From Streptococcus pantholopis (GTDB lineage: Bacteria; Bacillota; Bacilli; Lactobacillales; Streptococcaceae), in contig NZ_CP014699.1 in the NCBI RefSeq assembly GCF_001642085.1, forward strand, positions 1,612,001 through 1,676,000: DNA of 64,000 nt. Direction: 5' to 3'. This document shows, one piece after another, positions 1-64,000 of this stretch. The notes below the pieces were generated by a model. The model had not been told where the DNA came from, searched no databases, and worked only from the letters and a program-made list of their open reading frames with translations. The position numbers were made by a program, and so were the translations under genes. How positions within the stretch are numbered: the stretch's first letter is position 1; each line of letters opens with the position of its first letter.

Positions 1-797
1 AAGCGACTGTTGTCTTTGATCTCCAGATTGGCACAGAGAATAAACAGAGCGACCGAACCAGCCAGTAAGCTCGGAGAAGTGTACCAGTACCAAATATCAC
101 CAATTAAAAATTTCATTGTAAAAGTAACTAAAATGGAGAGGGTATAAGCCAATATTAAACGGCGTGTTTTAAACAGTTTTTTGAGATCAAGACGGCTGAG
201 ATATGCGCCGATTATATAGAGAACAATCAGCCAATTCATGCTAAAGCCTTTAGCAAAGGAAAATTCATCAACTTTAGTATTAAACAGAGCCGGCATAACT
301 GAAAAGAAAAAAACAGCTACAAAAACAAGATGGCGTAAATCTTTATCGCTCAATTTTAAAAGAGACATATTCAGCAAGGGCATAAAAACAAGGAGCCCAA
401 AATAGGCAGTGATATACCAATACTGACCGGTAATTACCGGAAAAAAAGCGCCTAGCCAGTCAGCAGCACTCAGCTTCTGTCCGGCTGCAGCAAAAATTAA
501 AGTCAGACCAAGGGTATAAAAAAATACCTGAACCCACAAGGACAAACCTTTTGAGTAGCGGTAGGGAGACCTTAAGCCGACATAGCCGCTGATTAAAGCA
601 TAGCAGTTTACTGCCCCGTAGGCAGTGACTTGAATCAGCCAGGTCACCCAATAATAAATATCGATATCTCCCTGTACTTCATCTCGTATCCCGCCTTTCC
701 CTAAAATATGGGTGATAATAATCATTAACATGGCAAAAATACGCAAAAAATCAATTCCTGCATTATAAGAGGAAGAGCTCAATTTTTTTAGCTTCAT
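1..797 (-). CDS. Acyltransferase-3 family membrane protein, partial (C-terminus outside window)
   Basis: The reading frame is open from an ATG at 797 to the window edge, about 265 codons, so the C-terminus is missing. The start reads MKLKKLSSSSYNAGIDFLRI, then an FLRIFAMLMIIITHI stretch typical of the first membrane segment of acyltransferase-3 (OatA/WecH-like) proteins, including the family His. Several more hydrophobic segments follow. Family members transfer O-acetyl or succinyl groups to cell-envelope polysaccharides or sugars; the substrate here cannot be told. It is divergent from serS. The family call is fairly firm, the role is inference. Confidence 0.7.
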   Translation of the reverse strand, partial: MKLKKLSSSSYNAGIDFLRIFAMLMIIITHILGKGGIRDEVQGDIDIYYWVTWLIQVTAYGAVNCYALISGYVGLRSPYRYSKGLSLWVQVFFYTLGLTLIFAAAGQKLSAADWLGAFFPVITGQYWYITAYFGLLVFMPLLNMSLLKLSDKDLRHLVFVAVFFFSVMPALFNTKVDEFSFAKGFSMNWLIVLYIIGAYLSRLDLKKLFKTRRLILAYTLSILVTFTMKFLIGDIWYWYTSPSLLAGSVALFILCANLEIKDNSR

Positions 798-810
798 AAT
801 ACCTCATTTT

Positions 811-840
811 ATCATAATCTGTTCTCTCTCGGTGTATCAA
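811..840 (-). promoter_or_regulatory. Predicted promoter for the acyltransferase gene
   Basis: On the minus strand TTGATA (835-840) and TATGAT (811-816) are separated by 18 bp, just upstream of the ATG at 797. Seen in sequence; activity is inferred. Confidence 0.4.
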
Positions 841-859
841 TCTGCTTACAAATTTTAAG

Positions 860-888
860 TTTACTTTTCAGCATTTTTTTTATATAAT
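860..888 (+). promoter_or_regulatory. Predicted serS promoter
   Basis: TTTACT (860-865) and TATAAT (883-888) are separated by 17 bp. Transcription would begin near 895, directly ahead of the T-box leader. Confidence 0.55.
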
Positions 889-894
889 AGCAGC

Positions 895-1080
895 AACGGA
901 TAAGTAAGATTTTTTTCTTTTTCAGAAAGTCTGCGTTTGCTGTGAGCAGGCAGGAAAAAAATATGAAATTCTACCGTGTTAACAATTTAAAAAGAGTAAG
1001 TAAGTGCACAAAAGTTGTGAAGCTGGATGGAACCGCGCAGAAGCGCTCCAGCGATTCTCCTTTCTGTGTGCTTTTTTATC
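895..1080 (+). promoter_or_regulatory. Serine-specific T-box leader with terminator
   Basis: The leader has the T-box signature TGGAACCGCG at 1028-1037, an AGTA-like motif and a GCTGTGAG-like loop in the stem I region, and a specifier bulge GAAATTCTACC in which TCT (970-972) is a serine codon followed by the usual ACC. GCTGGA and TCCAGC flank the T-box as an antiterminator-type pair. The competing terminator pairs CGCGCAGAA (1034-1042) with TTCTGTGTG (1062-1070) ahead of a T run at 1072-1077. Uncharged tRNA-Ser should allow readthrough into serS. Codon identity and the downstream gene agree. Confidence 0.85.
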
Positions 1081-1290
1081 ATTTTTTTAAAAAACTGGGC
1101 TCTGCCAAAGTTTAGGAAAGCAGAACAGACATTTTTCGGATTCTTATGTTATCCTTTTTACAATAAAGTACAGCGTTCGACCGGCTGTTTACTGTCTTTT
1201 GTCATTCAAAAAAGCGCAGACAAGTCAACTGTCTGGGGCTGTATTATCTGAATAATGTCAGCCTCAATAGTTTATTTCAGGAGGAAATCT

Positions 1291-2571
1291 ATGTTAGATC
1301 TTAAACGTATTCGTACACATTTTGACGTTCTTGCTGCTGATTTAGCCAATCGCGGTGTTGAGGCAGAAATTCTGCAGGACCTCAAAGCCCTTGATGAAGA
1401 GCGGCGCAGCCTGCTTGTTCAAACAGAAACGGCCAAAGCTAAGCGTAATACAGCTTCTGCTGCTATTGCTCAAGCTAAGCGCCAAAAAGAAGACCCTGCA
1501 CAGGCTATTGCAGATATGCAGAAATTAGCAGGAGATATAAAAAAACTGGATCATCAGTTAGCTGAAATTGAAGAAAAACTGCAATCTATCCTTTCAGGAC
1601 TGCCTAATATCCCTGCCAAAGATGTTCCTGTCGGAACTGACGAAAGCGAAAATGTCGAAATTCGCCGCTGGGGACAGCCAAAAGATTTCACATTTGATAT
1701 TAAAGCCCACTGGGATATTGGCGAGAAACTGGATATTCTTGACTGGGAAAGAGGCAGTAAAGTTACAGGTTCACGCTTTCTTTTTTACAAAGGGCTGGGT
1801 GCTCAGCTGGAGAGAGCAGTTTACAATTTCATGCTTGATGAACACGCCAAGGAAGGCTATACAGAAGTGATTCCGCCTTATATGGTTAACCATGAATCTA
1901 TGTTTGGCACCGGACAATATCCGAAATTTAAGGAAGATACTTTCGAGCTGGCTGATACTGATTATGTCCTGATTCCTACTGCTGAAGTCCCCCTGACCAA
2001 TTACTACCGAAACGAGATTCTCGATGGCAAAGAACTGCCCATTTATTTTACAGCCATGAGTCCTTCTTTTCGTTCGGAAGCTGGTTCGGCCGGCCGTGAT
2101 ACCCGCGGACTGATTCGGCTGCATCAATTTCATAAAGTTGAAATGGTCAAATTTTCTAAACCGGAGAATTCCTATGATGAACTGGAAAAAATGACTTCAA
2201 ATGCAGAAAACATTCTCAAAAAACTAGAACTCCCTTACAGAGTTATCGTACTATGCACTGGAGATATGGGATTTTCGGCTGCCAAAACTTACGATTTGGA
2301 AGTTTGGCTGCCAGCACAGAACACTTACCGGGAAATTTCCAGCTGTTCCAATACGGAAGATTTCCAAGCCCGCAGAGCTCAGATTCGTTACCGTGATGAA
2401 GCTGACGGTAAAGTGAAACTGCTGCACACCCTCAATGGATCAGGACTTGCCGTTGGCCGGACTGTTGCAGCCATTTTGGAAAATTACCAAAATGAAGATG
2501 GTTCGGTAACCATCCCAGAAGTCCTCAGACCCTATATGGGAGGAAGGGAAAAGATTTGTGAAAAGCCCTAA
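1291..2571 (+). CDS. serS: Seryl-tRNA synthetase
   Basis: This class II synthetase charges tRNA-Ser with serine in the cytoplasm. The 426-residue product has the N-terminal antiparallel coiled-coil arm (about residues 1-110, rich in Glu/Lys/Gln) that grips the long variable arm of tRNA-Ser. The catalytic domain follows, with the motif 2 region ([21 protein letters not shown]) and the motif 3 region ([19 protein letters not shown]). I chose the ATG at 1291 rather than an upstream start at 1255 because AGGAGG lies just before it and the protein then begins [12 protein letters not shown] as in relatives. About 210 bp separate it from the T-box terminator, which is long. Regulation by the T-box is strongly supported. 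Confidence 0.97.
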
Positions 2572-2652
2572 TCTGATGGCCGCTTTATCAATAAAAAGGA
2601 TCTGAGACAGTAAGTCTCAGATTCCTTCAGGCCTGAAAAGGGCTTTTTGTTT
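2559..2652 (+). terminator. Probable serS terminator region
   Basis: A perfect 9-bp hairpin ATCTGAGAC/GTCTCAGAT lies at 2600-2622. An outer pair AAAAGCCC (in the serS 3' end, 2559-2566) with GGGCTTTT (2640-2647) closes around it and is followed by T-rich sequence. Confidence 0.5.
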
Positions 2653-2702
2653 TATCTGTAATGAAGATCTACTTTCAGCAAAACAGAGAAAGGGAGAAAA
2701 AT

Positions 2703-3359
2703 ATGAAAAAGCAGGCATTTAGCAAAACAGAAGACTATTTCCTATTCTCAGGAGCCTTTCTTGCCGGTATTCTGATATATATGATGGTTCGGATTGGCTA
2801 TTTGTATTTCAGTCTCCAACTGGATTTGACAGATTCCTTGCACCGAACGGTTGAACAACATAGCAGTTTACTGATGGTCATAGACGAATCACTCATGCTA
2901 TCGACTATTCTTTTGGGAAGCTCTTTTTACAGTGCCCGCAGACTATATTTTCAAAATAAAAAAAATCTGACTGGACTTCTGGTGACAAGCTTTGCACTGA
3001 TGTTAACAGCATGGCTCCTAATCGTATTAAAAACCGGCAGGATTATTTATCCTGTTAATGGCTTAGCTGTTGCCACAGGCGACAGCCTCCAAATGGTTTT
3101 GTCTGAAATTTATGCAAGCTGGCATTTATGCGACATTTTACTAGGGCTCTTTATGATTTCCTGGTCCGGATTATTATCCCGCTCCTTTTGGAAATACAGC
3201 GGGCTGGCTATTGGATTGATGCAAATATTCTGTACTTATTTCGACCAAAGCTCAAAACCCCTTCCCTTATTGACGGCGATCATCTTATCAACAATTTGGC
3301 TGCTAAAACAATGGCGACATTTAAGCCACAAAATAACATTGAACAGCGTGAAAAAATAA
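2703..3359 (+). CDS. Hypothetical multi-pass membrane protein
   Basis: I do not recognise this 218-residue protein. It begins MKKQAFSKTEDYF and holds about six hydrophobic segments, near residues 12-32, 57-75, 85-110, 130-150, 155-175 and 180-200, with a basic C-terminus (KQWRHLSHK). It is probably a small integral membrane protein. The ATG at 2703 is preferred over one at 2661 because GGGAG precedes it and the extra 14 residues are polar and unlike a natural start. It follows serS after a terminator, and no partner gene suggests a role. No catalytic motif is visible. Confidence 0.6.
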   Translation: MKKQAFSKTEDYFLFSGAFLAGILIYMMVRIGYLYFSLQLDLTDSLHRTVEQHSSLLMVIDESLMLSTILLGSSFYSARRLYFQNKKNLTGLLVTSFALMLTAWLLIVLKTGRIIYPVNGLAVATGDSLQMVLSEIYASWHLCDILLGLFMISWSGLLSRSFWKYSGLAIGLMQIFCTYFDQSSKPLPLLTAIILSTIWLLKQWRHLSHKITLNSVKK

Positions 3360-3458
3360 TAATCTTAAAAAATCAGGCTAAGCAAAGATTCAGGCATCTA
3401 ATAAGAGACAAAGAAAAACCATTTTAGCAGAAAACAGATCTATTCTTCAAAAGCAGTC

Positions 3459-4088
3459 CTAGACACTCTTACTTCTCTCATAATAAGGCAGTAAAACTTT
3501 GAATGCCTGATTTAGTTGCTCAGTCAGATCGGCTAAAGTCGTCTCTTTGGTAATCGGAAAATCATATTTAACTAAAGCTTTGCGAATGTTCCCTTCTTTA
3601 ATTTGTTTTTTCAAATATCTGCGGTTTTCTTCAGTTCCAGCCAAGCGGTAAGTTTTATTTTTCTCTTGGACCAAATAATAAAGCGGGGGTGTGATGGGAA
3701 GTTCTAAGACGCGATGCTGTTTAGACAGTGTTTGTTCAGATTTTAGCCGCTCGATAAAACTCACTTCAGCTGACAGCCCAAAGTCATCTTTTTGCCCATA
3801 CAGACGAATGGCAAAGCCAACATCATCCGGCTTATCCTCCGGAGCTTTGTAATAGCACCAAAAATGAGGACGGGCGATTTGTGCCTGACTGGCCCAATTG
3901 CTGACCCGGCCCATTTCCCAAGGAATCAATTTAAGACTCAATGCTTCAGCAATTTCAGAAAAACTTTTTCTGGCAGACTGCCCAGCTTCTTTTAAGGCCA
4001 GCATCTCTTCAGCCAATGACCCGGCCTTTTCGGGTTTGATATATTTTGCTCCTTGAAAAGCAAGGTAGCGGTTGATTTCCTGATACAT
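3459..4088 (-). CDS. Conserved hypothetical protein (HI_0552-like)
   Basis: This 209-residue soluble protein begins MYQEINRYLAFQGAKYIKPE. It contains a conserved-looking WEMGRVSNWASQAQIARPHFW segment and a C-terminal helical region ending YYERSKSV. I recall similar proteins in streptococci under the HI_0552 family, which databases have sometimes loosely labelled glucose-6-phosphate dehydrogenase. I see no Rossmann motif that would support that enzyme name. It converges with the membrane protein gene on its 3' side and stands as a single gene upstream of nothing obvious. Function unknown; family assignment from memory. Confidence 0.6.
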   Translation of the reverse strand: MYQEINRYLAFQGAKYIKPEKAGSLAEEMLALKEAGQSARKSFSEIAEALSLKLIPWEMGRVSNWASQAQIARPHFWCYYKAPEDKPDDVGFAIRLYGQKDDFGLSAEVSFIERLKSEQTLSKQHRVLELPITPPLYYLVQEKNKTYRLAGTEENRRYLKKQIKEGNIRKALVKYDFPITKETTLADLTEQLNQAFKVLLPYYERSKSV

Positions 4089-4179
4089 TGTCTTCTCCCT
4101 TTCTTAAAAGTTCCTCATAATAAAACCAAGCAGGCAGCAAAAGCAGATATCGTTTTTAGAGCACTATTGACTAAAAAAT

Positions 4180-4215
4180 TAGTATTTAAAAAATAGGGCA
4201 GACATGCCCTATTTT
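4180..4215 (-). terminator. Terminator of the fatty-acid operon
   Basis: A perfect 11-bp stem AAAATAGGGCA/TGCCCTATTTT (4190-4200 and 4205-4215) with a 4-nt loop is followed on the minus strand by a T run. It lies just after the accA stop. Confidence 0.85.
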
Positions 4216-4231
4216 CCTATTGTAAAGCAAA

Positions 4232-5002
4232 CTAATACTTTCTGAAACGCTGATAGCGTTTTTCAAGTAAGTCTGCGGTCGGCAGCTGACACAGTTTTTC
4301 CAATTCTGTGATAAGGTCGGTTTTAATGCGCTCAATAATTTCGCTGGAAAAATACCCATGTTCGGGGATAATTTGGTCAACCACCCCCATCTTCAGCAAC
4401 TCCCCTGCTGTAATTTTCATCAATTCAGCTGCCTCAGTAGCTCGGCTTCCGTCTTTCCAAAGGATCGACGCAAAACCTTCCGGACTCAGTACTGCATAAA
4501 TTGTATGCTCCAGCATCCAGACTTGATCAGCCACCGCAAGGGCCAGAGCTCCACCGGAACCGCCTTCCCCAATAATGATAGCAATAATCGGGACCTGCAA
4601 ATCACTCATTTCCAGAAGGTTTTTAGCAATCGCTTCACCCTGGCCTCGCTCTTCAGCACCTACACCGGGATAAGCACCGGCTGTATTGATAAAGGTAATG
4701 ATCGGCCGGCCGAACTTTTCTGCCTGCTTCATCAGCCGCAAAGCCTTTCGGTAGCCTTCTGGATTAGGCTGGCCAAAATTCCGCTTCAAATTATCCTGCA
4801 GATTTTTTCCTTTCTGAATGCCTATAACCGTTACTGGACGGCCATCCAAGCGAGCAAGCCCGCCAACAACAGCACCATCATCCGCAAAATGCCGATCCCC
4901 ATGCAATTCCATGAAATCATCAAAAATGCTTTCCGCATAATCAAGGGCTGTCAGCCGCCCTTGATTGCGCGCCTCTTTTAAAATTCTAGCGACATCGCTC
5001 AT
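4232..5002 (-). CDS. accA: Acetyl-CoA carboxylase carboxyltransferase subunit alpha
   Basis: The 256-residue subunit works with AccD to move the carboxyl group from biotinylated AccB to acetyl-CoA, making malonyl-CoA for fatty-acid synthesis. Crotonase-fold features are clear: a [18 protein letters not shown] stretch, then [12 protein letters not shown], the oxyanion-hole and acetyl-CoA region. It is the last gene of the operon. Its ATG overlaps the accD stop by 4 bases (ATGA), which implies translational coupling of the two subunits. A strong terminator follows. Length is that of the short Firmicutes form. Confidence 0.96.
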
Positions 5003-5865
5003 CTGCTACCTCCATGGAATTCCAGTAATTTTGCAATGGTTTCTGGCAGCTCTGTTCGTTTCACAATAGCATCAACAAAACCATGTTCCAATAAAAACTC
5101 TGCTTTTTGAAAATCATCGGGCAGACTTTCCCTGACAGTGGTCTCGATTACGCGCCGTCCGGCAAATCCTACTAACGCTTGAGGCTCAGCCAGAATAATA
5201 TCACCTTCCATGGCAAAGCTTGCGGTCACACCTCCGGTAGTAGGATCTGTCAGAACAGTCAAATAAAACAAACCAGCATTGGCATGACGCTGAACGGCTG
5301 CAGACACTTTAGCCATCTGCATAAGACTCATAATACCTTCCTGCATGCGGGCACCGCCAGAAGCTGTAAAAATCACAACCGGCAGTTTCTCATCGAGCGC
5401 CCATTCAAAAAGCCGGGTTATTTTTTCACCTACTACCGTCCCCATGCTAGCCATGATAAAATTTGAATCCATAACAGCAAGTGCGGCTGGCTGGCCTTTA
5501 ATCACAGCCCGGCCTGTCAAAACGGCTTCATCTAGGCCGGTTTTTTCTCTGGCTTGTGCCAATTTCTCCTCATAATCAGGAAATTTTAAGGGATTTTTTG
5601 TCTGGATTCCTGTAAACATTTCCTCAAAAGATCCATCATCTACTGTGATAGCCAGCCGTTCCTGAGCTGAAATCCGAAAATTGTAGGAACAAGACGGACA
5701 AATTTTAGCAGGCCCCAAATCTTTTTGGTAGATCATATGCTTACAGGCCGGGCATTTGGCAAAGAGCTCATCAGGAACTTCCGGAGCGTCCCTTGGCGTC
5801 TCTCCCTTTACAGAATGATTAGGATTTATCCTAATATATTTATCTTTTTTACTAAATAAAGCCAT
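4999..5865 (-). CDS. accD: Acetyl-CoA carboxylase carboxyltransferase subunit beta
   Basis: Partner of AccA in the carboxyltransferase. The 288-residue protein carries the N-terminal zinc ribbon ([10 protein letters not shown], then CPSCSYNF, about residues 38-62) typical of bacterial AccD. The crotonase fold with a [11 protein letters not shown] motif and a [14 protein letters not shown] segment follows. The start ATG has GGAGGG a few bases upstream. It lies 15 bases after accC and overlaps accA by 4 bases, consistent with a single polycistronic message. Confidence 0.96.
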
Positions 5866-5880
5866 GAAACCGCCCTCCTA

Positions 5881-7248
5881 TTAATCCTTTTTATGATAAT
5901 TTGGCAGGAATGTTTCCATCAGGAAAGACGTATCATAATCTCCTGCAATAACATGGCTGTCAGAAATCAAATCCAATTGAAAGTCCGTATTGGTCACAAC
6001 ACCTTCAATCTCTAATTCATACAGGGCACGCTGCATCTTCATAAGCGCATCAAAGCGGTTTTCCCCGTGAACAATGACTTTAGCAATCATACTGTCATAG
6101 TAGGGAGGAATAGTGTAGCCGGGGTAAACAGCAGAATCAACGCGCAGGCCGACACCGCCGCCAGGCAGGTAAAGGTCTGTAATTTTGCCGGGACTGGGAG
6201 CAAAATTAAAATCAGGATTTTCAGCATTGATTCGGCACTCGATAGCATGCCCCTCAATTGTAATCTCCTCCTGTTTATAGGACAGAGCTTCCCCGGAAGC
6301 AATTTTAATTTGCTCTTTAATAATATCAATTCCTGTTACAAACTCAGTCACAGGGTGTTCAACCTGGACACGGGTATTCATCTCCATAAAAAAGAATTGA
6401 CCGGATTTTTCATCTAAAAGAAATTCGATTGTCCCGGCACTTTCATAGGCAACAGCCTGCGCTGCACGGACGGCAGCCTCTCCCATTTTCTGCCGAAGCG
6501 TAGGTCCGATAGCGACTGAGGGACTTTCTTCCAGCACTTTTTGGTTATTCCTCTGCAAAGAGCAGTCTCTCTCCCCCAAATGCACAATATGTCCGAAACT
6601 GTCCCCTAAAATCTGTACTTCAATATGACGGGCCGGATAAATTACTTTTTCGATATACATCGCACCGTTTCCGAAAGCAGCCAAAGCTTCCTGAGAGGCT
6701 GCTTCAAAGGCAGGAACAAGGTCTTCTTTTTTGTTCACTTTGCGAATACCCTTGCCGCCTCCGCCTGCCGAAGCTTTCAGCATTACCGGATAGCCAACAC
6801 TGTCAGCAATCTCAAGAGCTTCCTCTGCGGTGACTACTTCACCGGAAGAACCAGGGATAACAGGAACATCAGCCTTAATCATCTCGGCACGCGCATTAAT
6901 CTTATCTCCCATTTTCTCCATTATGGAGCCTGCAGGACCGATAAATTTAATGTTCATTTCTTCGCACATGGTTGCAAATTTGGCATTCTCACTTAAAAAA
7001 CCAAATCCCGGATGGATAGCCTCTGCCCCAGAAACAATAGCTGCTGATAAAACAGAGTTCATATTGAGATAAGAGTCTGTTGATTTAGCCGGACCGATGC
7101 AAATCGCTTCGTCAGCCAAGTTAGTGTGGAGAGCCTCCCTGTCTGCCTCTGAATAGACGGCAACTGTTGTAATCCCAAGCTCACGCGCCGCACGAATAAT
7201 ACGTACTGCAATTTCGCCACGATTGGCAATTAACATTTTCTTAAACAT
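5881..7248 (-). CDS. accC: Acetyl-CoA carboxylase, biotin carboxylase subunit
   Basis: This ATP-grasp enzyme carboxylates the biotin of AccB using bicarbonate and ATP. The 455-residue length is normal. The N-terminal MFKKMLIANRGEIAVRIIRA is diagnostic. The ATP-binding glycine loop KASAGGGGKGIR lies near residues 158-170, the EMNTRVQVEHPVTE catalytic region near 288-302, and the C-terminal biotin carboxylase domain follows. It sits between fabZ and accD in the fab operon. An AGGAG lies about a dozen bases before the chosen ATG. Confidence 0.97.
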   Translation of the reverse strand: MFKKMLIANRGEIAVRIIRAARELGITTVAVYSEADREALHTNLADEAICIGPAKSTDSYLNMNSVLSAAIVSGAEAIHPGFGFLSENAKFATMCEEMNIKFIGPAGSIMEKMGDKINARAEMIKADVPVIPGSSGEVVTAEEALEIADSVGYPVMLKASAGGGGKGIRKVNKKEDLVPAFEAASQEALAAFGNGAMYIEKVIYPARHIEVQILGDSFGHIVHLGERDCSLQRNNQKVLEESPSVAIGPTLRQKMGEAAVRAAQAVAYESAGTIEFLLDEKSGQFFFMEMNTRVQVEHPVTEFVTGIDIIKEQIKIASGEALSYKQEEITIEGHAIECRINAENPDFNFAPSPGKITDLYLPGGGVGLRVDSAVYPGYTIPPYYDSMIAKVIVHGENRFDALMKMQRALYELEIEGVVTNTDFQLDLISDSHVIAGDYDTSFLMETFLPNYHKKD

Positions 7249-7283
7249 AGTGGCTGCATTTCTCCTTTTATCCGCAGTTTTGA

Positions 7284-7706
7284 TCAGCTGCCGATTGCAA
7301 AAGTCAAAGTCCCGCTGGCGGCTAAGCGACCATCCACTTCTGCCTTTGCTTCAACAACAGCAATCCGTCCGCGGCGTTTGATAAACTTCGCTGTCATAAC
7401 CAGCTGATCGCCCGGAACGACCTGCTTTTTAAATTTTACCTTATCCATTCCGGCATAAAAAACCAGTTTCCCCTTGTTTTCCTCTTTAGACAGCTCCAAA
7501 ACACCAGCAGTCTGGGCCAATGCTTCCATAATCAAGACCCCCGGCATAACCGGATATTGAGGAAAATGTCCATCAAAGAACGGTTCATTGATTGTCACAT
7601 TTTTCAAAGCAACAATCTCATCGTCTTCCGCTTTGATGACTCGGTCAACCAACAGCATAGGATAGCGGTGAGGCAGCGCTTCACGAATAGCATTGATATC
7701 AATCAT
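7284..7706 (-). CDS. fabZ: 3-hydroxyacyl-ACP dehydratase FabZ
   Basis: It removes water from 3-hydroxyacyl-ACP to give trans-2-enoyl-ACP. The 140-residue hot-dog fold protein has the [13 protein letters not shown] motif with the catalytic His, and [20 protein letters not shown] holding the second catalytic acid (Glu). Its ATG overlaps the accB stop by 4 bases. Streptococci lack FabA and use FabZ together with the FabM isomerase for unsaturated chains; fabM is in this same cluster. Confidence 0.96.
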
Positions 7707-8194
7707 TTTATACGTACCAACCCTTCACCAAACTCAATAACCTTTTCATTCACAGCCAGAATTTCTGTAACCACTCCGTCACGCGGTGCTGGAATTTCAT
7801 TCATGACTTTCATCGCTTCAATAATCAGCAAGGTCTGTCCCTTTTTAACTCTGTCCCCGACAGATATAAAAGGCGGTTTATCCGGCGCAGGAGCCATATA
7901 GGCCACACCGACAAGCGGGCTTTCAATCAGTTCACCTTCAGCATCTGCTGCAGCCTGTGGCTTCAAGTCCGAGTCAGTCTCGCTTGTTTCAGAAGCTGCA
8001 GGCAAAACAGCCGCTTCTTCAGCAGTTCCTTCTGCAAGAGGAGCTGCCGAAACCGGGATATTCCCCAAAGGAGCTGCCGCTACAGGCGTGTTTTTACTAA
8101 ACGTCAATTCATCACCTGCGTTGCGATAAGAAAATTCTTTAAGGCTTGAATGATCAAACTGCGCCATCAAATCTTTAATTTCTTCAATATTCAA
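7703..8194 (-). CDS. accB: Biotin carboxyl carrier protein of acetyl-CoA carboxylase
   Basis: AccB shuttles the carboxyl group between AccC and the AccDA transferase. Residues 1-30 form the N-terminal segment, about 30-85 an Ala/Pro/Glu-rich flexible linker, and the C-terminal biotinyl domain has the EAMKVMNE motif whose Lys is biotinylated. The 163-residue product appears to begin at a TTG codon (8192-8194): GGGAGG lies at the right distance and no ATG is nearby in frame. It starts two bases after the fabF stop, so the ribosome binding site lies inside fabF. Confidence 0.94.
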
Positions 8195-8196
8195 AA

Positions 8197-9429
8197 TTAA
8201 TCCTCCCAGCGCTTGAAGGCTGTTACCGCATTGTGTCCGCCAAAACCAAAAGTATTGGACAGAGCATACTTAATATCAGCAGGCTGACCTTGACCGTAAA
8301 CAACATTCGCTTCAATGTCGTCTGATAATTCTTTGGTTCCGGCAGTCATAGGTACAAAATGATGGCGAATAGCCTCAATTGTCGCAATTGCTTCTACACC
8401 GCCGGCTGCCCCCAAGAGATGGCCGGTAAATGATTTAGTAGAAGAAACAGGGACTTCCTTACCGAGGACAGCAACAATCGCTTGGCTTTCCCCTTTTTCA
8501 TTAGCCTGAGTTGAAGTTCCGTGAGCATTGACATAATCAATATCTGCCGCTGCAATACCAGCTTCTTTAATAGCCAGTTTCATAGCTTTTGCAGCGCCGG
8601 AACCATCAGGAGCCGGACTGGTTTGGTGGTAAGCATCGCAGGTATTGCCATATCCGACAATTTCTGCCAGAATAGTTGCTCCCCGTTTTTGAGCATGTTC
8701 AAGACTTTCAAGAACCAAGACACCGGCCCCTTCTCCCATAACAAAACCATTGCGGTCCTTATCAAAAGGAATAGCCGAACGACTGGGATCTTCAGTTGTT
8801 GACAAGGCTGTTAAAGCATTGAAACCGCCGATGCCGATTTCATTGATTGTGCATTCTGCACCGCCTGCCAAAACAACATCTTGAAAACCAAATTTAATTT
8901 CGCGGAAAGCTTCGCCAATCGCATCATTAGCTGAAGCGCAGGCTGTAGTAATAGACTTGCAGACCCCCTTAGCACCGATACGCAAGGCAATATTGCCGGC
9001 TGCCATATTTGAAAGAGCTTTTGGAACAAACATGGGCTGGATCCGTTTAATCCCTTTTTCATGCATACGGATAATTTGCTCCTGCATTTCCTGCAAGCCA
9101 CCGATACCGCTGGAAACAATGACACCGGTACGATCTCTATCTACAGCCTCCATATCCAAATTAGCATGGGATAATGCTTCCAATGTGGCATAGATGGCGT
9201 AAATTGAGTACATATCCATCCGATTCTTATCTTTTCGCACAAAATATTTATCAAAAGGGAAATCCTTGATTTCACCGGCATTATGGACAGGAATGTCTGA
9301 TGTATCAAATTTTGTGATTGGACCAATCCCAATTTGACCGTTTTCCAAACTATTCCAAAACTCTTCTGGCGTATTGCCGATTGGCGATGTTACACCATAA
9401 CCTGTAACAACAACTCTGTTAAATGTCAT
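8197..9429 (-). CDS. fabF: 3-oxoacyl-ACP synthase II
   Basis: This condensing enzyme elongates acyl-ACP with malonyl-ACP. The 410-residue thiolase-fold protein has the active-site Cys in ITTACASANDAIG (about residue 163), the two His in VNAHGTST and GHLLGAAG, and a glycine-rich C-terminal NTFGFGGHN loop. I use the ATG at 9429 (MTFNRVVVTGYGV): GAAGGG precedes it, and the upstream alternative at 9456 adds nine residues unlike relatives. It lies between fabG and accB. Confidence 0.96.
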   Translation of the reverse strand: MTFNRVVVTGYGVTSPIGNTPEEFWNSLENGQIGIGPITKFDTSDIPVHNAGEIKDFPFDKYFVRKDKNRMDMYSIYAIYATLEALSHANLDMEAVDRDRTGVIVSSGIGGLQEMQEQIIRMHEKGIKRIQPMFVPKALSNMAAGNIALRIGAKGVCKSITTACASANDAIGEAFREIKFGFQDVVLAGGAECTINEIGIGGFNALTALSTTEDPSRSAIPFDKDRNGFVMGEGAGVLVLESLEHAQKRGATILAEIVGYGNTCDAYHQTSPAPDGSGAAKAMKLAIKEAGIAAADIDYVNAHGTSTQANEKGESQAIVAVLGKEVPVSSTKSFTGHLLGAAGGVEAIATIEAIRHHFVPMTAGTKELSDDIEANVVYGQGQPADIKYALSNTFGFGGHNAVTAFKRWED

Positions 9430-9522
9430 ATTTCTAAACCCTTCTTTGTTTATCATAATCGGAGATCATTCTCCCAAAAGCAGATGCGGCCGACAGGTGA
9501 AGACCTTCAGTGGCAATGCCCT

Positions 9523-10254
9523 CTACATCGTCATACCGCCGTCAATAGCAATAACCTGACCTGTAAGATAATCCTGCTGAGCCAAGAAAGCCGCCACTTC
9601 AGCTACTTCTTCAGCCTTTCCGATACGCTTCATCGGTATCTGGGTCAGCATACTTTCTTTCATCTTATCAGGAATAGCATCGGTCATATCCGACTCAATG
9701 AAGCCTGGCGCAATAGCATTTACACGCACTCCGCGCGCAGCGACTTCACGAGCGACTGATTTAGTAAAACCGAGAAGTCCTGCCTTTGAAGCAGCATAAT
9801 TTGCCTGCCCGACGTTCCCAGTCAGGCCGACAACACTGGACATATTAATAATAGCACCCTGACGGGCTTTTGTCATCGGCTTTAAGACTGACTGTGTCAT
9901 ATTAAAAGCTCCGGTAAGATTAACTTTTAAAACGGCCTCAAAATCAGCTTCAGTCATTTTTAACATTAATTTATCATTAGTGATACCGGCATTATTAACC
10001 AAGATATCAATATTACCCAGCTTTTCCTGAGCTTCCTGAGCCATACGTTTGGCATCAGCATAATCCGAAACATCTCCTGAGACGGCAATGACTTTGACAT
10101 CATAAGATGCAAATTCAGCCAATAATTCCTCTTTAATAGCAGATCGACCGTTCAAAACAATATTAGCACCCAAGGCAGCAAATTTATGAGCAGTAGCTAG
10201 ACCAATACCTCGTGTTGAACCAGTGATAAAAGCATTTTTATTTTGAATTTCCAT
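9523..10254 (-). CDS. fabG: 3-oxoacyl-ACP reductase
   Basis: The NADPH-dependent short-chain reductase converts 3-oxoacyl-ACP to 3-hydroxyacyl-ACP. The cofactor loop TGSTRGIG is near residues 11-18, NNAG near 84, and the catalytic Ser/Tyr/Lys set is in MSSVVG and YAASKAG. The C-terminal DYLTGQVIAIDGGMTM is typical. Two ATGs lie 6 bases apart; I prefer the second (10254, MEIQ, 243 residues) because GAGAGG abuts the first and is well spaced from the second. Confidence 0.96.
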   Translation of the reverse strand: MEIQNKNAFITGSTRGIGLATAHKFAALGANIVLNGRSAIKEELLAEFASYDVKVIAVSGDVSDYADAKRMAQEAQEKLGNIDILVNNAGITNDKLMLKMTEADFEAVLKVNLTGAFNMTQSVLKPMTKARQGAIINMSSVVGLTGNVGQANYAASKAGLLGFTKSVAREVAARGVRVNAIAPGFIESDMTDAIPDKMKESMLTQIPMKRIGKAEEVAEVAAFLAQQDYLTGQVIAIDGGMTM

Positions 10255-10265
10255 AAGCATCCTCT

Positions 10266-11192
10266 CTATTTATTTTTACTGACCAATGACTGAAAACTTT
10301 CAAGATCCTCAACATGTGCGACCGATAAACTCTTATCAATTTTCCTGACAAAGCCGCTTAAGACTTTACCCGGACCGATTTCAATAAAGTTTTCGACCCC
10401 TGAAGCTCTCATAACAGCAATTGATTCATAAAAACGTACCGGTTCCATAACTTGTCGGGCTAAAAGCTTTTTGATGTCCGATGCTTCCATAACAGCAGCT
10501 TCAGTATTCCCAACCAAAGGAATCTGGAAAGGTTTAAAGGAAACATGTTCTAATTCTGCCGCCAACTGCTCGCTGGCTGGTTTTAAAAGCGCTGTATGAA
10601 AGGGACCAGAAACCTTAAGCGGTATCAGCCGCTTGACACCAGCCTCTTTGAGCAATTCTACAGCATAATCTACAGCTTCAGCCTCTCCGCCGATGACAAT
10701 CTGACTGGGAGTATTGTAATTAGCTGGACTGACAATACCTTTGACAGCAGCTTTTCGGCATATTGCTTCAATGACTGAAGATTCTGTATTCATAACAGCT
10801 ACCATCTTGCCCGTTCCTAGCGGTGCAGCAGTTTCCATAAATTGGCCGCGTTTTGCGACTAAGACTAATGCCTCCTCAAAACTTAAACTGCCAGCAGCCA
10901 CTAAAGCAGAGTATTCTCCTAAGGATAAACCAGCAACCATATCTGCAGAAAAGCCGTTTTCCTGCAGCAGTCTGTAGATAGCAACAGAAGTCGTCAAGAT
11001 AGCAGGCTGCGTATATCTGGTTTGATTCAGCTTAGTTTCATCATGATCAATTAAGTCCCGGAGATCATAGCCCAAGATGCGGGCAGCCTTTGTAAAAGTT
11101 TCCTGAACAAGAGGATAAGCTTCACACAAATCAGCTGCCATACCGCGTTTCTGTGCTCCTTGTCCGGCAAATAAAAATGCTGTTTTCGTCAT
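10266..11192 (-). CDS. fabD: Malonyl-CoA:ACP transacylase
   Basis: It loads malonyl groups from CoA onto ACP. The 308-residue protein has the FAGQGAQ motif at the N-terminus, the nucleophile elbow GLSLGEYSAL with the catalytic Ser near residue 92, and SGPFHTALL carrying the catalytic His. The ATG follows the fabK stop directly (no gap), with GGAG inside the fabK 3' end, so the two are likely translationally coupled. Confidence 0.96.
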   Translation of the reverse strand: MTKTAFLFAGQGAQKRGMAADLCEAYPLVQETFTKAARILGYDLRDLIDHDETKLNQTRYTQPAILTTSVAIYRLLQENGFSADMVAGLSLGEYSALVAAGSLSFEEALVLVAKRGQFMETAAPLGTGKMVAVMNTESSVIEAICRKAAVKGIVSPANYNTPSQIVIGGEAEAVDYAVELLKEAGVKRLIPLKVSGPFHTALLKPASEQLAAELEHVSFKPFQIPLVGNTEAAVMEASDIKKLLARQVMEPVRFYESIAVMRASGVENFIEIGPGKVLSGFVRKIDKSLSVAHVEDLESFQSLVSKNK

Positions 11193-12158
11193 TTAATTCT
11201 CCATATCAGTCCAGCGTGCTGCTTCTGCCTTTATAATCTCCGCAGCACCATAATACAAGTCCTCTAAAATTTCCTTGCAGCTTTCTTCCTTGTTAACAAA
11301 ACCTGCAATTTGACCGGCCATTACTGAACCATTTTCAACATCACCGTCAACAACAGCATTGCGCAAAGCACCAGCACCGAGCTCTTCGATTTCCTGTTCA
11401 TCTTTGACGCCGCGCAGATAATCCTTTTCTGCATTAGCATAGGCTGTTGACAGTTTGTTTTTTATAGCTCTTACCGGATGTCCAACTACTTGTGCGGAAA
11501 TAACAGTATCGATGTCTTTTGCTTTCAGAATTTTATTTTTAAAGTTTTGATGCGCATTGGATTCCTTAGCGACCACAAAACGCGTACCGACTTGAACAGC
11601 TTCAGCTCCAAGCATAAATGCTGCAGCCATACCCCGGCCGTCAGCAACTCCGCCGGCACCGATTACTGGAATATCAACGGCTGCAGCAACCTGCCGCACC
11701 AAAGTCATTGTGGTCAGTTTTCCGATATGGCCGCCGGCTTCCATACCCTCAGCAACAATAGCATCTGCCCCTAATTTTTCCATCCGTTTTGCCAAGGCTA
11801 CACTGGGAACAACAGGAATGACTGTGATTCCTGCCTCATGAAAACGTTCGATATATTTCCCTGGATTGCCGGCTCCTGTTGTGACAACTTTAACACCTTC
11901 TTCAATAACTAGGTCAACAATATCTTCAGCAAATGGGGATAGCAGCATTATATTTACACCAAAAGGCTTATCAGTAATTGATTTTACTTTATCAATATTA
12001 GCTTTTACAACTTCTTTGGGTGCATTCCCGCCGCCAATGATACCGAGACCGCCGGCATTCGACACCGCACCGGCCAAGTCACCATCTGCAACCCAGGCCA
12101 TACCTCCTTGAAAGATAGGATATTTAATATTTAATAATTCTGTAATTCTTGTTTTCAT
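11193..12158 (-). CDS. fabK: Enoyl-ACP reductase II (FMN-dependent)
   Basis: FabK performs the last reduction of each elongation cycle. It is the FMN/NAD(P)H enzyme that replaces FabI in streptococci and underlies their natural triclosan tolerance. The 321-residue TIM-barrel shows MEAGGHIG and an AGGVADGRGMAAA phosphate-binding loop followed by LGAEAVQVGTRFV. It is the first gene after an internal promoter with a FabT box, so its expression, and that of the genes down to accA, can be repressed apart from acpP. Confidence 0.96.
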   Translation of the reverse strand: MKTRITELLNIKYPIFQGGMAWVADGDLAGAVSNAGGLGIIGGGNAPKEVVKANIDKVKSITDKPFGVNIMLLSPFAEDIVDLVIEEGVKVVTTGAGNPGKYIERFHEAGITVIPVVPSVALAKRMEKLGADAIVAEGMEAGGHIGKLTTMTLVRQVAAAVDIPVIGAGGVADGRGMAAAFMLGAEAVQVGTRFVVAKESNAHQNFKNKILKAKDIDTVISAQVVGHPVRAIKNKLSTAYANAEKDYLRGVKDEQEIEELGAGALRNAVVDGDVENGSVMAGQIAGFVNKEESCKEILEDLYYGAAEIIKAEAARWTDMEN

Positions 12159-12173
12159 TTACTCAACCTTCTA

Positions 12174-12202
12174 AGTGTAGCTTTTAATAATTTGACAATC
12201 AA
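12174..12202 (-). promoter_or_regulatory. Internal promoter for fabK and downstream genes
   Basis: TTGATT (12197-12202) and TACACT (12174-12179) are spaced 17 bp on the minus strand. The -35 lies within the FabT box, so FabT binding should block RNA polymerase directly. Confidence 0.7.
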
Positions 12203-12205
12203 ACT
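12189..12205. promoter_or_regulatory. FabT operator upstream of fabK
   Basis: TTTGACAATCAAA (12191-12203) is the palindromic FabT recognition sequence known from pneumococcus, and it is one of three copies in this cluster. Confidence 0.82.
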
Positions 12206-12209
12206 ATCA

Positions 12210-12254
12210 AAATAAGAAGAGAGAATATTCGGCCACGAATACTCTCAAATCTTC
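12210..12254 (-). terminator. Terminator or attenuator after acpP
   Basis: GAGAATATTCG (from about 12219) pairs with CGAATACTCTC across a GCCA loop, followed on the minus strand by TCTTCTTATTTT. It would partly insulate acpP from the fabK promoter region. Confidence 0.6.
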
Positions 12255-12257
12255 TTA

Positions 12258-12482
12258 TTATTTTGTTTTTTCTTCAACGTAAGCGACTAAATCACCTACT
12301 GTATTGAGACCATCTTCAGTTTCGATTTGGATATCGAATTCATCTTCAATTTCTGAAATAACTTGAAAAACATCAAGTGAGTCAGCATCAAGCTCATCAA
12401 AAGTTGTTTCTGCTTTCACTTCTTCGGTTTCTTTACCGAGTTCCTCTACGATAATTTCTTGTACTTTTTCAAATACTGCCAT
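12258..12482 (-). CDS. acpP: Acyl carrier protein
   Basis: This 74-residue acidic helical protein carries acyl chains on a 4'-phosphopantetheine arm. The attachment Ser is in the [10 protein letters not shown] motif (about residue 36; the usual DSLD). AAGGAG precedes the ATG well. It lies between fabH and the terminator/FabT box ahead of fabK, so it is co-transcribed with fabT and fabH, while a terminator downstream can set its level apart from the later genes. Confidence 0.95.
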
Positions 12483-12537
12483 GATTATTTCTCCTTAAAA
12501 TAAATATTTTTATAATGTGCGGTTGCACAAGATATAA

Positions 12538-13512
12538 CTAGATTTTAACAATTAGTGAGCCCCATGTCAAACCCCCGCCAAAACCAGCGAGTAAAATCGT
12601 CTGAGAACCGTCTAATTTAATAATATTGTCCTGAATGCATTCGGACAGTAAGATAGGGATACTGGCCGCGCTGGTGTTACCGTATTCCATCATATTGGCC
12701 GGAAATTTCTCCCGCTCAATCCCCATTTTCTTAGCCATCTTATCTAGAATACGGTTATTAGCCTGATGCAAAAGAAAATAATCGATCGATTCAGCCGGTA
12801 TATCCGACTCTGCAAGCAGACTGACAATACTTTGCGCCACATCTCTGATGGCAAAATCGAAAATGGCCCGTCCGTCCATCTTTAAAAATTTATCATCTTC
12901 ACCTTTTTCAGAAAAAGGTGACTCGAGCGCCGCAACTCCAGAAGAAAGACTTTTACCGCGTTTCCCGTCAGAATGAAGCGACTCAGCAAGAAAAGACTTT
13001 TCTGCACTCCTCTCCAAAAGAACACCGCCTGCGCCGTCGCCAAACAAAACAGCTGTCCTTCTGTCAGACCAATCCAAGGTTTTTGAGAGCGTCTCAGCAC
13101 CGATAACCAGCCCTTTTTGATAAGAACCGCCCTCCAATAATTTTTGAGCGGCTGAGAGAGCAAATACAAAGCCGCTGCAGGCAGCTGCTACATCAAAAGC
13201 AAAGGCATTTTCAGCCCCGATATTAGCCTGAACCCGAGCAGCAGTAGATGGCATCAGAGAATCCGGCGTAATTGTAGCTATAACAATAAAATCAAGCTCT
13301 GCAGCCTTTATATCAGCCTGCTGCAGCAATTTTTCAGCAACACGGGTTGCCAATTCACTTGTTGTTTCAGACTTACTGATATGACGCCTGCGAATACCGG
13401 TCCGGGAAGCAATCCACTCATCACTTGTATCCATAATCTTTGCTAGATCATCGTTACTGACTACCTGTTCTGGGACAAAATGGGCTGCCTGTGTGATTTT
13501 TGCAAATGTCAT
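12538..13512 (-). CDS. fabH: 3-oxoacyl-ACP synthase III
   Basis: FabH starts fatty-acid synthesis by condensing acetyl-CoA (or other primers) with malonyl-ACP. The 324-residue thiolase-fold protein has the catalytic Cys in AAACSGF (about residue 112), His in LLHQANNRI and Asn in YGNTSAAS, with a C-terminal [10 protein letters not shown] loop. Its ATG overlaps the fabT stop by one base (TAATG), so repressor and first enzyme are coupled. Confidence 0.96.
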
Positions 13513-13946
13513 TACACTAATTCCTCCAGAAATTTATGGAGATTGCTCAAACCTCGGATCAAAGTATCTATTTCATCGCTGTCCAGTCCTTCCACGATAT
13601 GAGTGACCATCGATCTATGAAATTTACTATGCAGCCGATTCAGGAGCCGTCCCTTTTTAGTCAGGCGTAAATGAACAACACGCCGGTCTGTTGTCGAACG
13701 TATTCTTTCAATATAGCCCTTTGTCTCCAATTTATTTAAGCTGGTGGTAACAGTCCCGAGAGTTAACATCAATTCACGAGCAATGTCACTTGGTGTCACA
13801 TTGTTTTGTTTTCCAATAATTTCAATAGTATGCATCTCTTTTAAAGAAACGTCGTTAAACCGGCTGGTTTTCAAACTGATTTCTTCAATGACCTGAACTC
13901 TATTGAAAATATCAACAAGATACTCGTTTATTTTGTCATATTCCAA
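13512..13946 (-). CDS. fabT: MarR-family fatty-acid synthesis repressor FabT
   Basis: FabT represses the fab genes when bound with acyl-ACP. The 144-residue winged-helix protein has [19 protein letters not shown] and [20 protein letters not shown] as DNA-binding helix-turn-helix and [12 protein letters not shown] as the wing. I choose the TTG at 13946 ([10 protein letters not shown]): AAGGGGG sits 8 bases upstream and the product then matches the family length, whereas the ATG at 13982 adds 12 odd residues and lies on the operator. A FabT box overlaps its own promoter, so it is autoregulated. Confidence 0.93.
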
Positions 13947-13970
13947 GACCTTACCCCCTTGCAAATAAAA

Positions 13971-13983
13971 TTTGACATTCAAA
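13971..13983. promoter_or_regulatory. FabT operator upstream of fabT
   Basis: TTTGACATTCAAA matches the FabT palindrome with one centre change. It begins on the base that ends the predicted -10 of the fabT promoter. Confidence 0.8.
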
Positions 13984-14011
13984 GTATAGCAAAACTCAAA
14001 ACATTTTACAA
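13983..14011 (-). promoter_or_regulatory. fabT promoter
   Basis: TTGTAA (14006-14011) and TATACT (13983-13988) are 17 bp apart on the minus strand. The FabT box follows directly. Confidence 0.65.
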
Positions 14012-14042
14012 TATTTTTTTCTGAAAATAAAGGACTATTTAC

Positions 14043-14834
14043 TTACTTACCTGTAAATTTAGGCCGTCTTCTTTCACTGTAGGCCCTTACCCCTTCTTTA
14101 AAATCCTCTTTAAAGGCCAGTTCTTCCTGCAAGCTTAATTCTGTTTGCGCATAGTCTTCCCAGCCGGAAAATGAAGAGGCCCAGACCATTTCTTTAATCG
14201 CGCGGTAGGAGTTAATAGAACCGCGCAGGAGCCGTTTAACTAGCTGCTTCGTTGTGCGCTCCAGTTTTTCACTTTCACATAAGCGGTAAACAATACCATA
14301 ATCCAGCGCTTTTTCTGCTGACAGGCCCTCTCCAGTCATAGCCAGCTGCGTAGCGCGTGTTATACCGATAGCACGGCTCATCAAAAACAAACCGCCGGCA
14401 TCAGGGGCTAAACCAACATTGACAAAAGCCTGAATAAATTTTGTTTGAATGGTGGCAACAACAAAATCAGCTGCTACTGCCATATTAGCAGCTGCTCCGG
14501 CCACTGCACCGTCAATACTCATGACAACCGGTTTAGGCAAACGTTTTATGGCATAGGAAATCTTATTGACCAGCTCAGCAATCAGCACTAAAGACTGAAC
14601 ATCATCGGCATCCACTGCACGCTGCATTTCAACCAAGTCTCCTCCGACAGAAAAGACCTTGCCAATAGCATTAATAATCAGCAATTTGACCTGCTTATCT
14701 TTTTCTGCTTTAGCCAGAGCATCTAAAATTTCCTGACAGACCGGAATATTAAAACCATTTGACACATCCGGCCGATTAAAAGTCAATGTAGCCACTTCAT
14801 CATCAACATTATAAAGAATTCCATTATAAGGCAT
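14043..14834 (-). CDS. fabM: trans-2,cis-3-decenoyl-ACP isomerase (enoyl-CoA hydratase family)
   Basis: This crotonase-superfamily protein of 263 residues is placed where streptococci carry fabM, which makes the cis double bond needed for unsaturated fatty acids by isomerising the FabZ product. Oxyanion-hole regions are visible around [13 protein letters not shown] and [20 protein letters not shown]. The ATG at 14834 (MPYNGILYN) has GGAGG just upstream; a start 13 codons earlier lies on the FabT box. Its own operator makes it a separate unit of the FabT regulon. FabM versus a generic hydratase is judged by context. Confidence 0.88.
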
Positions 14835-14861
14835 GTTTTTCCTCCAAAATATGCTAAAAAG

Positions 14862-14874
14862 TTTGACAGTCAAA
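14862..14874. promoter_or_regulatory. FabT operator upstream of fabM
   Basis: TTTGACAGTCAAA is a perfect 6-1-6 palindrome, the best of the three FabT boxes here. It lies just downstream of a predicted promoter (14883-14911). Confidence 0.85.
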
Positions 14875-14882
14875 TTATTTTT

Positions 14883-14911
14883 ATTTTACACAAAAAAAAA
14901 GCTAAACGCAA
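14883..14911 (-). promoter_or_regulatory. Predicted fabM promoter
   Basis: TTGCGT (14906-14911) and TAAAAT (14883-14888) are 17 bp apart on the minus strand. Apart from this, the FabT box and the lysC promoter, the gap 14835-15134 holds nothing I recognise. Confidence 0.5.
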
Positions 14912-15076
14912 GGTAAAAAGTTCCGGCTATTTTTAGTCAAGTTAGACGCAACTAAGCGATTAGGTAAATTGTAAAAGACAGATCAGACAGCCAATTCTCA
15001 TTGACATGCTTTTTTGCTGTTTCCTTATTTGAATGTTCAGATCAAATGAAAACAGCGCATCTTTTCTGACAAAGTA

Positions 15077-15105
15077 CTGACACCTGCCTTAAATTCTGCT
15101 ATAAT
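15077..15105 (+). promoter_or_regulatory. Aspartate kinase promoter
   Basis: CTGACA (15077-15082) and TATAAT (15100-15105) have 17 bp between them. Confidence 0.7.
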
Positions 15106-15134
15106 TTATTTAAAAAACAGTTAATGGAGATCAT

Positions 15135-16496
15135 ATGAAAGTCGTTAAATTCGGTGGCAGCTCTCTGGCTTCTGCAGAACAGCTGAAAAAAGTACTTGAT
15201 ATTATAAAATCAGATGAAGAGCGTCGTTTTGTTATAGTTTCCGCTCCGGGGAAACGGCATTCTGACGACATCAAAGTTACTGATGCCTTAATTAGATATT
15301 ATCGTGCCTATACATCTGATCAAGATGTCACTGAGCGGCAAAATTGGATTATCCAACGCTATAAAACAATTGTTGATGAGTTGAATTTAGATTATTCAAT
15401 CTTGGAAAAAATTTCAGAATCCATCACAAAATTGGCAACACTTCCCATAGAAGGCAACCCTTTTCTTTACGACACTTTCCTGGCTGCCGGTGAAGATAAT
15501 AATGCTAAGCTCATCGCAGCTTTCTTTCGGAAAAACGGTCTGTCAGCGCGTTATCTCCACCCCAGAGAAGCAGGCATCATCGTCTCCAGTGAGCCAGGCA
15601 ACGCTCGCATTTTACCATCCAGCTATGATAAATTAGAAGAATTGAGAAATGAGGATGATATCCTTGTTATCCCTGGCTTTTTTGGCGTAACAGCCAATAA
15701 TCAAATCTGTACTTTTTCGCGTGGTGGCTCTGACATCACAGGATCCATTCTAGCTGCCGGTGTTAAAGCAGATCTTTATGAAAATTTCACTGATGTAGAC
15801 GGCATCTTTGCTGCCCATCCAGGAGTTGTCAGAAAACCGGATTCAATCACAGAACTTACCTACAGAGAAATGCGGGAACTTGCCTATGCCGGGTTTACCG
15901 TTCTTCATGATGAAGCTCTAATCCCAGCTTATAGAGGAAAGATTCCCCTCGTTATCAAAAACACAAATAACCCACAGCACCCCGGAACTAAAATTGTCCT
16001 AAAACGCCGCAGCAATGGCCTGCCGGTTGTCGGCATTGCCGGCGACGATGACTTCGTCAGCATCAACCTTTCAAAATATTTGATGAACCGAGAAGTAGGT
16101 TTTGGTCGCAAGGTTATGCAGATTTTGGAAGAACTCAATATTCGGTGGGAGCACATACCGACCGGAATTGACGACATGTCCATTGTTCTGCGCGAACGTG
16201 AACTGACACCGATCAAAGAAGAAGAAATTGTTTCTCAGCTTACACGCAAACTTGAGGTGGATCATGTTGACATTGAACGCGACCTTTCTATCATTATGCT
16301 TGTCGGCGAGAATATGAAGAGTCATATCGGTGTCACTGCAACAGCAACCAAAGCCTTATCAGACAGCAATATCAATTTGGAAATGATATCTCAAGGCTCC
16401 AGTGAAGTCTCCGTTATGTTTGTTATCAAAACCGAAAACGAGAAAAAGGCTGTCCGCGCACTCTATCGTGCATTTTTCCCTCGGGAAGACAGCTAA
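15135..16496 (+). CDS. lysC: Aspartate kinase
   Basis: It phosphorylates aspartate, the entry step to lysine, threonine and methionine and to diaminopimelate-related metabolites. The 453-residue product starts MKVVKFGGSSLAS, the kinase signature. It has an FSRGGSDITGS nucleotide/aspartate site near residue 197, and two C-terminal ACT domains (about 310-380 and 390-450, e.g. VGENMKSHIGVTATATKAL) expected to bind feedback amino acids. It is a single gene with its own promoter and terminator. The symbol is the general one; streptococcal copies are also called thrA. Confidence 0.93.
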   Translation: MKVVKFGGSSLASAEQLKKVLDIIKSDEERRFVIVSAPGKRHSDDIKVTDALIRYYRAYTSDQDVTERQNWIIQRYKTIVDELNLDYSILEKISESITKLATLPIEGNPFLYDTFLAAGEDNNAKLIAAFFRKNGLSARYLHPREAGIIVSSEPGNARILPSSYDKLEELRNEDDILVIPGFFGVTANNQICTFSRGGSDITGSILAAGVKADLYENFTDVDGIFAAHPGVVRKPDSITELTYREMRELAYAGFTVLHDEALIPAYRGKIPLVIKNTNNPQHPGTKIVLKRRSNGLPVVGIAGDDDFVSINLSKYLMNREVGFGRKVMQILEELNIRWEHIPTGIDDMSIVLRERELTPIKEEEIVSQLTRKLEVDHVDIERDLSIIMLVGENMKSHIGVTATATKALSDSNINLEMISQGSSEVSVMFVIKTENEKKAVRALYRAFFPREDS

Positions 16497-16518
16497 TCCA
16501 GTCTTTTTAGCTCAATCA

Positions 16519-16568
16519 AAAACAGCCCACTGTTGCTTATTCGAGCAGACAGTGGGCTGTTTTTTTTG
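16519..16568 (+). terminator. Terminator of aspartate kinase
   Basis: AACAGCCCACTG (16521-16532) pairs perfectly with CAGTGGGCTGTT (16550-16561), followed by eight Ts. Confidence 0.9.
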
Positions 16569-16573
16569 CTAAG

Positions 16574-16600
16574 ATAAAAAGAACTCTTTCAGGAGTTCAA
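16574..16600 (-). terminator. Terminator of the rRNA-tRNA operon
   Basis: GAACTC (16581-16586) pairs with GAGTTC (16593-16598), with five Ts on the minus strand after the stem. It lies just past tRNA-Pro. Confidence 0.7.
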
Positions 16601-16629
16601 GAAAAAAACATCAATCCTTAAAAAGGCAT

Positions 16630-16702
16630 CGGGAAGACAGGATTCGAACCTGCGGCCCCTTGGTCCCAAACCAAGTGCTCTACCAAGCTGAGCTACTTCC
16701 CG
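16630..16702 (-). tRNA. tRNA-Pro (UGG)
   Basis: A complete cloverleaf with a perfect acceptor pair CGGGAAG/CTTCCCG and anticodon loop TTTGGGA. Last tRNA of the cluster. Confidence 0.95.
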
Positions 16703-16705
16703 TAT

Positions 16706-16778
16706 GCACCCTGCAGGATTCGAACCTGCAACCGCCTGATTCGTAGTCAGGTACTCTATCCAGTTGAGCCAAGGGTGC
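16706..16778 (-). tRNA. tRNA-Arg (ACG)
   Basis: Acceptor GCACCCT/AGGGTGC, anticodon loop CTACGAA; the A34 is expected to be edited to inosine. Confidence 0.95.
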
Positions 16779-16792
16779 CTTCTCTTTAATAT

Positions 16793-16877
16793 GCCGAGGA
16801 CCGGAATCGAACCGGTACGATGTCACTACATCCCAGGATTTTAAGTCCTGTGCGTCTGCCAGTTCCGCCACCCCGGC
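16793..16877 (-). tRNA. tRNA-Leu (UAA)
   Basis: Class II tRNA of 85 nt with a long variable arm; anticodon loop CTTAAAA gives TAA. Confidence 0.95.
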
Positions 16878-16890
16878 CATCTTAAAGAAA

Positions 16891-16961
16891 GCGAACGACG
16901 GGATTCGAACCCGCGACCCCCACCTTGGCAAGGTGATGTTCTACCTCTGAACTACGTTCGC
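16891..16961 (-). tRNA. tRNA-Gly (GCC)
   Basis: Acceptor GCGAACG/CGTTCGC, anticodon loop TTGCCAA. Confidence 0.95.
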
Positions 16962-16964
16962 TAT

Positions 16965-17036
16965 GCCGGCTACATGACTTGAACACGCGACCCTCTGATT
17001 ACAAATCAGATGCTCTACCAACTGAGCTAAGCCGGC
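16965..17036 (-). tRNA. tRNA-Thr (UGU)
   Basis: Acceptor GCCGGCT/AGCCGGC, anticodon loop TTTGTAA. Confidence 0.95.
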
Positions 17037-17043
17037 CTTTCAT

Positions 17044-17125
17044 GCGGGTGAAGGGACTTGAACCCCCACGCTTCCTAAGCGCCAGATCCTAAATCTGGTG
17101 CGTCTGCCAATTCCGCCACACCCGC
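17044..17125 (-). tRNA. tRNA-Leu (UAG)
   Basis: Class II tRNA with a long variable arm, anticodon loop TTTAGGA. Confidence 0.95.
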
Positions 17126-17134
17126 TGTCTCTAT

Positions 17135-17206
17135 GACCCGTACTGGGCTCGAACCAGTGACCCTCTGATTAAAAGTCAGATGCTCTACCAACTGAGCTAA
17201 CGAGTC
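17135..17206 (-). tRNA. tRNA-Lys (UUU)
   Basis: Anticodon loop CTTTTAA; acceptor GACTCGT/ACGGGTC with one G-U pair. Confidence 0.95.
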
Positions 17207-17238
17207 CTTCTCTCTCTTTGGACTTTTCCTATTCCAAC

Positions 17239-17310
17239 GGTCCCGACGGGAATTGAACCCGCGATCTTCGCCGTGACAGGGCGACGTGATAACCGCTACA
17301 CCACGGGACC
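17239..17310 (-). tRNA. tRNA-Asp (GUC)
   Basis: Acceptor GGTCCCG/CGGGACC, anticodon loop CTGTCAC. Confidence 0.95.
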
Positions 17311-17316
17311 TCCTAT

Positions 17317-17388
17317 GGGAGTTAACGGGATCGAACCGCTGACCCTCTGCTTGTAAGGCAGATGCTCTCCCAGCTGAGCTAAACTCCC
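17317..17388 (-). tRNA. tRNA-Val (UAC)
   Basis: Acceptor GGGAGTT/AACTCCC, anticodon loop CTTACAA. The first tRNA after 5S. Its 5' end takes part in an inverted/direct repeat with the 5S spacer (separate entry). Confidence 0.95.
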
Positions 17389-17479
17389 TTGAATGAGAGT
17401 TTAGCTCAACCTGGGCCCCTGTCGTGCGCTAATCGCTGCGACAAAGCCGAACACTGTTCGACTTAGCTGAGCTAAACTC
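17375..17479. repeat. tRNA-Val 5'-end duplication and inverted copy in the 5S-tRNA spacer
   Basis: TGAGCTAAACTC occurs inside tRNA-Val (17375-17386) and again at 17468-17479. Its exact reverse complement GAGTTTAGCTCA is at 17397-17408. The outer copy runs on to repeat about 17 bases of the tRNA-Val 5' end. The spacer is therefore partly built from tRNA sequence. Confidence 0.8.
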
Positions 17480-17486
17480 CCCCCTA

Positions 17487-17601
17487 GCTAAGCAACTCCC
17501 TTATCTCGCAGGGGGAAACCCCCAACTACTTCCGGCGTACTAGGGCTTAACGACTGTGGTCGGCATGGGTACAGGTGTATCCCCTAGGCTAGCGTCACTT
17601 A
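17487..17601 (-). rRNA. rrf: 5S ribosomal RNA
   Basis: On the minus strand the sequence has the conserved CCCATGCCGACCACAG and GTTAAGCCCTAGTACGCC segments and GTTGGGGG, with ends AAGTGAC and GTTGCTTAGC. End positions are approximate. It lies between 23S and tRNA-Val. Confidence 0.93.
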
Positions 17602-17673
17602 ACTCGGTCTGAACTAAAAAACTAGTCCATTCAAAATTGAATACCTCCTAAAACCGTCCGCTCCTAACCTCTC

Positions 17674-20573
<2,900 letters not shown>

Positions 20574-20783
20574 TTATTCTCGTTTCTCGGTTTTTTTCAG
20601 CGTTTCGGTTTCTTTTCTTGCCATCTATCATGGTCTAAACCATCATAAATGGGTTGAGGTATTCAATTTTCAATGGACTAGTCGATAAACCGCACAGCGA
20701 TTTATCTAGGTGATTCATCTAGGCGCATCTCATGACTAACGGCTTACTCGCGCTAACCCTCATCACTCAATCCCCTAGATTAT

Positions 20784-20855
20784 GGAGCCTAGCGGGATCG
20801 AACCGCTGACCTCCTGCGTGCAAAGCAGGCGCTCTCCCAGCTGAGCTAAGGCCCC
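20784..20855 (-). tRNA. tRNA-Ala (UGC) in the 16S-23S spacer
   Basis: Anticodon loop TTTGCAC. The single spacer tRNA-Ala is the normal Streptococcus arrangement. Confidence 0.95.
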
Positions 20856-20899
20856 CTTGACCTCTCAAAACTAAATAAGACCGCAACGTGCATCCATTT

Positions 20900-22460
<1,561 letters not shown>

Positions 22461-22593
22461 GAATTTGAACGTTACTCGTTCTTTGTCTGTCGCTGACAGT
22501 TTTTTATTTTGACAGGTTAATTCCTTAACCCGCACGTCTTGGTCTTATTCAGTTCTCAAAGGTCAACGCTGCCACTTTTCAGACAACTCCTTT

Positions 22594-22622
22594 ATTCTAG
22601 CAAATCAGAACAAAGCTGTCAA
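22594..22622 (-). promoter_or_regulatory. rRNA operon promoter P2
   Basis: TTGACA (22617-22622), 17 bp, TAGAAT (22594-22599) on the minus strand. Confidence 0.85.
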
Positions 22623-22684
22623 GGACTTTTTTCCCTTTTTCCTCAACCTTAACTCTGCCCTGAGCTCTCTCTGACAGCTCAATT

Positions 22685-22714
22685 AGTATAGCATCTCTTA
22701 CAAGTTGTTGTCAA
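22685..22714 (-). promoter_or_regulatory. rRNA operon promoter P1
   Basis: TTGACA (22709-22714), 18 bp, TATACT (22685-22690) on the minus strand, about 90 bp upstream of P2. Tandem promoters are usual for rRNA operons. Confidence 0.82.
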
Positions 22715-22741
22715 GGGGTTTTTGTATTTTGACAGCTACAA

Positions 22742-22790
22742 TCAAAAAAATCTTCTGCCTCAATACAAGAGACAGAAAGATAGTTTTTTT
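22742..22790 (-). terminator. Terminator after the SDR operon
   Basis: TCTTCTGCCTC (22751-22761) pairs with GAGACAGAAAGA (22769-22780); a run of seven Ts follows on the minus strand and another on the plus strand. Confidence 0.7.
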
Positions 22791-22822
22791 ATCAGCAGCA
22801 AGAACTGCAAGCTGGTATTTAA

Positions 22823-23677
22823 TCAATTGCTGTTAAACATCGCTATTTTTTGATCACAGTAATCAATCAGCTGTTTGGCTTTCTCAAATGAAAATTCTTT
22901 TTCAGAGACAGGCGCCAATTTCATGTCATCAAAGTAAGCTCCGCTTAGGTCAGATACTTCAGGGGAAAGCGCCAGAAAATAACCTGTCTTAATTCCTTCA
23001 TCCAATCCTTTTGCCTTAGACAAAAGTTTGCTGGTTTCGGAGTCTTTTGTCGCTTTTGAACCTTTAACTAAATTCGTGGCTATTAAACCTGGATGGTAGG
23101 CGTTAACAGTGATTTTTGAACCTTGTAAATGAAACTGATGTGCCTGATACCGTGTCAGCCAAATTGTATACAGTTTAGAGGTATCGTAGGCCAGTTTAGG
23201 ACTGTATTTCTTTTCAAATCCAAAATCAAGTCCTTGGGGTTCTGCAAAATGATGCATGTAAGAGGAGGTGTTGATAACACGGCCTCCGTTCGAATGTTCA
23301 AGAAGCGGCTGGAGTTCTTTTGTCAAGATATAAGGCACCATGACAGATAGCATAAAAGTGATTTCAATGTTTTCTGATGTAGCTAGGCGTTCTGCTCCTG
23401 AATATAGCCCTGCATTGTTAATTAGGACATCAATCTGTGTAAAATGGTTTTTAATTTCTCTGACAAAGCGGTAAACATCCGTCATGCTGGAAAAGTCAGC
23501 CAAGTAAGCCGAAACACGGCTGTTCGAAGATGAGGCTTTAACATCTCGGAGTGCGGCTGCCAGCTTTTCACTGTTTCGCCCATGAAGGATGATTTCATGT
23601 CCTTCACTAGCTAATTTTAAAGCTAGATGTTTGCCGATACCGTCTGTAGAGCCTGTAATTAAAATTGTTTTTGTCAT
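22823..23677 (-). CDS. Short-chain dehydrogenase/reductase
   Basis: A 284-residue NAD(P)-dependent oxidoreductase with the Rossmann loop TGSTDGIG (residues 8-15), NNAGLY near 90 and the catalytic pair in YDTSK (about residue 165), close to the retinol-dehydrogenase/protochlorophyllide-reductase-like SDRs. The substrate is unknown. It is the last gene of a three-gene operon whose other members are an alpha/beta hydrolase (1-base spacing) and a quinone-oxidoreductase-like enzyme. The set looks like a detoxification or redox-stress module under the nearby Rrf2 regulator, which is inference from context. Confidence 0.85.
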   Translation of the reverse strand: MTKTILITGSTDGIGKHLALKLASEGHEIILHGRNSEKLAAALRDVKASSSNSRVSAYLADFSSMTDVYRFVREIKNHFTQIDVLINNAGLYSGAERLATSENIEITFMLSVMVPYILTKELQPLLEHSNGGRVINTSSYMHHFAEPQGLDFGFEKKYSPKLAYDTSKLYTIWLTRYQAHQFHLQGSKITVNAYHPGLIATNLVKGSKATKDSETSKLLSKAKGLDEGIKTGYFLALSPEVSDLSGAYFDDMKLAPVSEKEFSFEKAKQLIDYCDQKIAMFNSN

Positions 23678-23678
23678 G

Positions 23679-24515
23679 CTACTCCTCCAAAAAGTCTGAC
23701 AATGCCTTTGAAAACTCGTCTGCGTATTGAAAAATAGAACCGTGCCCTGCCTTAGGATAAATAATCAATTGGCTATTTGCAATCTTTTGATGCATATCAT
23801 AAGAATTTTCTGTCGGCACTTGCATATCCTTATCGCCATTAACAATCAGAGTTGGCTGGCCGATGTAGCTCAGATCATCCTGTGCTGCTTTGCCCCAGCG
23901 TTTAATTGCTCTCAACTGTGTCAGAAAACCTGTAACGGCCATTTTTTTATCTTGAGCTTCTGTTTTTCTTGTAACCATACGACTTAAGACTCGCTCTGCT
24001 TCGACTCCGCCTTCTTCATCATGATTATAGAAAATATAGCGCTTGGGATCGACACCTTGCAGACCTGCTTTTAGCATATAACGAAAAGTCTTTCCTGTCA
24101 CCTTATCCATTTCCTTCCCCCCACGGGGTCCTGTCCCTGCTAATATCAGACGATTAACCAAACTGTTATTAGTACGGACTATTTCCTGAGCAATCATTCC
24201 ACCCATAGATAATCCAAGCAGATTAATCCTTTTGTATCCCAGTTCCTGCACGATAGCGATAGTCTGTTCTGCCATTTCAGGAATGCTCGGAGCCACCTTA
24301 CCTTGACTGGCTCCCACTCCAGGCAAATCTAGAACAATGACGTGCTGCTTCTCAGCTAATAAGTCTAATAATTTAGGATCCCAATTATCCAAGGTTGCTG
24401 CAAGATGGACCAGCATAACCAAAGGAAATTCTGACTTTCCTTTCCCTAATTCCCTATAGGCAATCTGATTGCCCGCAACCATTAGATACTGATTTTTACT
24501 TGTAATATAAGACAT
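23679..24515 (-). CDS. Alpha/beta hydrolase
   Basis: A 278-residue alpha/beta-hydrolase fold protein. The nucleophile elbow GLSMGG puts the catalytic Ser near residue 104. IVNGDKDMQVP holds the likely Asp and KAGHGS the catalytic His near 257. The HLAATLDNWDP segment corresponds to the oxyanion HG-type motif, though in altered form. AAGGAG precedes the start. It is the middle gene of the operon, 18 bases after the MDR gene. Esterase, lactonase or C-C hydrolase activity cannot be chosen from sequence. Confidence 0.85.
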   Translation of the reverse strand: MSYITSKNQYLMVAGNQIAYRELGKGKSEFPLVMLVHLAATLDNWDPKLLDLLAEKQHVIVLDLPGVGASQGKVAPSIPEMAEQTIAIVQELGYKRINLLGLSMGGMIAQEIVRTNNSLVNRLILAGTGPRGGKEMDKVTGKTFRYMLKAGLQGVDPKRYIFYNHDEEGGVEAERVLSRMVTRKTEAQDKKMAVTGFLTQLRAIKRWGKAAQDDLSYIGQPTLIVNGDKDMQVPTENSYDMHQKIANSQLIIYPKAGHGSIFQYADEFSKALSDFLEE

Positions 24516-24533
24516 TCTTTCTCCTTAATAAAC

Positions 24534-25532
24534 TTAGAAACTGAGAACCGTTTTCCCACGAGAACGGCCATTAGCTACTTTATCCAGCGCAGCATTGACT
24601 TCTTCAAATGGATAGATAGTATCGATAGATGGCTTGATCTGGAGTTCACTGAAAATGTCTGCAACTTCTTGGAGCTGCTGACCATTGCTCTCCACAAAAA
24701 TGAAATAGTAGTGAACACCGTATTTGGCAGCCATTTGATCAAATTTACGCCCAGCTGAAGCAAATAGGAGCTGTTTATATTTTGGCAGATGCATCCGCTT
24801 AGCAAAGGCTCCATTTGGCATAGCACGAAGCGATACTAACCGGCCGCCTTTTTTCATGATGGACATTTGCTTTTCAGTCTCAGCTCCGCCGAGAGTATCT
24901 AAAACATAGTCAATTTCTGAAAGAATTTTGGTATAGTCTTCTTTTTTGTAATCAATAAACTGGTTTGCTCCAAGTGCCATGACCCTCTCCGCATTGGACC
25001 CATCACCATTGGTAATAACAGTCAGGCCCCTGGCCTTGGCAATCGGAATGGCCATCCCACCTACACCCCCTGTGCCGCCTGAGATGAAGATAGTCTTGCC
25101 TGCTTGTGCTTCCATTAAATCAAGAGCCTGCATAATGGTCAGAGCTGTGAGAGGAACAGCTGCAGCCTCTGCATCTGTTAAATAGTCTGGCACCTTAGCA
25201 AGCGCTTGGCTATCTACCGCTACAAACTCGGCAAAGGCTCCTATATTATCTAAGGGTAAACGGCCAAAGACACGGTCGCCGACTGCAAATTTCGTCACAT
25301 TTGAACCAACTTCCTCTATTAGGCCAACGACTTCATTACCGGCAGTCTGCGGCAGTTTATAAGGAACAATCATCTTGACTTCTCCGCGAGAAATCATATT
25401 ATCTAAAGGGTTGACACCAGCTGCCCTTACCTTAATCAAGACTTGGCTGTTTGAAATTTTTGGTTTGGCAATTTCTGTTATCTTCAGTGCGATTTTGTTT
25501 TTATCGTAAGTTGTGTGCTGTGCTGCTTTCAT
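24534..25532 (-). CDS. Zinc-free medium-chain oxidoreductase (quinone oxidoreductase-like)
   Basis: A 332-residue MDR-family NADP-dependent reductase. The N-terminal GroES-like domain has AAGVNPLDNMISRGE, and the cofactor domain has SGGTGGVGGMAIPIAKARG near residue 150. The cysteine ligands of zinc alcohol dehydrogenases are absent, which places it with quinone/enone reductases. It is the first gene of the operon, and a TTGTATCGATTACAA palindrome at 25560-25574 lies 28 bases upstream of its ATG, matching one at the Rrf2 gene. Likely role: reduction of electrophilic quinones or enones. Confidence 0.85.
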   Translation of the reverse strand: MKAAQHTTYDKNKIALKITEIAKPKISNSQVLIKVRAAGVNPLDNMISRGEVKMIVPYKLPQTAGNEVVGLIEEVGSNVTKFAVGDRVFGRLPLDNIGAFAEFVAVDSQALAKVPDYLTDAEAAAVPLTALTIMQALDLMEAQAGKTIFISGGTGGVGGMAIPIAKARGLTVITNGDGSNAERVMALGANQFIDYKKEDYTKILSEIDYVLDTLGGAETEKQMSIMKKGGRLVSLRAMPNGAFAKRMHLPKYKQLLFASAGRKFDQMAAKYGVHYYFIFVESNGQQLQEVADIFSELQIKPSIDTIYPFEEVNAALDKVANGRSRGKTVLSF

Positions 25533-25559
25533 TTTTTTCTTTCCTTTTTTTATTTGTAT

Positions 25560-25574
25560 TTGTATCGATTACAA
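25560..25574. promoter_or_regulatory. Palindrome upstream of the MDR operon (candidate Rrf2 operator)
   Basis: TTGTATCGATTACAA shares both arms (TTGTA/TACAA) with the perfect palindrome upstream of the Rrf2-type gene. Confidence 0.65.
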
Positions 25575-25589
25575 GTCTATGTTACATTT

Positions 25590-25623
25590 GAGAAAATCTG
25601 ACTGTAGCATCTATAGTCAGATT
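25590..25623 (-). terminator. Terminator of the Rrf2-type gene
   Basis: AATCTGACT (25595-25603) pairs with AGTCAGATT (25615-25623); the minus strand then reads TTTTCTC. The stem reaches the stop codon. Confidence 0.65.
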
Positions 25624-26048
25624 CAACTTTTCTGGGCTGTTAGATAAAGGTTGTTAATCACATGACTCAGTGTTTGCTTCACTAAGACTCCTTCCAGCTG
25701 TTTTTCCACACTTGAAAAAATGGGAACCATAGCGCCTTCCATATGCTTGCCAATGGGGCATTCTTTGTTAGTGTTTTGATGAACTTGAAAGAGGCTGATA
25801 TGATCAATTTCCTGAGTCGCATAATAAATCTCTAGTAAAGAAATTTCCTTAGGCGGTTTGCTCAGCTGGTAACCGGTTCGTCCCTGATGAGAAGTCATCA
25901 GGCCAGCATTTTTCAAAAGAGCAATAACTTTCCGAATATAGCTAGCATTGGTCCCGACGCTTTCTGCTAAAGCCTGAGAGCTTAGTGTCTCTTTACTTTC
26001 ACTAACCATGGTTAAGATGTGCAGAGCGACAGAAAACTTTGTGTCCAT
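25623..26048 (-). CDS. Rrf2-family transcriptional regulator (YwnA-like)
   Basis: A 141-residue winged-helix regulator: MDTKFSVALHILTMV, then SVGTNASYIRKVIALLKNAGLM as the recognition helix and GYQLSKPPKEISLLEIY as wing and dimer helix. Only one Cys is present (ECPIGKHM), so it lacks the three-Cys iron-sulfur site of IscR/NsrR and resembles YwnA/CymR-type members. The ATG at 26048 with AAGGGGGAG before it is preferred over one 18 codons earlier that lies on the palindrome. It probably represses itself and the adjacent operon through the shared palindromes. Confidence 0.88.
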   Translation of the reverse strand: MDTKFSVALHILTMVSESKETLSSQALAESVGTNASYIRKVIALLKNAGLMTSHQGRTGYQLSKPPKEISLLEIYYATQEIDHISLFQVHQNTNKECPIGKHMEGAMVPIFSSVEKQLEGVLVKQTLSHVINNLYLTAQKS

Positions 26049-26071
26049 AATCTCCCCCTTATTTAGTGTTC

Positions 26072-26086
26072 TTGTATCTGATACAA
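26072..26086. promoter_or_regulatory. Perfect palindrome upstream of the Rrf2-type gene
   Basis: TTGTATCTGATACAA is a 7-1-7 palindrome lying between the gene's likely -35 (TTGTTT) and start. Confidence 0.7.
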
Positions 26087-26142
26087 AAAACAAGTTTACC
26101 ACAAGATTTTCCTTCTGGCAAGACTTTTGCTTGATTTTTTCA

Positions 26143-26295
26143 GGTTAATAACGCTCTTCTAAATCACAATAAAAAGAGATGGATAGATGGCATCCCGCTT
26201 TTTCCGTCCGTAGCGAGGATTATACCAAAGTTTATGGCTAATGGCTTTCGGCCTTAACTCATGACTTTCTAGTCAACAGATCGTTATTTTTAACC
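26143..26295. repeat. Possible small inverted-repeat element
   Basis: GGTTAATAACG (26143-26153) and CGTTATTTTTAACC (26282-26295) are imperfect inverted ends of a 153-bp non-coding stretch. It could be a miniature element or chance. Besides this and the oppF terminator I see nothing in 26100-26512. Confidence 0.3.
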
Positions 26296-26304
26296 ACACA
26301 AGAC

Positions 26305-26353
26305 CGTAAGTCATATAAAATAGGGCAGGTATCCCAAAATGGATAACCTGCCC
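26305..26353 (-). terminator. Terminator after the opp operon
   Basis: GGGCAGGTATCC (26323-26334) pairs with GGATAACCTGCCC (26341-26353); the minus strand then reads TATTTTATAT. It sits about 160 bases past oppF. Confidence 0.65.
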
Positions 26354-26512
26354 AGTCTCACTAAAAGGGAACTGTATAGACATAAAGTTTCCTTCACTCA
26401 GCTGTATGCGTTTGTTCTCGTCCCGACTGTTCCTAACTTGATACAGTCACAGATAGGACATAGGGCATTTTTTGCATCAGGAGTTTGTCCTCTTGATTCT
26501 GCATAGGACGTT

Positions 26513-27448
26513 TTAATTTTTTGCAGTTTTCCGATAAGCTTTTGCTTCATCAGCTGTTGACAGCACAAAATGTCCGGGGGTGATTTCATGCATTGTCCGC
26601 TCCTGACCGTCTAATTCCTGCTTAGGATCGTAAACGTAAGGTACACGTCGGCGTTCGAATTCCGGATCAGGTTCAGGAATAGCCGTCAAAAGACTTTTCG
26701 TATAAGGGTGAATAGGGTTGTTATAAACTGCATCAGCAGTCCCTATTTCTAAGATTTTTCCCCAATGCATAACACCGATACGGTCAGAAATATATTTCAC
26801 CATTGACAAATCATGGGCGATAAAAAGATAGGTCAGGCCTTGTTCATGCTGCAATTGCTGCAGTAAGTTGACAACTTGTGCCTGAATCGAAACATCAAGT
26901 GCTGAAATCGGCTCATCGGCGATGATGAATTTTGGCTCAACAGCCAGAGCCCGTGCAATCCCGATCCGCTGACGCTGACCGCCTGAAAACTCATGCGGAT
27001 AGCGGGTCAGATGATCTTTATTAAGTCCTACAAGCGCCAGTAGTTCCTGAACTCTCTGCTGGCGTTCTTCTTTACTTTTAGACAGTTTATGAATATCCAG
27101 CCCTTCAGCCACAATATCACGAATCTTCATTCGGCCGTTAAGACTGGCCTGAGGATCCTGAAAAATCATTTGGGCATCCTTACGAAAATCATGGAGCTGT
27201 TTTCCCTTTAAATGCGATATGGTTTGCTGATTAAAGACAATTTCACCTTTGTCGATGTCATAAAGCTTGAGAATAGCCCGTCCGACGGTTGTTTTTCCGG
27301 ATCCGGATTCTCCGACCAGCCCTAAAACTTCCCCCTCATAAATATCAAAGCTGACATTGTCAATAGCCTTCACTTCGTTTTTTTTGCCTTTATTGAAGGT
27401 TAAAGATATATTTTTGACTTCAACAAGCTTTTTACGATTCTCAGTCAT
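26513..27448 (-). CDS. oppF: Oligopeptide ABC transporter ATPase OppF
   Basis: One of the two ATPases powering oligopeptide import. The 311-residue protein has Walker A GESGSGKTTVG near residue 40, the ABC signature SGGQRQRIGIARAL, Walker B FIIADEP and the H-loop IAHDLS, followed by the OppD/F C-terminal extension (NPIHPYTKSLLTAIPEPDP) that in relatives binds a cluster or helps dimerise. It overlaps oppD by 8 bases and is the last gene of oppABCDF. Confidence 0.95.
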   Translation of the reverse strand: MTENRKKLVEVKNISLTFNKGKKNEVKAIDNVSFDIYEGEVLGLVGESGSGKTTVGRAILKLYDIDKGEIVFNQQTISHLKGKQLHDFRKDAQMIFQDPQASLNGRMKIRDIVAEGLDIHKLSKSKEERQQRVQELLALVGLNKDHLTRYPHEFSGGQRQRIGIARALAVEPKFIIADEPISALDVSIQAQVVNLLQQLQHEQGLTYLFIAHDLSMVKYISDRIGVMHWGKILEIGTADAVYNNPIHPYTKSLLTAIPEPDPEFERRRVPYVYDPKQELDGQERTMHEITPGHFVLSTADEAKAYRKTAKN

Positions 27449-28493
27449 TACTCTTTTCTCCCTTCAATTCTTCCCACCTTTGCCACCGTTTTGCAATAGC
27501 TGCCGGTACTTTTACTCTGGGAGCCCGTTCATCCAGCAACCAAGTAGCTGCATAATGCGACTCAGAGACCTTAAACATCGGCGGTTCTTCTTCACGGTCG
27601 ATATCTAGGGCAAATTCATTTCGCGGAGCAAATGCATCTCCCTTAGGAGGATTGAGCAAATCAGGCGGTGTTCCGGGTATAGACCGGAGACTTCCGGCTT
27701 CTGTATCGGTTGTCGGCATCGAATTAAGCAAGCCCCAAGTGTAGGGATGCTGCGGATTGTAGAAAACTTCATCGACTGTCCCGTATTCAACGATTTTACC
27801 AGCGTACATTACAGCTACACGGTCAGCCATTCCGGCAACTACACCGAGGTCATGGGTAATGAAAATAATTGAAGCTTTGCGTTCTTTCTGAATGTCCTTC
27901 ATTAAATTAAGAATTTGGGCCTGAATCGTTACGTCTAATGCTGTAGTCGGTTCATCAGCGATAAGGATTTCGGGATTGGCAGCCAGTGCAATAGCAATAA
28001 CCGCCCGCTGACGCATTCCCCCTGACCATTGGTGCGGATAGTCATTGATATGCTCCTCTGCATTAGGAATGCCGACGCTTTTCATCAGTTCAAGGGCTCT
28101 TTGCAGCGCCTCTTGTTTAGAAATATCTTCATGGAGCAGCATAGGTTCAGCAATCTGCTTACCGATTTTCATTGTCGGATCAAGGCTGGTCATCGGGTCT
28201 TGGAAAATCATGGCTATCTCATTGCCCCGAATCTTTACCCACTCTTCTTCCTTTAATTCATGCAGCTTAGTTCCTTTATAATCAATCTCACCGCTAATTT
28301 CAGCATTAGCAGCTGACAAACCGATAAGTGTGCGGGTTGTTACTGACTTCCCACTCCCTGATTCTCCTACTATGGCAAGCGTTTCGCCTTTTTTCAATTC
28401 AAAATTGACATTTCGGATTGCTTGGACCTCTCCGGCATAAGTCTGAAAGTTCACATGGAGGTCTTTAACTTGTAAAATTGTTTCTTGACTCAT
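27441..28493 (-). CDS. oppD: Oligopeptide ABC transporter ATPase OppD
   Basis: Partner ATPase of OppF, 350 residues from the ATG at 28493, which AGGAGG precedes (an upstream start at 28550 would run into oppC). Walker A GESGSGKS, signature SGGMRQRAVIAIAL, Walker B ILIADEPTTALD and the oligopeptide-transporter C-terminal motif NPQHPYTWGLLNSMP are all present. Lies 10 bases after oppC. Confidence 0.95.
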   Translation of the reverse strand: MSQETILQVKDLHVNFQTYAGEVQAIRNVNFELKKGETLAIVGESGSGKSVTTRTLIGLSAANAEISGEIDYKGTKLHELKEEEWVKIRGNEIAMIFQDPMTSLDPTMKIGKQIAEPMLLHEDISKQEALQRALELMKSVGIPNAEEHINDYPHQWSGGMRQRAVIAIALAANPEILIADEPTTALDVTIQAQILNLMKDIQKERKASIIFITHDLGVVAGMADRVAVMYAGKIVEYGTVDEVFYNPQHPYTWGLLNSMPTTDTEAGSLRSIPGTPPDLLNPPKGDAFAPRNEFALDIDREEEPPMFKVSESHYAATWLLDERAPRVKVPAAIAKRWQRWEELKGEKSND

Positions 28494-28503
28494 TTCTTTC
28501 CTC

Positions 28504-29535
28504 CTAACGGTCCCCTGACTTAGGATCAAACGCATCACGAAGCCCGTCACCTAAGAGAATAAAGGCCAGCGAAATAAATACCAAGGCTAAGGCCGGCAGC
28601 ATCACCTGATAGGGATAGTACTGCAGGTTTTCCTGTGCATCTGTAATCAGCGACCCTAAGGAAGCTGTCGGCGGCTTAACGCCTAAATTAATGGCTGACA
28701 GCACAGCCTCATACATGATGGCACTGGGGACAGTCATCATGATCTGAACGATGATAATTCCAGAAATATTTGGAAGAATATGCTTGAAAGAAATTTTAGG
28801 TTTGCTTTCCCCTAAAGACTGTGCAGCCAAGACAAATTCACGTTCACGATAGGACAGCGTTAAATTTCTGACTTGGCGGGCCATTGCTGTCCACCCCACA
28901 ATAGCAATTGAGATGATAATAGAGGTCACACCGCTCCCAAGGAGCAGCCCCAGCATGGTAACAATAACTAAATTAGGAATAGAGGAAATAATTTCAATAA
29001 TCCGCTGCATCACGGTATCCACTCGGCCGCCGATATAGCCGGAAATCAGGCCGTAAGTGACCCCGATAATAAGGTCAATCAAGGTGGCAGCAATAGCAAT
29101 AAGCAAGGAAATCCTAATACCAACAATAATACGCTTGGCAACACTTCGTCCAAGATTGTCTGTTCCTAAAATGAACTTAGTGTCCGCAGGGACCCCCTGA
29201 TCAGCATAAACATCTGTTGCCTCTGTATTGCCGGCATACCTGATTGTCCCATTCCAAAAAGGAAGATGGTCGCTGATTTTAGGAGGGAGATTTCGATAAA
29301 CAGTCACTTCTTTTGTATTAAATTTATTAGCGTCATTTTGTGGAACAAAAAAAGTCGATGCTAATGAAAAAATAATCAAAAAAAGCAGGAACCACATCGA
29401 GATGACTCCCAAGCGGTTTTTCTTTAAACGCCGCCAAGCATCCTGTATAAAGGAGAGAGCTGGTTTTTCAATTTTTTCTTGGGAGCTGGCTGAACCAACT
29501 CCGACAAGAGTAAACATTTCATTTTTATTTGCCAT
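28504..29535 (-). CDS. oppC: Oligopeptide ABC transporter permease OppC
   Basis: A 343-residue inner-membrane permease. It has a cytoplasmic N-terminal tail, a first membrane segment (GVISMWFLLFLIIFSLAS), a long outer loop (about 75-130), and five further segments. The EAA loop EFVLAAQSLGESKPKISFKHILPN contacts the ATPases. Start ATG at 29535 (MANKNEMF), with AAGGAG upstream, replaces a longer alternative at 29586. Confidence 0.94.
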   Translation of the reverse strand: MANKNEMFTLVGVGSASSQEKIEKPALSFIQDAWRRLKKNRLGVISMWFLLFLIIFSLASTFFVPQNDANKFNTKEVTVYRNLPPKISDHLPFWNGTIRYAGNTEATDVYADQGVPADTKFILGTDNLGRSVAKRIIVGIRISLLIAIAATLIDLIIGVTYGLISGYIGGRVDTVMQRIIEIISSIPNLVIVTMLGLLLGSGVTSIIISIAIVGWTAMARQVRNLTLSYREREFVLAAQSLGESKPKISFKHILPNISGIIIVQIMMTVPSAIMYEAVLSAINLGVKPPTASLGSLITDAQENLQYYPYQVMLPALALVFISLAFILLGDGLRDAFDPKSGDR

Positions 29536-29545
29536 CACGTTCTCC

Positions 29546-30460
29546 TTACTGCAAGCGTACACGGGGATCAACAATGCTTGTGACAATATCAGTAACTAAA
29601 ATAGCAGCCATCAGCATCACAGCATAAACGATTGTTGTCCCCATAATAACCGGATAGTCCTTTGTTGGAATTGAGGAGACAAACTGCTGACCGATTCCTG
29701 GTATAGAAAAAATCTGCTCAATCAAGGCTGACCCTGTCAGTAAGTTAGCAGCTAAAGGGCCAACCAAGGTCAGAACAGGAATCATTGAATTTCGATAAGC
29801 ATGCTTTCTGGACACTTGGCGTTTAGCCAGGCCTTTAGCTCTGGCCAGCTGAATATAATCAGAATTCAGCGTTTCGATCATCTGACTTCTAAAAAAGCGA
29901 GTCACTTGAGCCAAAACCGGAATCGCTAAAGCCACTGAAGGCAGAATTGTCTGCGCAAAAGTTCCCCAGCCAGCCAGAGGCAGGAGGCCCCATTTAAAAC
30001 CAAAATAATCCAGCAGAATCAAACCAATAATAAAGGAAGGTACCGAAATGCCTAAGGTTGAAATGATACTTAAGCTATTATCCAGCCAATTATTCTTATT
30101 CCGCGCTGAAACTGCTCCGACAAAGAGACCAGCCAGCAAGCCGATAATCAGCGCCTGAATACCGAGATGGACAGAAACCCCTAAGCGCTGGGCAATTAAG
30201 CGGGAAACCGGCTGATTGATGGATTGATAGCTGGTGCCAAAATCACCATGCAAAACATCATAAAGGTATTTTAGATACTGCTGCCAAACTGGTTTGTCTA
30301 AACCATACTGTTTATTCATCAGAGCAACCATTTCATCAGTCAGTTTAGGATTATTGTAAGGTGTCCCCGGCAGTATCTGCATAAGAAAAAATGAGAGGGT
30401 TACAACAACCCAAAGTGTCACAAGAAGAATCGCAACACGCTTAAGAATATATTTAGCCAT
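29546..30460 (-). CDS. oppB: Oligopeptide ABC transporter permease OppB
   Basis: A 304-residue permease, with N-terminal segment YILKRVAILLVTLWVVVTLS, the GTPYNNPKLTDEM outer region, and the EAA motif YIQLARAKGLAKRQVSRKHAYRNS. Start ATG at 30460 with GAAGGA upstream; an in-frame start 30 codons earlier would read through two hairpins and is rejected. Two strong hairpins lie between it and oppA. Confidence 0.94.
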   Translation of the reverse strand: MAKYILKRVAILLVTLWVVVTLSFFLMQILPGTPYNNPKLTDEMVALMNKQYGLDKPVWQQYLKYLYDVLHGDFGTSYQSINQPVSRLIAQRLGVSVHLGIQALIIGLLAGLFVGAVSARNKNNWLDNSLSIISTLGISVPSFIIGLILLDYFGFKWGLLPLAGWGTFAQTILPSVALAIPVLAQVTRFFRSQMIETLNSDYIQLARAKGLAKRQVSRKHAYRNSMIPVLTLVGPLAANLLTGSALIEQIFSIPGIGQQFVSSIPTKDYPVIMGTTIVYAVMLMAAILVTDIVTSIVDPRVRLQ

Positions 30461-30480
30461 AATCTTTCCTTCTGTTAATT

Positions 30481-30546
30481 TGCTTTTGTTGGGAGAAAAA
30501 AATTTTTCTCCCAACAAAAGCAAGAATTGGAGCCAGCCAATTCTTG
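30481..30546 (-). terminator. Double hairpin between oppA and oppB (attenuator)
   Basis: First hairpin in the direction of transcription: CAAGAATTGG/CCAATTCTTG (30521-30530, 30537-30546), 6-nt loop. Second: a perfect 20-bp arm pair, 30481-30500 with 30503-30522. The second contains a T-rich loop and could act as a partial terminator or 3'-end stabiliser that keeps oppA message above oppBCDF. Confidence 0.75.
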
Positions 30547-30575
30547 CCAATTATTTGCTGTTTTTTTACCAAAAT

Positions 30576-32225
30576 TTATTTGGTATCTTTGTAGGCATAA
30601 GTGAAATCAACACTTAAACCAGTCGAATTGCGCACAAGCCCTTTAATATCAGGGTTTTGCAGAGCTTCTGTTCGGCGGAAGTAAATAGGATTGTAGAGCG
30701 CATTGTCATAAAGAGCCTTTTCAGCAGCCTTATAATCCGCAGCTGCTGCATCAGGATCCAATGCATCTGTCGTGATAGCCTTATTATAGGCTTCATCATA
30801 TTCAGCGTTTGAGAATTTACCGTAGTTATAAGGGGCATCTGTCGTAAACAAACCATAGAATGTAGAGCCTTCTGGATAATCTCCGCCCCAGAGGACTAAA
30901 GCCACCTCAAAGTTTTGTTTTTTAGTATCTTCCAGGCGCTGTTTGAAGGTGACAAATTTTTCTTCGACAGTCAGTCCCGGAAGGGCTTCTTCCCAAGTCT
31001 GTTTGATATAGTCAGCCGCTGCCTTAGCTACAGGATTGTCTGAATCAGCGGTAAGTGTCAGCGTCAAGGAATCTTGGCCGACTTCTGCCATGCCTTCCTC
31101 AAAAAGCTTAGCCGCTTCGTCAGCGTCATACTTATAACCAGGTGCTACATATTTTGCTAAATCAGTGCCGTCAGTTAATTTAGCAAGACCAGTCGGCACA
31201 AAGGCTGTAGCTGCTGAAGAACCGGTATCAGTTGCGGCTTCAACGATCCCTTCACGGTCGGTCGCCAAATTAAGCGCTTGGCGCACCTTAGTATTAGTCA
31301 GCGCCGGAATTGAACCGGTCTGATTATAAACCATATAAGAAGTCACAGCTTCCGGAACATCTACAACATCTTTATTGTTTTTATTAGCATTGTAAATAGC
31401 TGATGTGTTCGAAATGTTGGCTAAATCGAGTTCCCCATTCTTATACATTTGGACAGCTGTATCTGGTTTTTTGATGGTCTGAACATTGATTTTTTCTGTT
31501 TTAACATTATCTGCATCCCAGTATTCTTCGTTTTTAACAAGAGTGAAGCTGCCGCTTGTACCATTCCAGTCTTCAACTGTATACGGGCCTGAGTAGAGCG
31601 AGTCTTTTGATGTTGTCGCGTAATCATCGCCGGCTTTCTCAACAAAATCTTTATTTTGCGGCATAAAGTTAACAAAAGACAGGTAGTAAATAAATTGCGG
31701 TGCAGGCTCTGTCAGAGTGAAAATAACTTTATTGCCGTCTGCTTTGACTCCCAGATCGTCAAAATTTGTATTTTTCCCTGAATTAATATCACCGGCATTA
31801 AGAAGGTGGGCTTCTACTGCTAAATAAGCATATTCTGAAGCTGTCGCCGGAGCAACGATCCGCTGCCATGAATAAACGAAATCTTCAGCTGTCAAGTCGC
31901 TCCCGTCAGACCATTTCAGGTCATCGCGCAATGTCGCTGTATAAGTCAGGCCGTCTTCAGAAACATCAACTTTTTTCGCTAAATCAGGAACTGCTTCTCC
32001 GTCTTCATTGATACGCAGCAAGTTTCCCCCAGAATTACCGATAGCAATTGAAGAGTAAGTGTCTGTTACTTTTGAAATGTCCAAAGTGGAGATTTCAGTC
32101 GGCGTGTACCAATTAATTTCAGTACTCGACTGGGTGCTGTTGCCGCAGGCTGTTAAGACAGCTGCAGAGACAAGAGTAGCCGCACCAAGACTGATGCGCT
32201 TCCATAAGCGATTGTTTAAGGCCAT
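30576..32225 (-). CDS. oppA: Oligopeptide-binding lipoprotein OppA
   Basis: A 549-residue peptide-binding protein with a lipoprotein signal: basic start, hydrophobic core, lipobox LTAC with Cys 27. The mature part is a cluster C substrate-binding protein (SBP_bac_5): INWYTPTEISTLDISKVTD, then RQALNLATDREGIV and the C-terminal YYRRTEALQNP-like region (here IYFRRTEALQNPD). It captures oligopeptides for the OppBCDF channel and in streptococci also helps peptide-pheromone sensing. It has its own promoter and is followed by hairpins. Confidence 0.95.
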   Translation of the reverse strand: MALNNRLWKRISLGAATLVSAAVLTACGNSTQSSTEINWYTPTEISTLDISKVTDTYSSIAIGNSGGNLLRINEDGEAVPDLAKKVDVSEDGLTYTATLRDDLKWSDGSDLTAEDFVYSWQRIVAPATASEYAYLAVEAHLLNAGDINSGKNTNFDDLGVKADGNKVIFTLTEPAPQFIYYLSFVNFMPQNKDFVEKAGDDYATTSKDSLYSGPYTVEDWNGTSGSFTLVKNEEYWDADNVKTEKINVQTIKKPDTAVQMYKNGELDLANISNTSAIYNANKNNKDVVDVPEAVTSYMVYNQTGSIPALTNTKVRQALNLATDREGIVEAATDTGSSAATAFVPTGLAKLTDGTDLAKYVAPGYKYDADEAAKLFEEGMAEVGQDSLTLTLTADSDNPVAKAAADYIKQTWEEALPGLTVEEKFVTFKQRLEDTKKQNFEVALVLWGGDYPEGSTFYGLFTTDAPYNYGKFSNAEYDEAYNKAITTDALDPDAAAADYKAAEKALYDNALYNPIYFRRTEALQNPDIKGLVRNSTGLSVDFTYAYKDTK

Positions 32226-32266
32226 AGCAAGCCCTCCTATAATTTTCTTTTCATTTTTGTAGTACT

Positions 32267-32272
32267 ATTATA
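32267..32272 (-). promoter_or_regulatory. oppA promoter -10
   Basis: TATAAT on the minus strand, with TTTGAT 16 bp upstream as the likely -35. AGGAGGG lies just before the oppA ATG. Confidence 0.6.
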
Positions 32273-32331
32273 TCATAAAATTTCCTTAATCAAAGTATTT
32301 TATGATGGAAAATATGACCATGATTTTATGG

Positions 32332-32337
32332 TATAAT
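32332..32337 (+). promoter_or_regulatory. Extended -10 promoter of the carboxypeptidase gene
   Basis: TGGTATAAT (TGn plus TATAAT) lies 30 bases before the ATG at 32368; no good -35 is seen. Confidence 0.55.
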
Positions 32338-32367
32338 AAATCAAGAAAACTTCTGAAAGGGCATGAG

Positions 32368-33597
32368 ATGAAAAAAATACTCGGTATTATTTTTATTCTG
32401 TTAATTTTTTGGGGAGGGACTGCAAAGGCCGATGATTTCGAAGCTGCGGCTGAGCATGCCTTGGCTGTCGAAGTTTCGACAGGAAAAATCCTTTACGAAA
32501 AGGATGCGACTACGCCTGATGGTATCGCCTCAATAACTAAGATTTTAACCGTTTATTTAGTTTATAAAGAAATTGATCAGGGACACCTCAGCTGGGACAG
32601 CAAAGTGGCTATTTCCGATTATGCCTATCATTTAACAGCCAACTCCGATGTCAGCAATGTTCCTATGGAAGACAGAGAGTACACAGTCGATCAGTTGGTT
32701 AATGCTACTTTAATCGCCAGTGCTAATAGTGCGGCTATAGCTTTGGCTGAGCATATTGCCGGTTCAGAGGCTGCTTTTGTTGATATGATGCAGGCTCAGC
32801 TCCAAGACTGGGGAATCAGTGACGCCAGTTTGGTCAATGCCTCCGGACTCAATAATACCTACCTAGGAGAGAATATTTACCCCGAATCAGAGCCAGATGC
32901 TGAAAACCAAATGAGTGCTTTGGATGTGGCCATTATTGCCCGTCATCTAATCACAGAATATCCCGATGTCCTCAAAATCACCCAGCAAACAAGTGCAGCA
33001 TTTGCAGGGACAACCATAAACACTTACAACTACATGCTGGCGGACATGCCTTATGCGCGCGAAGGGGTCGACGGTCTGAAAACAGGGACAACTGAATTAG
33101 CCGGAGCCTGTTTTGTGGCAACATCTAACGAAAATGGGATGCGCGTTATTGCTGTTGTTATGAATGCTGAAGGCGGGGAAGAAAACGACTATGCCCGTTT
33201 CGAAGTGACAAACTCTATTTTGGATTATGTACAAAACCAATTTGAACTGGTTACTCTTCTTTCTGCGGGAGACAGTTATAACAGCAGTACAGGCTCTGTA
33301 CTCGATGGTAAGAAAAAGATAGTAGAAGCTGTTGCCAAGTCAGATTTAAAGGTTGTCCAAAAGAAGTCTGATAATCAGTCTGATAAAATTATTGCTAATA
33401 CCCAAACCGTTACAGCTCCAGTCACTAAAGGCCAGACTGTCGGAACCGCTGTTTATGCCGATAATGATTTAATAGGCAGCGGCTATCTTGAGGCCGTCCC
33501 CCGTGTTGAACTGGTTGCTCAGAGTGAAGTTGAGCGCAGTTTCTTCTTAAAAGTCTGGTGGAACCACTTTGTAAACTATGTTAATGACTATTTATAA
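32368..33597 (+). CDS. dacA: D-alanyl-D-alanine carboxypeptidase (low-molecular-mass PBP)
   Basis: A 409-residue DacA/PBP3-type enzyme that trims the terminal D-Ala of peptidoglycan stem peptides outside the membrane. It has a signal peptide (residues 1-22), the SxxK motif S55-I-T-K58, SAN in IASANSAA, and KTG in GLKTGTTE. A C-terminal beta domain and an amphipathic anchor (FLKVWWNHFVNYVNDYL) hold it to the membrane. The ATG at 32368 follows GAAAGGG; the longer reading from 32302 is on the promoter. It is divergent from oppA. Confidence 0.93.
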   Translation: MKKILGIIFILLIFWGGTAKADDFEAAAEHALAVEVSTGKILYEKDATTPDGIASITKILTVYLVYKEIDQGHLSWDSKVAISDYAYHLTANSDVSNVPMEDREYTVDQLVNATLIASANSAAIALAEHIAGSEAAFVDMMQAQLQDWGISDASLVNASGLNNTYLGENIYPESEPDAENQMSALDVAIIARHLITEYPDVLKITQQTSAAFAGTTINTYNYMLADMPYAREGVDGLKTGTTELAGACFVATSNENGMRVIAVVMNAEGGEENDYARFEVTNSILDYVQNQFELVTLLSAGDSYNSSTGSVLDGKKKIVEAVAKSDLKVVQKKSDNQSDKIIANTQTVTAPVTKGQTVGTAVYADNDLIGSGYLEAVPRVELVAQSEVERSFFLKVWWNHFVNYVNDYL

Positions 33598-33604
33598 TCC
33601 ATCA

Positions 33605-33664
33605 CTAAAAAGAGCGGGAGAATTCGTGTGTTAAAAAACACGAATTCTCCCGCTCTTTTTTTCT
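33605..33664. terminator. Strong bidirectional terminator
   Basis: A near-perfect 24-bp stem (33607-33632 with 33637-33660) flanked by A and T runs, between the convergent dacA and lipoprotein genes. The remaining gap to 33821 holds nothing else recognised. Confidence 0.9.
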
Positions 33665-33821
33665 CAAAGTCTGACCTTACCTGTCCGCTGCTAGTAGATA
33701 TATGATTAAGCGACAGCAGTGACTGAGGCCAAGAATTTTTGCTTTTCCACGAGACAGGACAAAAGTTCTGCTTCCTTTGTCCGTTCAAATCTGCAGAAAC
33801 TGCTATGAACAGTGCCTATCA

Positions 33822-34595
33822 TCAAATATTGTCAGTTGACGGTGCATCAAAAACAGAGTCTTTGACCTTATTCCAATCTGAATAAGTTCCGCCAATATCC
33901 ATGCTCAGACTGCCTTTAGCACCCTTATAATTCAAATCCATGTCAAATTCTTCCAGGTAAAATGTTTTTTTGTCAAATCGGATTTCGAAATCTTTTTCCA
34001 CTTCCGTTTGCTCTACACCTGTCAAACTCAGATTTAATTCATCACTGAAAAGAGAAATCAAGTCAATATTCTGACTGCGCAGACTCAGAACATAGGCATC
34101 ATCCTCTTCTTCAATCGTCAAATCGTCTGACATTTTATAGACAATATCTAAGAATGAAAAATAGTCAGGATCCAAATCAATCGTTTCCCATTCGCCATTT
34201 CGCCACTGACCGTTCTTATCCGTCCGCTGATAATAGGTAAAGCGGTTATTATCGGTTTGAATGGCAATTACTTCATCATATGAAGTCTGACTGCCAGACG
34301 TTTCTTCAATCTGTGAACTTACCTTGGTTAATTCACCATTATCATACTGCGCCTGTGCCAGAAAATCCTGATGGGTGTTCCCGGAGCTCGATTTGATATC
34401 CAGCTGCATATCAACTGCTACCGAAGTCACCTTATTACTTGCTCTCTTGGCTTTTTTCAATAGCTGATCGACTGTCAGCTCCTGCTGGGAACTGGATTCT
34501 TTAGTTTGTTTTGTCTGTCTATTGCTTGTCCCGCAGGCTGTTAAGCAAATCAGCGCAAGCAAACAGATAAAACCATAGTAAAGTTTTCTTTTCAT
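33822..34595 (-). CDS. Putative lipoprotein
   Basis: A 257-residue exported protein with a lipobox LTAC (Cys 21) and a Ser/Thr/Gln/Lys-rich linker (residues 22-40). The rest is predicted beta-rich (VTSVAVDMQLDIKSSSGN, FDKKTFYLEEFDMDLNYKG), recalling the LolA/LppX-like fold of DUF6612-type lipoproteins. That family idea is from general resemblance only. It lies just downstream of the suf operon in the same direction, separated by a hairpin. Function unknown. Confidence 0.75.
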   Translation of the reverse strand: MKRKLYYGFICLLALICLTACGTSNRQTKQTKESSSQQELTVDQLLKKAKRASNKVTSVAVDMQLDIKSSSGNTHQDFLAQAQYDNGELTKVSSQIEETSGSQTSYDEVIAIQTDNNRFTYYQRTDKNGQWRNGEWETIDLDPDYFSFLDIVYKMSDDLTIEEEDDAYVLSLRSQNIDLISLFSDELNLSLTGVEQTEVEKDFEIRFDKKTFYLEEFDMDLNYKGAKGSLSMDIGGTYSDWNKVKDSVFDAPSTDNI

Positions 34596-34685
34596 AAATT
34601 GACCTCCTAACAGGCCTTATTATATCATTTTTTTGAAAGCTTTTTCACAAATCCTTAAAACTGTTAAAAAACTGTAATAATCAAA

Positions 34686-34730
34686 ACAAGGTCAGGAAAT
34701 CCCCATAGTGAGTATTTCCTGACCCTTTTT
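34686..34730 (-). terminator. Terminator of the suf operon
   Basis: GGTCAGGAAAT (34690-34700) pairs perfectly with ATTTCCTGACC (34714-34724), with T-rich tails on both strands. Confidence 0.7.
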
Positions 34731-34744
34731 GCTATTTTAAACAG

Positions 34745-36163
34745 TCAGCCGACAGAGCCTTCCATCTCATAGCTGATTAAACGGTTCAGTTCCACGGCAT
34801 ATTCCATAGGCAGCTCTTTGGTAAAGGGCTCAACAAAGCCCATAACAATCATTTCGGTCGCTTCACTTTCAGTCAGTCCGCGGCTCATCAGATAGTAAAG
34901 CTGCTCTTCAGAAATTTTTGAGACCTTAGCTTCATGCTCAAGAGCAACCTGCGAATTATGGATTTCATTAAAGGGAATCGTATCAGATGCTGAAATATCA
35001 TCCATAATAATAGTATCGCATTCAATATGGCTGACAGACTTTTTCGAGTTTCGGCCAAAAGTAACCTGCCCGCGGTAATCTACTTTCCCGCCGCCTTTTG
35101 CGATAGATTTGGACACAATCGATGAGGAGGTGTGCGGAGCATTGTGAATCATCTTAGCTCCGGTATCCTGATGCTGTCCGCTGTTAGCAAAAGCGATGGA
35201 AAGCATGGTTCCGCGCGCGCCTTCCCCGTCTAAAATAACCGCCGGATACTTCATTGTGGTTTTAGCGCCCAAGTTGCCGTCAATCCATTCCACAGTAGCA
35301 TCTCTAGCTGCCTTTGCCCGTTTTGTTACCAGATTATAGACATTATCAGACCAGTTTTGAATGGTCGTATAGCGCATATAACTGCCTTCAAGGGCAAAAA
35401 TTTCAACAACAGCTGCATGGAGACTGTTGGTAGAGTAAGTCGGAGCTGTACAGCCTTCCACATAATGGACACTGGCTCCTTCATCAACAATAATTAAGGT
35501 GCGCTCAAACTGGCCTGTATTTTGATTATTGATTCGAAAATAGGTCTGCAAAGGAATCTCCAGCTCAACGCCTTTGGGAACATAAATAAAAGTTCCTCCC
35601 GACCAAACGGCTGAATTCAGCGCAGCTAATTTATTATCTGTAGGAGGTACTAACTTTGCGAAATACTGTTTAAAAAGGTCAGGATACTCTTTTAGGGCAG
35701 AATCGGTATCTGTAAATACAATCCCAAGTTTATCATATTCATCTTTCATATTATGGTAAACCACTTCTGATTCATATTGAGCCGAAGCTCCAGCAAGATA
35801 AGCACGTTCTGCTTGAGGGATACCGATCCGCTCAAAGGTTTCTTTGATTTTATCAGGTACCTCTTCCCATGTTCTGGCCGGTTTATCAGAAGGTTTTTGA
35901 TAATAAATCAAATCATCAAAATCGATAGCCGACAAATCCGGTCCCCAGTCCTGCATCGGCATCTTATTGAAAATTTCTAAGGCCTTGAGGCGAAAATCCA
36001 GCATCCATTCCGGCTCTTCTTTTGCAGCAGACAGCTCACGTATAACCTGCTCATTCAGTCCTTTCCCAGTTGAATAGATCGGATCAACATCATCATGAAA
36101 ACCAAATTTATATTCTCCCAAATCAATTGGCTTAGGCTCAACTTTTTCGTTTATTTCTGCCAT
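34745..36163 (-). CDS. sufB: Fe-S cluster assembly scaffold SufB
   Basis: SufB with SufC and SufD builds iron-sulfur clusters. The 472-residue beta-helix protein shows the family's [21 protein letters not shown] segment (with a conserved Cys), [16 protein letters not shown], and the C-terminal [18 protein letters not shown] motif shared with SufD. It is the last gene of sufCDSUB. Confidence 0.96.
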
Positions 36164-36215
36164 TATATCCCTTCCACATTTTATATTTTACGTTTGATTG
36201 ACAGGATAATCATTT

Positions 36216-36656
36216 TTACCCATTTGTTTCGTTTGCTTCTATCGCTTTTTTGACAGCATTCCAAGCCAGAGTAGCACATTTGATACGCTGAGGAAATTTA
36301 GAGACCCCAGCCAAAAATTCAGCATCGCCCAGTCTTTTCTGAGCACTGTCTTTTTCTCCCTGCATCATTTTTGAAAAAATATCAGCCAGCTCCAAGGCTT
36401 CTGAGCTGGTTTTTCCTATCACAGCATCAGTCATCATACTGGCTGACGCTGTTGAAATGGTACAGCCGTCTCCGGCAAATGCAATATCAGAAATACGATC
36501 CCCATCAAATTGAACCGATAGTGAAATCACATCACCGCAGGTCGGGTTATTAAGCTGAATATGCTTTGCATCCTCTAAAACACCGCGATGATGAGGAGCT
36601 TTAGAGTGATCAGCCACCACGGCCATATAAAGACTGTCTAATCTAGAAAGTGCCAT
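36216..36656 (-). CDS. sufU: Fe-S cluster assembly / sulfur-transfer protein SufU
   Basis: SufU is a zinc protein that accepts sulfur from SufS in Firmicutes. The 146-residue protein keeps Cys in NPTCGD, GDGCTIS and KCATLAW, plus the SufU insert near the middle. The ATG at 36656 (MALSRLDSLY) has AAAGGAG upstream and overlaps the sufS end by 14 bases; the alternative at 36689 would place 11 extra residues inside sufS. Confidence 0.94.
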   Translation of the reverse strand: MALSRLDSLYMAVVADHSKAPHHRGVLEDAKHIQLNNPTCGDVISLSVQFDGDRISDIAFAGDGCTISTASASMMTDAVIGKTSSEALELADIFSKMMQGEKDSAQKRLGDAEFLAGVSKFPQRIKCATLAWNAVKKAIEANETNG

Positions 36657-37869
36657 GAAAGAACTCCTTTGTTTTAAGAATAGCAGCAATCAGCCTGTCA
36701 CAGTCTGCTTTTGTATTATATAAATAAAGGCTGGCACGTACAGCAGAATGAATCCCTAAATATTGGAGAAGAGGCTGTGCACAGTGATGGCCGGCACGAA
36801 CTGCAACCCCCTCGTAATCCAGCGCTGTCGCAACATCATGCGGATGCAGCCCAGAAAGATTAAATGACAGAACCCCTGTATGTCTTGCAGCATCCTGAGG
36901 CCCGTACAGCTCCAGACCCTCAATAGTCTGCAGTTGCGGCAGCAAATAAGCCACTAAAGTTTCCTCATAGGCCTGTACCTTGTCCATACCCAGCCCTTCT
37001 AAATAATCTACAGCAGCAGCAAGAGCAATAGCACCGGCAATATTTGGTGTCCCTGCTTCAAATTTCCAAGGCAACTCCTTCCAACTGGCCGTCTGTTCAT
37101 AAACAAAATCAATCATCTCACCGCCAAATTCCATGGGCGGCATTTCTTTCAGAACAGCCTCTTTCCCATACAGAACACCTATGCCTGTCGGACCAAGCAT
37201 TTTATGTCCAGAAAAAGCAAAAAAGTCACAGTCCAATTCCTGAACATCAATAGGGATATGCGGAGCAGACTGGGCACCATCAACAGCCAAATAAGCTCCA
37301 TGCCGGTGAGCCAAACGCGCAATATCTTTAATAGGATTGATACAGCCCAAAACATTTGAAGCGTGAGCAATACTGATAAACTTCGTTCTGGCATTAATCA
37401 GCTGACTCAGTTGCTCTAAATCAAGTTCATTATCTTTTAAATAGACATACTTAAGAGCCGCTCCGCTTTTGCGGCAGGCTTCCTGCCAAGGAATAAGATT
37501 AGAATGATGTTCCATGACAGAGATAAGAACCTCATCTTCGGGCTGCAAAATTTCCTGTGCGAACCGAGCCACCCAGTTTAAACCAGTTGTTGTCCCTCGG
37601 GTAAAAAGAATTTCTTTGACAGATGAGGCATTAATAAAGGTCCGCAGCTTTTCCCGGCTGGCCTCATAACGGGCTGTCGCCCTTTCTGCCAAAGTATGAA
37701 CTCCGCGGTGAACATTAGCATTATCGCGCTGGTAATATTGCTCTAAAGCTGTTAAAACTGACTGCGGTTTTTGGGTTGTCGCAGCATTGTCAAGATAAAC
37801 CAAGGGTTCATCATTGACTGTCTGATTCAAAATAGCAAAATCTTCTCGAATAGTCTTAGCATCAAACAT
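36643..37869 (-). CDS. sufS: Cysteine desulfurase SufS
   Basis: This PLP enzyme removes sulfur from cysteine for Fe-S clusters. The 408-residue class II desulfurase has the PLP Lys in FAFSGHKMLGPTG (about residue 225), AVDGAQSAPH as cofactor Asp/Gln site, and the reactive Cys in RAGHHCAQPL (about 363). ATG 37869 is used (GGAGGGG just upstream); an in-frame TTG directly before it is an alternative. It lies between sufD and sufU. Confidence 0.95.
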   Translation of the reverse strand: MFDAKTIREDFAILNQTVNDEPLVYLDNAATTQKPQSVLTALEQYYQRDNANVHRGVHTLAERATARYEASREKLRTFINASSVKEILFTRGTTTGLNWVARFAQEILQPEDEVLISVMEHHSNLIPWQEACRKSGAALKYVYLKDNELDLEQLSQLINARTKFISIAHASNVLGCINPIKDIARLAHRHGAYLAVDGAQSAPHIPIDVQELDCDFFAFSGHKMLGPTGIGVLYGKEAVLKEMPPMEFGGEMIDFVYEQTASWKELPWKFEAGTPNIAGAIALAAAVDYLEGLGMDKVQAYEETLVAYLLPQLQTIEGLELYGPQDAARHTGVLSFNLSGLHPHDVATALDYEGVAVRAGHHCAQPLLQYLGIHSAVRASLYLYNTKADCDRLIAAILKTKEFFHGTF

Positions 37870-37956
37870 CAAACCCCTCCTTATCCAAACAGGGACCTTA
37901 ATCTGTCATATTTAAAGCGGACAAGCTTTCCTGCTGCCCTTGAGTTTTTTTTATCC

Positions 37957-39219
37957 TTACCGCTTATCCAATTTAGTATCTAGAACAGCAATCATTTCAT
38001 CACGGACTTCCTTGACAGGAATTTCTGTAATAACTGCCCCCAAAAAACCGCGAATAACCAGACGTTCAGCTGTCTCTTGGTCGAGCCCGCGGCTCATTAA
38101 ATAGTACATATCTTCCGGATCAACTTGCCCGATTGAAGCAGCATGGCCGGCTGTTACCTCATTTTCATCAATCAAAAGAATGGGGTTGGCGTCCGAACGC
38201 GCTTGGTCAGAAAGCATCAAAACTCGGCTTTCCTGCTGTGCATCAGCTCCCTTTGCCCCTTTTATAATATGGCCGATTCCATTGAAGGTCAAGGTCCCGC
38301 GCTCCAGAATAACCCCGTGCTGCAAAATATGGCCGACAGAATTTCGGCCGTAATTGGTCACACGGGTATCGATCCCTTGAACCTGCCGGCCGCTTGAAGC
38401 AGCAACAACCTTAAGGTGAGCCTGACTCCCCTCTCCGACAAGGTCTGAGTCGAAATCAGCGACAACATTCCCCTCATTCATGACACCAAGTGCCCAATCA
38501 ATAACAGCATCGCTGTCATGTCGGCCTCGGCGGCTGATATAGGCTGTCACATGCTCACCCAGGCGGTCAATAGCTGAAAACTTCACCTGACTGCCAGCTA
38601 GTGCAATCACTTCAACGCTGATATTAGCTGATATTTCTTCTTTGCCGTCTCCAATTGATTCAAAACGTTCAAGATAATTCAGTTTGCTGTTGCGGCCGGC
38701 AATAATCAGAATATGTTTATTAAAAGCCACCGGACTGTTACTGTCCTGATAAAAAACACCTTCAACAGCCTGCTCTATTTCAACATTGTCCGGTACATAT
38801 AAAAGAGCCGCACTATTAAAATAAGCCGTGTGATAAGCAGCCAGCTTATCTTCATCATATTTCAGAGCTGTTCCGAAATACTTTTCAATCACTTGCGGAA
38901 TCTCAGCAAGAGCCGAATGAAAATCAGTAAAAACAACTCCTTGTTCAAGCAGATCAGCCGGCAGCTGTTCCAAGACAGTCTGTGTCCCAACCTGAACCAG
39001 TTTAGGGTTCTGACCAAGTGCTGTGAAATCCGGAACTGCTCCCGAGTATTCGCTTTCAGCAATTGTGCCGTCTCCTAAATGCCAACGGTGAAATTTAACA
39101 CGTTCAATCTTTGGCAGTTCCAGTTGATCAATCTTTGCTAAGGCAGCTAAGCGGCGTTCCTGCAGCCAGACTGGCTCAGCCTTAGCTTGTGAGAAGTTTA
39201 AAATGGATTCTTTTGTCAC
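37957..39219 (-). CDS. sufD: Fe-S cluster assembly protein SufD
   Basis: A SufB paralogue forming the SufBC2D complex. The 420 residues include the C-terminal [21 protein letters not shown] motif and beta-helix repeats (HILQHGVILERGTLTFNGIGH). Translation seems to begin at GTG (39217-39219), with AAGGAGGG at good spacing and no in-frame ATG nearby. Confidence 0.94.
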   Translation of the reverse strand: MTKESILNFSQAKAEPVWLQERRLAALAKIDQLELPKIERVKFHRWHLGDGTIAESEYSGAVPDFTALGQNPKLVQVGTQTVLEQLPADLLEQGVVFTDFHSALAEIPQVIEKYFGTALKYDEDKLAAYHTAYFNSAALLYVPDNVEIEQAVEGVFYQDSNSPVAFNKHILIIAGRNSKLNYLERFESIGDGKEEISANISVEVIALAGSQVKFSAIDRLGEHVTAYISRRGRHDSDAVIDWALGVMNEGNVVADFDSDLVGEGSQAHLKVVAASSGRQVQGIDTRVTNYGRNSVGHILQHGVILERGTLTFNGIGHIIKGAKGADAQQESRVLMLSDQARSDANPILLIDENEVTAGHAASIGQVDPEDMYYLMSRGLDQETAERLVIRGFLGAVITEIPVKEVRDEMIAVLDTKLDKR

Positions 39220-39258
39220 TTTTCCCTCCTTATGCTGGCAGCAGAAAAGTCAATGACT

Positions 39259-40029
39259 TTATGCTTCTTCTTCATACTTAAGTCCCAGCTCTTCAGCAAT
39301 GTTGGCATAGCCTTCTTTTTCCAGACGAACAGCCAGTTGGGCATCTCCAGAGAGCACAACCCGGCCATCCATCATCACATGAACAACATCCGGCGTAATG
39401 TAATTTAGGAGCCGCTGATAGTGCGTGATAATCATAGCCCCAAAATCATCTCCGCGCATGGCATTGACACCCTTAGAAACGACCTTCAGCGCATCGATAT
39501 CTAAACCTGAATCGATTTCATCCAGAAGAGCAAATTTCGGTTCCAGCATGAGAAGCTGCAAAATCTCATTGCGTTTTTTCTCCCCTCCTGAAAAACCTTC
39601 ATTGAGATAGCGCTCCGCCATCTCTTCCTTCATTCCTAAAAGCTCCATTTTTTCATCAAGTTTAGCAATGAAATCGCGGACACTGATTTTTTCCTCGTCT
39701 GCTTTACCTGCATTCATGCCGGCACGGATAAATTCAGCATTAGTAATCCCAGGAATTTCTGATGGATACTGCATAGCTAAAAAAATACCTCTGCGGGCGC
39801 GTTCGTCCACTTCCAGTTCTAAAAGATTTTCGCCATCAAGAAGAATCTCACCTTCGGTTACTTCATAGCTGGGATTGCCCATAATTGCAGCAGAAAGCGT
39901 TGATTTCCCAGTTCCGTTAGGCCCCATAATCGCAGCAATTTCTCCTGTTTTAAGCGTCAGGTTAACCCCTTTTAAAATTTTTTTATCCTCAATAGAAACA
40001 TGAAGATTTTTTATCTCAAGCACAGACAT
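39259..40029 (-). CDS. sufC: Fe-S assembly ATPase SufC
   Basis: ABC-type ATPase of the SufBCD complex, 256 residues. Walker A GPNGTGKSTLSAAIMG, the signature region GFSGGEKKRNEILQLL, Walker B FALLDEIDSGLD and H-loop ITHYQRLL are clear. It opens the operon, with a TGC-TATAAT promoter about 105 bases upstream. Confidence 0.96.
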   Translation of the reverse strand: MSVLEIKNLHVSIEDKKILKGVNLTLKTGEIAAIMGPNGTGKSTLSAAIMGNPSYEVTEGEILLDGENLLELEVDERARRGIFLAMQYPSEIPGITNAEFIRAGMNAGKADEEKISVRDFIAKLDEKMELLGMKEEMAERYLNEGFSGGEKKRNEILQLLMLEPKFALLDEIDSGLDIDALKVVSKGVNAMRGDDFGAMIITHYQRLLNYITPDVVHVMMDGRVVLSGDAQLAVRLEKEGYANIAEELGLKYEEEA

Positions 40030-40133
40030 GAGTCGACTCCTTTTAATTATTTAATGTCAAAGTGAGCCCTCTAAACGCCCGATTAAAGCAGGTTTTATCG
40101 TTTTGCAACTCACCTTCAGCATAGTTCAGAATC

Positions 40134-40139
40134 ATTATA
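40134..40139 (-). promoter_or_regulatory. suf operon extended -10
   Basis: The minus strand reads TGCTATAAT, an extended -10 element; no clear -35. Confidence 0.5.
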
Positions 40140-40204
40140 GCAAAATTTTAAAGAAGCTGCTATCAGTAAGACTTATCCTTCTTTCCTGAGGTCCTACAAA
40201 GTCT

Positions 40205-40258
40205 TAAAGCACCCTTTAGACTAAAGCCCGGCAGGCTGAACAGTCCAAGAGTGCTTTA
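40205..40258 (-). terminator. Possible rgpG terminator
   Basis: AAAGCAC (40206-40212) pairs with GTGCTTT (40251-40257), with further inner pairing; the T tail is poor. Confidence 0.4.
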
Positions 40259-40288
40259 TCATATATCAGTGCTGATTGAGAGTTTTCT

Positions 40289-41467
40289 CTATTTCCTTCT
40301 TTTTTTCACCTTCTGCCATTTTTCCTGCCAGCCTTTGATGGAAGCCTGCCGATAGTCACTGTTGCCGATAAAGGCCAGAATATTGAACAAGGGCGTCCGT
40401 CCCGGACCCCAAATTTCCAAGCCTTCAATAAAGATTTCCAAAGCAAAGGCAGCACCGATTAAAAGCAATACCCCGCCCCAGCGGCTGGATACATTTAAAA
40501 GCAAGGAAATCAAGGAGAAGAGCAGGGCGATGCCATAAACAACCAAAACTGCCCCTCGGTGGGTAAAACCCATAGCCAGCAGGCGATGATGCAGATGCAT
40601 CTTATCTGCTTCGGAAATCGGACGGCCGGATAGTTTACGGCGGATAATGGCAACAGCAGTATCCATGATTGGTACTCCTAAAATAATTACTGGTGTTACC
40701 ACAGCAACAGCTGTAGAATTTTTCAAGCCCTGAAGCGACAAAACACCAATCATAAAACCAATAAAGAGAGCCCCTGTATCCCCTAAATAAATAATAGCCG
40801 GGTGGTAATTATAGGGAAAGAAACCGGCGATGGCCATAATAAGCACTAAAATCGTCAGTGTTAAGAAAAAATCTGTCTCAGGCAGAAAAAAATAAGAAAC
40901 AACAGACATAGTCAGCAGGCTGATAATGGCAACACCGCTGACCAAACCATCTAAACCGTCAATAAGATTTATGGCATTCGTTATAGAAACAATCCACAAA
41001 ACAGTCAGTATAAATGTCAAAACAGGGCCAAATTCTAACAAAGGCCCGCCAAAGGGGATTTTAAAGCTATTAAATCTAAAATCGGTAAAAGCCCAAATCA
41101 TAATGGCTGCCAGCACTATGCCTGTCATTTTCGTTTTAGGATTTAATTCATAAATATCATCAAAAAGACCGGTAACAATAATTAAAGAAGCCCCAGCAAC
41201 CACGGGCAGAATATAATCAAAATAAGAAACACCCCAGATTTCGGTTTTGATGACCAAGGGCATGAGCAGCAGGCTTGCTATCAGGAAAGAAAGAAAGATA
41301 GCAAGACCGCCGCTGCTTGGCATTGGAACTTTATTAATACGTCTGGCATTAGGATTATCGACAGCCCCGACCCTAAAAGCCAGAAAGCGGACAAACGGAG
41401 TCGCAATCAAGGATATCAAAAAAGCAGCAATTAAAACCAAAACAAATTCAATCGTAAATGGAAACAT
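40289..41467 (-). CDS. rgpG: Undecaprenyl-phosphate GlcNAc-1-phosphate transferase (RgpG/TagO type)
   Basis: It starts a wall polysaccharide by moving GlcNAc-1-P from UDP-GlcNAc to undecaprenyl phosphate. The 392-residue, roughly 11-segment membrane enzyme has the MraY/WecA motifs: DDIYELNPKTK, NAINLIDGLDGLVSG and the MHLHHRLLAMG His loop. In mutans streptococci this gene (rgpG) begins rhamnose-glucose polysaccharide synthesis. Start ATG 41467 follows the mecA stop by one base. Confidence 0.9.
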   Translation of the reverse strand: MFPFTIEFVLVLIAAFLISLIATPFVRFLAFRVGAVDNPNARRINKVPMPSSGGLAIFLSFLIASLLLMPLVIKTEIWGVSYFDYILPVVAGASLIIVTGLFDDIYELNPKTKMTGIVLAAIMIWAFTDFRFNSFKIPFGGPLLEFGPVLTFILTVLWIVSITNAINLIDGLDGLVSGVAIISLLTMSVVSYFFLPETDFFLTLTILVLIMAIAGFFPYNYHPAIIYLGDTGALFIGFMIGVLSLQGLKNSTAVAVVTPVIILGVPIMDTAVAIIRRKLSGRPISEADKMHLHHRLLAMGFTHRGAVLVVYGIALLFSLISLLLNVSSRWGGVLLLIGAAFALEIFIEGLEIWGPGRTPLFNILAFIGNSDYRQASIKGWQEKWQKVKKRRK

Positions 41468-41468
41468 A

Positions 41469-42224
41469 CTATACCAACTCAATCATTTGCAGCTGCTGAA
41501 CCGCATCAGCCATTAACAGTTCCACTCCATGCTCCTGCAGATAAGCCCGTGTTTTAGTCCCCTGCCAGGCATGCTCCAGCAGGCGGGCATGCACCAAATT
41601 AGCGTAATAGCTGGGTTTATGGACCAGATTAAGAAGAACAGCTAAGTGATAGGTCTCCCCTTCTTTATAAAATTCAGACGCTTCAATATCAAAGTCAACT
41701 GTTTTTGAAAAGGCAACAGCAGCTTCCAAACTCGGAAAGTCGAGCACATAGTGAATATAGTCCCCCGGTTCCTGTTCTCCGGCATCCCTTTCGCCTGCTT
41801 TGCTTTCGTTTAGAACTGAATCCGCAGTCTGCTCCATCATCTCTTCAATCTTTTCCAACTTTTCATGGGCTTCAGTGTCCCCTTTTTCCCGCATTGACTT
41901 CTCTAAAGTTTTGAAAAAATCTTCCGGCGTCATCTGCGATACATCCCCGAATTCTGCCAAATCTTCGAAATTAATATCTTTGTTTAAATCTGATTTAGTA
42001 ACAAAAACATCAATCTGATCTTTTCGCGGAGTCACGCGAAAGCTCAGCATACCCGTATCCTTAAAGTTATCCGGTAAATCCAGTTCATCCATAATCGTAT
42101 AGAAAAACTCTTCTGTCTTTTCCTGAGGAATCAAAAAATCTTTTAATTCCATTCCGTGTTCTTCTAAATCGTCCATACTGATGGTGATTTTTAAGGTTGT
42201 CTCACTTATCTGTTTCATTTCCAT
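41469..42224 (-). CDS. mecA: Adaptor protein MecA
   Basis: MecA delivers substrates such as ComX/SigX to the ClpCP protease and so limits competence. The 251-residue protein has the N-terminal domain starting [14 protein letters not shown], an acidic linker rich in Glu (about residues 110-150), and the C-terminal ClpC-binding domain ([19 protein letters not shown]). An alternative ATG lies two codons inside. It is translationally coupled to rgpG. Confidence 0.93.
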
Positions 42225-42493
42225 ACTTATCTTTGCCTCTATGTCAAGTAGTCCCTTTATTATACAGGAAATCTATCCTTTTTTCAATTTTAAGATAAAA
42301 AACATTACAAGACTGTCAGAAATGAAACAGCTCTCAAAGCTTAAAAGCTTACACATATCATAAATCTTACTGCACAGTGAGTGTGAGTAAGGGCGGGATA
42401 AACCAGTTCCTCTGTAAAATATGAAACTGGTTTCACAAGAAAAAGTGCTTCCCTAGACAGTATCATTGACTTGACTTTTTATTTAAAACAATC

Positions 42494-43438
42494 TTATTTA
42501 TTGACAGAAGCCATTCTAAAATAAGTATAGGGGCGGCCTTTTATAGAAACGCTCAGCTGGTAAATATTTTCAGGCGAAGAGCAGCCGGAAAAACCGCCAT
42601 CGCCAATGGCATGAATATCTGCACCCGTTTCTTTCATTTTTAATGCAATTAGTCTGACAGTATCTGAATCAGATCCTTCAACAGAACTATTTAAAAAGAC
42701 CATCGCTAAGGTTCCCGATTTATAAGTATGTATAAACTGTACCAATTCTTGAATATGGTCAACACTTATACCCTGGCGTGAACCCGGAGCAGGCAAATCA
42801 ATGCAATCTGCACCGGCGTCAATCAGTTTTTTAATAATTTCTTTGTCATCACGTCCTTGAAAATTCGCAAGACTGTCTCCTAAAACCGGTTCAGTGGTAC
42901 CATCCTCCCATTTACCTGCAAAAACAAATAGCTGATTACCATATTTTTCTTTAATCCACCTTGTACAGTCAACAACATCCTTAATAGACGTTCCAGAGCC
43001 GGGGTTGCCTCCTAATACGATAAAATCAACACCCATTTGAACACATTTTTCAACATGATTAGGCGTGCATAACATACCTTCAACACGATATAGCTTATTC
43101 TTGTCAGCTGTCGAAAAGCCTTTTTTAGGACACCCCATATATATCCCAATCGGTCTTTTGCAGCGTTGTTTAAGCTCCTGGTAGCTTAAACCTTGCAAAC
43201 CCAAATTATGACTTTCAACGTCTAAGTCCATCGTGTTAAGCATAACCATATCTGCACCAAATGCAAACATGACTTCTGAATTTGTCACCCCTCTTACCAA
43301 ACCTTTACTATCAAACAAAAGGTGTTGCCCCATAATAACACGTCCCTCAGATTTTCGAATGGATTCCTTTAAGTCCATCGGGGAGAATTTTTTAAAATCT
43401 GACCCTGTTGCGCTAATTAATCTTGTAACACTGTTCAT
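42494..43438 (-). CDS. Conserved protein of sugar-PTS loci, probable TIM barrel
   Basis: This 314-residue soluble protein has alternating beta/alpha features and glycine-rich loops (VLGGNPGSGTSIKDV, GADCIDLPAPGSRQG, GADIHAIGDGGFSGCSSP) that suggest a TIM barrel with phosphate-binding loops. I recall relatives next to PTS genes with unassigned function. It is the last gene of the alsE-rpiB-PTS operon, 12 bases after the EIIBC gene, so it likely acts on an intermediate of that sugar. It is not a recognised epimerase or aldolase. Confidence 0.65.
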   Translation of the reverse strand: MNSVTRLISATGSDFKKFSPMDLKESIRKSEGRVIMGQHLLFDSKGLVRGVTNSEVMFAFGADMVMLNTMDLDVESHNLGLQGLSYQELKQRCKRPIGIYMGCPKKGFSTADKNKLYRVEGMLCTPNHVEKCVQMGVDFIVLGGNPGSGTSIKDVVDCTRWIKEKYGNQLFVFAGKWEDGTTEPVLGDSLANFQGRDDKEIIKKLIDAGADCIDLPAPGSRQGISVDHIQELVQFIHTYKSGTLAMVFLNSSVEGSDSDTVRLIALKMKETGADIHAIGDGGFSGCSSPENIYQLSVSIKGRPYTYFRMASVNK

Positions 43439-43450
43439 TACACTGCTCCT

Positions 43451-44815
43451 TTAGTCATTCTGGTTATCATATCCCAAAAAATATGTCAACACTGCTGAAC
43501 CAACAAAGGCAAAAACCATAGCAAAGCAGAATCCGATAAAACCTTCACCAATAAATAATGGGAAAGAAAGTATTCCTACAGGGCCTCCAGCCAAGGCTGC
43601 AGCATTAACATAGCCAGCAATCCCACCTGAGATAGCACTGACTGCCACTGCAATATAGAATGGTCTTTTATATTTTAAGTTAACGCCGTAAATTGATGGT
43701 TCTGTAATAGAGAAAAAACCGGTAATAGCAGCTGACAAAGCTGTTTCCCTTATCTTTTTATTCCGAGTTCTCAAAGCTACACCTAAGGCTGAACCAGCTT
43801 GTGACCAGTTACTCGGACCTGTTACTGCATTAATGGTATTTCTGCCATACATAGCTAGATTAATTTGTCCAAGCGGAACAATACCCCAGTGCAGCCCAAA
43901 TACAACAAGAATCTGCCATGCTCCGCCTAAGACGACACCACACAAAGCAGGGTTCAAATTATAAATCCAAGTATAGGCAGTTCCTAATAAATCTTGAAGA
44001 TAACTTGCAATCGGACCAATAATTAAAAACATCAATGGAATAGTTATAACCAAAGTAATCAGTGGTGTCAGAATATTCTTAACTGTCGCATGGATATATT
44101 TCGTACATAAAGCTTCCAATTTTGCCATAAAGTAGATTGTTATAATAATCGGGATGACCGATGAGCCGTAGCCTTGTGTTGGAAACTGCATTTTTATCCC
44201 AAACAGTGTAAGTCCTATGTCACTCTGCACACTGGTTTGAATAGTGCTGCTGACCATCGCTAAAGAAACTGCTGCGGCAACATAAGGATTAGCTCTAAAT
44301 TTTTGAGCAGCAGCAAACCCAAGATAAATTGGTAAAAATGAATATACAGCTATATAAATTTCATTCAGGACAATATAACTGCCGCTCTCTTCTGATAAAC
44401 CAAAGTAAGTGGTAGCGATCATTAGAAGTGCTCTAACCATACCACCACCGATAAGGACAGGCAAAATCGGAGTAAAAATCCCAGTAACCAGCTCAATGAG
44501 CTTATCGGTTATTTTTGTTTTCACCTTTAAGTCCTCTTTTTCTACAACATCTATTTTCTCACCTAACATTCCTGTAACTTTCTGGACAGCGTCAAAAACT
44601 TGAGCTACCTCATTTCCGATAATAACTTGAAACTGTCCGCCGCTCTCAATAACGTCAATAACACCATCTAAATCTGAAATAATCGTTTTCGAAGCTTTTG
44701 CACGGTCTTTTAAATTAAAGCGCAGTCTTGTTGCACAGTGAGTAAGGGCGGCAATGTTAGCCCTGCCTCCGATGCCTGAAATGATTTGTTCAGCCAGCTC
44801 AGTGTATTTGTCCAT
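43451..44815 (-). CDS. PTS transporter EIIBC, glucose/beta-glucoside/sucrose family
   Basis: Sugar-phosphorylating permease, 454 residues. The EIIB domain (1-85) has the phosphocysteine in ALTHCATRLRFNLKD (Cys 27); the EIIC membrane domain (about 105-450) has some ten segments and a GxxE-like TEPSIYGV motif. No EIIA domain is fused or adjacent, so it must borrow one. Neighbours (allulose-6-P epimerase, RpiB-type isomerase) suggest D-allulose or D-allose as substrate; this is inference. Confidence 0.85.
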   Translation of the reverse strand: MDKYTELAEQIISGIGGRANIAALTHCATRLRFNLKDRAKASKTIISDLDGVIDVIESGGQFQVIIGNEVAQVFDAVQKVTGMLGEKIDVVEKEDLKVKTKITDKLIELVTGIFTPILPVLIGGGMVRALLMIATTYFGLSEESGSYIVLNEIYIAVYSFLPIYLGFAAAQKFRANPYVAAAVSLAMVSSTIQTSVQSDIGLTLFGIKMQFPTQGYGSSVIPIIITIYFMAKLEALCTKYIHATVKNILTPLITLVITIPLMFLIIGPIASYLQDLLGTAYTWIYNLNPALCGVVLGGAWQILVVFGLHWGIVPLGQINLAMYGRNTINAVTGPSNWSQAGSALGVALRTRNKKIRETALSAAITGFFSITEPSIYGVNLKYKRPFYIAVAVSAISGGIAGYVNAAALAGGPVGILSFPLFIGEGFIGFCFAMVFAFVGSAVLTYFLGYDNQND

Positions 44816-44817
44816 GA

Positions 44818-45273
44818 CTAGCCCTCCTCATTGGTCTTTTCTTCAATTGCCTTTATCATCTCAACACGTTTGGCGTGCCGGCCACCTTCGAATTCTGCGG
44901 CCAGCCATTCCTTAACAATCATTTTGGCCAGCTCCGAACCAACAACCCGGGACCCAAATGCTAAAATATTTGTATTATTATGTTCCCGCGACAGTTTGGC
45001 AGAATAGGGTTCACTGCAGACTACCGCACGAATCCCCTTTACTTTATTAGCTGAAATGGAGATTCCGACTCCCGTTCCGCAAATCAGAATTCCTAAATCA
45101 AAATCACCTGCTGCAACCGCCTGAGCGACTTTTTGTCCGTAAAGGGGATAATCAGTGCGTTTGTCAGAATCAGGGCCGAAATCAGCAACATCATACCCGA
45201 GTTCTGCTAAATACTCGATAATAACTTTTTTTAGTTCAAAACCGACATGGTCACTTCCAATAGCTAACTTCAT
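44818..45273 (-). CDS. rpiB: RpiB/LacAB-family sugar-phosphate isomerase
   Basis: A 151-residue aldose-ketose isomerase: SDHVGFELKK at the start, the catalytic Cys in CGTGVGISI (about residue 66), and REHNNTNILAFGSR. Such enzymes act on ribose-5-P or allose-6-P. Next to an AlsE-type epimerase, allose-6-P to allulose-6-P conversion is plausible. It overlaps the epimerase stop by 4 bases. Confidence 0.88.
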   Translation of the reverse strand: MKLAIGSDHVGFELKKVIIEYLAELGYDVADFGPDSDKRTDYPLYGQKVAQAVAAGDFDLGILICGTGVGISISANKVKGIRAVVCSEPYSAKLSREHNNTNILAFGSRVVGSELAKMIVKEWLAAEFEGGRHAKRVEMIKAIEEKTNEEG

Positions 45274-45926
45274 TTTGATAACCTCCTCAACTCTTTTTCA
45301 ATTTCCAGGTAAGATTTGTCCTGTCCAAAGAGAGCAGACGTCCCAAGAACGAAACCTGTCACTCCCTTACTGCTTAGTACTCTTATCCTTTCAGGAGAAA
45401 TAGCCCCGTCAACCATCACTTTATAATGATAGTTATCGGCCAATCTCAGCAAATGATCGATTTTTTCATCCACAAAGTCTAAATACTTTTGTCCGGCAAA
45501 ACCAGGGTTGACTGTCATGACCATAATATAATCAACTAAGGGCAGCAACACCTTTATCGTCTCAACCGAAGTTCCAGGGTTGACAGCAATTCCTGCCTTT
45601 TTCCCTTTCCTGCAAATCTCCTCCAAGGTTCTTGTGATTTGCTGATCGGCCTCAACGTGGACATAAATAATATCCGCCCCCAAGTCCGCAAATTTGTCAA
45701 CATACTTTCCTGGATTTTGAATCATTAAATGGACATCGACTAATCGATTTGTTGTTTTTCTAATGAGTTCAAAATCCTGAAGTCCCATACCAAAATTTGG
45801 GACAAAGTCTCCATCCATAATATCCATATGAAAAATGTCAAAGCCCGCTTCTTCCAATTCGCGTGTTTCCTGCTCCAGATTGGCAAAATCTGCACACATC
45901 ATTGAGGGGCAAAGCAGCATCGTCAT
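45270..45926 (-). CDS. alsE: D-allulose-6-phosphate 3-epimerase-like (ribulose-phosphate epimerase family)
   Basis: A 218-residue TIM barrel that interconverts 3-epimeric ketose phosphates. Metal-binding His/Asp are in HMDIMDGDFVPN and DVHLMI, and Asp in VDGAIS. MTVNPGFAGQ has the Thr/Ala version seen in AlsE rather than the MSVNPGFGGQ of Rpe, so I favour allulose-6-P to fructose-6-P. First gene of the operon, with AAAGGAGG before its ATG and a TGAGTAAAC palindrome just upstream. Confidence 0.8.
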   Translation of the reverse strand: MTMLLCPSMMCADFANLEQETRELEEAGFDIFHMDIMDGDFVPNFGMGLQDFELIRKTTNRLVDVHLMIQNPGKYVDKFADLGADIIYVHVEADQQITRTLEEICRKGKKAGIAVNPGTSVETIKVLLPLVDYIMVMTVNPGFAGQKYLDFVDEKIDHLLRLADNYHYKVMVDGAISPERIRVLSSKGVTGFVLGTSALFGQDKSYLEIEKELRRLSK

Positions 45927-45942
45927 AAAGACCTCCTTTCTA

Positions 45943-45960
45943 TGAGTAAACGTTTACTCA
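45943..45960. promoter_or_regulatory. Operator palindrome 1 (LacI/CcpA type)
   Basis: TGAGTAAACGTTTACTCA is a perfect 18-bp palindrome, 17 bases ahead of the alsE ATG. Confidence 0.75.
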
Positions 45961-45990
45961 TTCTGCAAAAAGAAATAATCCAAGCTTCAG

Positions 45991-46002
45991 GTAAACGTTT
46001 AC
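45991..46002. promoter_or_regulatory. Operator palindrome 2
   Basis: GTAAACGTTTAC repeats the core of palindrome 1 and is nested between two AAGCTT copies (45982-45987 and 46005-46010). Confidence 0.7.
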
Positions 46003-46008
46003 TCAAGC

Positions 46009-46037
46009 TTGAAAAAAATAAAATTTAACGCTATAAT
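46009..46037 (+). promoter_or_regulatory. lacI-type regulator promoter
   Basis: TTGAAA (46009-46014), 17 bp, TATAAT (46032-46037). Confidence 0.7.
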
Positions 46038-46052
46038 AGGATTTAAGCGAAG

Positions 46053-46066
46053 GGTAATCGATTACC
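46053..46066. promoter_or_regulatory. Operator palindrome 3
   Basis: GGTAATCGATTACC, a perfect 14-bp palindrome just after the likely transcription start of the regulator gene; fits autorepression. Its sequence differs from palindromes 1 and 2. Confidence 0.55.
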
Positions 46067-46142
46067 TTTCTGGCTACTATGTTAGCACTTCCAAAAAAGG
46101 CTGTCAAGGCCTTTTAAAAAATAAAGTATTACATGAGGTATT

Positions 46143-47153
46143 ATGGCTAAGTACTCTATTAAAGATATTGCTGAACTGAGCGGCGTTTCTGTCGCAACGG
46201 TTTCACGTGTGATTAATAACAACGGCCGTTTTTCTGACGAAACGCGTCAAAAAGTTTTAAAGGTCATTGAAGAAACCGGTTACCGTATGAACTACAGTGC
46301 TAAAAGTTTGCGAATGAACCGTTCTTATACTATCGGCATCATTATCCCTGATATTACCAACTATTTCTTTTCAAAAATAACTGAGTTAATTGAACAGGAA
46401 CTGTTTGCCTTAGGCTATTCTACCATTATCTGCAATACCGCCCGAAGTGCCGAAAAAGAAGCCTCTTATTTAAAAATGCTGGACAGTAAGGGCGTGGACG
46501 GCCTCATTATTATTTCCGGTTCTGAAAAATTTTCCTTTCATTCATCATCAGGCAAACACATTCCTTATGTCTGCATTGACCGCCAGCCAGATAAACTCTC
46601 AGAAACTATTTTTATCGCCTCTGATCACTTTGACGGTGCTTATCAAGCGACTGGCTATCTACTGGCACATGGCTGCCAGCACCCTTTACTGCTGACCCAT
46701 CAAAGAAAATCCTCTTCCAAAACCAACCGCCTGAAAGGGTTTAAAGAGGCTCTGGCAGAGCACCATATAGCCTTTCGAGCCGATCAGCATCAGCTGTTTT
46801 TTGATCCCCACAGGAGCGATTCGCAAGAGGCTGTTCTTCGTTTTTTGGATGCACATCCGGATATTGACGGCATTTTTGCCCTCAATGATTTTCTGGCCTT
46901 AGAATTTCTCTCACTTCTGTCCAGGCACAAACGCTCTCTTAAAAACATTCAACTAATTGGTTTTGATGACATTCCAGCTGCTGCATATGCTTCCCCCAGT
47001 CTCTCTTCGATTCGGCAGAATATTGAACAATTGGCCCATCTCAGCGTTGAAAAACTTCTTTACCTTTTCGACCACTCCAATACCTTGGGCAAAACCTATA
47101 CCCTGCCAGTTGAGTTGGTTGTCCGTGACTCTGTTGAACTGAACACGCCCTAA
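46143..47153 (+). CDS. LacI-family transcriptional regulator
   Basis: A 336-residue repressor with the LacI helix-turn-helix at the start (YSIKDIAELSGVSVATVSRV) and hinge region, then a ribose-binding-protein-like sensor domain (YTIGIIIPDITNYFFSKIT ... VPVELVVRD-like end). It is divergent from the alsE operon and the palindromes between them are its likely operators. Its last five codons and stop (GAACTGAACACGCCCTAA) coincide with the left end of a hairpin repeat, so the natural C-terminus seems to have been replaced by repeat sequence. Confidence 0.92.
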   Translation: MAKYSIKDIAELSGVSVATVSRVINNNGRFSDETRQKVLKVIEETGYRMNYSAKSLRMNRSYTIGIIIPDITNYFFSKITELIEQELFALGYSTIICNTARSAEKEASYLKMLDSKGVDGLIIISGSEKFSFHSSSGKHIPYVCIDRQPDKLSETIFIASDHFDGAYQATGYLLAHGCQHPLLLTHQRKSSSKTNRLKGFKEALAEHHIAFRADQHQLFFDPHRSDSQEAVLRFLDAHPDIDGIFALNDFLALEFLSLLSRHKRSLKNIQLIGFDDIPAAAYASPSLSSIRQNIEQLAHLSVEKLLYLFDHSNTLGKTYTLPVELVVRDSVELNTP

Positions 47154-47390
47154 GAGTTGTGCAGTGAAATCATCCAGTGGATGATTTCAGCCCGAACCCA
47201 GAAAAGGGAGAGTGAGGGGGCTGGAAATCTGTACCGTTACCTAGTTACAGCCGTAGACGTCTGAAGGCTTTGTCGTCTTAACAGCCGACCGTACCCTTCT
47301 AGTCGTCTTGGCAGGGGTGCGCCTTCGAAATCAAAGATTTCTGGCTTACCGCCATTTTTGCTTTGCTCTTTTAACGGGCTTTGTATCTTG
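47134..47390 (+). repeat. Hairpin repeat array 1 (one large unit)
   Basis: It begins with GAACTGAACACGCCCTAA and ends AACGGGCTTTGTATCTTG. Arms AAGAG/CTCTT and GCCC/GGGC pair. An apical TGAAATCATCC/GGATGATTTCA hairpin and one 105-bp module (47249-47353) lie inside. It is in the sense direction of the LacI gene and overlaps its stop. It fills most of the gap before uppP. Confidence 0.85.
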
Positions 47391-47427
47391 ATAAAAAAAG
47401 CCCGGAACAAAAGTTCCGGATTTTTTG
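47390..47427 (-). terminator. uppP terminator (bidirectional)
   Basis: CCGGAAC (47402-47408) pairs with GTTCCGG (47413-47419), with A and T runs either side. Confidence 0.8.
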
Positions 47428-47440
47428 GTTACAACTTATT

Positions 47441-48280
47441 TTATACTGCTAAAGTCAGCAGCCAATAAACCAGCAGGATGAAGCCCAGAACAATCCGGTA
47501 TTGGCCAAAAATAGTGAAATCATGTTTCTTGACATAATCAGTCAGAAAACGAATAGCGTACAGACTGACAATAAAAGCTGTTACACTGGCTGCCAGCAGG
47601 ATAATCAGCTGGCTGAAGGCTAATGTATTGCCGTCAATAAAGAATTTAACAGCTTTCAGACCGCTGTAGCCAAACATCGTGGGAATAGCTAAAAAGAAGG
47701 TGAAATCAGCTGCAACAGAGCGGCTGGTCCCCAGCAAAATTGCCCCTAAAATCGTTGCTCCGGAACGGCTGGTCCCAGGAACGATACTAAGAACCTGAAA
47801 ACAGCCGATATAAAAGGCTGTCCGGTAGGGCATACGCGCCAAACTGGTCACCTCTGGCTCTACATTTTGGCGACGTTTCTCAATCCATATAAAAGCGACA
47901 CCGTAGAGAATAAGCATAAAGGCTACAACAACGAAATTATAGAAGTGAGCTTCCATCCAATCATCCAGCAGCAAGCCAAAAATGGCCGAAGGAATGCAGG
48001 CCAAAACAACTTTAGCCCAAAGCTGCCAAGTAATTTGGACTTGGCGCGCTGTTTTTCCGGGCTGGAAAGGGTTGAGACGCTGAAAATAGATGACAATTAC
48101 CGCCAAAATAGCTCCCAGCTGAATAACAATATTGAACATATCCACAAAGTCTTTGCTTTGGTTGAACCTAACAAATTCCTGTACTAAAATCAGATGTCCA
48201 GTGCTTGAAATCGGCAGCCACTCGGTAATCCCTTCGATAATGCCGTAAAAGATAGCCTTCAATAACTCAATAATAAACAT
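47441..48280 (-). CDS. uppP: Undecaprenyl-diphosphatase (BacA/UppP)
   Basis: It recycles undecaprenyl pyrophosphate to the lipid carrier phosphate and gives bacitracin tolerance. The 279-residue membrane protein has [17 protein letters not shown] with the catalytic Glu/Ser/His region, and [12 protein letters not shown], the second active-site motif, plus about eight membrane segments. Single gene with its own terminator. Confidence 0.95.
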
Positions 48281-48365
48281 AATACTCCTTTATAACTTTT
48301 TGATGGCAAAAAAGACGTTTCACGAATAATCGGTTCTTCTGCTGCTTTTGTCCCAAGAAGGCGGC

Positions 48366-50285
48366 CTAAAAAGCACCTCCACCTCCTCCTCCGCCGCCGC
48401 CGGAAAAGCCACCGCCGCTAAAGCTTCCGGAACTGCCGGAAGAAACTGAAAAATTCGATGAACTGACAGCATTGGAGGACGTTTGAACAAGGTGGGCTGT
48501 CGAGAGTCCAAGCAAATAGTGAAAATCGGTAGACGGTACTTGCGAAAGTGCACCGAGCGAATGAATCTGGTGAATCTTTAGATAATGTTCTACTCTTTTA
48601 GCATAACCAAAAAGGGTCGCATAAACTAAAAGACGATTCCAAACAACGACACTCTCTATGTCTGCCCGATCAAAAGATTCAATATTAGCAATCATATTTC
48701 TAAAGCTATGCCAGTAGTAAACTCTTTCTCCGCCTTTCTCTGTCAGGACCCCTAGTCTGTAATACTTTCTTGAGCTGCTGTAAAAATAAAGATACAGGCA
48801 GACTGCAATGAGCAGCAAAACAGCATAAATGGCAGAAAAAAGATTTAACTTAAATATCAAATAAACCGCTATCCCTAACGAAAGCACAGCTAACAGCAGG
48901 ACAGAGCCTAACATTCTGTCGAGCTGCTTTTCTTCTCCTCTCTCTAAAGATCGGTAAGGAGAAACAAGCTGGTCTTCTTTGATATGCTCTAAAACACTAT
49001 CTGAGATTTCCCTGCTTTTAGTGTTAATCGCACTTAATACTTCCCTAGAAGCTTTACGGACTGCCTTTTCCAGTTTTTCTCCTTTATACTTCTTTTTCAG
49101 CTGCTTAAGGGTAGCTTTATGGTCATACTGATAAGCTGAAAACAGTTCATTCAAGGCCAGTTTAGTCTCATTGCCAAAGGCCATATCAAGAAAAACGACC
49201 TCTTCATCGCTTAATGTGTTTAAGTCACTGACTGTTAAGTACAATGTCCCATCTTCTTTCGTCAGCACTATATTTTTTCTATCAATCAAGTCCAGCAAGA
49301 CAGCCTGCACCAGATTTTCAAAACGAATATCTGATTTTTTCTTAATCCGTGTGGGGCTCAGCCGGTAAAAACTGCTTCCAAAAATATTTTGCGTCAGAAC
49401 CAGTGGTGATAAATCTTCAGGCACCTCGTACAGTCTGACTTTGCGGTCGGAACGCTGGTAGCGGTTCAACTTCTTTCTCAGGCCTCTAAAGTTCCAAAAA
49501 ACATAGCCTAAATAAAGAAGAAAAACACTTGGCAGCAAATAAGCAAAGAAGATGTTTAAAAAGCGACTCATCCGAGAAATACTTTTTTCTTGAGCGATAA
49601 TCTGTTCCCTGCCGGCTTCATTTTTTTCTATCGCTGTGCTGATGACTTCCTTATCCCAATAGGCGTGCAGCTCAAGCTTAGAAGTAACACTGCCGGCAGA
49701 CACAGTATAGCTGCCGTCCTTTGCATTAACCTCAGGCACCGGTTTAAAGTAACCCTGGTGCGCCCACAGCTGACTGTCAGCGGTCTTTTTTGCTGTTTTG
49801 ATCCTGAACTGGACATTGTGAAGCGTCACATCCCAGTCACTGATTGGGACCCAATTGAGCTCAGCAACATCTTGGTATTTGTATAAGATATTATAGAGCT
49901 GCCAATGGATTACCAGTCTAACTTCACTGCCGCTAAAACCGGAATTATAGATTTTCACCTCATAGCCATCACCTAAGTTGCTGACTGATATATTGTCAAT
50001 ATCGGTATAAACTCCGTCATTATAGACCTCTATATCGGGACTGTCCCCAACGGAAAAACCTTCCGGCATGTTGCCGGCCTCACCTAAAGTAACAACTTGA
50101 CCATTGTAATAGGAATCAAAGTGGTAAACAATAGTTTGAGTAAAATCAGCACTGTTATCTTCATTAACTACTAAGTCGCCGGTATAGCTGGTAATACTGT
50201 AATCCACATCTGCGGCTGCAGCAGCCTGTGTAAAGCCAAAACTAAGCAGCAGGAGCACAAACATTAGCCAAAACTTTTTCATCAT
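48366..50285 (-). CDS. DUF2207 membrane protein
   Basis: A 639-residue protein of the DUF2207 (YciQ-like) family. A signal peptide (1-25) precedes an outer beta-rich domain (about 26-235), a membrane segment (FLNIFFAYLLPSVFLLYLGYV), a long cytoplasmic helical part, two more membrane segments (about 460-500) and a Gly/Ser-rich tail ending in a run of Gly then AF. The function of the family is unknown. A second ATG 3 bases in (50282) is better spaced from GGGGGAG. Lone gene, divergent from the glutamine transporter. Confidence 0.85.
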   Translation of the reverse strand: MMKKFWLMFVLLLLSFGFTQAAAAADVDYSITSYTGDLVVNEDNSADFTQTIVYHFDSYYNGQVVTLGEAGNMPEGFSVGDSPDIEVYNDGVYTDIDNISVSNLGDGYEVKIYNSGFSGSEVRLVIHWQLYNILYKYQDVAELNWVPISDWDVTLHNVQFRIKTAKKTADSQLWAHQGYFKPVPEVNAKDGSYTVSAGSVTSKLELHAYWDKEVISTAIEKNEAGREQIIAQEKSISRMSRFLNIFFAYLLPSVFLLYLGYVFWNFRGLRKKLNRYQRSDRKVRLYEVPEDLSPLVLTQNIFGSSFYRLSPTRIKKKSDIRFENLVQAVLLDLIDRKNIVLTKEDGTLYLTVSDLNTLSDEEVVFLDMAFGNETKLALNELFSAYQYDHKATLKQLKKKYKGEKLEKAVRKASREVLSAINTKSREISDSVLEHIKEDQLVSPYRSLERGEEKQLDRMLGSVLLLAVLSLGIAVYLIFKLNLFSAIYAVLLLIAVCLYLYFYSSSRKYYRLGVLTEKGGERVYYWHSFRNMIANIESFDRADIESVVVWNRLLVYATLFGYAKRVEHYLKIHQIHSLGALSQVPSTDFHYLLGLSTAHLVQTSSNAVSSSNFSVSSGSSGSFSGGGFSGGGGGGGGGAF

Positions 50286-50414
50286 CTCCCCCTTTCTTAT
50301 CCTATTATTTTATCATAAAAATGTATCATTATACTATTTATAGGTAAAGAACATTGAAATGCAGGTCTATTTTTTGTAAAATGGTAGTTGTATAAATAAA
50401 AATAGGAGCCCTCG

Positions 50415-51971
50415 ATGAAGAAGATATTTTTAAGCCTGTTTGCTGTCCTTCTCATATCCTTTGGAGGTCTGACGAGGATCAAGGCAGATGACTATTTGCG
50501 TGTCGGTATGGAAGCCGCTTATGCGCCTTTTAACTGGACACAGGACGATGACAGCGGAGGTGCTGTTCCAATTGAAGGAACCAACCAATATGCCAATGGT
50601 TACGATGTGCAGATTGCTAAAAAAATCGCCCAATCTTTAAACAAAGAGCTGCTCGTCGTTAAAACTTCCTGGACAGGCCTTATTCCGGCGCTGACATCTG
50701 GAAAAATCGACATGATTGCTGCAGGTATGAGCCCGACAGAAGAGCGTAAAAAAGAGATTACCTTCTCAGACAGCTATTATACCAGTGAACCGGTTATTGT
50801 GGTTGCTGCTGACGGAGAGTATGCTGAAGCTAAAAGCTTAGATGACTTCGCAAATGCTAAAATCACTGCCCAGCAGGGGAATTATCTGGTTAACTTAATC
50901 AGTCAGATTCCAAATGTTTCCGAGCAAACTGCTATGGGAGACTTCTCCCAAATGCGGCAGGCTCTTTCAGCCGACGTCATAGATGGCTATATCTCAGAAC
51001 GTCCGGAAGCCCGTACTGCAGAAGCGGCCAGCAGTAAATACAAAATGATTGCCTTCCCCGAAGGACAGGGGTTTGAAACTTCCGAATCTGATACTGCTAT
51101 CGCTGTTGGTCTGCGTAAGGACGACAGTCAAACACTGGCACAGGTCAATGATATTTTGGCGGGGATATCTGAAGAAGAACGGCTGGATCTGATGGATCAG
51201 ATGATCGAGCAGCAGCCTGCCGAAACAGCAGAAGAAGGCGAAACACCTTCCTTCTTCCAGCAAGTCTGGACCATTGTCCAAAATAACTGGCAGCAGTTCC
51301 TGCGCGGAGCGGGAATTACTCTGTTAATTTCGATTATCGGGACTGTCGCCGGCCTCATTATCGGCCTTTTAATCGGTGTTTACCGTACGGCTCCGCTGGC
51401 TGCCAACCGTTTTCTGGCCTTCCTGCAGCAAGCTTTTGGCTGGCTGCTAACCGTCTACATTGAAATTTTCCGCGGAACCCCGATGATTGTTCAGGCTATG
51501 GTTATCTATTACGGAACAGCTCAGGCTTTTGGTCTTTCTATCGACCGTACATTGGCAGCCATTTTTATCGTTTCAATCAATACGGGTGCCTACATGAGTG
51601 AAATTGTCCGGGGCGGTATTTTTGCCGTTGACCAAGGACAGTTCGAGGCAGCTACCGCTCTTGGTTTTTCTCACGGCCAGACCATGCGGAAAATCGTCCT
51701 GCCTCAAGTTATCCGCAACATCCTGCCGGCAACCGGCAATGAGTTTGTCATCAATATTAAAGACACCTCAGTATTAAATGTTATCTCTGTCGTTGAGCTG
51801 TATTTCTCCGGAAATACTGTGGCAACTCAGACTTACCAATACTTCCAAACCTTTACCATTATCGCTGCCATTTACTTCGTCCTGACCTTTACTGTGACAC
51901 GTATTCTGCGCTATATTGAAAACCGTTTGGATCAAGACAATTACACCACTATCGAAGGAGAAAGCCACTAA
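50415..51971 (+). CDS. Glutamine-type ABC transporter, fused substrate-binding and permease protein
   Basis: A 518-residue fusion seen in streptococci: signal peptide (1-24), type 3 substrate-binding domain (about 26-265; [46 protein letters not shown]), then a HisM/GlnP-like permease (about 285-510) with the EAA motif [21 protein letters not shown]. It imports polar amino acids, probably glutamine/glutamate. The ATPase gene follows with a one-base TAATG overlap. Confidence 0.93.
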
Positions 51972-52711
51972 TGACGGATACGATTTTAGAAATCAAACAT
52001 TTGAAAAAATCCTTCGGGAAAAACGAGGTACTCAAAGACATCTCCTTGGCGGTCAACAAAGGGGAAGTCATCTCCATTATCGGTTCTTCAGGTTCTGGAA
52101 AATCAACGCTCCTGCGTTCTATCAACCTTTTGGAAGAACCGACAGCCGGACAAATTCTTTTTCACAATCAAAATGTCTTAGAAAAAGGCTATAACCTAAA
52201 CCTCTTTCGGGAAAAACTGGGAATGGTTTTTCAGTCCTTTAATCTCTTTGAAAATCTGAATGTCCTTGAAAATGCCACTGTCGCTCAGACCACTGTCTTA
52301 AAACGCGACCGCAGTGTGGCCGAAAAGATTGCTAAGAAGAACTTAAATCAAGTGGGAATGACTGAGCAATACTGGAAAGCCAAACCTAAGCAGCTCTCAG
52401 GAGGTCAAAAGCAGAGAGTAGCTATCGCCCGTGCTCTTTCAGTTGATCCAGAAGCAATGCTCTTTGATGAACCCACATCGGCACTGGATCCGGAAATGGT
52501 CGGTGAAGTCCTAAAAACCATGCAGGATCTTGCTAAATCAGGCCTGACAATGATTATTGTGACTCATGAGATGGAATTTGCCAAGGATGTCTCTGACCGG
52601 GTTATTTTCATGGACCAAGGTGTCATTGCCGAAGAGGGTACACCTCAGCAAATCTTTGAAAATCCTAAGGAAGAACGGACCAAAGCTTTTCTTAAACGCT
52701 TTTTAAAATAA
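51971..52711 (+). CDS. glnQ: Polar amino-acid ABC transporter ATPase (GlnQ type)
   Basis: A 246-residue ATPase driving the preceding fused transporter. Walker [14 protein letters not shown], signature [15 protein letters not shown], Walker [14 protein letters not shown] and H-loop VTHEMEFA are intact. Coupled to the permease by stop/start overlap and followed by a strong terminator. Confidence 0.95.
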
Positions 52712-52734
52712 AAATAGGCTCTCATATATGAGAA

Positions 52735-52766
52735 AACCAGAAAGCAACAGGCTTTCTGGTTTTTTA
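52735..52766 (+). terminator. Terminator of the glutamine transporter operon
   Basis: AACCAGAAAGC (52735-52745) pairs perfectly with GCTTTCTGGTT (52751-52761), then six Ts. Confidence 0.9.
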
Positions 52767-52783
52767 CTGCAATCACAGCAGGC

Positions 52784-53056
52784 TTATAAGTCTTTTAATT
52801 CAGAACGCTGCAATTCTGACAGCTTTTTCTGACGCAGGTAGCGCTTAAGCCAGTCTTCCAGTTCACAGCCGGCTAAAGCTAGGAACATCATCAGGAGAGG
52901 CAGATAAACTAAATGCACACCTAAAAACAGTGATAAAGGTAAAGCAAACAGACAGCTTCCTAATAAAGGCAGCCACTTATTTATCCCTGTATAACGAATA
53001 ACGAACCATTCTGCAAAAAATAAAACAGCAGCCAGCAGTACAATCAACATTCTCAT
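52784..53056 (-). CDS. Small membrane protein
   Basis: This 90-residue protein has two or three hydrophobic segments (MLIVLLAAVLFFAEWFVI, WLPLLGSCLFALPLSLFLG, YLPLLMMFLALAG) and a charged tail (LKRYLRQKKLSELQRSELKDL). It overlaps the upstream DUF2089-type regulator gene by 4 bases, so the pair is one unit. This resembles small regulator-membrane protein pairs, but the function is unknown. Confidence 0.7.
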   Translation of the reverse strand: MRMLIVLLAAVLFFAEWFVIRYTGINKWLPLLGSCLFALPLSLFLGVHLVYLPLLMMFLALAGCELEDWLKRYLRQKKLSELQRSELKDL

Positions 53057-53352
53057 GGTTCTACCTCCTTCCTTTCTTTACGGTAGGCAGCAATCAATTT
53101 CTTGGCGGCCTCAAAGCTTATCTCATCCTCCAAAGCCAAATCCTTGATTAGGCTGATATAGCCCTCCTTCTTAGATTTGACGGAGACTCTCTGAATCAAT
53201 CGGTCAAGGCGCAGGCGAATAGTCGGATAAGAAACCCCGTACTCCTTTGCCATTTTTTTCAAAGAACCTGAAGTGAGAATAAAGCGATGCATAAACTCAT
53301 AATCTTCCGGCTCCAACTCAAGCAGCCAAGATGGGATATTTTCGTCTCTCAT
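53053..53352 (-). CDS. DUF2089-like helix-turn-helix protein
   Basis: A 99-residue protein: IPSWLLELEPEDYEFMHRFI followed by LTSGSLKKMAKEYGVSYPTIRLRLDRLI, a helix-turn-helix of the DUF2089/sigma-4-like kind, and an acidic/basic C-terminal helix. It likely regulates itself and the membrane protein it overlaps. Promoter TTGATT (53399-53404), 17 bp, TATACT (53376-53381) on the minus strand. Confidence 0.78.
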   Translation of the reverse strand: MRDENIPSWLLELEPEDYEFMHRFILTSGSLKKMAKEYGVSYPTIRLRLDRLIQRVSVKSKKEGYISLIKDLALEDEISFEAAKKLIAAYRKERKEVEP

Positions 53353-53375
53353 ACCGTCACCTTCTCTCTCATTCC

Positions 53376-53404
53376 AGTATAACCTTAAATATTATGAAAA
53401 TCAA
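53376..53404 (-). promoter_or_regulatory. Promoter of the DUF2089-like gene
   Basis: TTGATT, 17 bp, TATACT. From here to 53731 I see only AT-rich sequence and a GC-rich hairpin ACTGCT-CTGCT/AGCAGCAGT at 53559-53583. Confidence 0.65.
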
Positions 53405-53731
53405 CTTTAAAATTATTAAAAATAAAAGTTATTTTTTTAAAATTATCGTTAATCATCAGCAGACATACTTTTTTAGTCATATTAGCTCAAGTTCTAAAAG
53501 CAACAACAACCTGTTTTCTTTCTAAAAAGCTGGTATCAGCTGCTGTTTTTGCTGAAAGACTGCTACTGCTGGGCAGCAGCAGTGGTCCAAACAAACACAT
53601 TCTGACCAAGATTGGGATATCTTTTTAAAATCCGTTTTTACATAAATCACTCTTATAACCAGCCATAAAAAATTTAGATTATGCAAAAATCCATTGAGAT
53701 GTTAAGATAATGGCAATCAATTTTTTTGGAG

Positions 53732-54149
53732 GTCCCTAAAAGATAAGCAAAAGGGATGGTTCATCTGCACTGATTTCATTGCTAGTCAGCCGTAAACGTC
53801 TGAAGGTTTTGTCGCCTTAACAGTCGACCGCACCTTTCTAGTCGTTCTGGCAGAGGGGCGCCTACGAAATCAAAGATTTCTGGCTTACCGCCAGCCGTAA
53901 ACGTCTGAAGGCTTTGTCGCCTTAACAGTCGACCGCACCCTTCTAGTCGTTCTGGCAGGGGGGCGCCTACGAAATCAAAGATTTCTGGCTTACCGCCATT
54001 TTTGCTTTGCTCTTTTAACGGGCTTTGTATCTTGTTGAATTGAACACGCCCTAAACGCTGCGGGAAAAAGATGTCCTGACTTAGAATCTGGTGATTCGTC
54101 AGTCAGTCCCCTATTTTCCTTTTGCGTTTTTAACGGGCTTTGTATCTTT
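53732..54149 (+). repeat. Hairpin repeat array 2 (one large and one basic unit)
   Basis: Unit A (53732-54034) has a worn left arm (CCCTAAAAGATAAGCAAA) and right arm (TTTGCTCTTTTAACGGG) around two tandem 105-bp modules (53788-53892, 53893-53997). Unit B (54035-54149) runs from TTGAATTGAACACGCCC to TTTGTATCTT, with arms AACGC/GCGTT and its own apical hairpin CTGACT-GAATC/GATTC-AGTCAG. The end of unit B is 8 bases from AAAGGAG of the next gene. Confidence 0.85.
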
Positions 54150-54168
54150 ATTTAAAAGGAGAGAACTT

Positions 54169-54723
54169 ATGTCTGCTAAATTCCCTATTCATACAATTGA
54201 AAGTGCCCCAGAAAATCTCAAAGAAAATCTGACGGCTGTCAAAAAAAATAATGGTGGTTATATTCCGAATCTTATCGGTCTTTTAGCTAATTCACCGACT
54301 GCCTTGGAAACCTACCAGACAGTTGGGGCTATTAACCGCCGAACCAGCCTGACTGCAACTGAACGCGAAGCTGTTCAGATTACAGCAGCTGTAGCCAATG
54401 GCTGTGCCTTTTGTGTTGCCGGACATACTGCAGTTTCCATTAAGCAGGTCAAAATTCCCCAAGATGTTCTGGAGGCACTCCGTAAAGGAACACCAATTGA
54501 CAGCGATCCTAAGCTCAATACGCTGGTTAAATTTACCTTGGCTGTTATCCATAACAAAGGTAAGGTCGGCGACCAAGCCTTAGATGATTTCTTTGCGGCA
54601 GGCTACAGTCGGGAAAACGCTCTGGATGTCGTGCTCGGCGTCAGCCTCGCTACTTTGTGCAATTATGCCAACAATCTGATCAATACCCCAATCAATCCTG
54701 AATTACAGCCTTATGCTTTATAA
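54169..54723 (+). CDS. Carboxymuconolactone decarboxylase / AhpD-like protein
   Basis: A 184-residue all-helical protein with the AhpD-type redox motif in NGCAFCVAGHTAVSIK (CxxC followed by His), as found in peroxidase partners and CMD-family enzymes. It may reduce peroxides or disulfides, but no cognate peroxiredoxin lies next to it. ATG 54169 with AAAGGAGAG is chosen; a longer reading from 54091 goes through the repeat. Apparently co-transcribed with the dehydrogenase-like gene 27 bases on. Confidence 0.83.
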   Translation: MSAKFPIHTIESAPENLKENLTAVKKNNGGYIPNLIGLLANSPTALETYQTVGAINRRTSLTATEREAVQITAAVANGCAFCVAGHTAVSIKQVKIPQDVLEALRKGTPIDSDPKLNTLVKFTLAVIHNKGKVGDQALDDFFAAGYSRENALDVVLGVSLATLCNYANNLINTPINPELQPYAL

Positions 54724-54750
54724 AGAAATGGTTAAAAAGAGAGAACGAGT

Positions 54751-55815
54751 ATGACAGCATTTTCAAAAGAATTTACGACCTGGCTGGAAAATCATGCAGA
54801 AGAACTGGACCAAAACTCTGGAACATTGGCTGACAGCCTGCTGGAGCGCATTGCTAAGGAAGGGGTCTTTAAAATCGGTGTCCCAAAAGAACTGGGAGGT
54901 AGCGGAGGAAACCAATCAGCTGTCATTGAAGCCTTAACAGAATTAGGTAAACAGTCACTGACTGCCACCTTTATTTCTTGGGGACACAGAACCTTTATCG
55001 AAAATATTTTAGCAAGCAGCAATCCCTACCCACGTACTGTCTGGCTATCTGAACTCATAACAGGACAGCGCGCTGCCGGAACAGGACTGTCCAATGCGGT
55101 TAAATTCTTATCCGCCATCGAAGAACTCAATGTCACTGTTATCGAAAAAGGAGATAATTACTATTTGCAAGGTCGGCTGCCCTGGGTGACGAATCTGCGT
55201 TCTGATCGTTTTGTGGCAGTCTTTGCGGCTGGTTTTGAAAATAGCAGCCAAAAGCCAATCATTGTGGCAGTTCCTTCAGAGACTGATGGTTTAAAACGTT
55301 CAGAAGATTTGGAATTTGTAGCGCTTCAAGGATCTAATACAGCAGCATTGACTTTTGACAGGGTGCTGCTGGATAAACGTTGGATTCTATCTTATGATGC
55401 CCAAGACTTTTTGGCTCAGACACGGCCAGCTTTTCTGGGGTTTCAATTCGGTATGGGGTTCGGCTTAACAGAGCGGGCATTGGCTGAAGTGGAACAAAGT
55501 CTAGATAAAGGCCGTTCAGTTTTAACTAAAGACTATACCGATGCGCTGGATCGGCTGAGGCGGCTGAAAAGCACCCTCTATTTCGGCTTAAACAAAGAAC
55601 ATTATTTTGTTGAGCACCCTAAAGAGCTTTTTCAGCTGCGGATTGATATCGTAGATTTAGTGTCTACAAGTCTTTTACTAGAATTGCAGTCTGGCGGCGG
55701 GCAAAGCTACTTCCGCCATTCTTCTTCCAGCTTTATCCGGCGCTGGAATGAAGGAGCTTTCCTGCCTATTGTCTCCCCGAGCGCTGTGCAGCTGCGGCAC
55801 ATTTTAGCTCATTAA
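54751..55815 (+). CDS. Acyl-CoA-dehydrogenase-like flavoprotein
   Basis: A 354-residue acyl-CoA dehydrogenase superfamily member: the N-terminal helical domain has IAKEGVFKIGVPKELGGSGG, a middle beta domain (VIEKGDNYYLQGRLPWVTNL) and a C-terminal helical bundle. It is shorter than classic enzymes (about 380) and the WVTNL in place of the usual ITNG, with no clear catalytic Glu, suggests a DszC/SfnB-like flavin mono-oxygenase or other redox role. Streptococci lack beta-oxidation. Operon with the CMD-like gene. Confidence 0.8.
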   Translation: MTAFSKEFTTWLENHAEELDQNSGTLADSLLERIAKEGVFKIGVPKELGGSGGNQSAVIEALTELGKQSLTATFISWGHRTFIENILASSNPYPRTVWLSELITGQRAAGTGLSNAVKFLSAIEELNVTVIEKGDNYYLQGRLPWVTNLRSDRFVAVFAAGFENSSQKPIIVAVPSETDGLKRSEDLEFVALQGSNTAALTFDRVLLDKRWILSYDAQDFLAQTRPAFLGFQFGMGFGLTERALAEVEQSLDKGRSVLTKDYTDALDRLRRLKSTLYFGLNKEHYFVEHPKELFQLRIDIVDLVSTSLLLELQSGGGQSYFRHSSSSFIRRWNEGAFLPIVSPSAVQLRHILAH

Positions 55816-55886
55816 TTTTTATAAGCCGGCAGGGACAGTGTTAGTTAAATGCTGCCCCTCTTTTTATCTGAGTTAAAGGAGGGTCT

Positions 55887-56804
55887 ATGGTTCATTTCAT
55901 CAAAAAAATCCCCTTAGCATTGGCAGGACTGATTTTAGGCATAACAGCTCTGGGCAACCTGCTCGCTGTGATTTATCCGCCTGTCAGATCCTGGATTTTT
56001 GGATTTACCTTACCGCTGTTAGTCCTTCTCTTCTTACGCCTAGTGATGACCAGAGAGAATCTGAGAAAAGAATTTTCCTCTCCGGTCACTGCTTCTGTCT
56101 TTGCAGCCCTGTTGATGGCTTTATCATTTCTGGTGAACGCCAGTCCCTTTAATATCGCAATTCGCTGGATTTTATGGCTGTTAGTTCTAATGCTTTATCT
56201 CCTTTATATTGCCGCTTTTAGCTTTAAATTTGTTCTCTCCCGAAACTTAGCTTTGGTTTATCCCAGTTGGGTAATTGTCTATGTAGGGATTGCAGCAGCT
56301 AGTACCGTTCCGCCCCTTTTTCCGGCAATAACGGCAGGCTGGTGGATTTGGGTCGGCGCTGTCATTGGATATCTCCTGCTGATGCCGGTGATTTTTTACC
56401 GTCTCTTACGGTTTGGTATCGAAAAGGCATACTATCCGACTTTGATTATTTTAGCAGCCCCCACTTCTCTCTTGCTGACATCTTACTTAAATCTAAGCCT
56501 GCATCCTAATCGTTTCTTCGTTATCGGTCTCACCCTCTTAGCACAGTTTCTCTATGCTTTGGTTTTAGTTAGGCTCCCTAAAATTCTAACCCAAAACTTT
56601 ACCCCGCTATATGCTTCAGTGACATTTCCCCTCGTCAACACGGCTCTGGCCCTGCGGCTGAGTCTGGCTGAACTCGCTGTCAATCACCTTTTTTTCAGAA
56701 TTTTAGCTGATGGCCAGGCAATTATCGCAGTTCTAAGTGTTGTATATGTAAGCTATGGCTACTTTAGATTTTTTCTAAAAATGACTGAGGCTAAAACAAG
56801 CTGA
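55887..56804 (+). CDS. TDT-family transporter (TehA/SLAC1-like)
   Basis: A 305-residue membrane protein with about ten hydrophobic segments, the five-helix-pair pattern of tellurite-resistance/dicarboxylate transporters, and PPVRSWIFGFTLPLL near the first pair. Family members export anions, including C4-dicarboxylates and sulfite-like ions. AAAGGAGGG precedes the ATG. It follows the dehydrogenase-like gene by 71 bases, so a shared role in handling a small organic or sulfur compound is possible but unproved. Confidence 0.8.
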   Translation: MVHFIKKIPLALAGLILGITALGNLLAVIYPPVRSWIFGFTLPLLVLLFLRLVMTRENLRKEFSSPVTASVFAALLMALSFLVNASPFNIAIRWILWLLVLMLYLLYIAAFSFKFVLSRNLALVYPSWVIVYVGIAAASTVPPLFPAITAGWWIWVGAVIGYLLLMPVIFYRLLRFGIEKAYYPTLIILAAPTSLLLTSYLNLSLHPNRFFVIGLTLLAQFLYALVLVRLPKILTQNFTPLYASVTFPLVNTALALRLSLAELAVNHLFFRILADGQAIIAVLSVVYVSYGYFRFFLKMTEAKTS

Positions 56805-56915
56805 CTAGGTAGAAACTCATGCTCACTATAGGGATTAAATTTTCTCTTTCTAAAAACGATTTCTGTCTCGGTGGGGCTTCCCACATTGCCAGTTCGAAAC
56901 AGAGCCGCAAAATAC

Positions 56916-56952
56916 AAAAAGCCTGACTTCTATTAAAGAAGCAGGCTTTTTA
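56916..56952. terminator. Bidirectional terminator
   Basis: AAAAAGCCTG and CAGGCTTTTT (56916-56950) with internal TTC/GAA pairing, between the convergent TDT and SPFH genes. Confidence 0.85.
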
Positions 56953-57038
56953 TCTTAAGTTTTTGAACTAATATTTCCAGACAAAAAAGTACCGGTTTTA
57001 ATGGGGCATTCCTTGTCTGGAAAAGACAGTTTTTGCAT

Positions 57039-57926
57039 TTATTTGGCTTTCAAAGCTGATAGAACTTGAGTGCGAATATCCTCTACTCCATCAGGTTTGC
57101 TAGGAAGAAAGAGGGTTTGATTGCCGGCTGCCGCAAACTGATTTAGAGTATCAAGATATTGGTTAGTCAACAGAATAGACATAATCTGCTCTTCTGTCAT
57201 CCCGACATTAGCCAGCTTTAGTTCCTGAATTGATTCTGCCAAACCATCGACAATTGCCTTACGCTGTTGAGCAATACCAACACCATGCAGGCGATCTTTT
57301 TCTGCCTCAGCTTCTGCAGCTGTAACAATCTTAATTTTATCGGCATTGGCCAGTTCCTGAGCAGCAACACGTTTCCGCTGTGCAGCATTAATCTCATTCA
57401 TGGACTGTTTAACTTCTGCGTCAGGTTCAACCTTGGTAATCAGAGTTTTAACAATAAGATAGCCGTATGTTGACATTTCCTCTGCCACTTGATGCTGAAC
57501 CTCTAAGGCTATTTCATCCTTTTTCTCAAACAGTTCATCCAGTGTCAGCTTTGGCACTGAAGAACGCAGAGCATCTTCAATGTAGGACTTAATCTGAGCT
57601 TCCGGCCTCATCAATTTGTAATAAGCATCTGTCACATTCAGCTCATTGACCCGATACTGTGTAGCAATGTTTAAAGTAACAAAAACATTATCCTTTGTTT
57701 TGGTCTCAACTACAATTTCAGACTGCAGCAAGCGCAGCTGAATTCGTGCGGCAATCTTATCAATACCAAAGGGCATACGGACATGGATCCCGCTGCTGGC
57801 TACCCCCTGATATCTCCCAAAACGCTCAATAATAGCAACAGACTGCTGCCGAACAACATAAAGCGTACTGCCAATCACTATGAGAATAATAAAAAGCAAA
57901 AAGAAAATAAAAAATAAAGCAAACAC
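57039..57926 (-). CDS. SPFH/Band 7 (stomatin-like) membrane protein
   Basis: A 295-residue protein with one N-terminal membrane segment (FALFFIFFLLFIILIVIGSTL) and a prohibitin-homology domain (QQSVAIIERFGRYQG ... RVNELNVTDAYYKLM), then a long coiled coil (about 180-235, AEEMSTYG, NAAQRKRVAAQELANADKIK) typical of stomatins that scaffold membrane microdomains. The start is GTG with GAGGAGG seven bases upstream. Repeats lie directly ahead of it, and a strong promoter beyond them. Confidence 0.9.
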   Translation of the reverse strand: MFALFFIFFLLFIILIVIGSTLYVVRQQSVAIIERFGRYQGVASSGIHVRMPFGIDKIAARIQLRLLQSEIVVETKTKDNVFVTLNIATQYRVNELNVTDAYYKLMRPEAQIKSYIEDALRSSVPKLTLDELFEKKDEIALEVQHQVAEEMSTYGYLIVKTLITKVEPDAEVKQSMNEINAAQRKRVAAQELANADKIKIVTAAEAEAEKDRLHGVGIAQQRKAIVDGLAESIQELKLANVGMTEEQIMSILLTNQYLDTLNQFAAAGNQTLFLPSKPDGVEDIRTQVLSALKAK

Positions 57927-57945
57927 CCTAAAACCTCCTCAAATT

Positions 57946-58320
57946 AAGATACAAAGGCCGTTAAGAAATCCGTATGAAAATAGGGAAGAACGAGCGATGA
58001 TCCACATCGCGACGGACTTCATCTTTTTCACTAGGATTTTAGGCCGTGTTCAGTTCAAATAAGATACAAAGGCCGTTAAGAACGCAAAAGGAAAATAGGC
58101 GGTAAGTCCGAAATCTCTGATTTCGCAGACGCACCCCTGCCAGAACGACTAGAAGGGTGCGGTCGGCCGTAGGACGACAAAGCCTTCAGACGTTTACGGC
58201 TGCCTAACTGTGAAATCAATTCTATATTTGATCATGCTTTTTCCCGCAGCGTTTAGGCCGTGTTCAGTTCCAACAAGATACAAAGGCCGTGAAAAGAGCA
58301 AAGCCTTCAGACGGCTGCTA
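57946..58320 (-). repeat. Hairpin repeat array 3 (two units and a fragment)
   Basis: Unit a 57946-58060 (arms AAATCC/GGATTT, apical GCGATG/CATCGC). Unit b 58061-58274 with one 105-bp module (58098-58201) and arms AACGC/GCGTT. Unit c is a right-end fragment from 58275. In the transcript of the SPFH gene they are in sense, and the CTTTGTATCTT end is 5 bases from its GAGGAGG. Confidence 0.85.
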
Positions 58321-58350
58321 TGTATTTTGTTGTCCCATTCAGATAATACA

Positions 58351-58378
58351 ATTATAGTTTTTTTCATGTTTTTGTCAA
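58351..58378 (-). promoter_or_regulatory. Promoter of the SPFH gene, inside an inverted repeat
   Basis: TTGACA (58373-58378), 16 bp, TATAAT (58351-58356) on the minus strand. A perfect 13-bp inverted repeat (TTTTCATGTTTTT at 58361-58373 and its complement at 58381-58393) covers the -35 and spacer, a possible operator. Confidence 0.75.
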
Positions 58379-58477
58379 GGAAAAACATGAAAATACAAGG
58401 AAAAGCTTTCGAAAATGTCTGCTTTCTGAAAGGAAAACACAATGAACACTGGATTGAATGCTGCTGCGAAAATGAGT

Positions 58478-59728
58478 CTACACAAGCATATTATAAAGGC
58501 TTTCGTTGCCATGTAAATTAATATAAGAAGGGTCAAAGACTGACAGCCGTTCGATAAGTGCAGCGTAATCAGCCTTATCCCCCAAAGTGATTCCAATCAG
58601 CACCGGCCCCGTTCCTTTGTTTGCCCGTTTGATATATTCAAAACGTGTGATATCATCGTTTGGCCCCAGAATATTATTGACAAATTCCCGAAGGGCACCC
58701 GGTCTTTGCGGAAAATTGACTACAAAATAATGCTTAACGCCGTCATAAATCAGGGCACGCTCCTCCATCTCCTGCATGCGGTTAATATCATTATTTCCTC
58801 CCGAAATAATGCAGGCAACAGTCTTCCCCTTGATATCATCTTTCATAACTTCAAGTGCTGCTATGGCAGCAGCTCCTGCTGGTTCCGCAATAATCCCCTG
58901 TTTAGAATACATGTCTATCAAGGTTTCTGAAATCAAGCCCTCATCCACCCCAATCAGTTGATCAACATATCGTCTGGCCGCTTCATAGGTACTTCTGCCG
59001 ACTTTTTGCACAGCAATACCATCCGCAAATTTGTCAATGTGCTCCAATTTTACCGGGTGCCCCTTTTCAAAAGCTGCCCTCATACTTCTGGCACCGCTTG
59101 CTTCCACACCGATAACAGTCATATCAGGAGCCACATCTTTAAAATAAGTCGCTACCCCTGAAATCAAACCGCCGCCGCCAACAGGAACAAATACACTGTC
59201 AAAGCTGACACCATCGTCTTGAGCCTGCTCGTAAATTTCATAAGCTACTGTCCCTTGCCCAGCCTGAACATTGGGGTCATCAAAAGGATCAATAAAAGTC
59301 ATACCTTCAGCTTTGGTATAATCCAATGCAGCCTGAGCAGAAGCATCAAAAGTATCTCCCACTAGCTTTGTCGTCACATAGGGACCGCCAAAAAACTGAA
59401 CCTGTCCAATTTTTTGCTGCGGTGTTGTGACCGGCATAAAAATCGTAGCCGGAATTTTCATTTCATGACAGGTAAAGGCAACCCCCTGAGCATGGTTGCC
59501 GGCACTGGCGCAAACTACTCCTCTGCTTTTTTCTTCTTCTGAAAGCTGAGAGATAGCATAATAGGCCCCGCGAATTTTAAAAGAACGGACTTTCTGCATG
59601 TTTTCTCGTTTTAGGTAAACTGTTGCCCCATACTTTTCTGATAAATAACGGTCAAAATCTAATGGTGTTTTTTCGACAACATTTTTCAAAATATCATGGG
59701 CTTTTCGAACATCTCGGGCAGTTATCAT
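58478..59728 (-). CDS. ilvA: Threonine dehydratase (deaminase)
   Basis: It converts threonine to 2-oxobutanoate, the first step to isoleucine. The 416-residue PLP enzyme has the cofactor Lys in VRSFKIRGAYYA (about residue 51), the PLP phosphate loop VGGGGLISG and the serine/threonine-binding SAGNHAQGV. A single ACT-like regulatory domain (VNFPQRPGALREFVNNIL) ends it, the short Firmicutes form. The usual neighbours ilvBNC are not downstream in this window. Confidence 0.94.
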   Translation of the reverse strand: MITARDVRKAHDILKNVVEKTPLDFDRYLSEKYGATVYLKRENMQKVRSFKIRGAYYAISQLSEEEKSRGVVCASAGNHAQGVAFTCHEMKIPATIFMPVTTPQQKIGQVQFFGGPYVTTKLVGDTFDASAQAALDYTKAEGMTFIDPFDDPNVQAGQGTVAYEIYEQAQDDGVSFDSVFVPVGGGGLISGVATYFKDVAPDMTVIGVEASGARSMRAAFEKGHPVKLEHIDKFADGIAVQKVGRSTYEAARRYVDQLIGVDEGLISETLIDMYSKQGIIAEPAGAAAIAALEVMKDDIKGKTVACIISGGNNDINRMQEMEERALIYDGVKHYFVVNFPQRPGALREFVNNILGPNDDITRFEYIKRANKGTGPVLIGITLGDKADYAALIERLSVFDPSYINLHGNESLYNMLV

Positions 59729-59774
59729 CTTCTATCCCCTTTTTTCACAATTTTCAGTTAATTTATTATAGCAA

Positions 59775-59801
59775 AAAAGCACTAAAATGCCTAGTGCTTT
59801 T
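59775..59801 (-). terminator. Terminator of the polyphosphate-polymerase operon
   Basis: AAAAGCACTA (59775-59784) pairs with TAGTGCTTTT (59792-59801); T run on the minus strand. Confidence 0.75.
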
Positions 59802-59873
59802 AAAAAGGACAAATAGATTCCTACGGGTAAGGTCGCCTAGCTTTTTGTGATTTCTTTGCCAAAAAGAAGGCGG

Positions 59874-60560
59874 TCAGAGAATTTTTTTCTTTTTAGCCAT
59901 TTTGCTGATTTTAATTTCAAAAATACCTTTATAAGACCGCAAATTATCCATAAGTATTTTATCGGTCGTCTGGGGTTTAAAATAAAGCAAATATTCTAAT
60001 TCGACAGTATTTTTTTGAGGAAGGGATTTTAGGGAAAGACACTCTGTCTCGCGGCAAAATTGGTTTAAAAAATGTTCTAACTTTGTCTCATAATCCTCTT
60101 CATCTGCTACCAACAGAGAAAGCTGGCGTCTTGCATGACTGACAGAGCCAAAGCCAAACTTTTCAAAAAGGAATAAAACAGCTGACAGAAAGCCTGTAAA
60201 AGCAACTGCTAAAGAGAGGTAGCCCATACCAACAGCAATTCCGCTGGCTGTTGCCATAAAAATAGCCAGCAGTTCTTTAGCTCCTCCGGCAGCAGAGCGA
60301 AAACGAATCAGGCTGAATGTTCCCGCAACTGCCACACTGGTCCCTAGATTACCGTTAACCATCAATATAATCATAGCAATAAGACTTGGGAGAAGAGTCA
60401 ACGTGACAACAAATTCTTTGGTATAAAGAGTCTTGTGTCTGTAAACGGCAGCTAAGAGCAGGCCTAAAAGCAAACTGGTTAATAAGGCCAGCAGTAAAAC
60501 TGAAGGCGAAAAATGAGCCTGTGTCTGCGAAAATACATTATTAAATAAATCACTGAACAA
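59874..60560 (-). CDS. DUF4956 membrane protein
   Basis: A 228-residue protein with four hydrophobic segments in the first 140 residues (including GTSVAVAGTFSLIRFRSAAGGAK, the conserved motif of DUF4956) and a soluble C-terminal domain. Start is TTG (60558-60560), overlapping the upstream gene by 11 bases, with GAGGTGAG as ribosome site; there is no ATG within the first 40 codons. Commonly paired with VTC-domain proteins, it may form the membrane channel or anchor for polyphosphate. Confidence 0.85.
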   Translation of the reverse strand: MFSDLFNNVFSQTQAHFSPSVLLLALLTSLLLGLLLAAVYRHKTLYTKEFVVTLTLLPSLIAMIILMVNGNLGTSVAVAGTFSLIRFRSAAGGAKELLAIFMATASGIAVGMGYLSLAVAFTGFLSAVLFLFEKFGFGSVSHARRQLSLLVADEEDYETKLEHFLNQFCRETECLSLKSLPQKNTVELEYLLYFKPQTTDKILMDNLRSYKGIFEIKISKMAKKKKIL

Positions 60561-61287
60561 GAGTACTCACCTCTTTTTGGTCATCAATTTGTCTGCGGTA
60601 AGCAGTAGCATATTTTGAAAACGACTGCGGTTCAATTTGGTATTTTTTTAAAATATCAGCCAGCCATTGCGGCATAGCATCTGATACTTTGATTTCCATA
60701 ATCAGCTTACCTTCTTCAAGCAGCGGCTGACCGTAGTTCCCCGCTGTTAAGGACACATTTTCTGTACGGTAAAGCAAATCCTGATCAATAGTCAGACGTA
60801 TTTTCCTGCTTTTAATTCCTCTAAGGGAATGGCGCTTGTAAGAAATATACATCATCGGCTGCAGCTGACCATAGCGAAGGCGTAAAAGATGCAGTTTTTT
60901 AGTCATTTCAATATCTGCTGTTGTTTTGTCTACCAGACCGTTTGTAACATAATCCATAATGGATAGAGGATTTGAAACCAAACGAAATTTGTAACCGACA
61001 TCCAGCTTCTTTTCCTTAATTTCTAAAAAGGCCTGACTCTCTTCATTAGGCTGCTCTTCATAGGTGCGCATCCTAACTTTTTCCCGATTATGTAAGTGCG
61101 AGATAGAATCTTGGATCATCTGAAAGTCCTTATTGTCAAAATAAACATTGCTGATGGTTGAAGCCGGATAGTCATCGGCGATTAAATAATCCTTCCATTC
61201 TTCCTGCAAAAGGGCTAAAACTTCTTTTGTTAGAATATACTTTGTTTCGATACGCTTAAACTGAGTCTGAGTTTGCTTAGTTTTCAT
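60550..61287 (-). CDS. VTC-domain polyphosphate polymerase-like protein
   Basis: A 245-residue tunnel-fold (CYTH-like) protein of the VTC family, which polymerises ATP gamma-phosphate into polyphosphate in yeast. It has RIETKYILTKEV, SNVYFDN, REKVRMRTY, FLEIKEKK, YKRHSLRG and a final LIMEIKVSDAMPQWL with catalytic Glu/Lys. ATG 61287 has AAGGAGG before it; the longer frame from 61323 enters the operator. Overlaps the DUF4956 gene, and its promoter carries BlaI-type operators. Confidence 0.87.
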   Translation of the reverse strand: MKTKQTQTQFKRIETKYILTKEVLALLQEEWKDYLIADDYPASTISNVYFDNKDFQMIQDSISHLHNREKVRMRTYEEQPNEESQAFLEIKEKKLDVGYKFRLVSNPLSIMDYVTNGLVDKTTADIEMTKKLHLLRLRYGQLQPMMYISYKRHSLRGIKSRKIRLTIDQDLLYRTENVSLTAGNYGQPLLEEGKLIMEIKVSDAMPQWLADILKKYQIEPQSFSKYATAYRRQIDDQKEVSTLVQ

Positions 61288-61301
61288 ATTGAACCTCCTT
61301 G

Positions 61302-61392
61302 TTCTACTTTTGTAGAATATCAATCAAAAAAGAAAAGATGCCGTCATTAATTCTACATCTGTCGTTTATAATTATATTCTACAACTGTCTTA
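61302..61392. promoter_or_regulatory. Three BlaI/CopY-type operator sites upstream of the polyphosphate operon
   Basis: TTCTACTTTTGTAGAA (61302-61317), TTCTACATCTGTCG (61351-61364) and TTCTACAACTGTCTTA (61377-61392). The last two share TACA-NN-TGTC with a site at the blaI promoter (63762-63777). Confidence 0.7.
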
Positions 61393-61404
61393 CTTAAAAG
61401 TCAA
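61376..61404 (-). promoter_or_regulatory. Promoter of the polyphosphate operon
   Basis: TTGACT (61399-61404), 17 bp, TAGAAT (61376-61381) on the minus strand; the operator covers the -10. Confidence 0.75.
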
Positions 61405-61495
61405 GTAAAAAATACAGACTTCACAGATAAAATAAGGAAGACCAACCATTTGAGTTTTCACTCCCAGTCAAAATATAAGTCTGGAAGAGGCACAA

Positions 61496-61542
61496 AAGCA
61501 GGGGCAAGCTAGAAATCAAAGATTTCAGGCTTGCCCCTGCTT
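61496..61542 (-). terminator. Terminator after the blaI/blaR-like operon
   Basis: A 14-bp stem AAGCAGGGGCAAGC/GCTTGCCCCTGCTT with a GAAATC-AAA-GATTTC cap like the one in the 105-bp repeat module; minus-strand T tail TTTTG. Confidence 0.75.
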
Positions 61543-61599
61543 GCACTGATGCTGCTTAGACTGTATATCAGCAAGCCAGCTTCTGACTAAAGAAAATTG

Positions 61600-62868
61600 T
61601 CAGTCATCGTCATAATCATCATCATAATCTTCCAAATCATCATCATCGTCATCGTCGTCGCTATCCCCTGCCTCTGCCTGAACAGTCTCAGCAGGCATCT
61701 GGAGAGCTGCTTCTTGAGCTGGTGAGTTCGGAAGGGCAGATGCTGCGTCCTGACTGCTTCCCGGAGAGGAAGCAAAAGAATCCGTTTCCGCCTCCGAACT
61801 ACTATCTGACTGCTTTTCTTCTGTTTTTAAAGATGATGCTGTATCAGAAAAGACCGTTTTTAATGTTTGGCTGCCTGTAGCTGACAGTTGCTGACCGGTC
61901 AGCGCAAAAATTGAGCCGGAGCCAAGCAATGCCAGAAACAGGAAAAATGTCAGAACGGGCGATAAAATTTTCAAGGAACGGCCGCTTTCCATAATCGTCA
62001 AAATACGCCGGCGTAAGTTAAATTTATTAGAGTAAAAGCAGGTCGTCAAAGGACCTAATTCCCTCTTGCTGCGATCAACCATGGTCAAAATTGTCTCGCT
62101 GTAAAAGAAGCGAAAATCATTCTGATGACGATGCAGAACTGCATCGTCACAATAAGCTTCTGCAGCTTCCTGCATTTCTTTACATGCAAAACGCACAATA
62201 GGATTGAACCAATGAAGCGTCAAAATCACTGCTGTTAAAAGATTAGTATATAAATCATGATGCTTAAAGTGGGTAAGTTCGTGCTCAAAGATTAAATCCA
62301 ATTCTTCATCTGTATAGGCTGTTTCAGGCAAGATAATTGTCGGCCTACGAAAGCCAGTTAACATAGGGCTCTTAAGAGTCGGACAGACAAGCAGATCAAT
62401 GGCAGCTCTAATGCCTAATGATCTCCTGCTGCTTTCCAGACGTTTGTTTATAGGGCCGTCAGTAACCGGCTGCCCCCAATGTTTCAGCATTTGTCTAAAA
62501 CGATAATAAGCCAGAATCTGCCGGCTGACTGTCCAAAGGCAGCCAACAAGCCAAATAAACAATAGGAGAAAAATCCAAAAAGAAGGCGACAGACGGCTCC
62601 AAAAATCCGGCCTAGAGACTGAATCCGAAACAGTTGTGTAGGCAGCTGAACGGCTCCCCGGCAGAGATTGGAAAGGAACTTTCAGCAACCCTTGCCCAAA
62701 ATGAGGGCGCAATGGAATAATCAAGCCCAGCAGAATAAACAGCCAGAGAAAATATTTTGCCGCCGCCGATACCTTTGTTTTTAAAACAAACAGTATACCG
62801 CTTAAAAGCACAATGAGAATAGACGTCAGAAGATTTACCATTATTAGTGAGAATATTCGTTCTTGCAT
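61600..62868 (-). CDS. BlaR1/MecR1-like M56 metallopeptidase, antirepressor with Asp-rich tail
   Basis: A 422-residue membrane protease. Three N-terminal membrane segments (about 5-35, 36-56, 100-120) precede the zinc peptidase domain with HELTHFKHHD (HExxH, about residue 200) and a fourth segment near 310-330. In BlaR1 the part after that is outside the cell and binds beta-lactam; here it is a 95-residue Ser/Ala/Gln-rich stretch ending in an Asp-rich tail. The start is ATG 62868, one base after the blaI stop; GTG 62877 is an alternative. It should cleave or inactivate the BlaI-like repressor on a signal. Confidence 0.85.
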   Translation of the reverse strand: MQERIFSLIMVNLLTSILIVLLSGILFVLKTKVSAAAKYFLWLFILLGLIIPLRPHFGQGLLKVPFQSLPGSRSAAYTTVSDSVSRPDFWSRLSPSFWIFLLLFIWLVGCLWTVSRQILAYYRFRQMLKHWGQPVTDGPINKRLESSRRSLGIRAAIDLLVCPTLKSPMLTGFRRPTIILPETAYTDEELDLIFEHELTHFKHHDLYTNLLTAVILTLHWFNPIVRFACKEMQEAAEAYCDDAVLHRHQNDFRFFYSETILTMVDRSKRELGPLTTCFYSNKFNLRRRILTIMESGRSLKILSPVLTFFLFLALLGSGSIFALTGQQLSATGSQTLKTVFSDTASSLKTEEKQSDSSSEAETDSFASSPGSSQDAASALPNSPAQEAALQMPAETVQAEAGDSDDDDDDDDLEDYDDDYDDD

Positions 62869-62869
62869 C

Positions 62870-63253
62870 TTAATCACCTGCTTTTCTTTCCTGTATCAGA
62901 TGATTGATATCATCAAGGTCCGCATCAGATAACTGATGGGTTGAAAAGAAAGACTTCATTAAATTCCCGAACGACTGCCCTTTATAGCGCTCGAAGAAAT
63001 GGCTGGCCTCTACCTCCATATACTCATTTTCTGAAACAAGGGCAGTATAGAGACGTTCCCGGCCCTGCCGTTCACTGCTTAGAAAGCCCTTCTCTATCAA
63101 CCGAGCTAAAATAGTCAGAAGTGTCTGACGCTTCCAATGATTATCATCTCCCAAAGCAGTCATAATCTGTGAAGAGGTCACCGGATTGGGTAAATGCCAG
63201 ATAGCTTTCAAAACCGTAAATTCCGCATCCGGCAAACGCTTCATTGATTTCAT
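62870..63253 (-). CDS. BlaI/MecI/CopY-family repressor
   Basis: A 127-residue winged-helix repressor: LPDAEFTVLKAIWHLPNPVT, then QTLLTILARLIEKGFLSSER (recognition helix) and GRERLYTALVSENEYM (wing), with a C-terminal dimer helix region. GGGAGGG precedes the ATG. It pairs with the M56 protease gene. Its promoter and that of the polyphosphate operon share an operator of this family's type. Confidence 0.92.
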   Translation of the reverse strand: MKSMKRLPDAEFTVLKAIWHLPNPVTSSQIMTALGDDNHWKRQTLLTILARLIEKGFLSSERQGRERLYTALVSENEYMEVEASHFFERYKGQSFGNLMKSFFSTHQLSDADLDDINHLIQERKAGD

Positions 63254-63270
63254 AAATACCCTCCCACACC

Positions 63271-63738
63271 AAGATACAAAGCCCGTTTAAAGCTCACAGC
63301 AAAAATAGGAAAACTGACGAAGAAACTCCGGTTTCTAGGAAGTTTTATCTTTTTTGCAAAGAGCTTAGGCCGTGTTCAATTCATCAAGATACAAAGGCCG
63401 TTTAAAAATCCGTATGAAAATAGGGGATGGCAAGTGATGCCTAAGCATCACGATGACAGCCATCTTTTTCACTAGGATTTTAGGCCGTGTTCAATTACCA
63501 AGATACAAAGCCCGTTTAAAAATCCGTATGAAAATAGGGGATGGCAAGTGATGCTGGCATCACGATGACAGCCATCTTTTTCACTAGGATTTTAGGGCGT
63601 GTTCAGTTTCACCAAGATACAAAGCCCGTTAAAAAATCCGTATGAAAATAGGGGATGGCAAGTGATGCTGGCATCACGCTGGCAGTCATCTTTTTCACCA
63701 GGATTTTAGGCCGTGTTCAGTTTCAACAAGATACAAAG
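63271..63738 (-). repeat. Hairpin repeat array 4 (four tandem units and an end fragment)
   Basis: Units 63271-63385, 63386-63499, 63500-63613 and 63614-63727 (115, 114, 114, 114 bp), then an 11-base fragment. Units 2-4 have arms AAATCC/GGATTT and apical GTGATGC/GCATCAC; unit 1 has AAGCTC/GAGCTT and a different apex. The array lies between the blaI promoter and the blaI ribosome site, in sense. Confidence 0.92.
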
Positions 63739-63760
63739 CTCATGTTTTACTTTCACCTTT

Positions 63761-63789
63761 ATTCTACAATTGTCATACAAAAAAGTCAA
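63761..63789 (-). promoter_or_regulatory. Promoter and operator of the blaI/blaR-like operon
   Basis: TTGACT (63784-63789), 17 bp, TAGAAT (63761-63766), with operator TTCTACAATTGTCATA (63762-63777) over the -10. It is 508 bases ahead of the blaI ATG, the repeats lying between. Confidence 0.75.
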
Positions 63790-63823
63790 ACTATAAAAGC
63801 AGATAAGTAGACAAAGTTTTTTT

Positions 63824-63867
63824 ATAAAAACAGCCGCAAAATCTGTATGATTTGCGACTGTTTTTAT
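63824..63867 (-). terminator. Terminator of the gene entering from the right edge
   Basis: ATAAAAACAGCCGCAAA pairs with TTTGCGACTGTTTTTAT (one G-A mismatch), with T runs on the minus strand. Confidence 0.8.
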
Positions 63868-63924
63868 AAAAGATTGGTTAATAGCTGTTTGAACCTCGTT
63901 CGTTTCAGACCGTTTATTTAAAAA

Positions 63925-64000
63925 TCAGTTATAGATAGCAAATGCATCATCATCGTCTTGACCGACAAAAGGCATAGCTTGACGCAGCTCTGCTCCGACT
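63925..64000 (-). CDS. Partial coding region, C-terminal end only
   Basis: The minus strand from the window edge reads VGAELRQAMPFVGQDDDDAF then AIYN and a TGA stop. A good terminator follows about 60 bases later, which supports a real gene end. Only 24 residues are visible, the product is not recognised, and the frame is chosen by the terminator and the sensible acidic tail. Confidence 0.5.
   Translation of the reverse strand, partial: VGAELRQAMPFVGQDDDDAFAIYN

Follow-up and report, generated by a model that had tools for sequence, protein, structure and literature searches.

A genus-wide family of BOX-like modular hairpin repeats near start codons in streptococci

A stretch of 64,000 nucleotides of Streptococcus pantholopis DNA (the window) holds four arrays of a modular hairpin repeat. 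The question raised by the locus is whether these repeats are a miniature mobile element, a structured leader RNA or both, as the original prediction had put it. Each unit is about 110 nt long, with an A box (AAYTGAACACG) at one end and a C box (TTTGTATCTT) at the other. A box scan of the window places the repeats where they had been predicted. At up to three mismatches it finds nine A-box matches, eight of them within arrays (shuffle mean 0.97), and 16 C-box matches against a shuffle mean of 8.15; 11 of the latter are array C boxes, each with 0–2 mismatches. The four arrays stand, while the predicted tally of about nine units becomes eight units with both boxes (47136+, 54038+, 58269-, 58055-, 63722-, 63608-, 63496- and 63381-) and three remnants with a C box only (54020+, 58275- and 63728-). 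Five AAATCC-type units had been counted; by reading, four are intact. A further module, B, about 105 nt long, had not been separated before: it occurs in one or two copies in units 47136 and 58269 and in the remnant ending at 54033. Covariance model R1 finds seven units of the window strongly (77–117 bits), whereas two remnants reach no better than E 0.16 and 0.26; the B-containing unit 47136 is missed even at E 1. The features are:

47135..47389, + strand: array 1, a single unit enclosing a B module (box matches; R1 silent at E 1)
47248..47354, + strand: one copy of the B module in array 1 (boundaries approximate)
53787..53997, + strand: two tandem B modules in array 2 (boundaries approximate)
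53998..54033, + strand: first unit of array 2, C box and 3' arm only (A box not found; R1 only E 0.26)
54038..54148, + strand: last unit of array 2, AAACGC/GCGTTT type (R1 117.1 bits)
58275..58339, - strand: truncated first unit of array 3, with its 3' arm and C box (read by eye; R1 no more than 16.7 bits, E 0.16)
58061..58269, - strand: unit of array 3, AAACGC type, one B module inside (R1 77.2 bits)
58098..58205, - strand: B module of array 3 (boundaries approximate)
57946..58055, - strand: last unit of array 3, AAATCC type (R1 94.9 bits)
63728..63741, - strand: C-box remnant of the leading unit of array 4 (C-box match)
63614..63722, - strand: unit 1 of array 4, AAATCC type (R1 90.1 bits)
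63500..63608, - strand: unit 2 of array 4, AAATCC type, GCCC/GGGC base (R1 101.5 bits)
63386..63496, - strand: unit 3 of array 4, AAATCC type (R1 106.3 bits)
63271..63381, - strand: last unit of array 4, AAGCTC/GAGCTT type (R1 114.7 bits)

The A box of array 1 overlaps the stop codon (47151-47153) of a LacI-type gene (46143-47153), and a terminator-like hairpin lies 3' of the array. The last units of the three other arrays are each followed by a Shine-Dalgarno sequence (SD) and a start codon: AAAAGGAG and an ATG at 54169 after array 2; GAGGAGG and the GTG start (57926) of a stomatin/HflK-like gene after array 3 (HflK model below cut-off); GGGAGG and the ATG (63253) of a CopY/BlaI-like regulator after array 4 (CopY and BlaI models below cut-offs).

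Each unit is predicted to fold as one long irregular hairpin. The paired arm changes AAATCC/GGATTT, AAACGC/GCGTT, AAGCTC/GAGCTT and AAGAG/CTCTT are all found in window units, and the alternation of GGCC/GGCC with GCCC/GGGC at the hairpin base is borne out. Pairing extends to the A and C boxes (GA.ACA / UGU.A.UC), which corrects the original prediction. As MAFFT misaligned stem 2 when given all 242 distinct units, the seed was limited to 28, 22 from the S. pantholopis genome and six from other species. RNAalifold predicts 26 pairs for them, 16 with double-sided changes, and in the consensus the internal loops between stems remain unpaired. Searching other streptococci with the covariance model took the analysis far beyond nine units: over 142 distinct matches, pairing holds in 94.4% of cells, two-sided changes appear at 24 of the 26 pairs, and the covariation score is 0.555, far above shuffled (0.152) and slid (at most 0.105) controls.

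The covariation expected of a selected RNA or DNA hairpin is thus present; selection on RNA in particular is not shown by it. In an RNA-selected structure, G.U should be clearly commoner than A.C within helices. Alignment A4 contains 3356 Watson-Crick pairs, 46 G.U and 75 A.C (25 versus 39 without two odd pairs); the counts are 11 versus 19 in A2, 20 versus 21 in A3, and 56 versus 37 in A5, falling to 10 versus 13 without the two odd pairs. Control tRNA stems have 12 G.U and no A.C (Fisher p 2e-5 for A4, treating cells as independent). That G.U is no commoner than A.C, unlike in tRNA stems, speaks against RNA-level selection as the chief source of the covariation, which by itself is no proof of such selection; the constraint on the arms looks strand-symmetric. 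Arms that are nearly Watson-Crick-only suggest that a DNA-level process also shapes them, for example hairpin-dependent mobility or exchange between palindromes.

The family is genus-wide: R1 detects it in 116 of 118 Streptococcus genomes, scoring being limited to 32 candidates in each. A pattern-only survey (16 of 59 genomes) had been misleading. At E up to 0.01, S. infantis SO has 14 matches and S. ratti FA-1 has 49, and two S. suis records (L082, L094) contain units. In the S. pantholopis genome the family is heavily amplified, in tandem arrays, with 428 A-box matches against 24 for a reversed-pattern control; its nearest relative found, G153, has 314 at one mismatch or fewer (control 3). 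Matches over 150 nt in a comparison with G153 run from repeat to repeat, except for one stretch near 37481-38237, and offer no usable orthologous flanks for finding empty sites; no target duplication could be read. No Rfam family reaches its gathering score over the repeats anywhere in the window, and an E-value search limited to 57900-58360 gave E 1.5 and 2.2. Phage or plasmid carriage of the array at 57941-58300 was not supported: there was no phage match and a single plasmid match, 64 nt long. We recognised no published description of the family in the literature searched, which included the accessible portions of PMC3049150, PMC6431027, PMC6296669, PMC3014915 and PMC2705793. Of 67 pairs of neighbouring units within arrays, 40 agree in stem-1 type (0.38 expected) but 16 in stem-2 type (0.22 expected); from this difference the outer and inner parts of units seem to evolve separately.

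Placement at gene starts is the rule in S. pantholopis. For 41 of the 46 array ends listed, reading finds an SD and a codirectional start codon next; by script, a sense start lies no more than 45 nt beyond 31 of 34 terminal units, and in 28 of these cases the gap contains an SD. The SD is mostly 3' of the unit there, so bridging is not needed. Among 240 terminal units of other species, 88 have only an antisense gene end (within 40 nt) and 53 have neither; many are rpsN orthologues added to the set, and at rpsN the unit is antisense. The script's context counts cover 427 aligned of 524 matches listed (an alignment keeps no more than its best 150 matches), 394 of the 427 being distinct; weaker matches outside them, such as dnaJ (L262) and parC (L266), were read by eye. 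Leaders with units are common to many related species at dapB, carB and deoD.

In other species, the unit at carB, deoD, uvrA, prfA and prmA stands between the SD and the AUG. At all of the 30 closest carB and 30 closest deoD loci the C-box end lies within 14 nt of the ATG, and none of either set has an SD-like sequence within 20 nt of it. Upstream of the ATG, AGAAAGGAG is found at 134-135 nt in 30/30 carB loci and AGAAAGG at 114-134 nt in 29/30 deoD loci. A ribosome-binding site split by the hairpin, with no SD beside the AUG, is seen in all 30 carB and in 29 of 30 deoD loci, and differs from the arrangement in the window; carB, deoD and rpsN loci are related by sequence and do not count as independent. 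Among 20 distant carB loci the model finds a unit in seven, and by eye eight of the other 13 have an SD beside the AUG. By eye, too, the unit is absent and the SD adjacent in eight of 20 distant deoD loci and in two of uvrA (L434, L435). One deoD site holds, by eye, four different unit types in species whose DeoD is 98-100% identical, and in four further deoD loci (L450, L457, L458, L459) a short, unrelated hairpin occupies the gap from SD to ATG. The SD-to-unit segment carries a complement of the A box, a match that in 23 of 32 distinct sites is reached by no more than five of 100 shuffles. Neither the genus-wide family nor the SD-AUG placement in several genes of other species could be seen from the window alone, and both go beyond the original prediction.

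Folded with the SD and start region held open, each of 53 distinct deoD and carB leaders forms one external domain and leaves 9-17 nt unpaired; shuffled leaders form 1.9-2.0 domains on average. Folding energies have z-scores of -5.6 and -5.0 in the two leader sets. A folded SD-AUG path shorter than chance was not clearly obtained: for real versus shuffled inserts, unpaired spacing is 14.2 versus 13.5 nt and graph distance 17.2 versus 18.8 at deoD, and the gain at carB is modest (10.4 versus 13.5 nt; 13.4 versus 18.5). An ATG or GTG stands 4-10 nt after the upstream SD in 21 of the 53 leaders, where short leader ORFs are possible; a conserved leader peptide was rejected, such a start not being universal.

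We give about an even chance to the reading that these are genus-wide, BOX-like mobile hairpins near start codons, tolerable there through folding. Palindromic modules of about 110 nt sit in untranslated DNA beside start codons, or reversed at some gene ends; some units precede the SD, and certain genes of other species have theirs between SD and AUG. The modules would spread, and replace one another, as mobile or recombining DNA that is not autonomous, and each would fold as one self-contained domain, so that a ribosome would meet 9-17 unpaired nucleotides between SD and AUG rather than 114-135. Folding may thereby make the insertion tolerable to translation, as a hairpin joins SD and AUG in phage T4 genes 25 and 38. 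Of the alternatives first offered for the repeat, 'both' fits best: its leader side agrees with the adjacency to start codons, and we infer mobility because copy numbers differ, sites occur with and without units, and four occupants share one deoD site. A stronger version is somewhat less probable than not: the hairpins would be specialised for the initiation region, inserting between SD and AUG or just 5' of the SD, being exchanged as cassettes at fixed sites and persisting by folding away, with split sites of more than 110 nt that include parC and prfA. Both are usually essential genes.

A purely parasitic element of the BOX or RUP kind, inserting widely and surviving only in untranslated gaps, so that proximity to SD and AUG merely mirrors where gaps are, seems rather unlikely. 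Very uneven copy numbers, tandem arrays and B modules agree with it, as do antisense copies at gene ends, the nearly Watson-Crick-only arms and the diversity of downstream housekeeping genes (gatC, murC, rbfA, upp, frr, phoH, thrS, rnc, pdxA and jag/khpB, the 10 tested of 31 listed). However, every one of the close carB and deoD loci has its split site filled, even though deoD units are swapped, and in the four other loci the deoD gap holds a short hairpin of an unrelated kind. Constant occupancy together with unrelated substitutes suggests that structure is kept there.

It is improbable that the units are cis-regulatory RNAs, leaders of one regulon that respond to a common factor or ligand. 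The conservation of internal loops and boxes, the genus-wide distribution, the sense orientation of 31 of 34 terminal units upstream of S. pantholopis genes and the shared dapB, carB and deoD leaders would suit such a regulon, but the 10 downstream proteins tested are unrelated and make no coherent gene set, occupancy is variable, some copies are antisense, and G.U is as rare as A.C. A little less probable still is covariation without selection, in which template switching in quasi-palindromes corrects one arm to the other by mutation alone: the rarity of intermediates in A4, about equal in both directions, is what it predicts, yet arm correction alone should erase the internal loops that the 28-unit consensus keeps unpaired. 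Hairpins for mRNA processing or stability, such as putative RNase III sites between operon genes, are very improbable, their long imperfect duplex and intercistronic positions notwithstanding (carA|carB, dnaK|dnaJ, rpsN|rpsH and pdhB|pdhC, carB and dnaJ being identified by analysis and the other names in part provisional). An array also precedes rnc itself, which is only suggestive.

If units between SD and AUG were really bridged, they would provide a natural and repeated experiment on the reach and mode of ribosome bridging. A repeat could then colonise important genes through folding, and its part in translation initiation would roughly parallel that of a self-removing insert in a coding sequence, minus the RNA removal. 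With no Rfam match and over 400 box matches in a single genome, a genus-wide repeat also matters for annotating leaders, predicting start sites and understanding genome rearrangement.

REP/RAYT and similar hairpin-dependent mobile repeats are palindromic, high in copy number and linked to a Y1 transposase; RUP has IS630-related ends and a TA target duplication. The present units resemble REP/RAYT in being palindromic and numerous, with nearly Watson-Crick-only arms compatible with folding of single-stranded DNA, and differ in their length and, in S. pantholopis, in lying mostly sense to the following gene. That the repeats had not been recognised as BOX agrees with the one copy tested: at E 0.001, R1 does not match what we take, from its boxA/boxC motif, to be a BOX copy at about 752-870 of record L065, where its sole match is 7853-7961. 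Like BOX of S. pneumoniae and S. mitis, ours is a small interspersed modular repeat near genes, with ends paired in the predicted fold and a variable number of optional B modules between them (0-3 per A...C unit). In the accessible text of PMC3049150, BOX is described in these same terms, is reported to be nearly confined to pneumococcus, mitis and (BOX-type) suis, unlike the present genus-wide family, and is argued by Croucher et al. to be purely parasitic. The S. suis BOX-type repeat RepSU1 is described there (Croucher 2011) with A and C modules, each about 50 nt long, and B modules between; among the literature searched, as far as it was accessible, the name occurs only in that paper. Compared by description, its A...C layout is like our units of about 110 nt, and B-like modules occur at uvrA, in leaders from genomes whose UvrA identity places them near S. 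suis; S. suis BOX-type repeats may belong to the same family. In phage T4 genes 25 and 38, an RNA hairpin between SD and AUG restores functional spacing (PMC3014915, accessible part). There the distances are 27 and 22 nt; here the predicted counterpart is made of a repeat, spans 114-135 nt, and recurs at several genes in many species.

Box-pattern searches and a reading of the window confirmed that the four repeat arrays of the original prediction are real:

47135..47389, forward strand, array of hairpin repeats
53787..54148, forward strand, array of hairpin repeats
57946..58339, reverse strand, array of hairpin repeats
63271..63741, reverse strand, array of hairpin repeats

About nine units were claimed there; eight carry both boxes, and three further C boxes are remnants. 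Each unit runs from an A box (AAYTGAACACG) to a C box (TTTGTATCTT) over about 110 nt and forms one long irregular hairpin, as individual folds and the alignment concur. Both also pair the A box with the C box (GA.ACA with UGU.A.UC). Next to this pairing lies a GSCC/GGSC stem, followed by a variable stem (AATCC, ACGC, GAGC or GCTC type); further in, a stem pairing A-rich with U-rich sequence leads to a fourth stem and, at the tip, a variable hairpin, with internal loops between stems. A second module, B (about 105 nt), sits in one or two copies inside two units and one remnant of the window, and has 239 matches in the whole genome at up to three mismatches (control: 1). A 64-nt piece in or near the B module (query 149-212 of array 57941-58300) matches an S. 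agalactiae plasmid record (CP147646.1, 129360-129423) with 86% identity.

We built a covariance model of the repeat, R1, from 28 units, 22 from this genome and 6 from other species. In 80 named Streptococcus loci, themselves picked by exact A/C-box pattern among the matches listed, R1 has 182 matches, the best 150 of which gave alignment A4 (142 distinct sequences). In A4, whose fitting to R1 itself favours the R1 pairing, 94.4% of cells are paired and 24 of 26 pairs show double-sided changes. Such changes affect 809 cells against a shuffle mean of 239, and the covariation score is 0.555 against 0.152 when shuffled and at most 0.105 when slid. The claim that the arms change together between copies is thus borne out.

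Selected RNA helices tolerate G.U pairs. The nine tRNAs of the window, our control, contain 174 Watson-Crick, 12 G.U, 0 A.C and 3 other pairs; the repeat has 3356, 46, 75 and 127, respectively, in A4, and 2773, 56, 37 and 44 in A5, another alignment of model matches. Since two odd pairs concentrate the counts in each (in A4, one holds 34 A.C and another 20 G.U, leaving 25 G.U versus 39 A.C; in A5, 46 of the 56 G.U fall in one pair and 24 of the 37 A.C in another), G.U and A.C are similarly rare. From these sequence counts, we read the repeat as being under a strand-symmetric constraint: a DNA hairpin, palindrome exchange or use both ways. The rarity does not disprove an RNA role. For 40 units, the fold z-score is similar whichever strand is folded (-3.5 sense, -4.1 antisense).

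The S. pantholopis genome (2,241,302 bases, one contig) holds 428 A-box matches at up to two mismatches (reversed-pattern control: 24). Its nearest relative found, G153, with a stomatin-like protein 95% identical, holds 314 at up to one mismatch (control: 3); seven other genomes compared with it have 75 (G021), 32 (G066) and, in five cases, 1-3 (control: 0-2). R1 matches occur in 116 of 118 Streptococcus genomes, each of which had no more than 32 candidates scored. In an order-wide draw of 80 genomes, they occur in 11 of 11 Streptococcus and 14 of 69 others, the latter matches being weak. Eight of these 14 genomes belong to one other family, f2, where the matches may mark a related hairpin repeat.

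Weak R1 matches per genome in family f2 (best E 7e-9, also the best outside Streptococcus)
G036, 16; G044, 31; G057, 17; G195, 5; G187, 1; G203, 3; G210, 2; G217, 5

Placement was read in 28 segments of the S. pantholopis genome (199 kb with the window). By reading, 41 of 46 listed array ends lead, within about 2-10 nt, into a Shine-Dalgarno (SD)-like sequence and a start codon of the same orientation; five, including window end 47389, do not. A script run on aligned model matches placed a sense start within 45 nt of 31 of 34 terminal units and found none within that distance for three; an SD occupies the gap for 28 of the 34, the start lying 9-22 nt away. Some arrays begin at an upstream stop codon, others after a -10-like TATAAT, and the downstream genes are diverse (10 tested of 31 listed). 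At the stomatin locus, arrays stand between -10 and SD both in this genome and in G153, the last units of the two differing by one base (by eye); two other genomes (L179, L185) have a short leader without a unit there. Elsewhere in the genome, two array ends (L169 near 1767, L171 near 1503) lack an SD and have in its place terminator-like sequences that resemble each other (GTTATCGGCCTTAGGGCTGATTTTT and its variant), and one array directly precedes rnc, encoding RNase III (L170, 1370-1825). In the window, two 34-nt direct repeats with GTAAACGTTTACTC (45946-46024), just 5' of a LacI-type gene (46143-47153), are perhaps its operators.

In other species, units also split the ribosome binding site, standing between SD and AUG; genes were named by protein family models, carB and uvrA from 200-aa pieces below whole-protein cut-offs. 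At carB, a unit ends 4-6 nt before the ATG in each of the 30 closest loci and in 7 of 20 more distant loci (S. pantholopis, among these 20, has none), with AGAAAGGAG or a similar sequence 5' of the unit. The other 13 distant loci, where the model has no match, comprise by eye eight with an SD-like sequence just before ATG (L336, L337, L344, L346, L347, L348, L353, L354), three resembling decayed units (L340, L341, L351) and two unassigned (L338, L342). At deoD, a unit occupies the same place in all 30 of the closest loci, none of which shows an SD-like motif within 20 nt of the ATG; four unit types were distinguished by eye, in species with DeoD 98-100% identical to the query. Of 20 distant deoD loci, eight have, by eye, an adjacent SD; in four (L450, L457, L458, L459), short hairpins unrelated in sequence to the units separate SD and ATG. 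Of 30 uvrA loci, 11 have a GTATC[AT]T end before ATG, five a TATATCAT end and 13 no unit, the start codon of one lying outside the stretch read; in L434, with a 97% identical protein, the SD is adjacent. The SD-unit-AUG order recurs at prfA (S. suis YS161), prmA (S. ratti), and parC and dnaJ (S. infantis).

Other arrangements were seen too. Upstream of dapB in mitis-group loci (L032, L037, L044, L048 and others), two to four units of two types alternate; this array is apparently old, with the SD 3' of the units. Antisense units stand right after the stop codon of what we take to be rpsN, before a presumed rpsH, in many loci (L258, L271 and rpsN loci), and a gene resembling rpsO, as we assume, has a unit at its 3' end (L243).

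Each of the 53 distinct carB and deoD leaders, when its SD and start region are held single-stranded, forms a single external domain, with 9 or 12 nt left unpaired at carB and 11-17 at deoD; shuffled inserts give 1.9-2.0 domains and 13.5 unpaired nt (sd 8.4-8.5). Folding energies are much lower than those of shuffles (z -5.6 for deoD, -5.0 for carB). Mean SD-AUG spacing at deoD is not shorter than in shuffled inserts, so the evidence lies in uniformity and stability, not in reduced distance. At 23 of 32 distinct sites, the stretch between SD and unit contains a complement of the A box that no more than 5 of 100 shuffles match; this complement can form the closing helix of a second hairpin or of a three-way junction.

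We propose that the units are non-autonomous, putatively mobile or recombining palindromes, which would be tolerated beside start codons because they fold. In S. pantholopis, where most of them precede the SD, folding could leave the SD free; at split sites, it is predicted that folding could restore SD-AUG spacing. Experimental precedent comes from T4 genes 25 and 38, where 27 nt are reduced to 11 and 22 to 5 (PMC3014915).

Searches of the open-access literature found no description of this family, and R1 does not match the one BOX copy tested, of pneumococcal type (L065). According to Croucher et al. (PMC3049150), BOX is almost limited to pneumococcus and mitis, and S. suis has BOX-type repeats with A to F modules. 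These S. suis repeats possibly belong to the same family as ours. If they do, the novelty would lie not in the repeat itself but in its genus-wide extent, its covariation and its position between SD and AUG.
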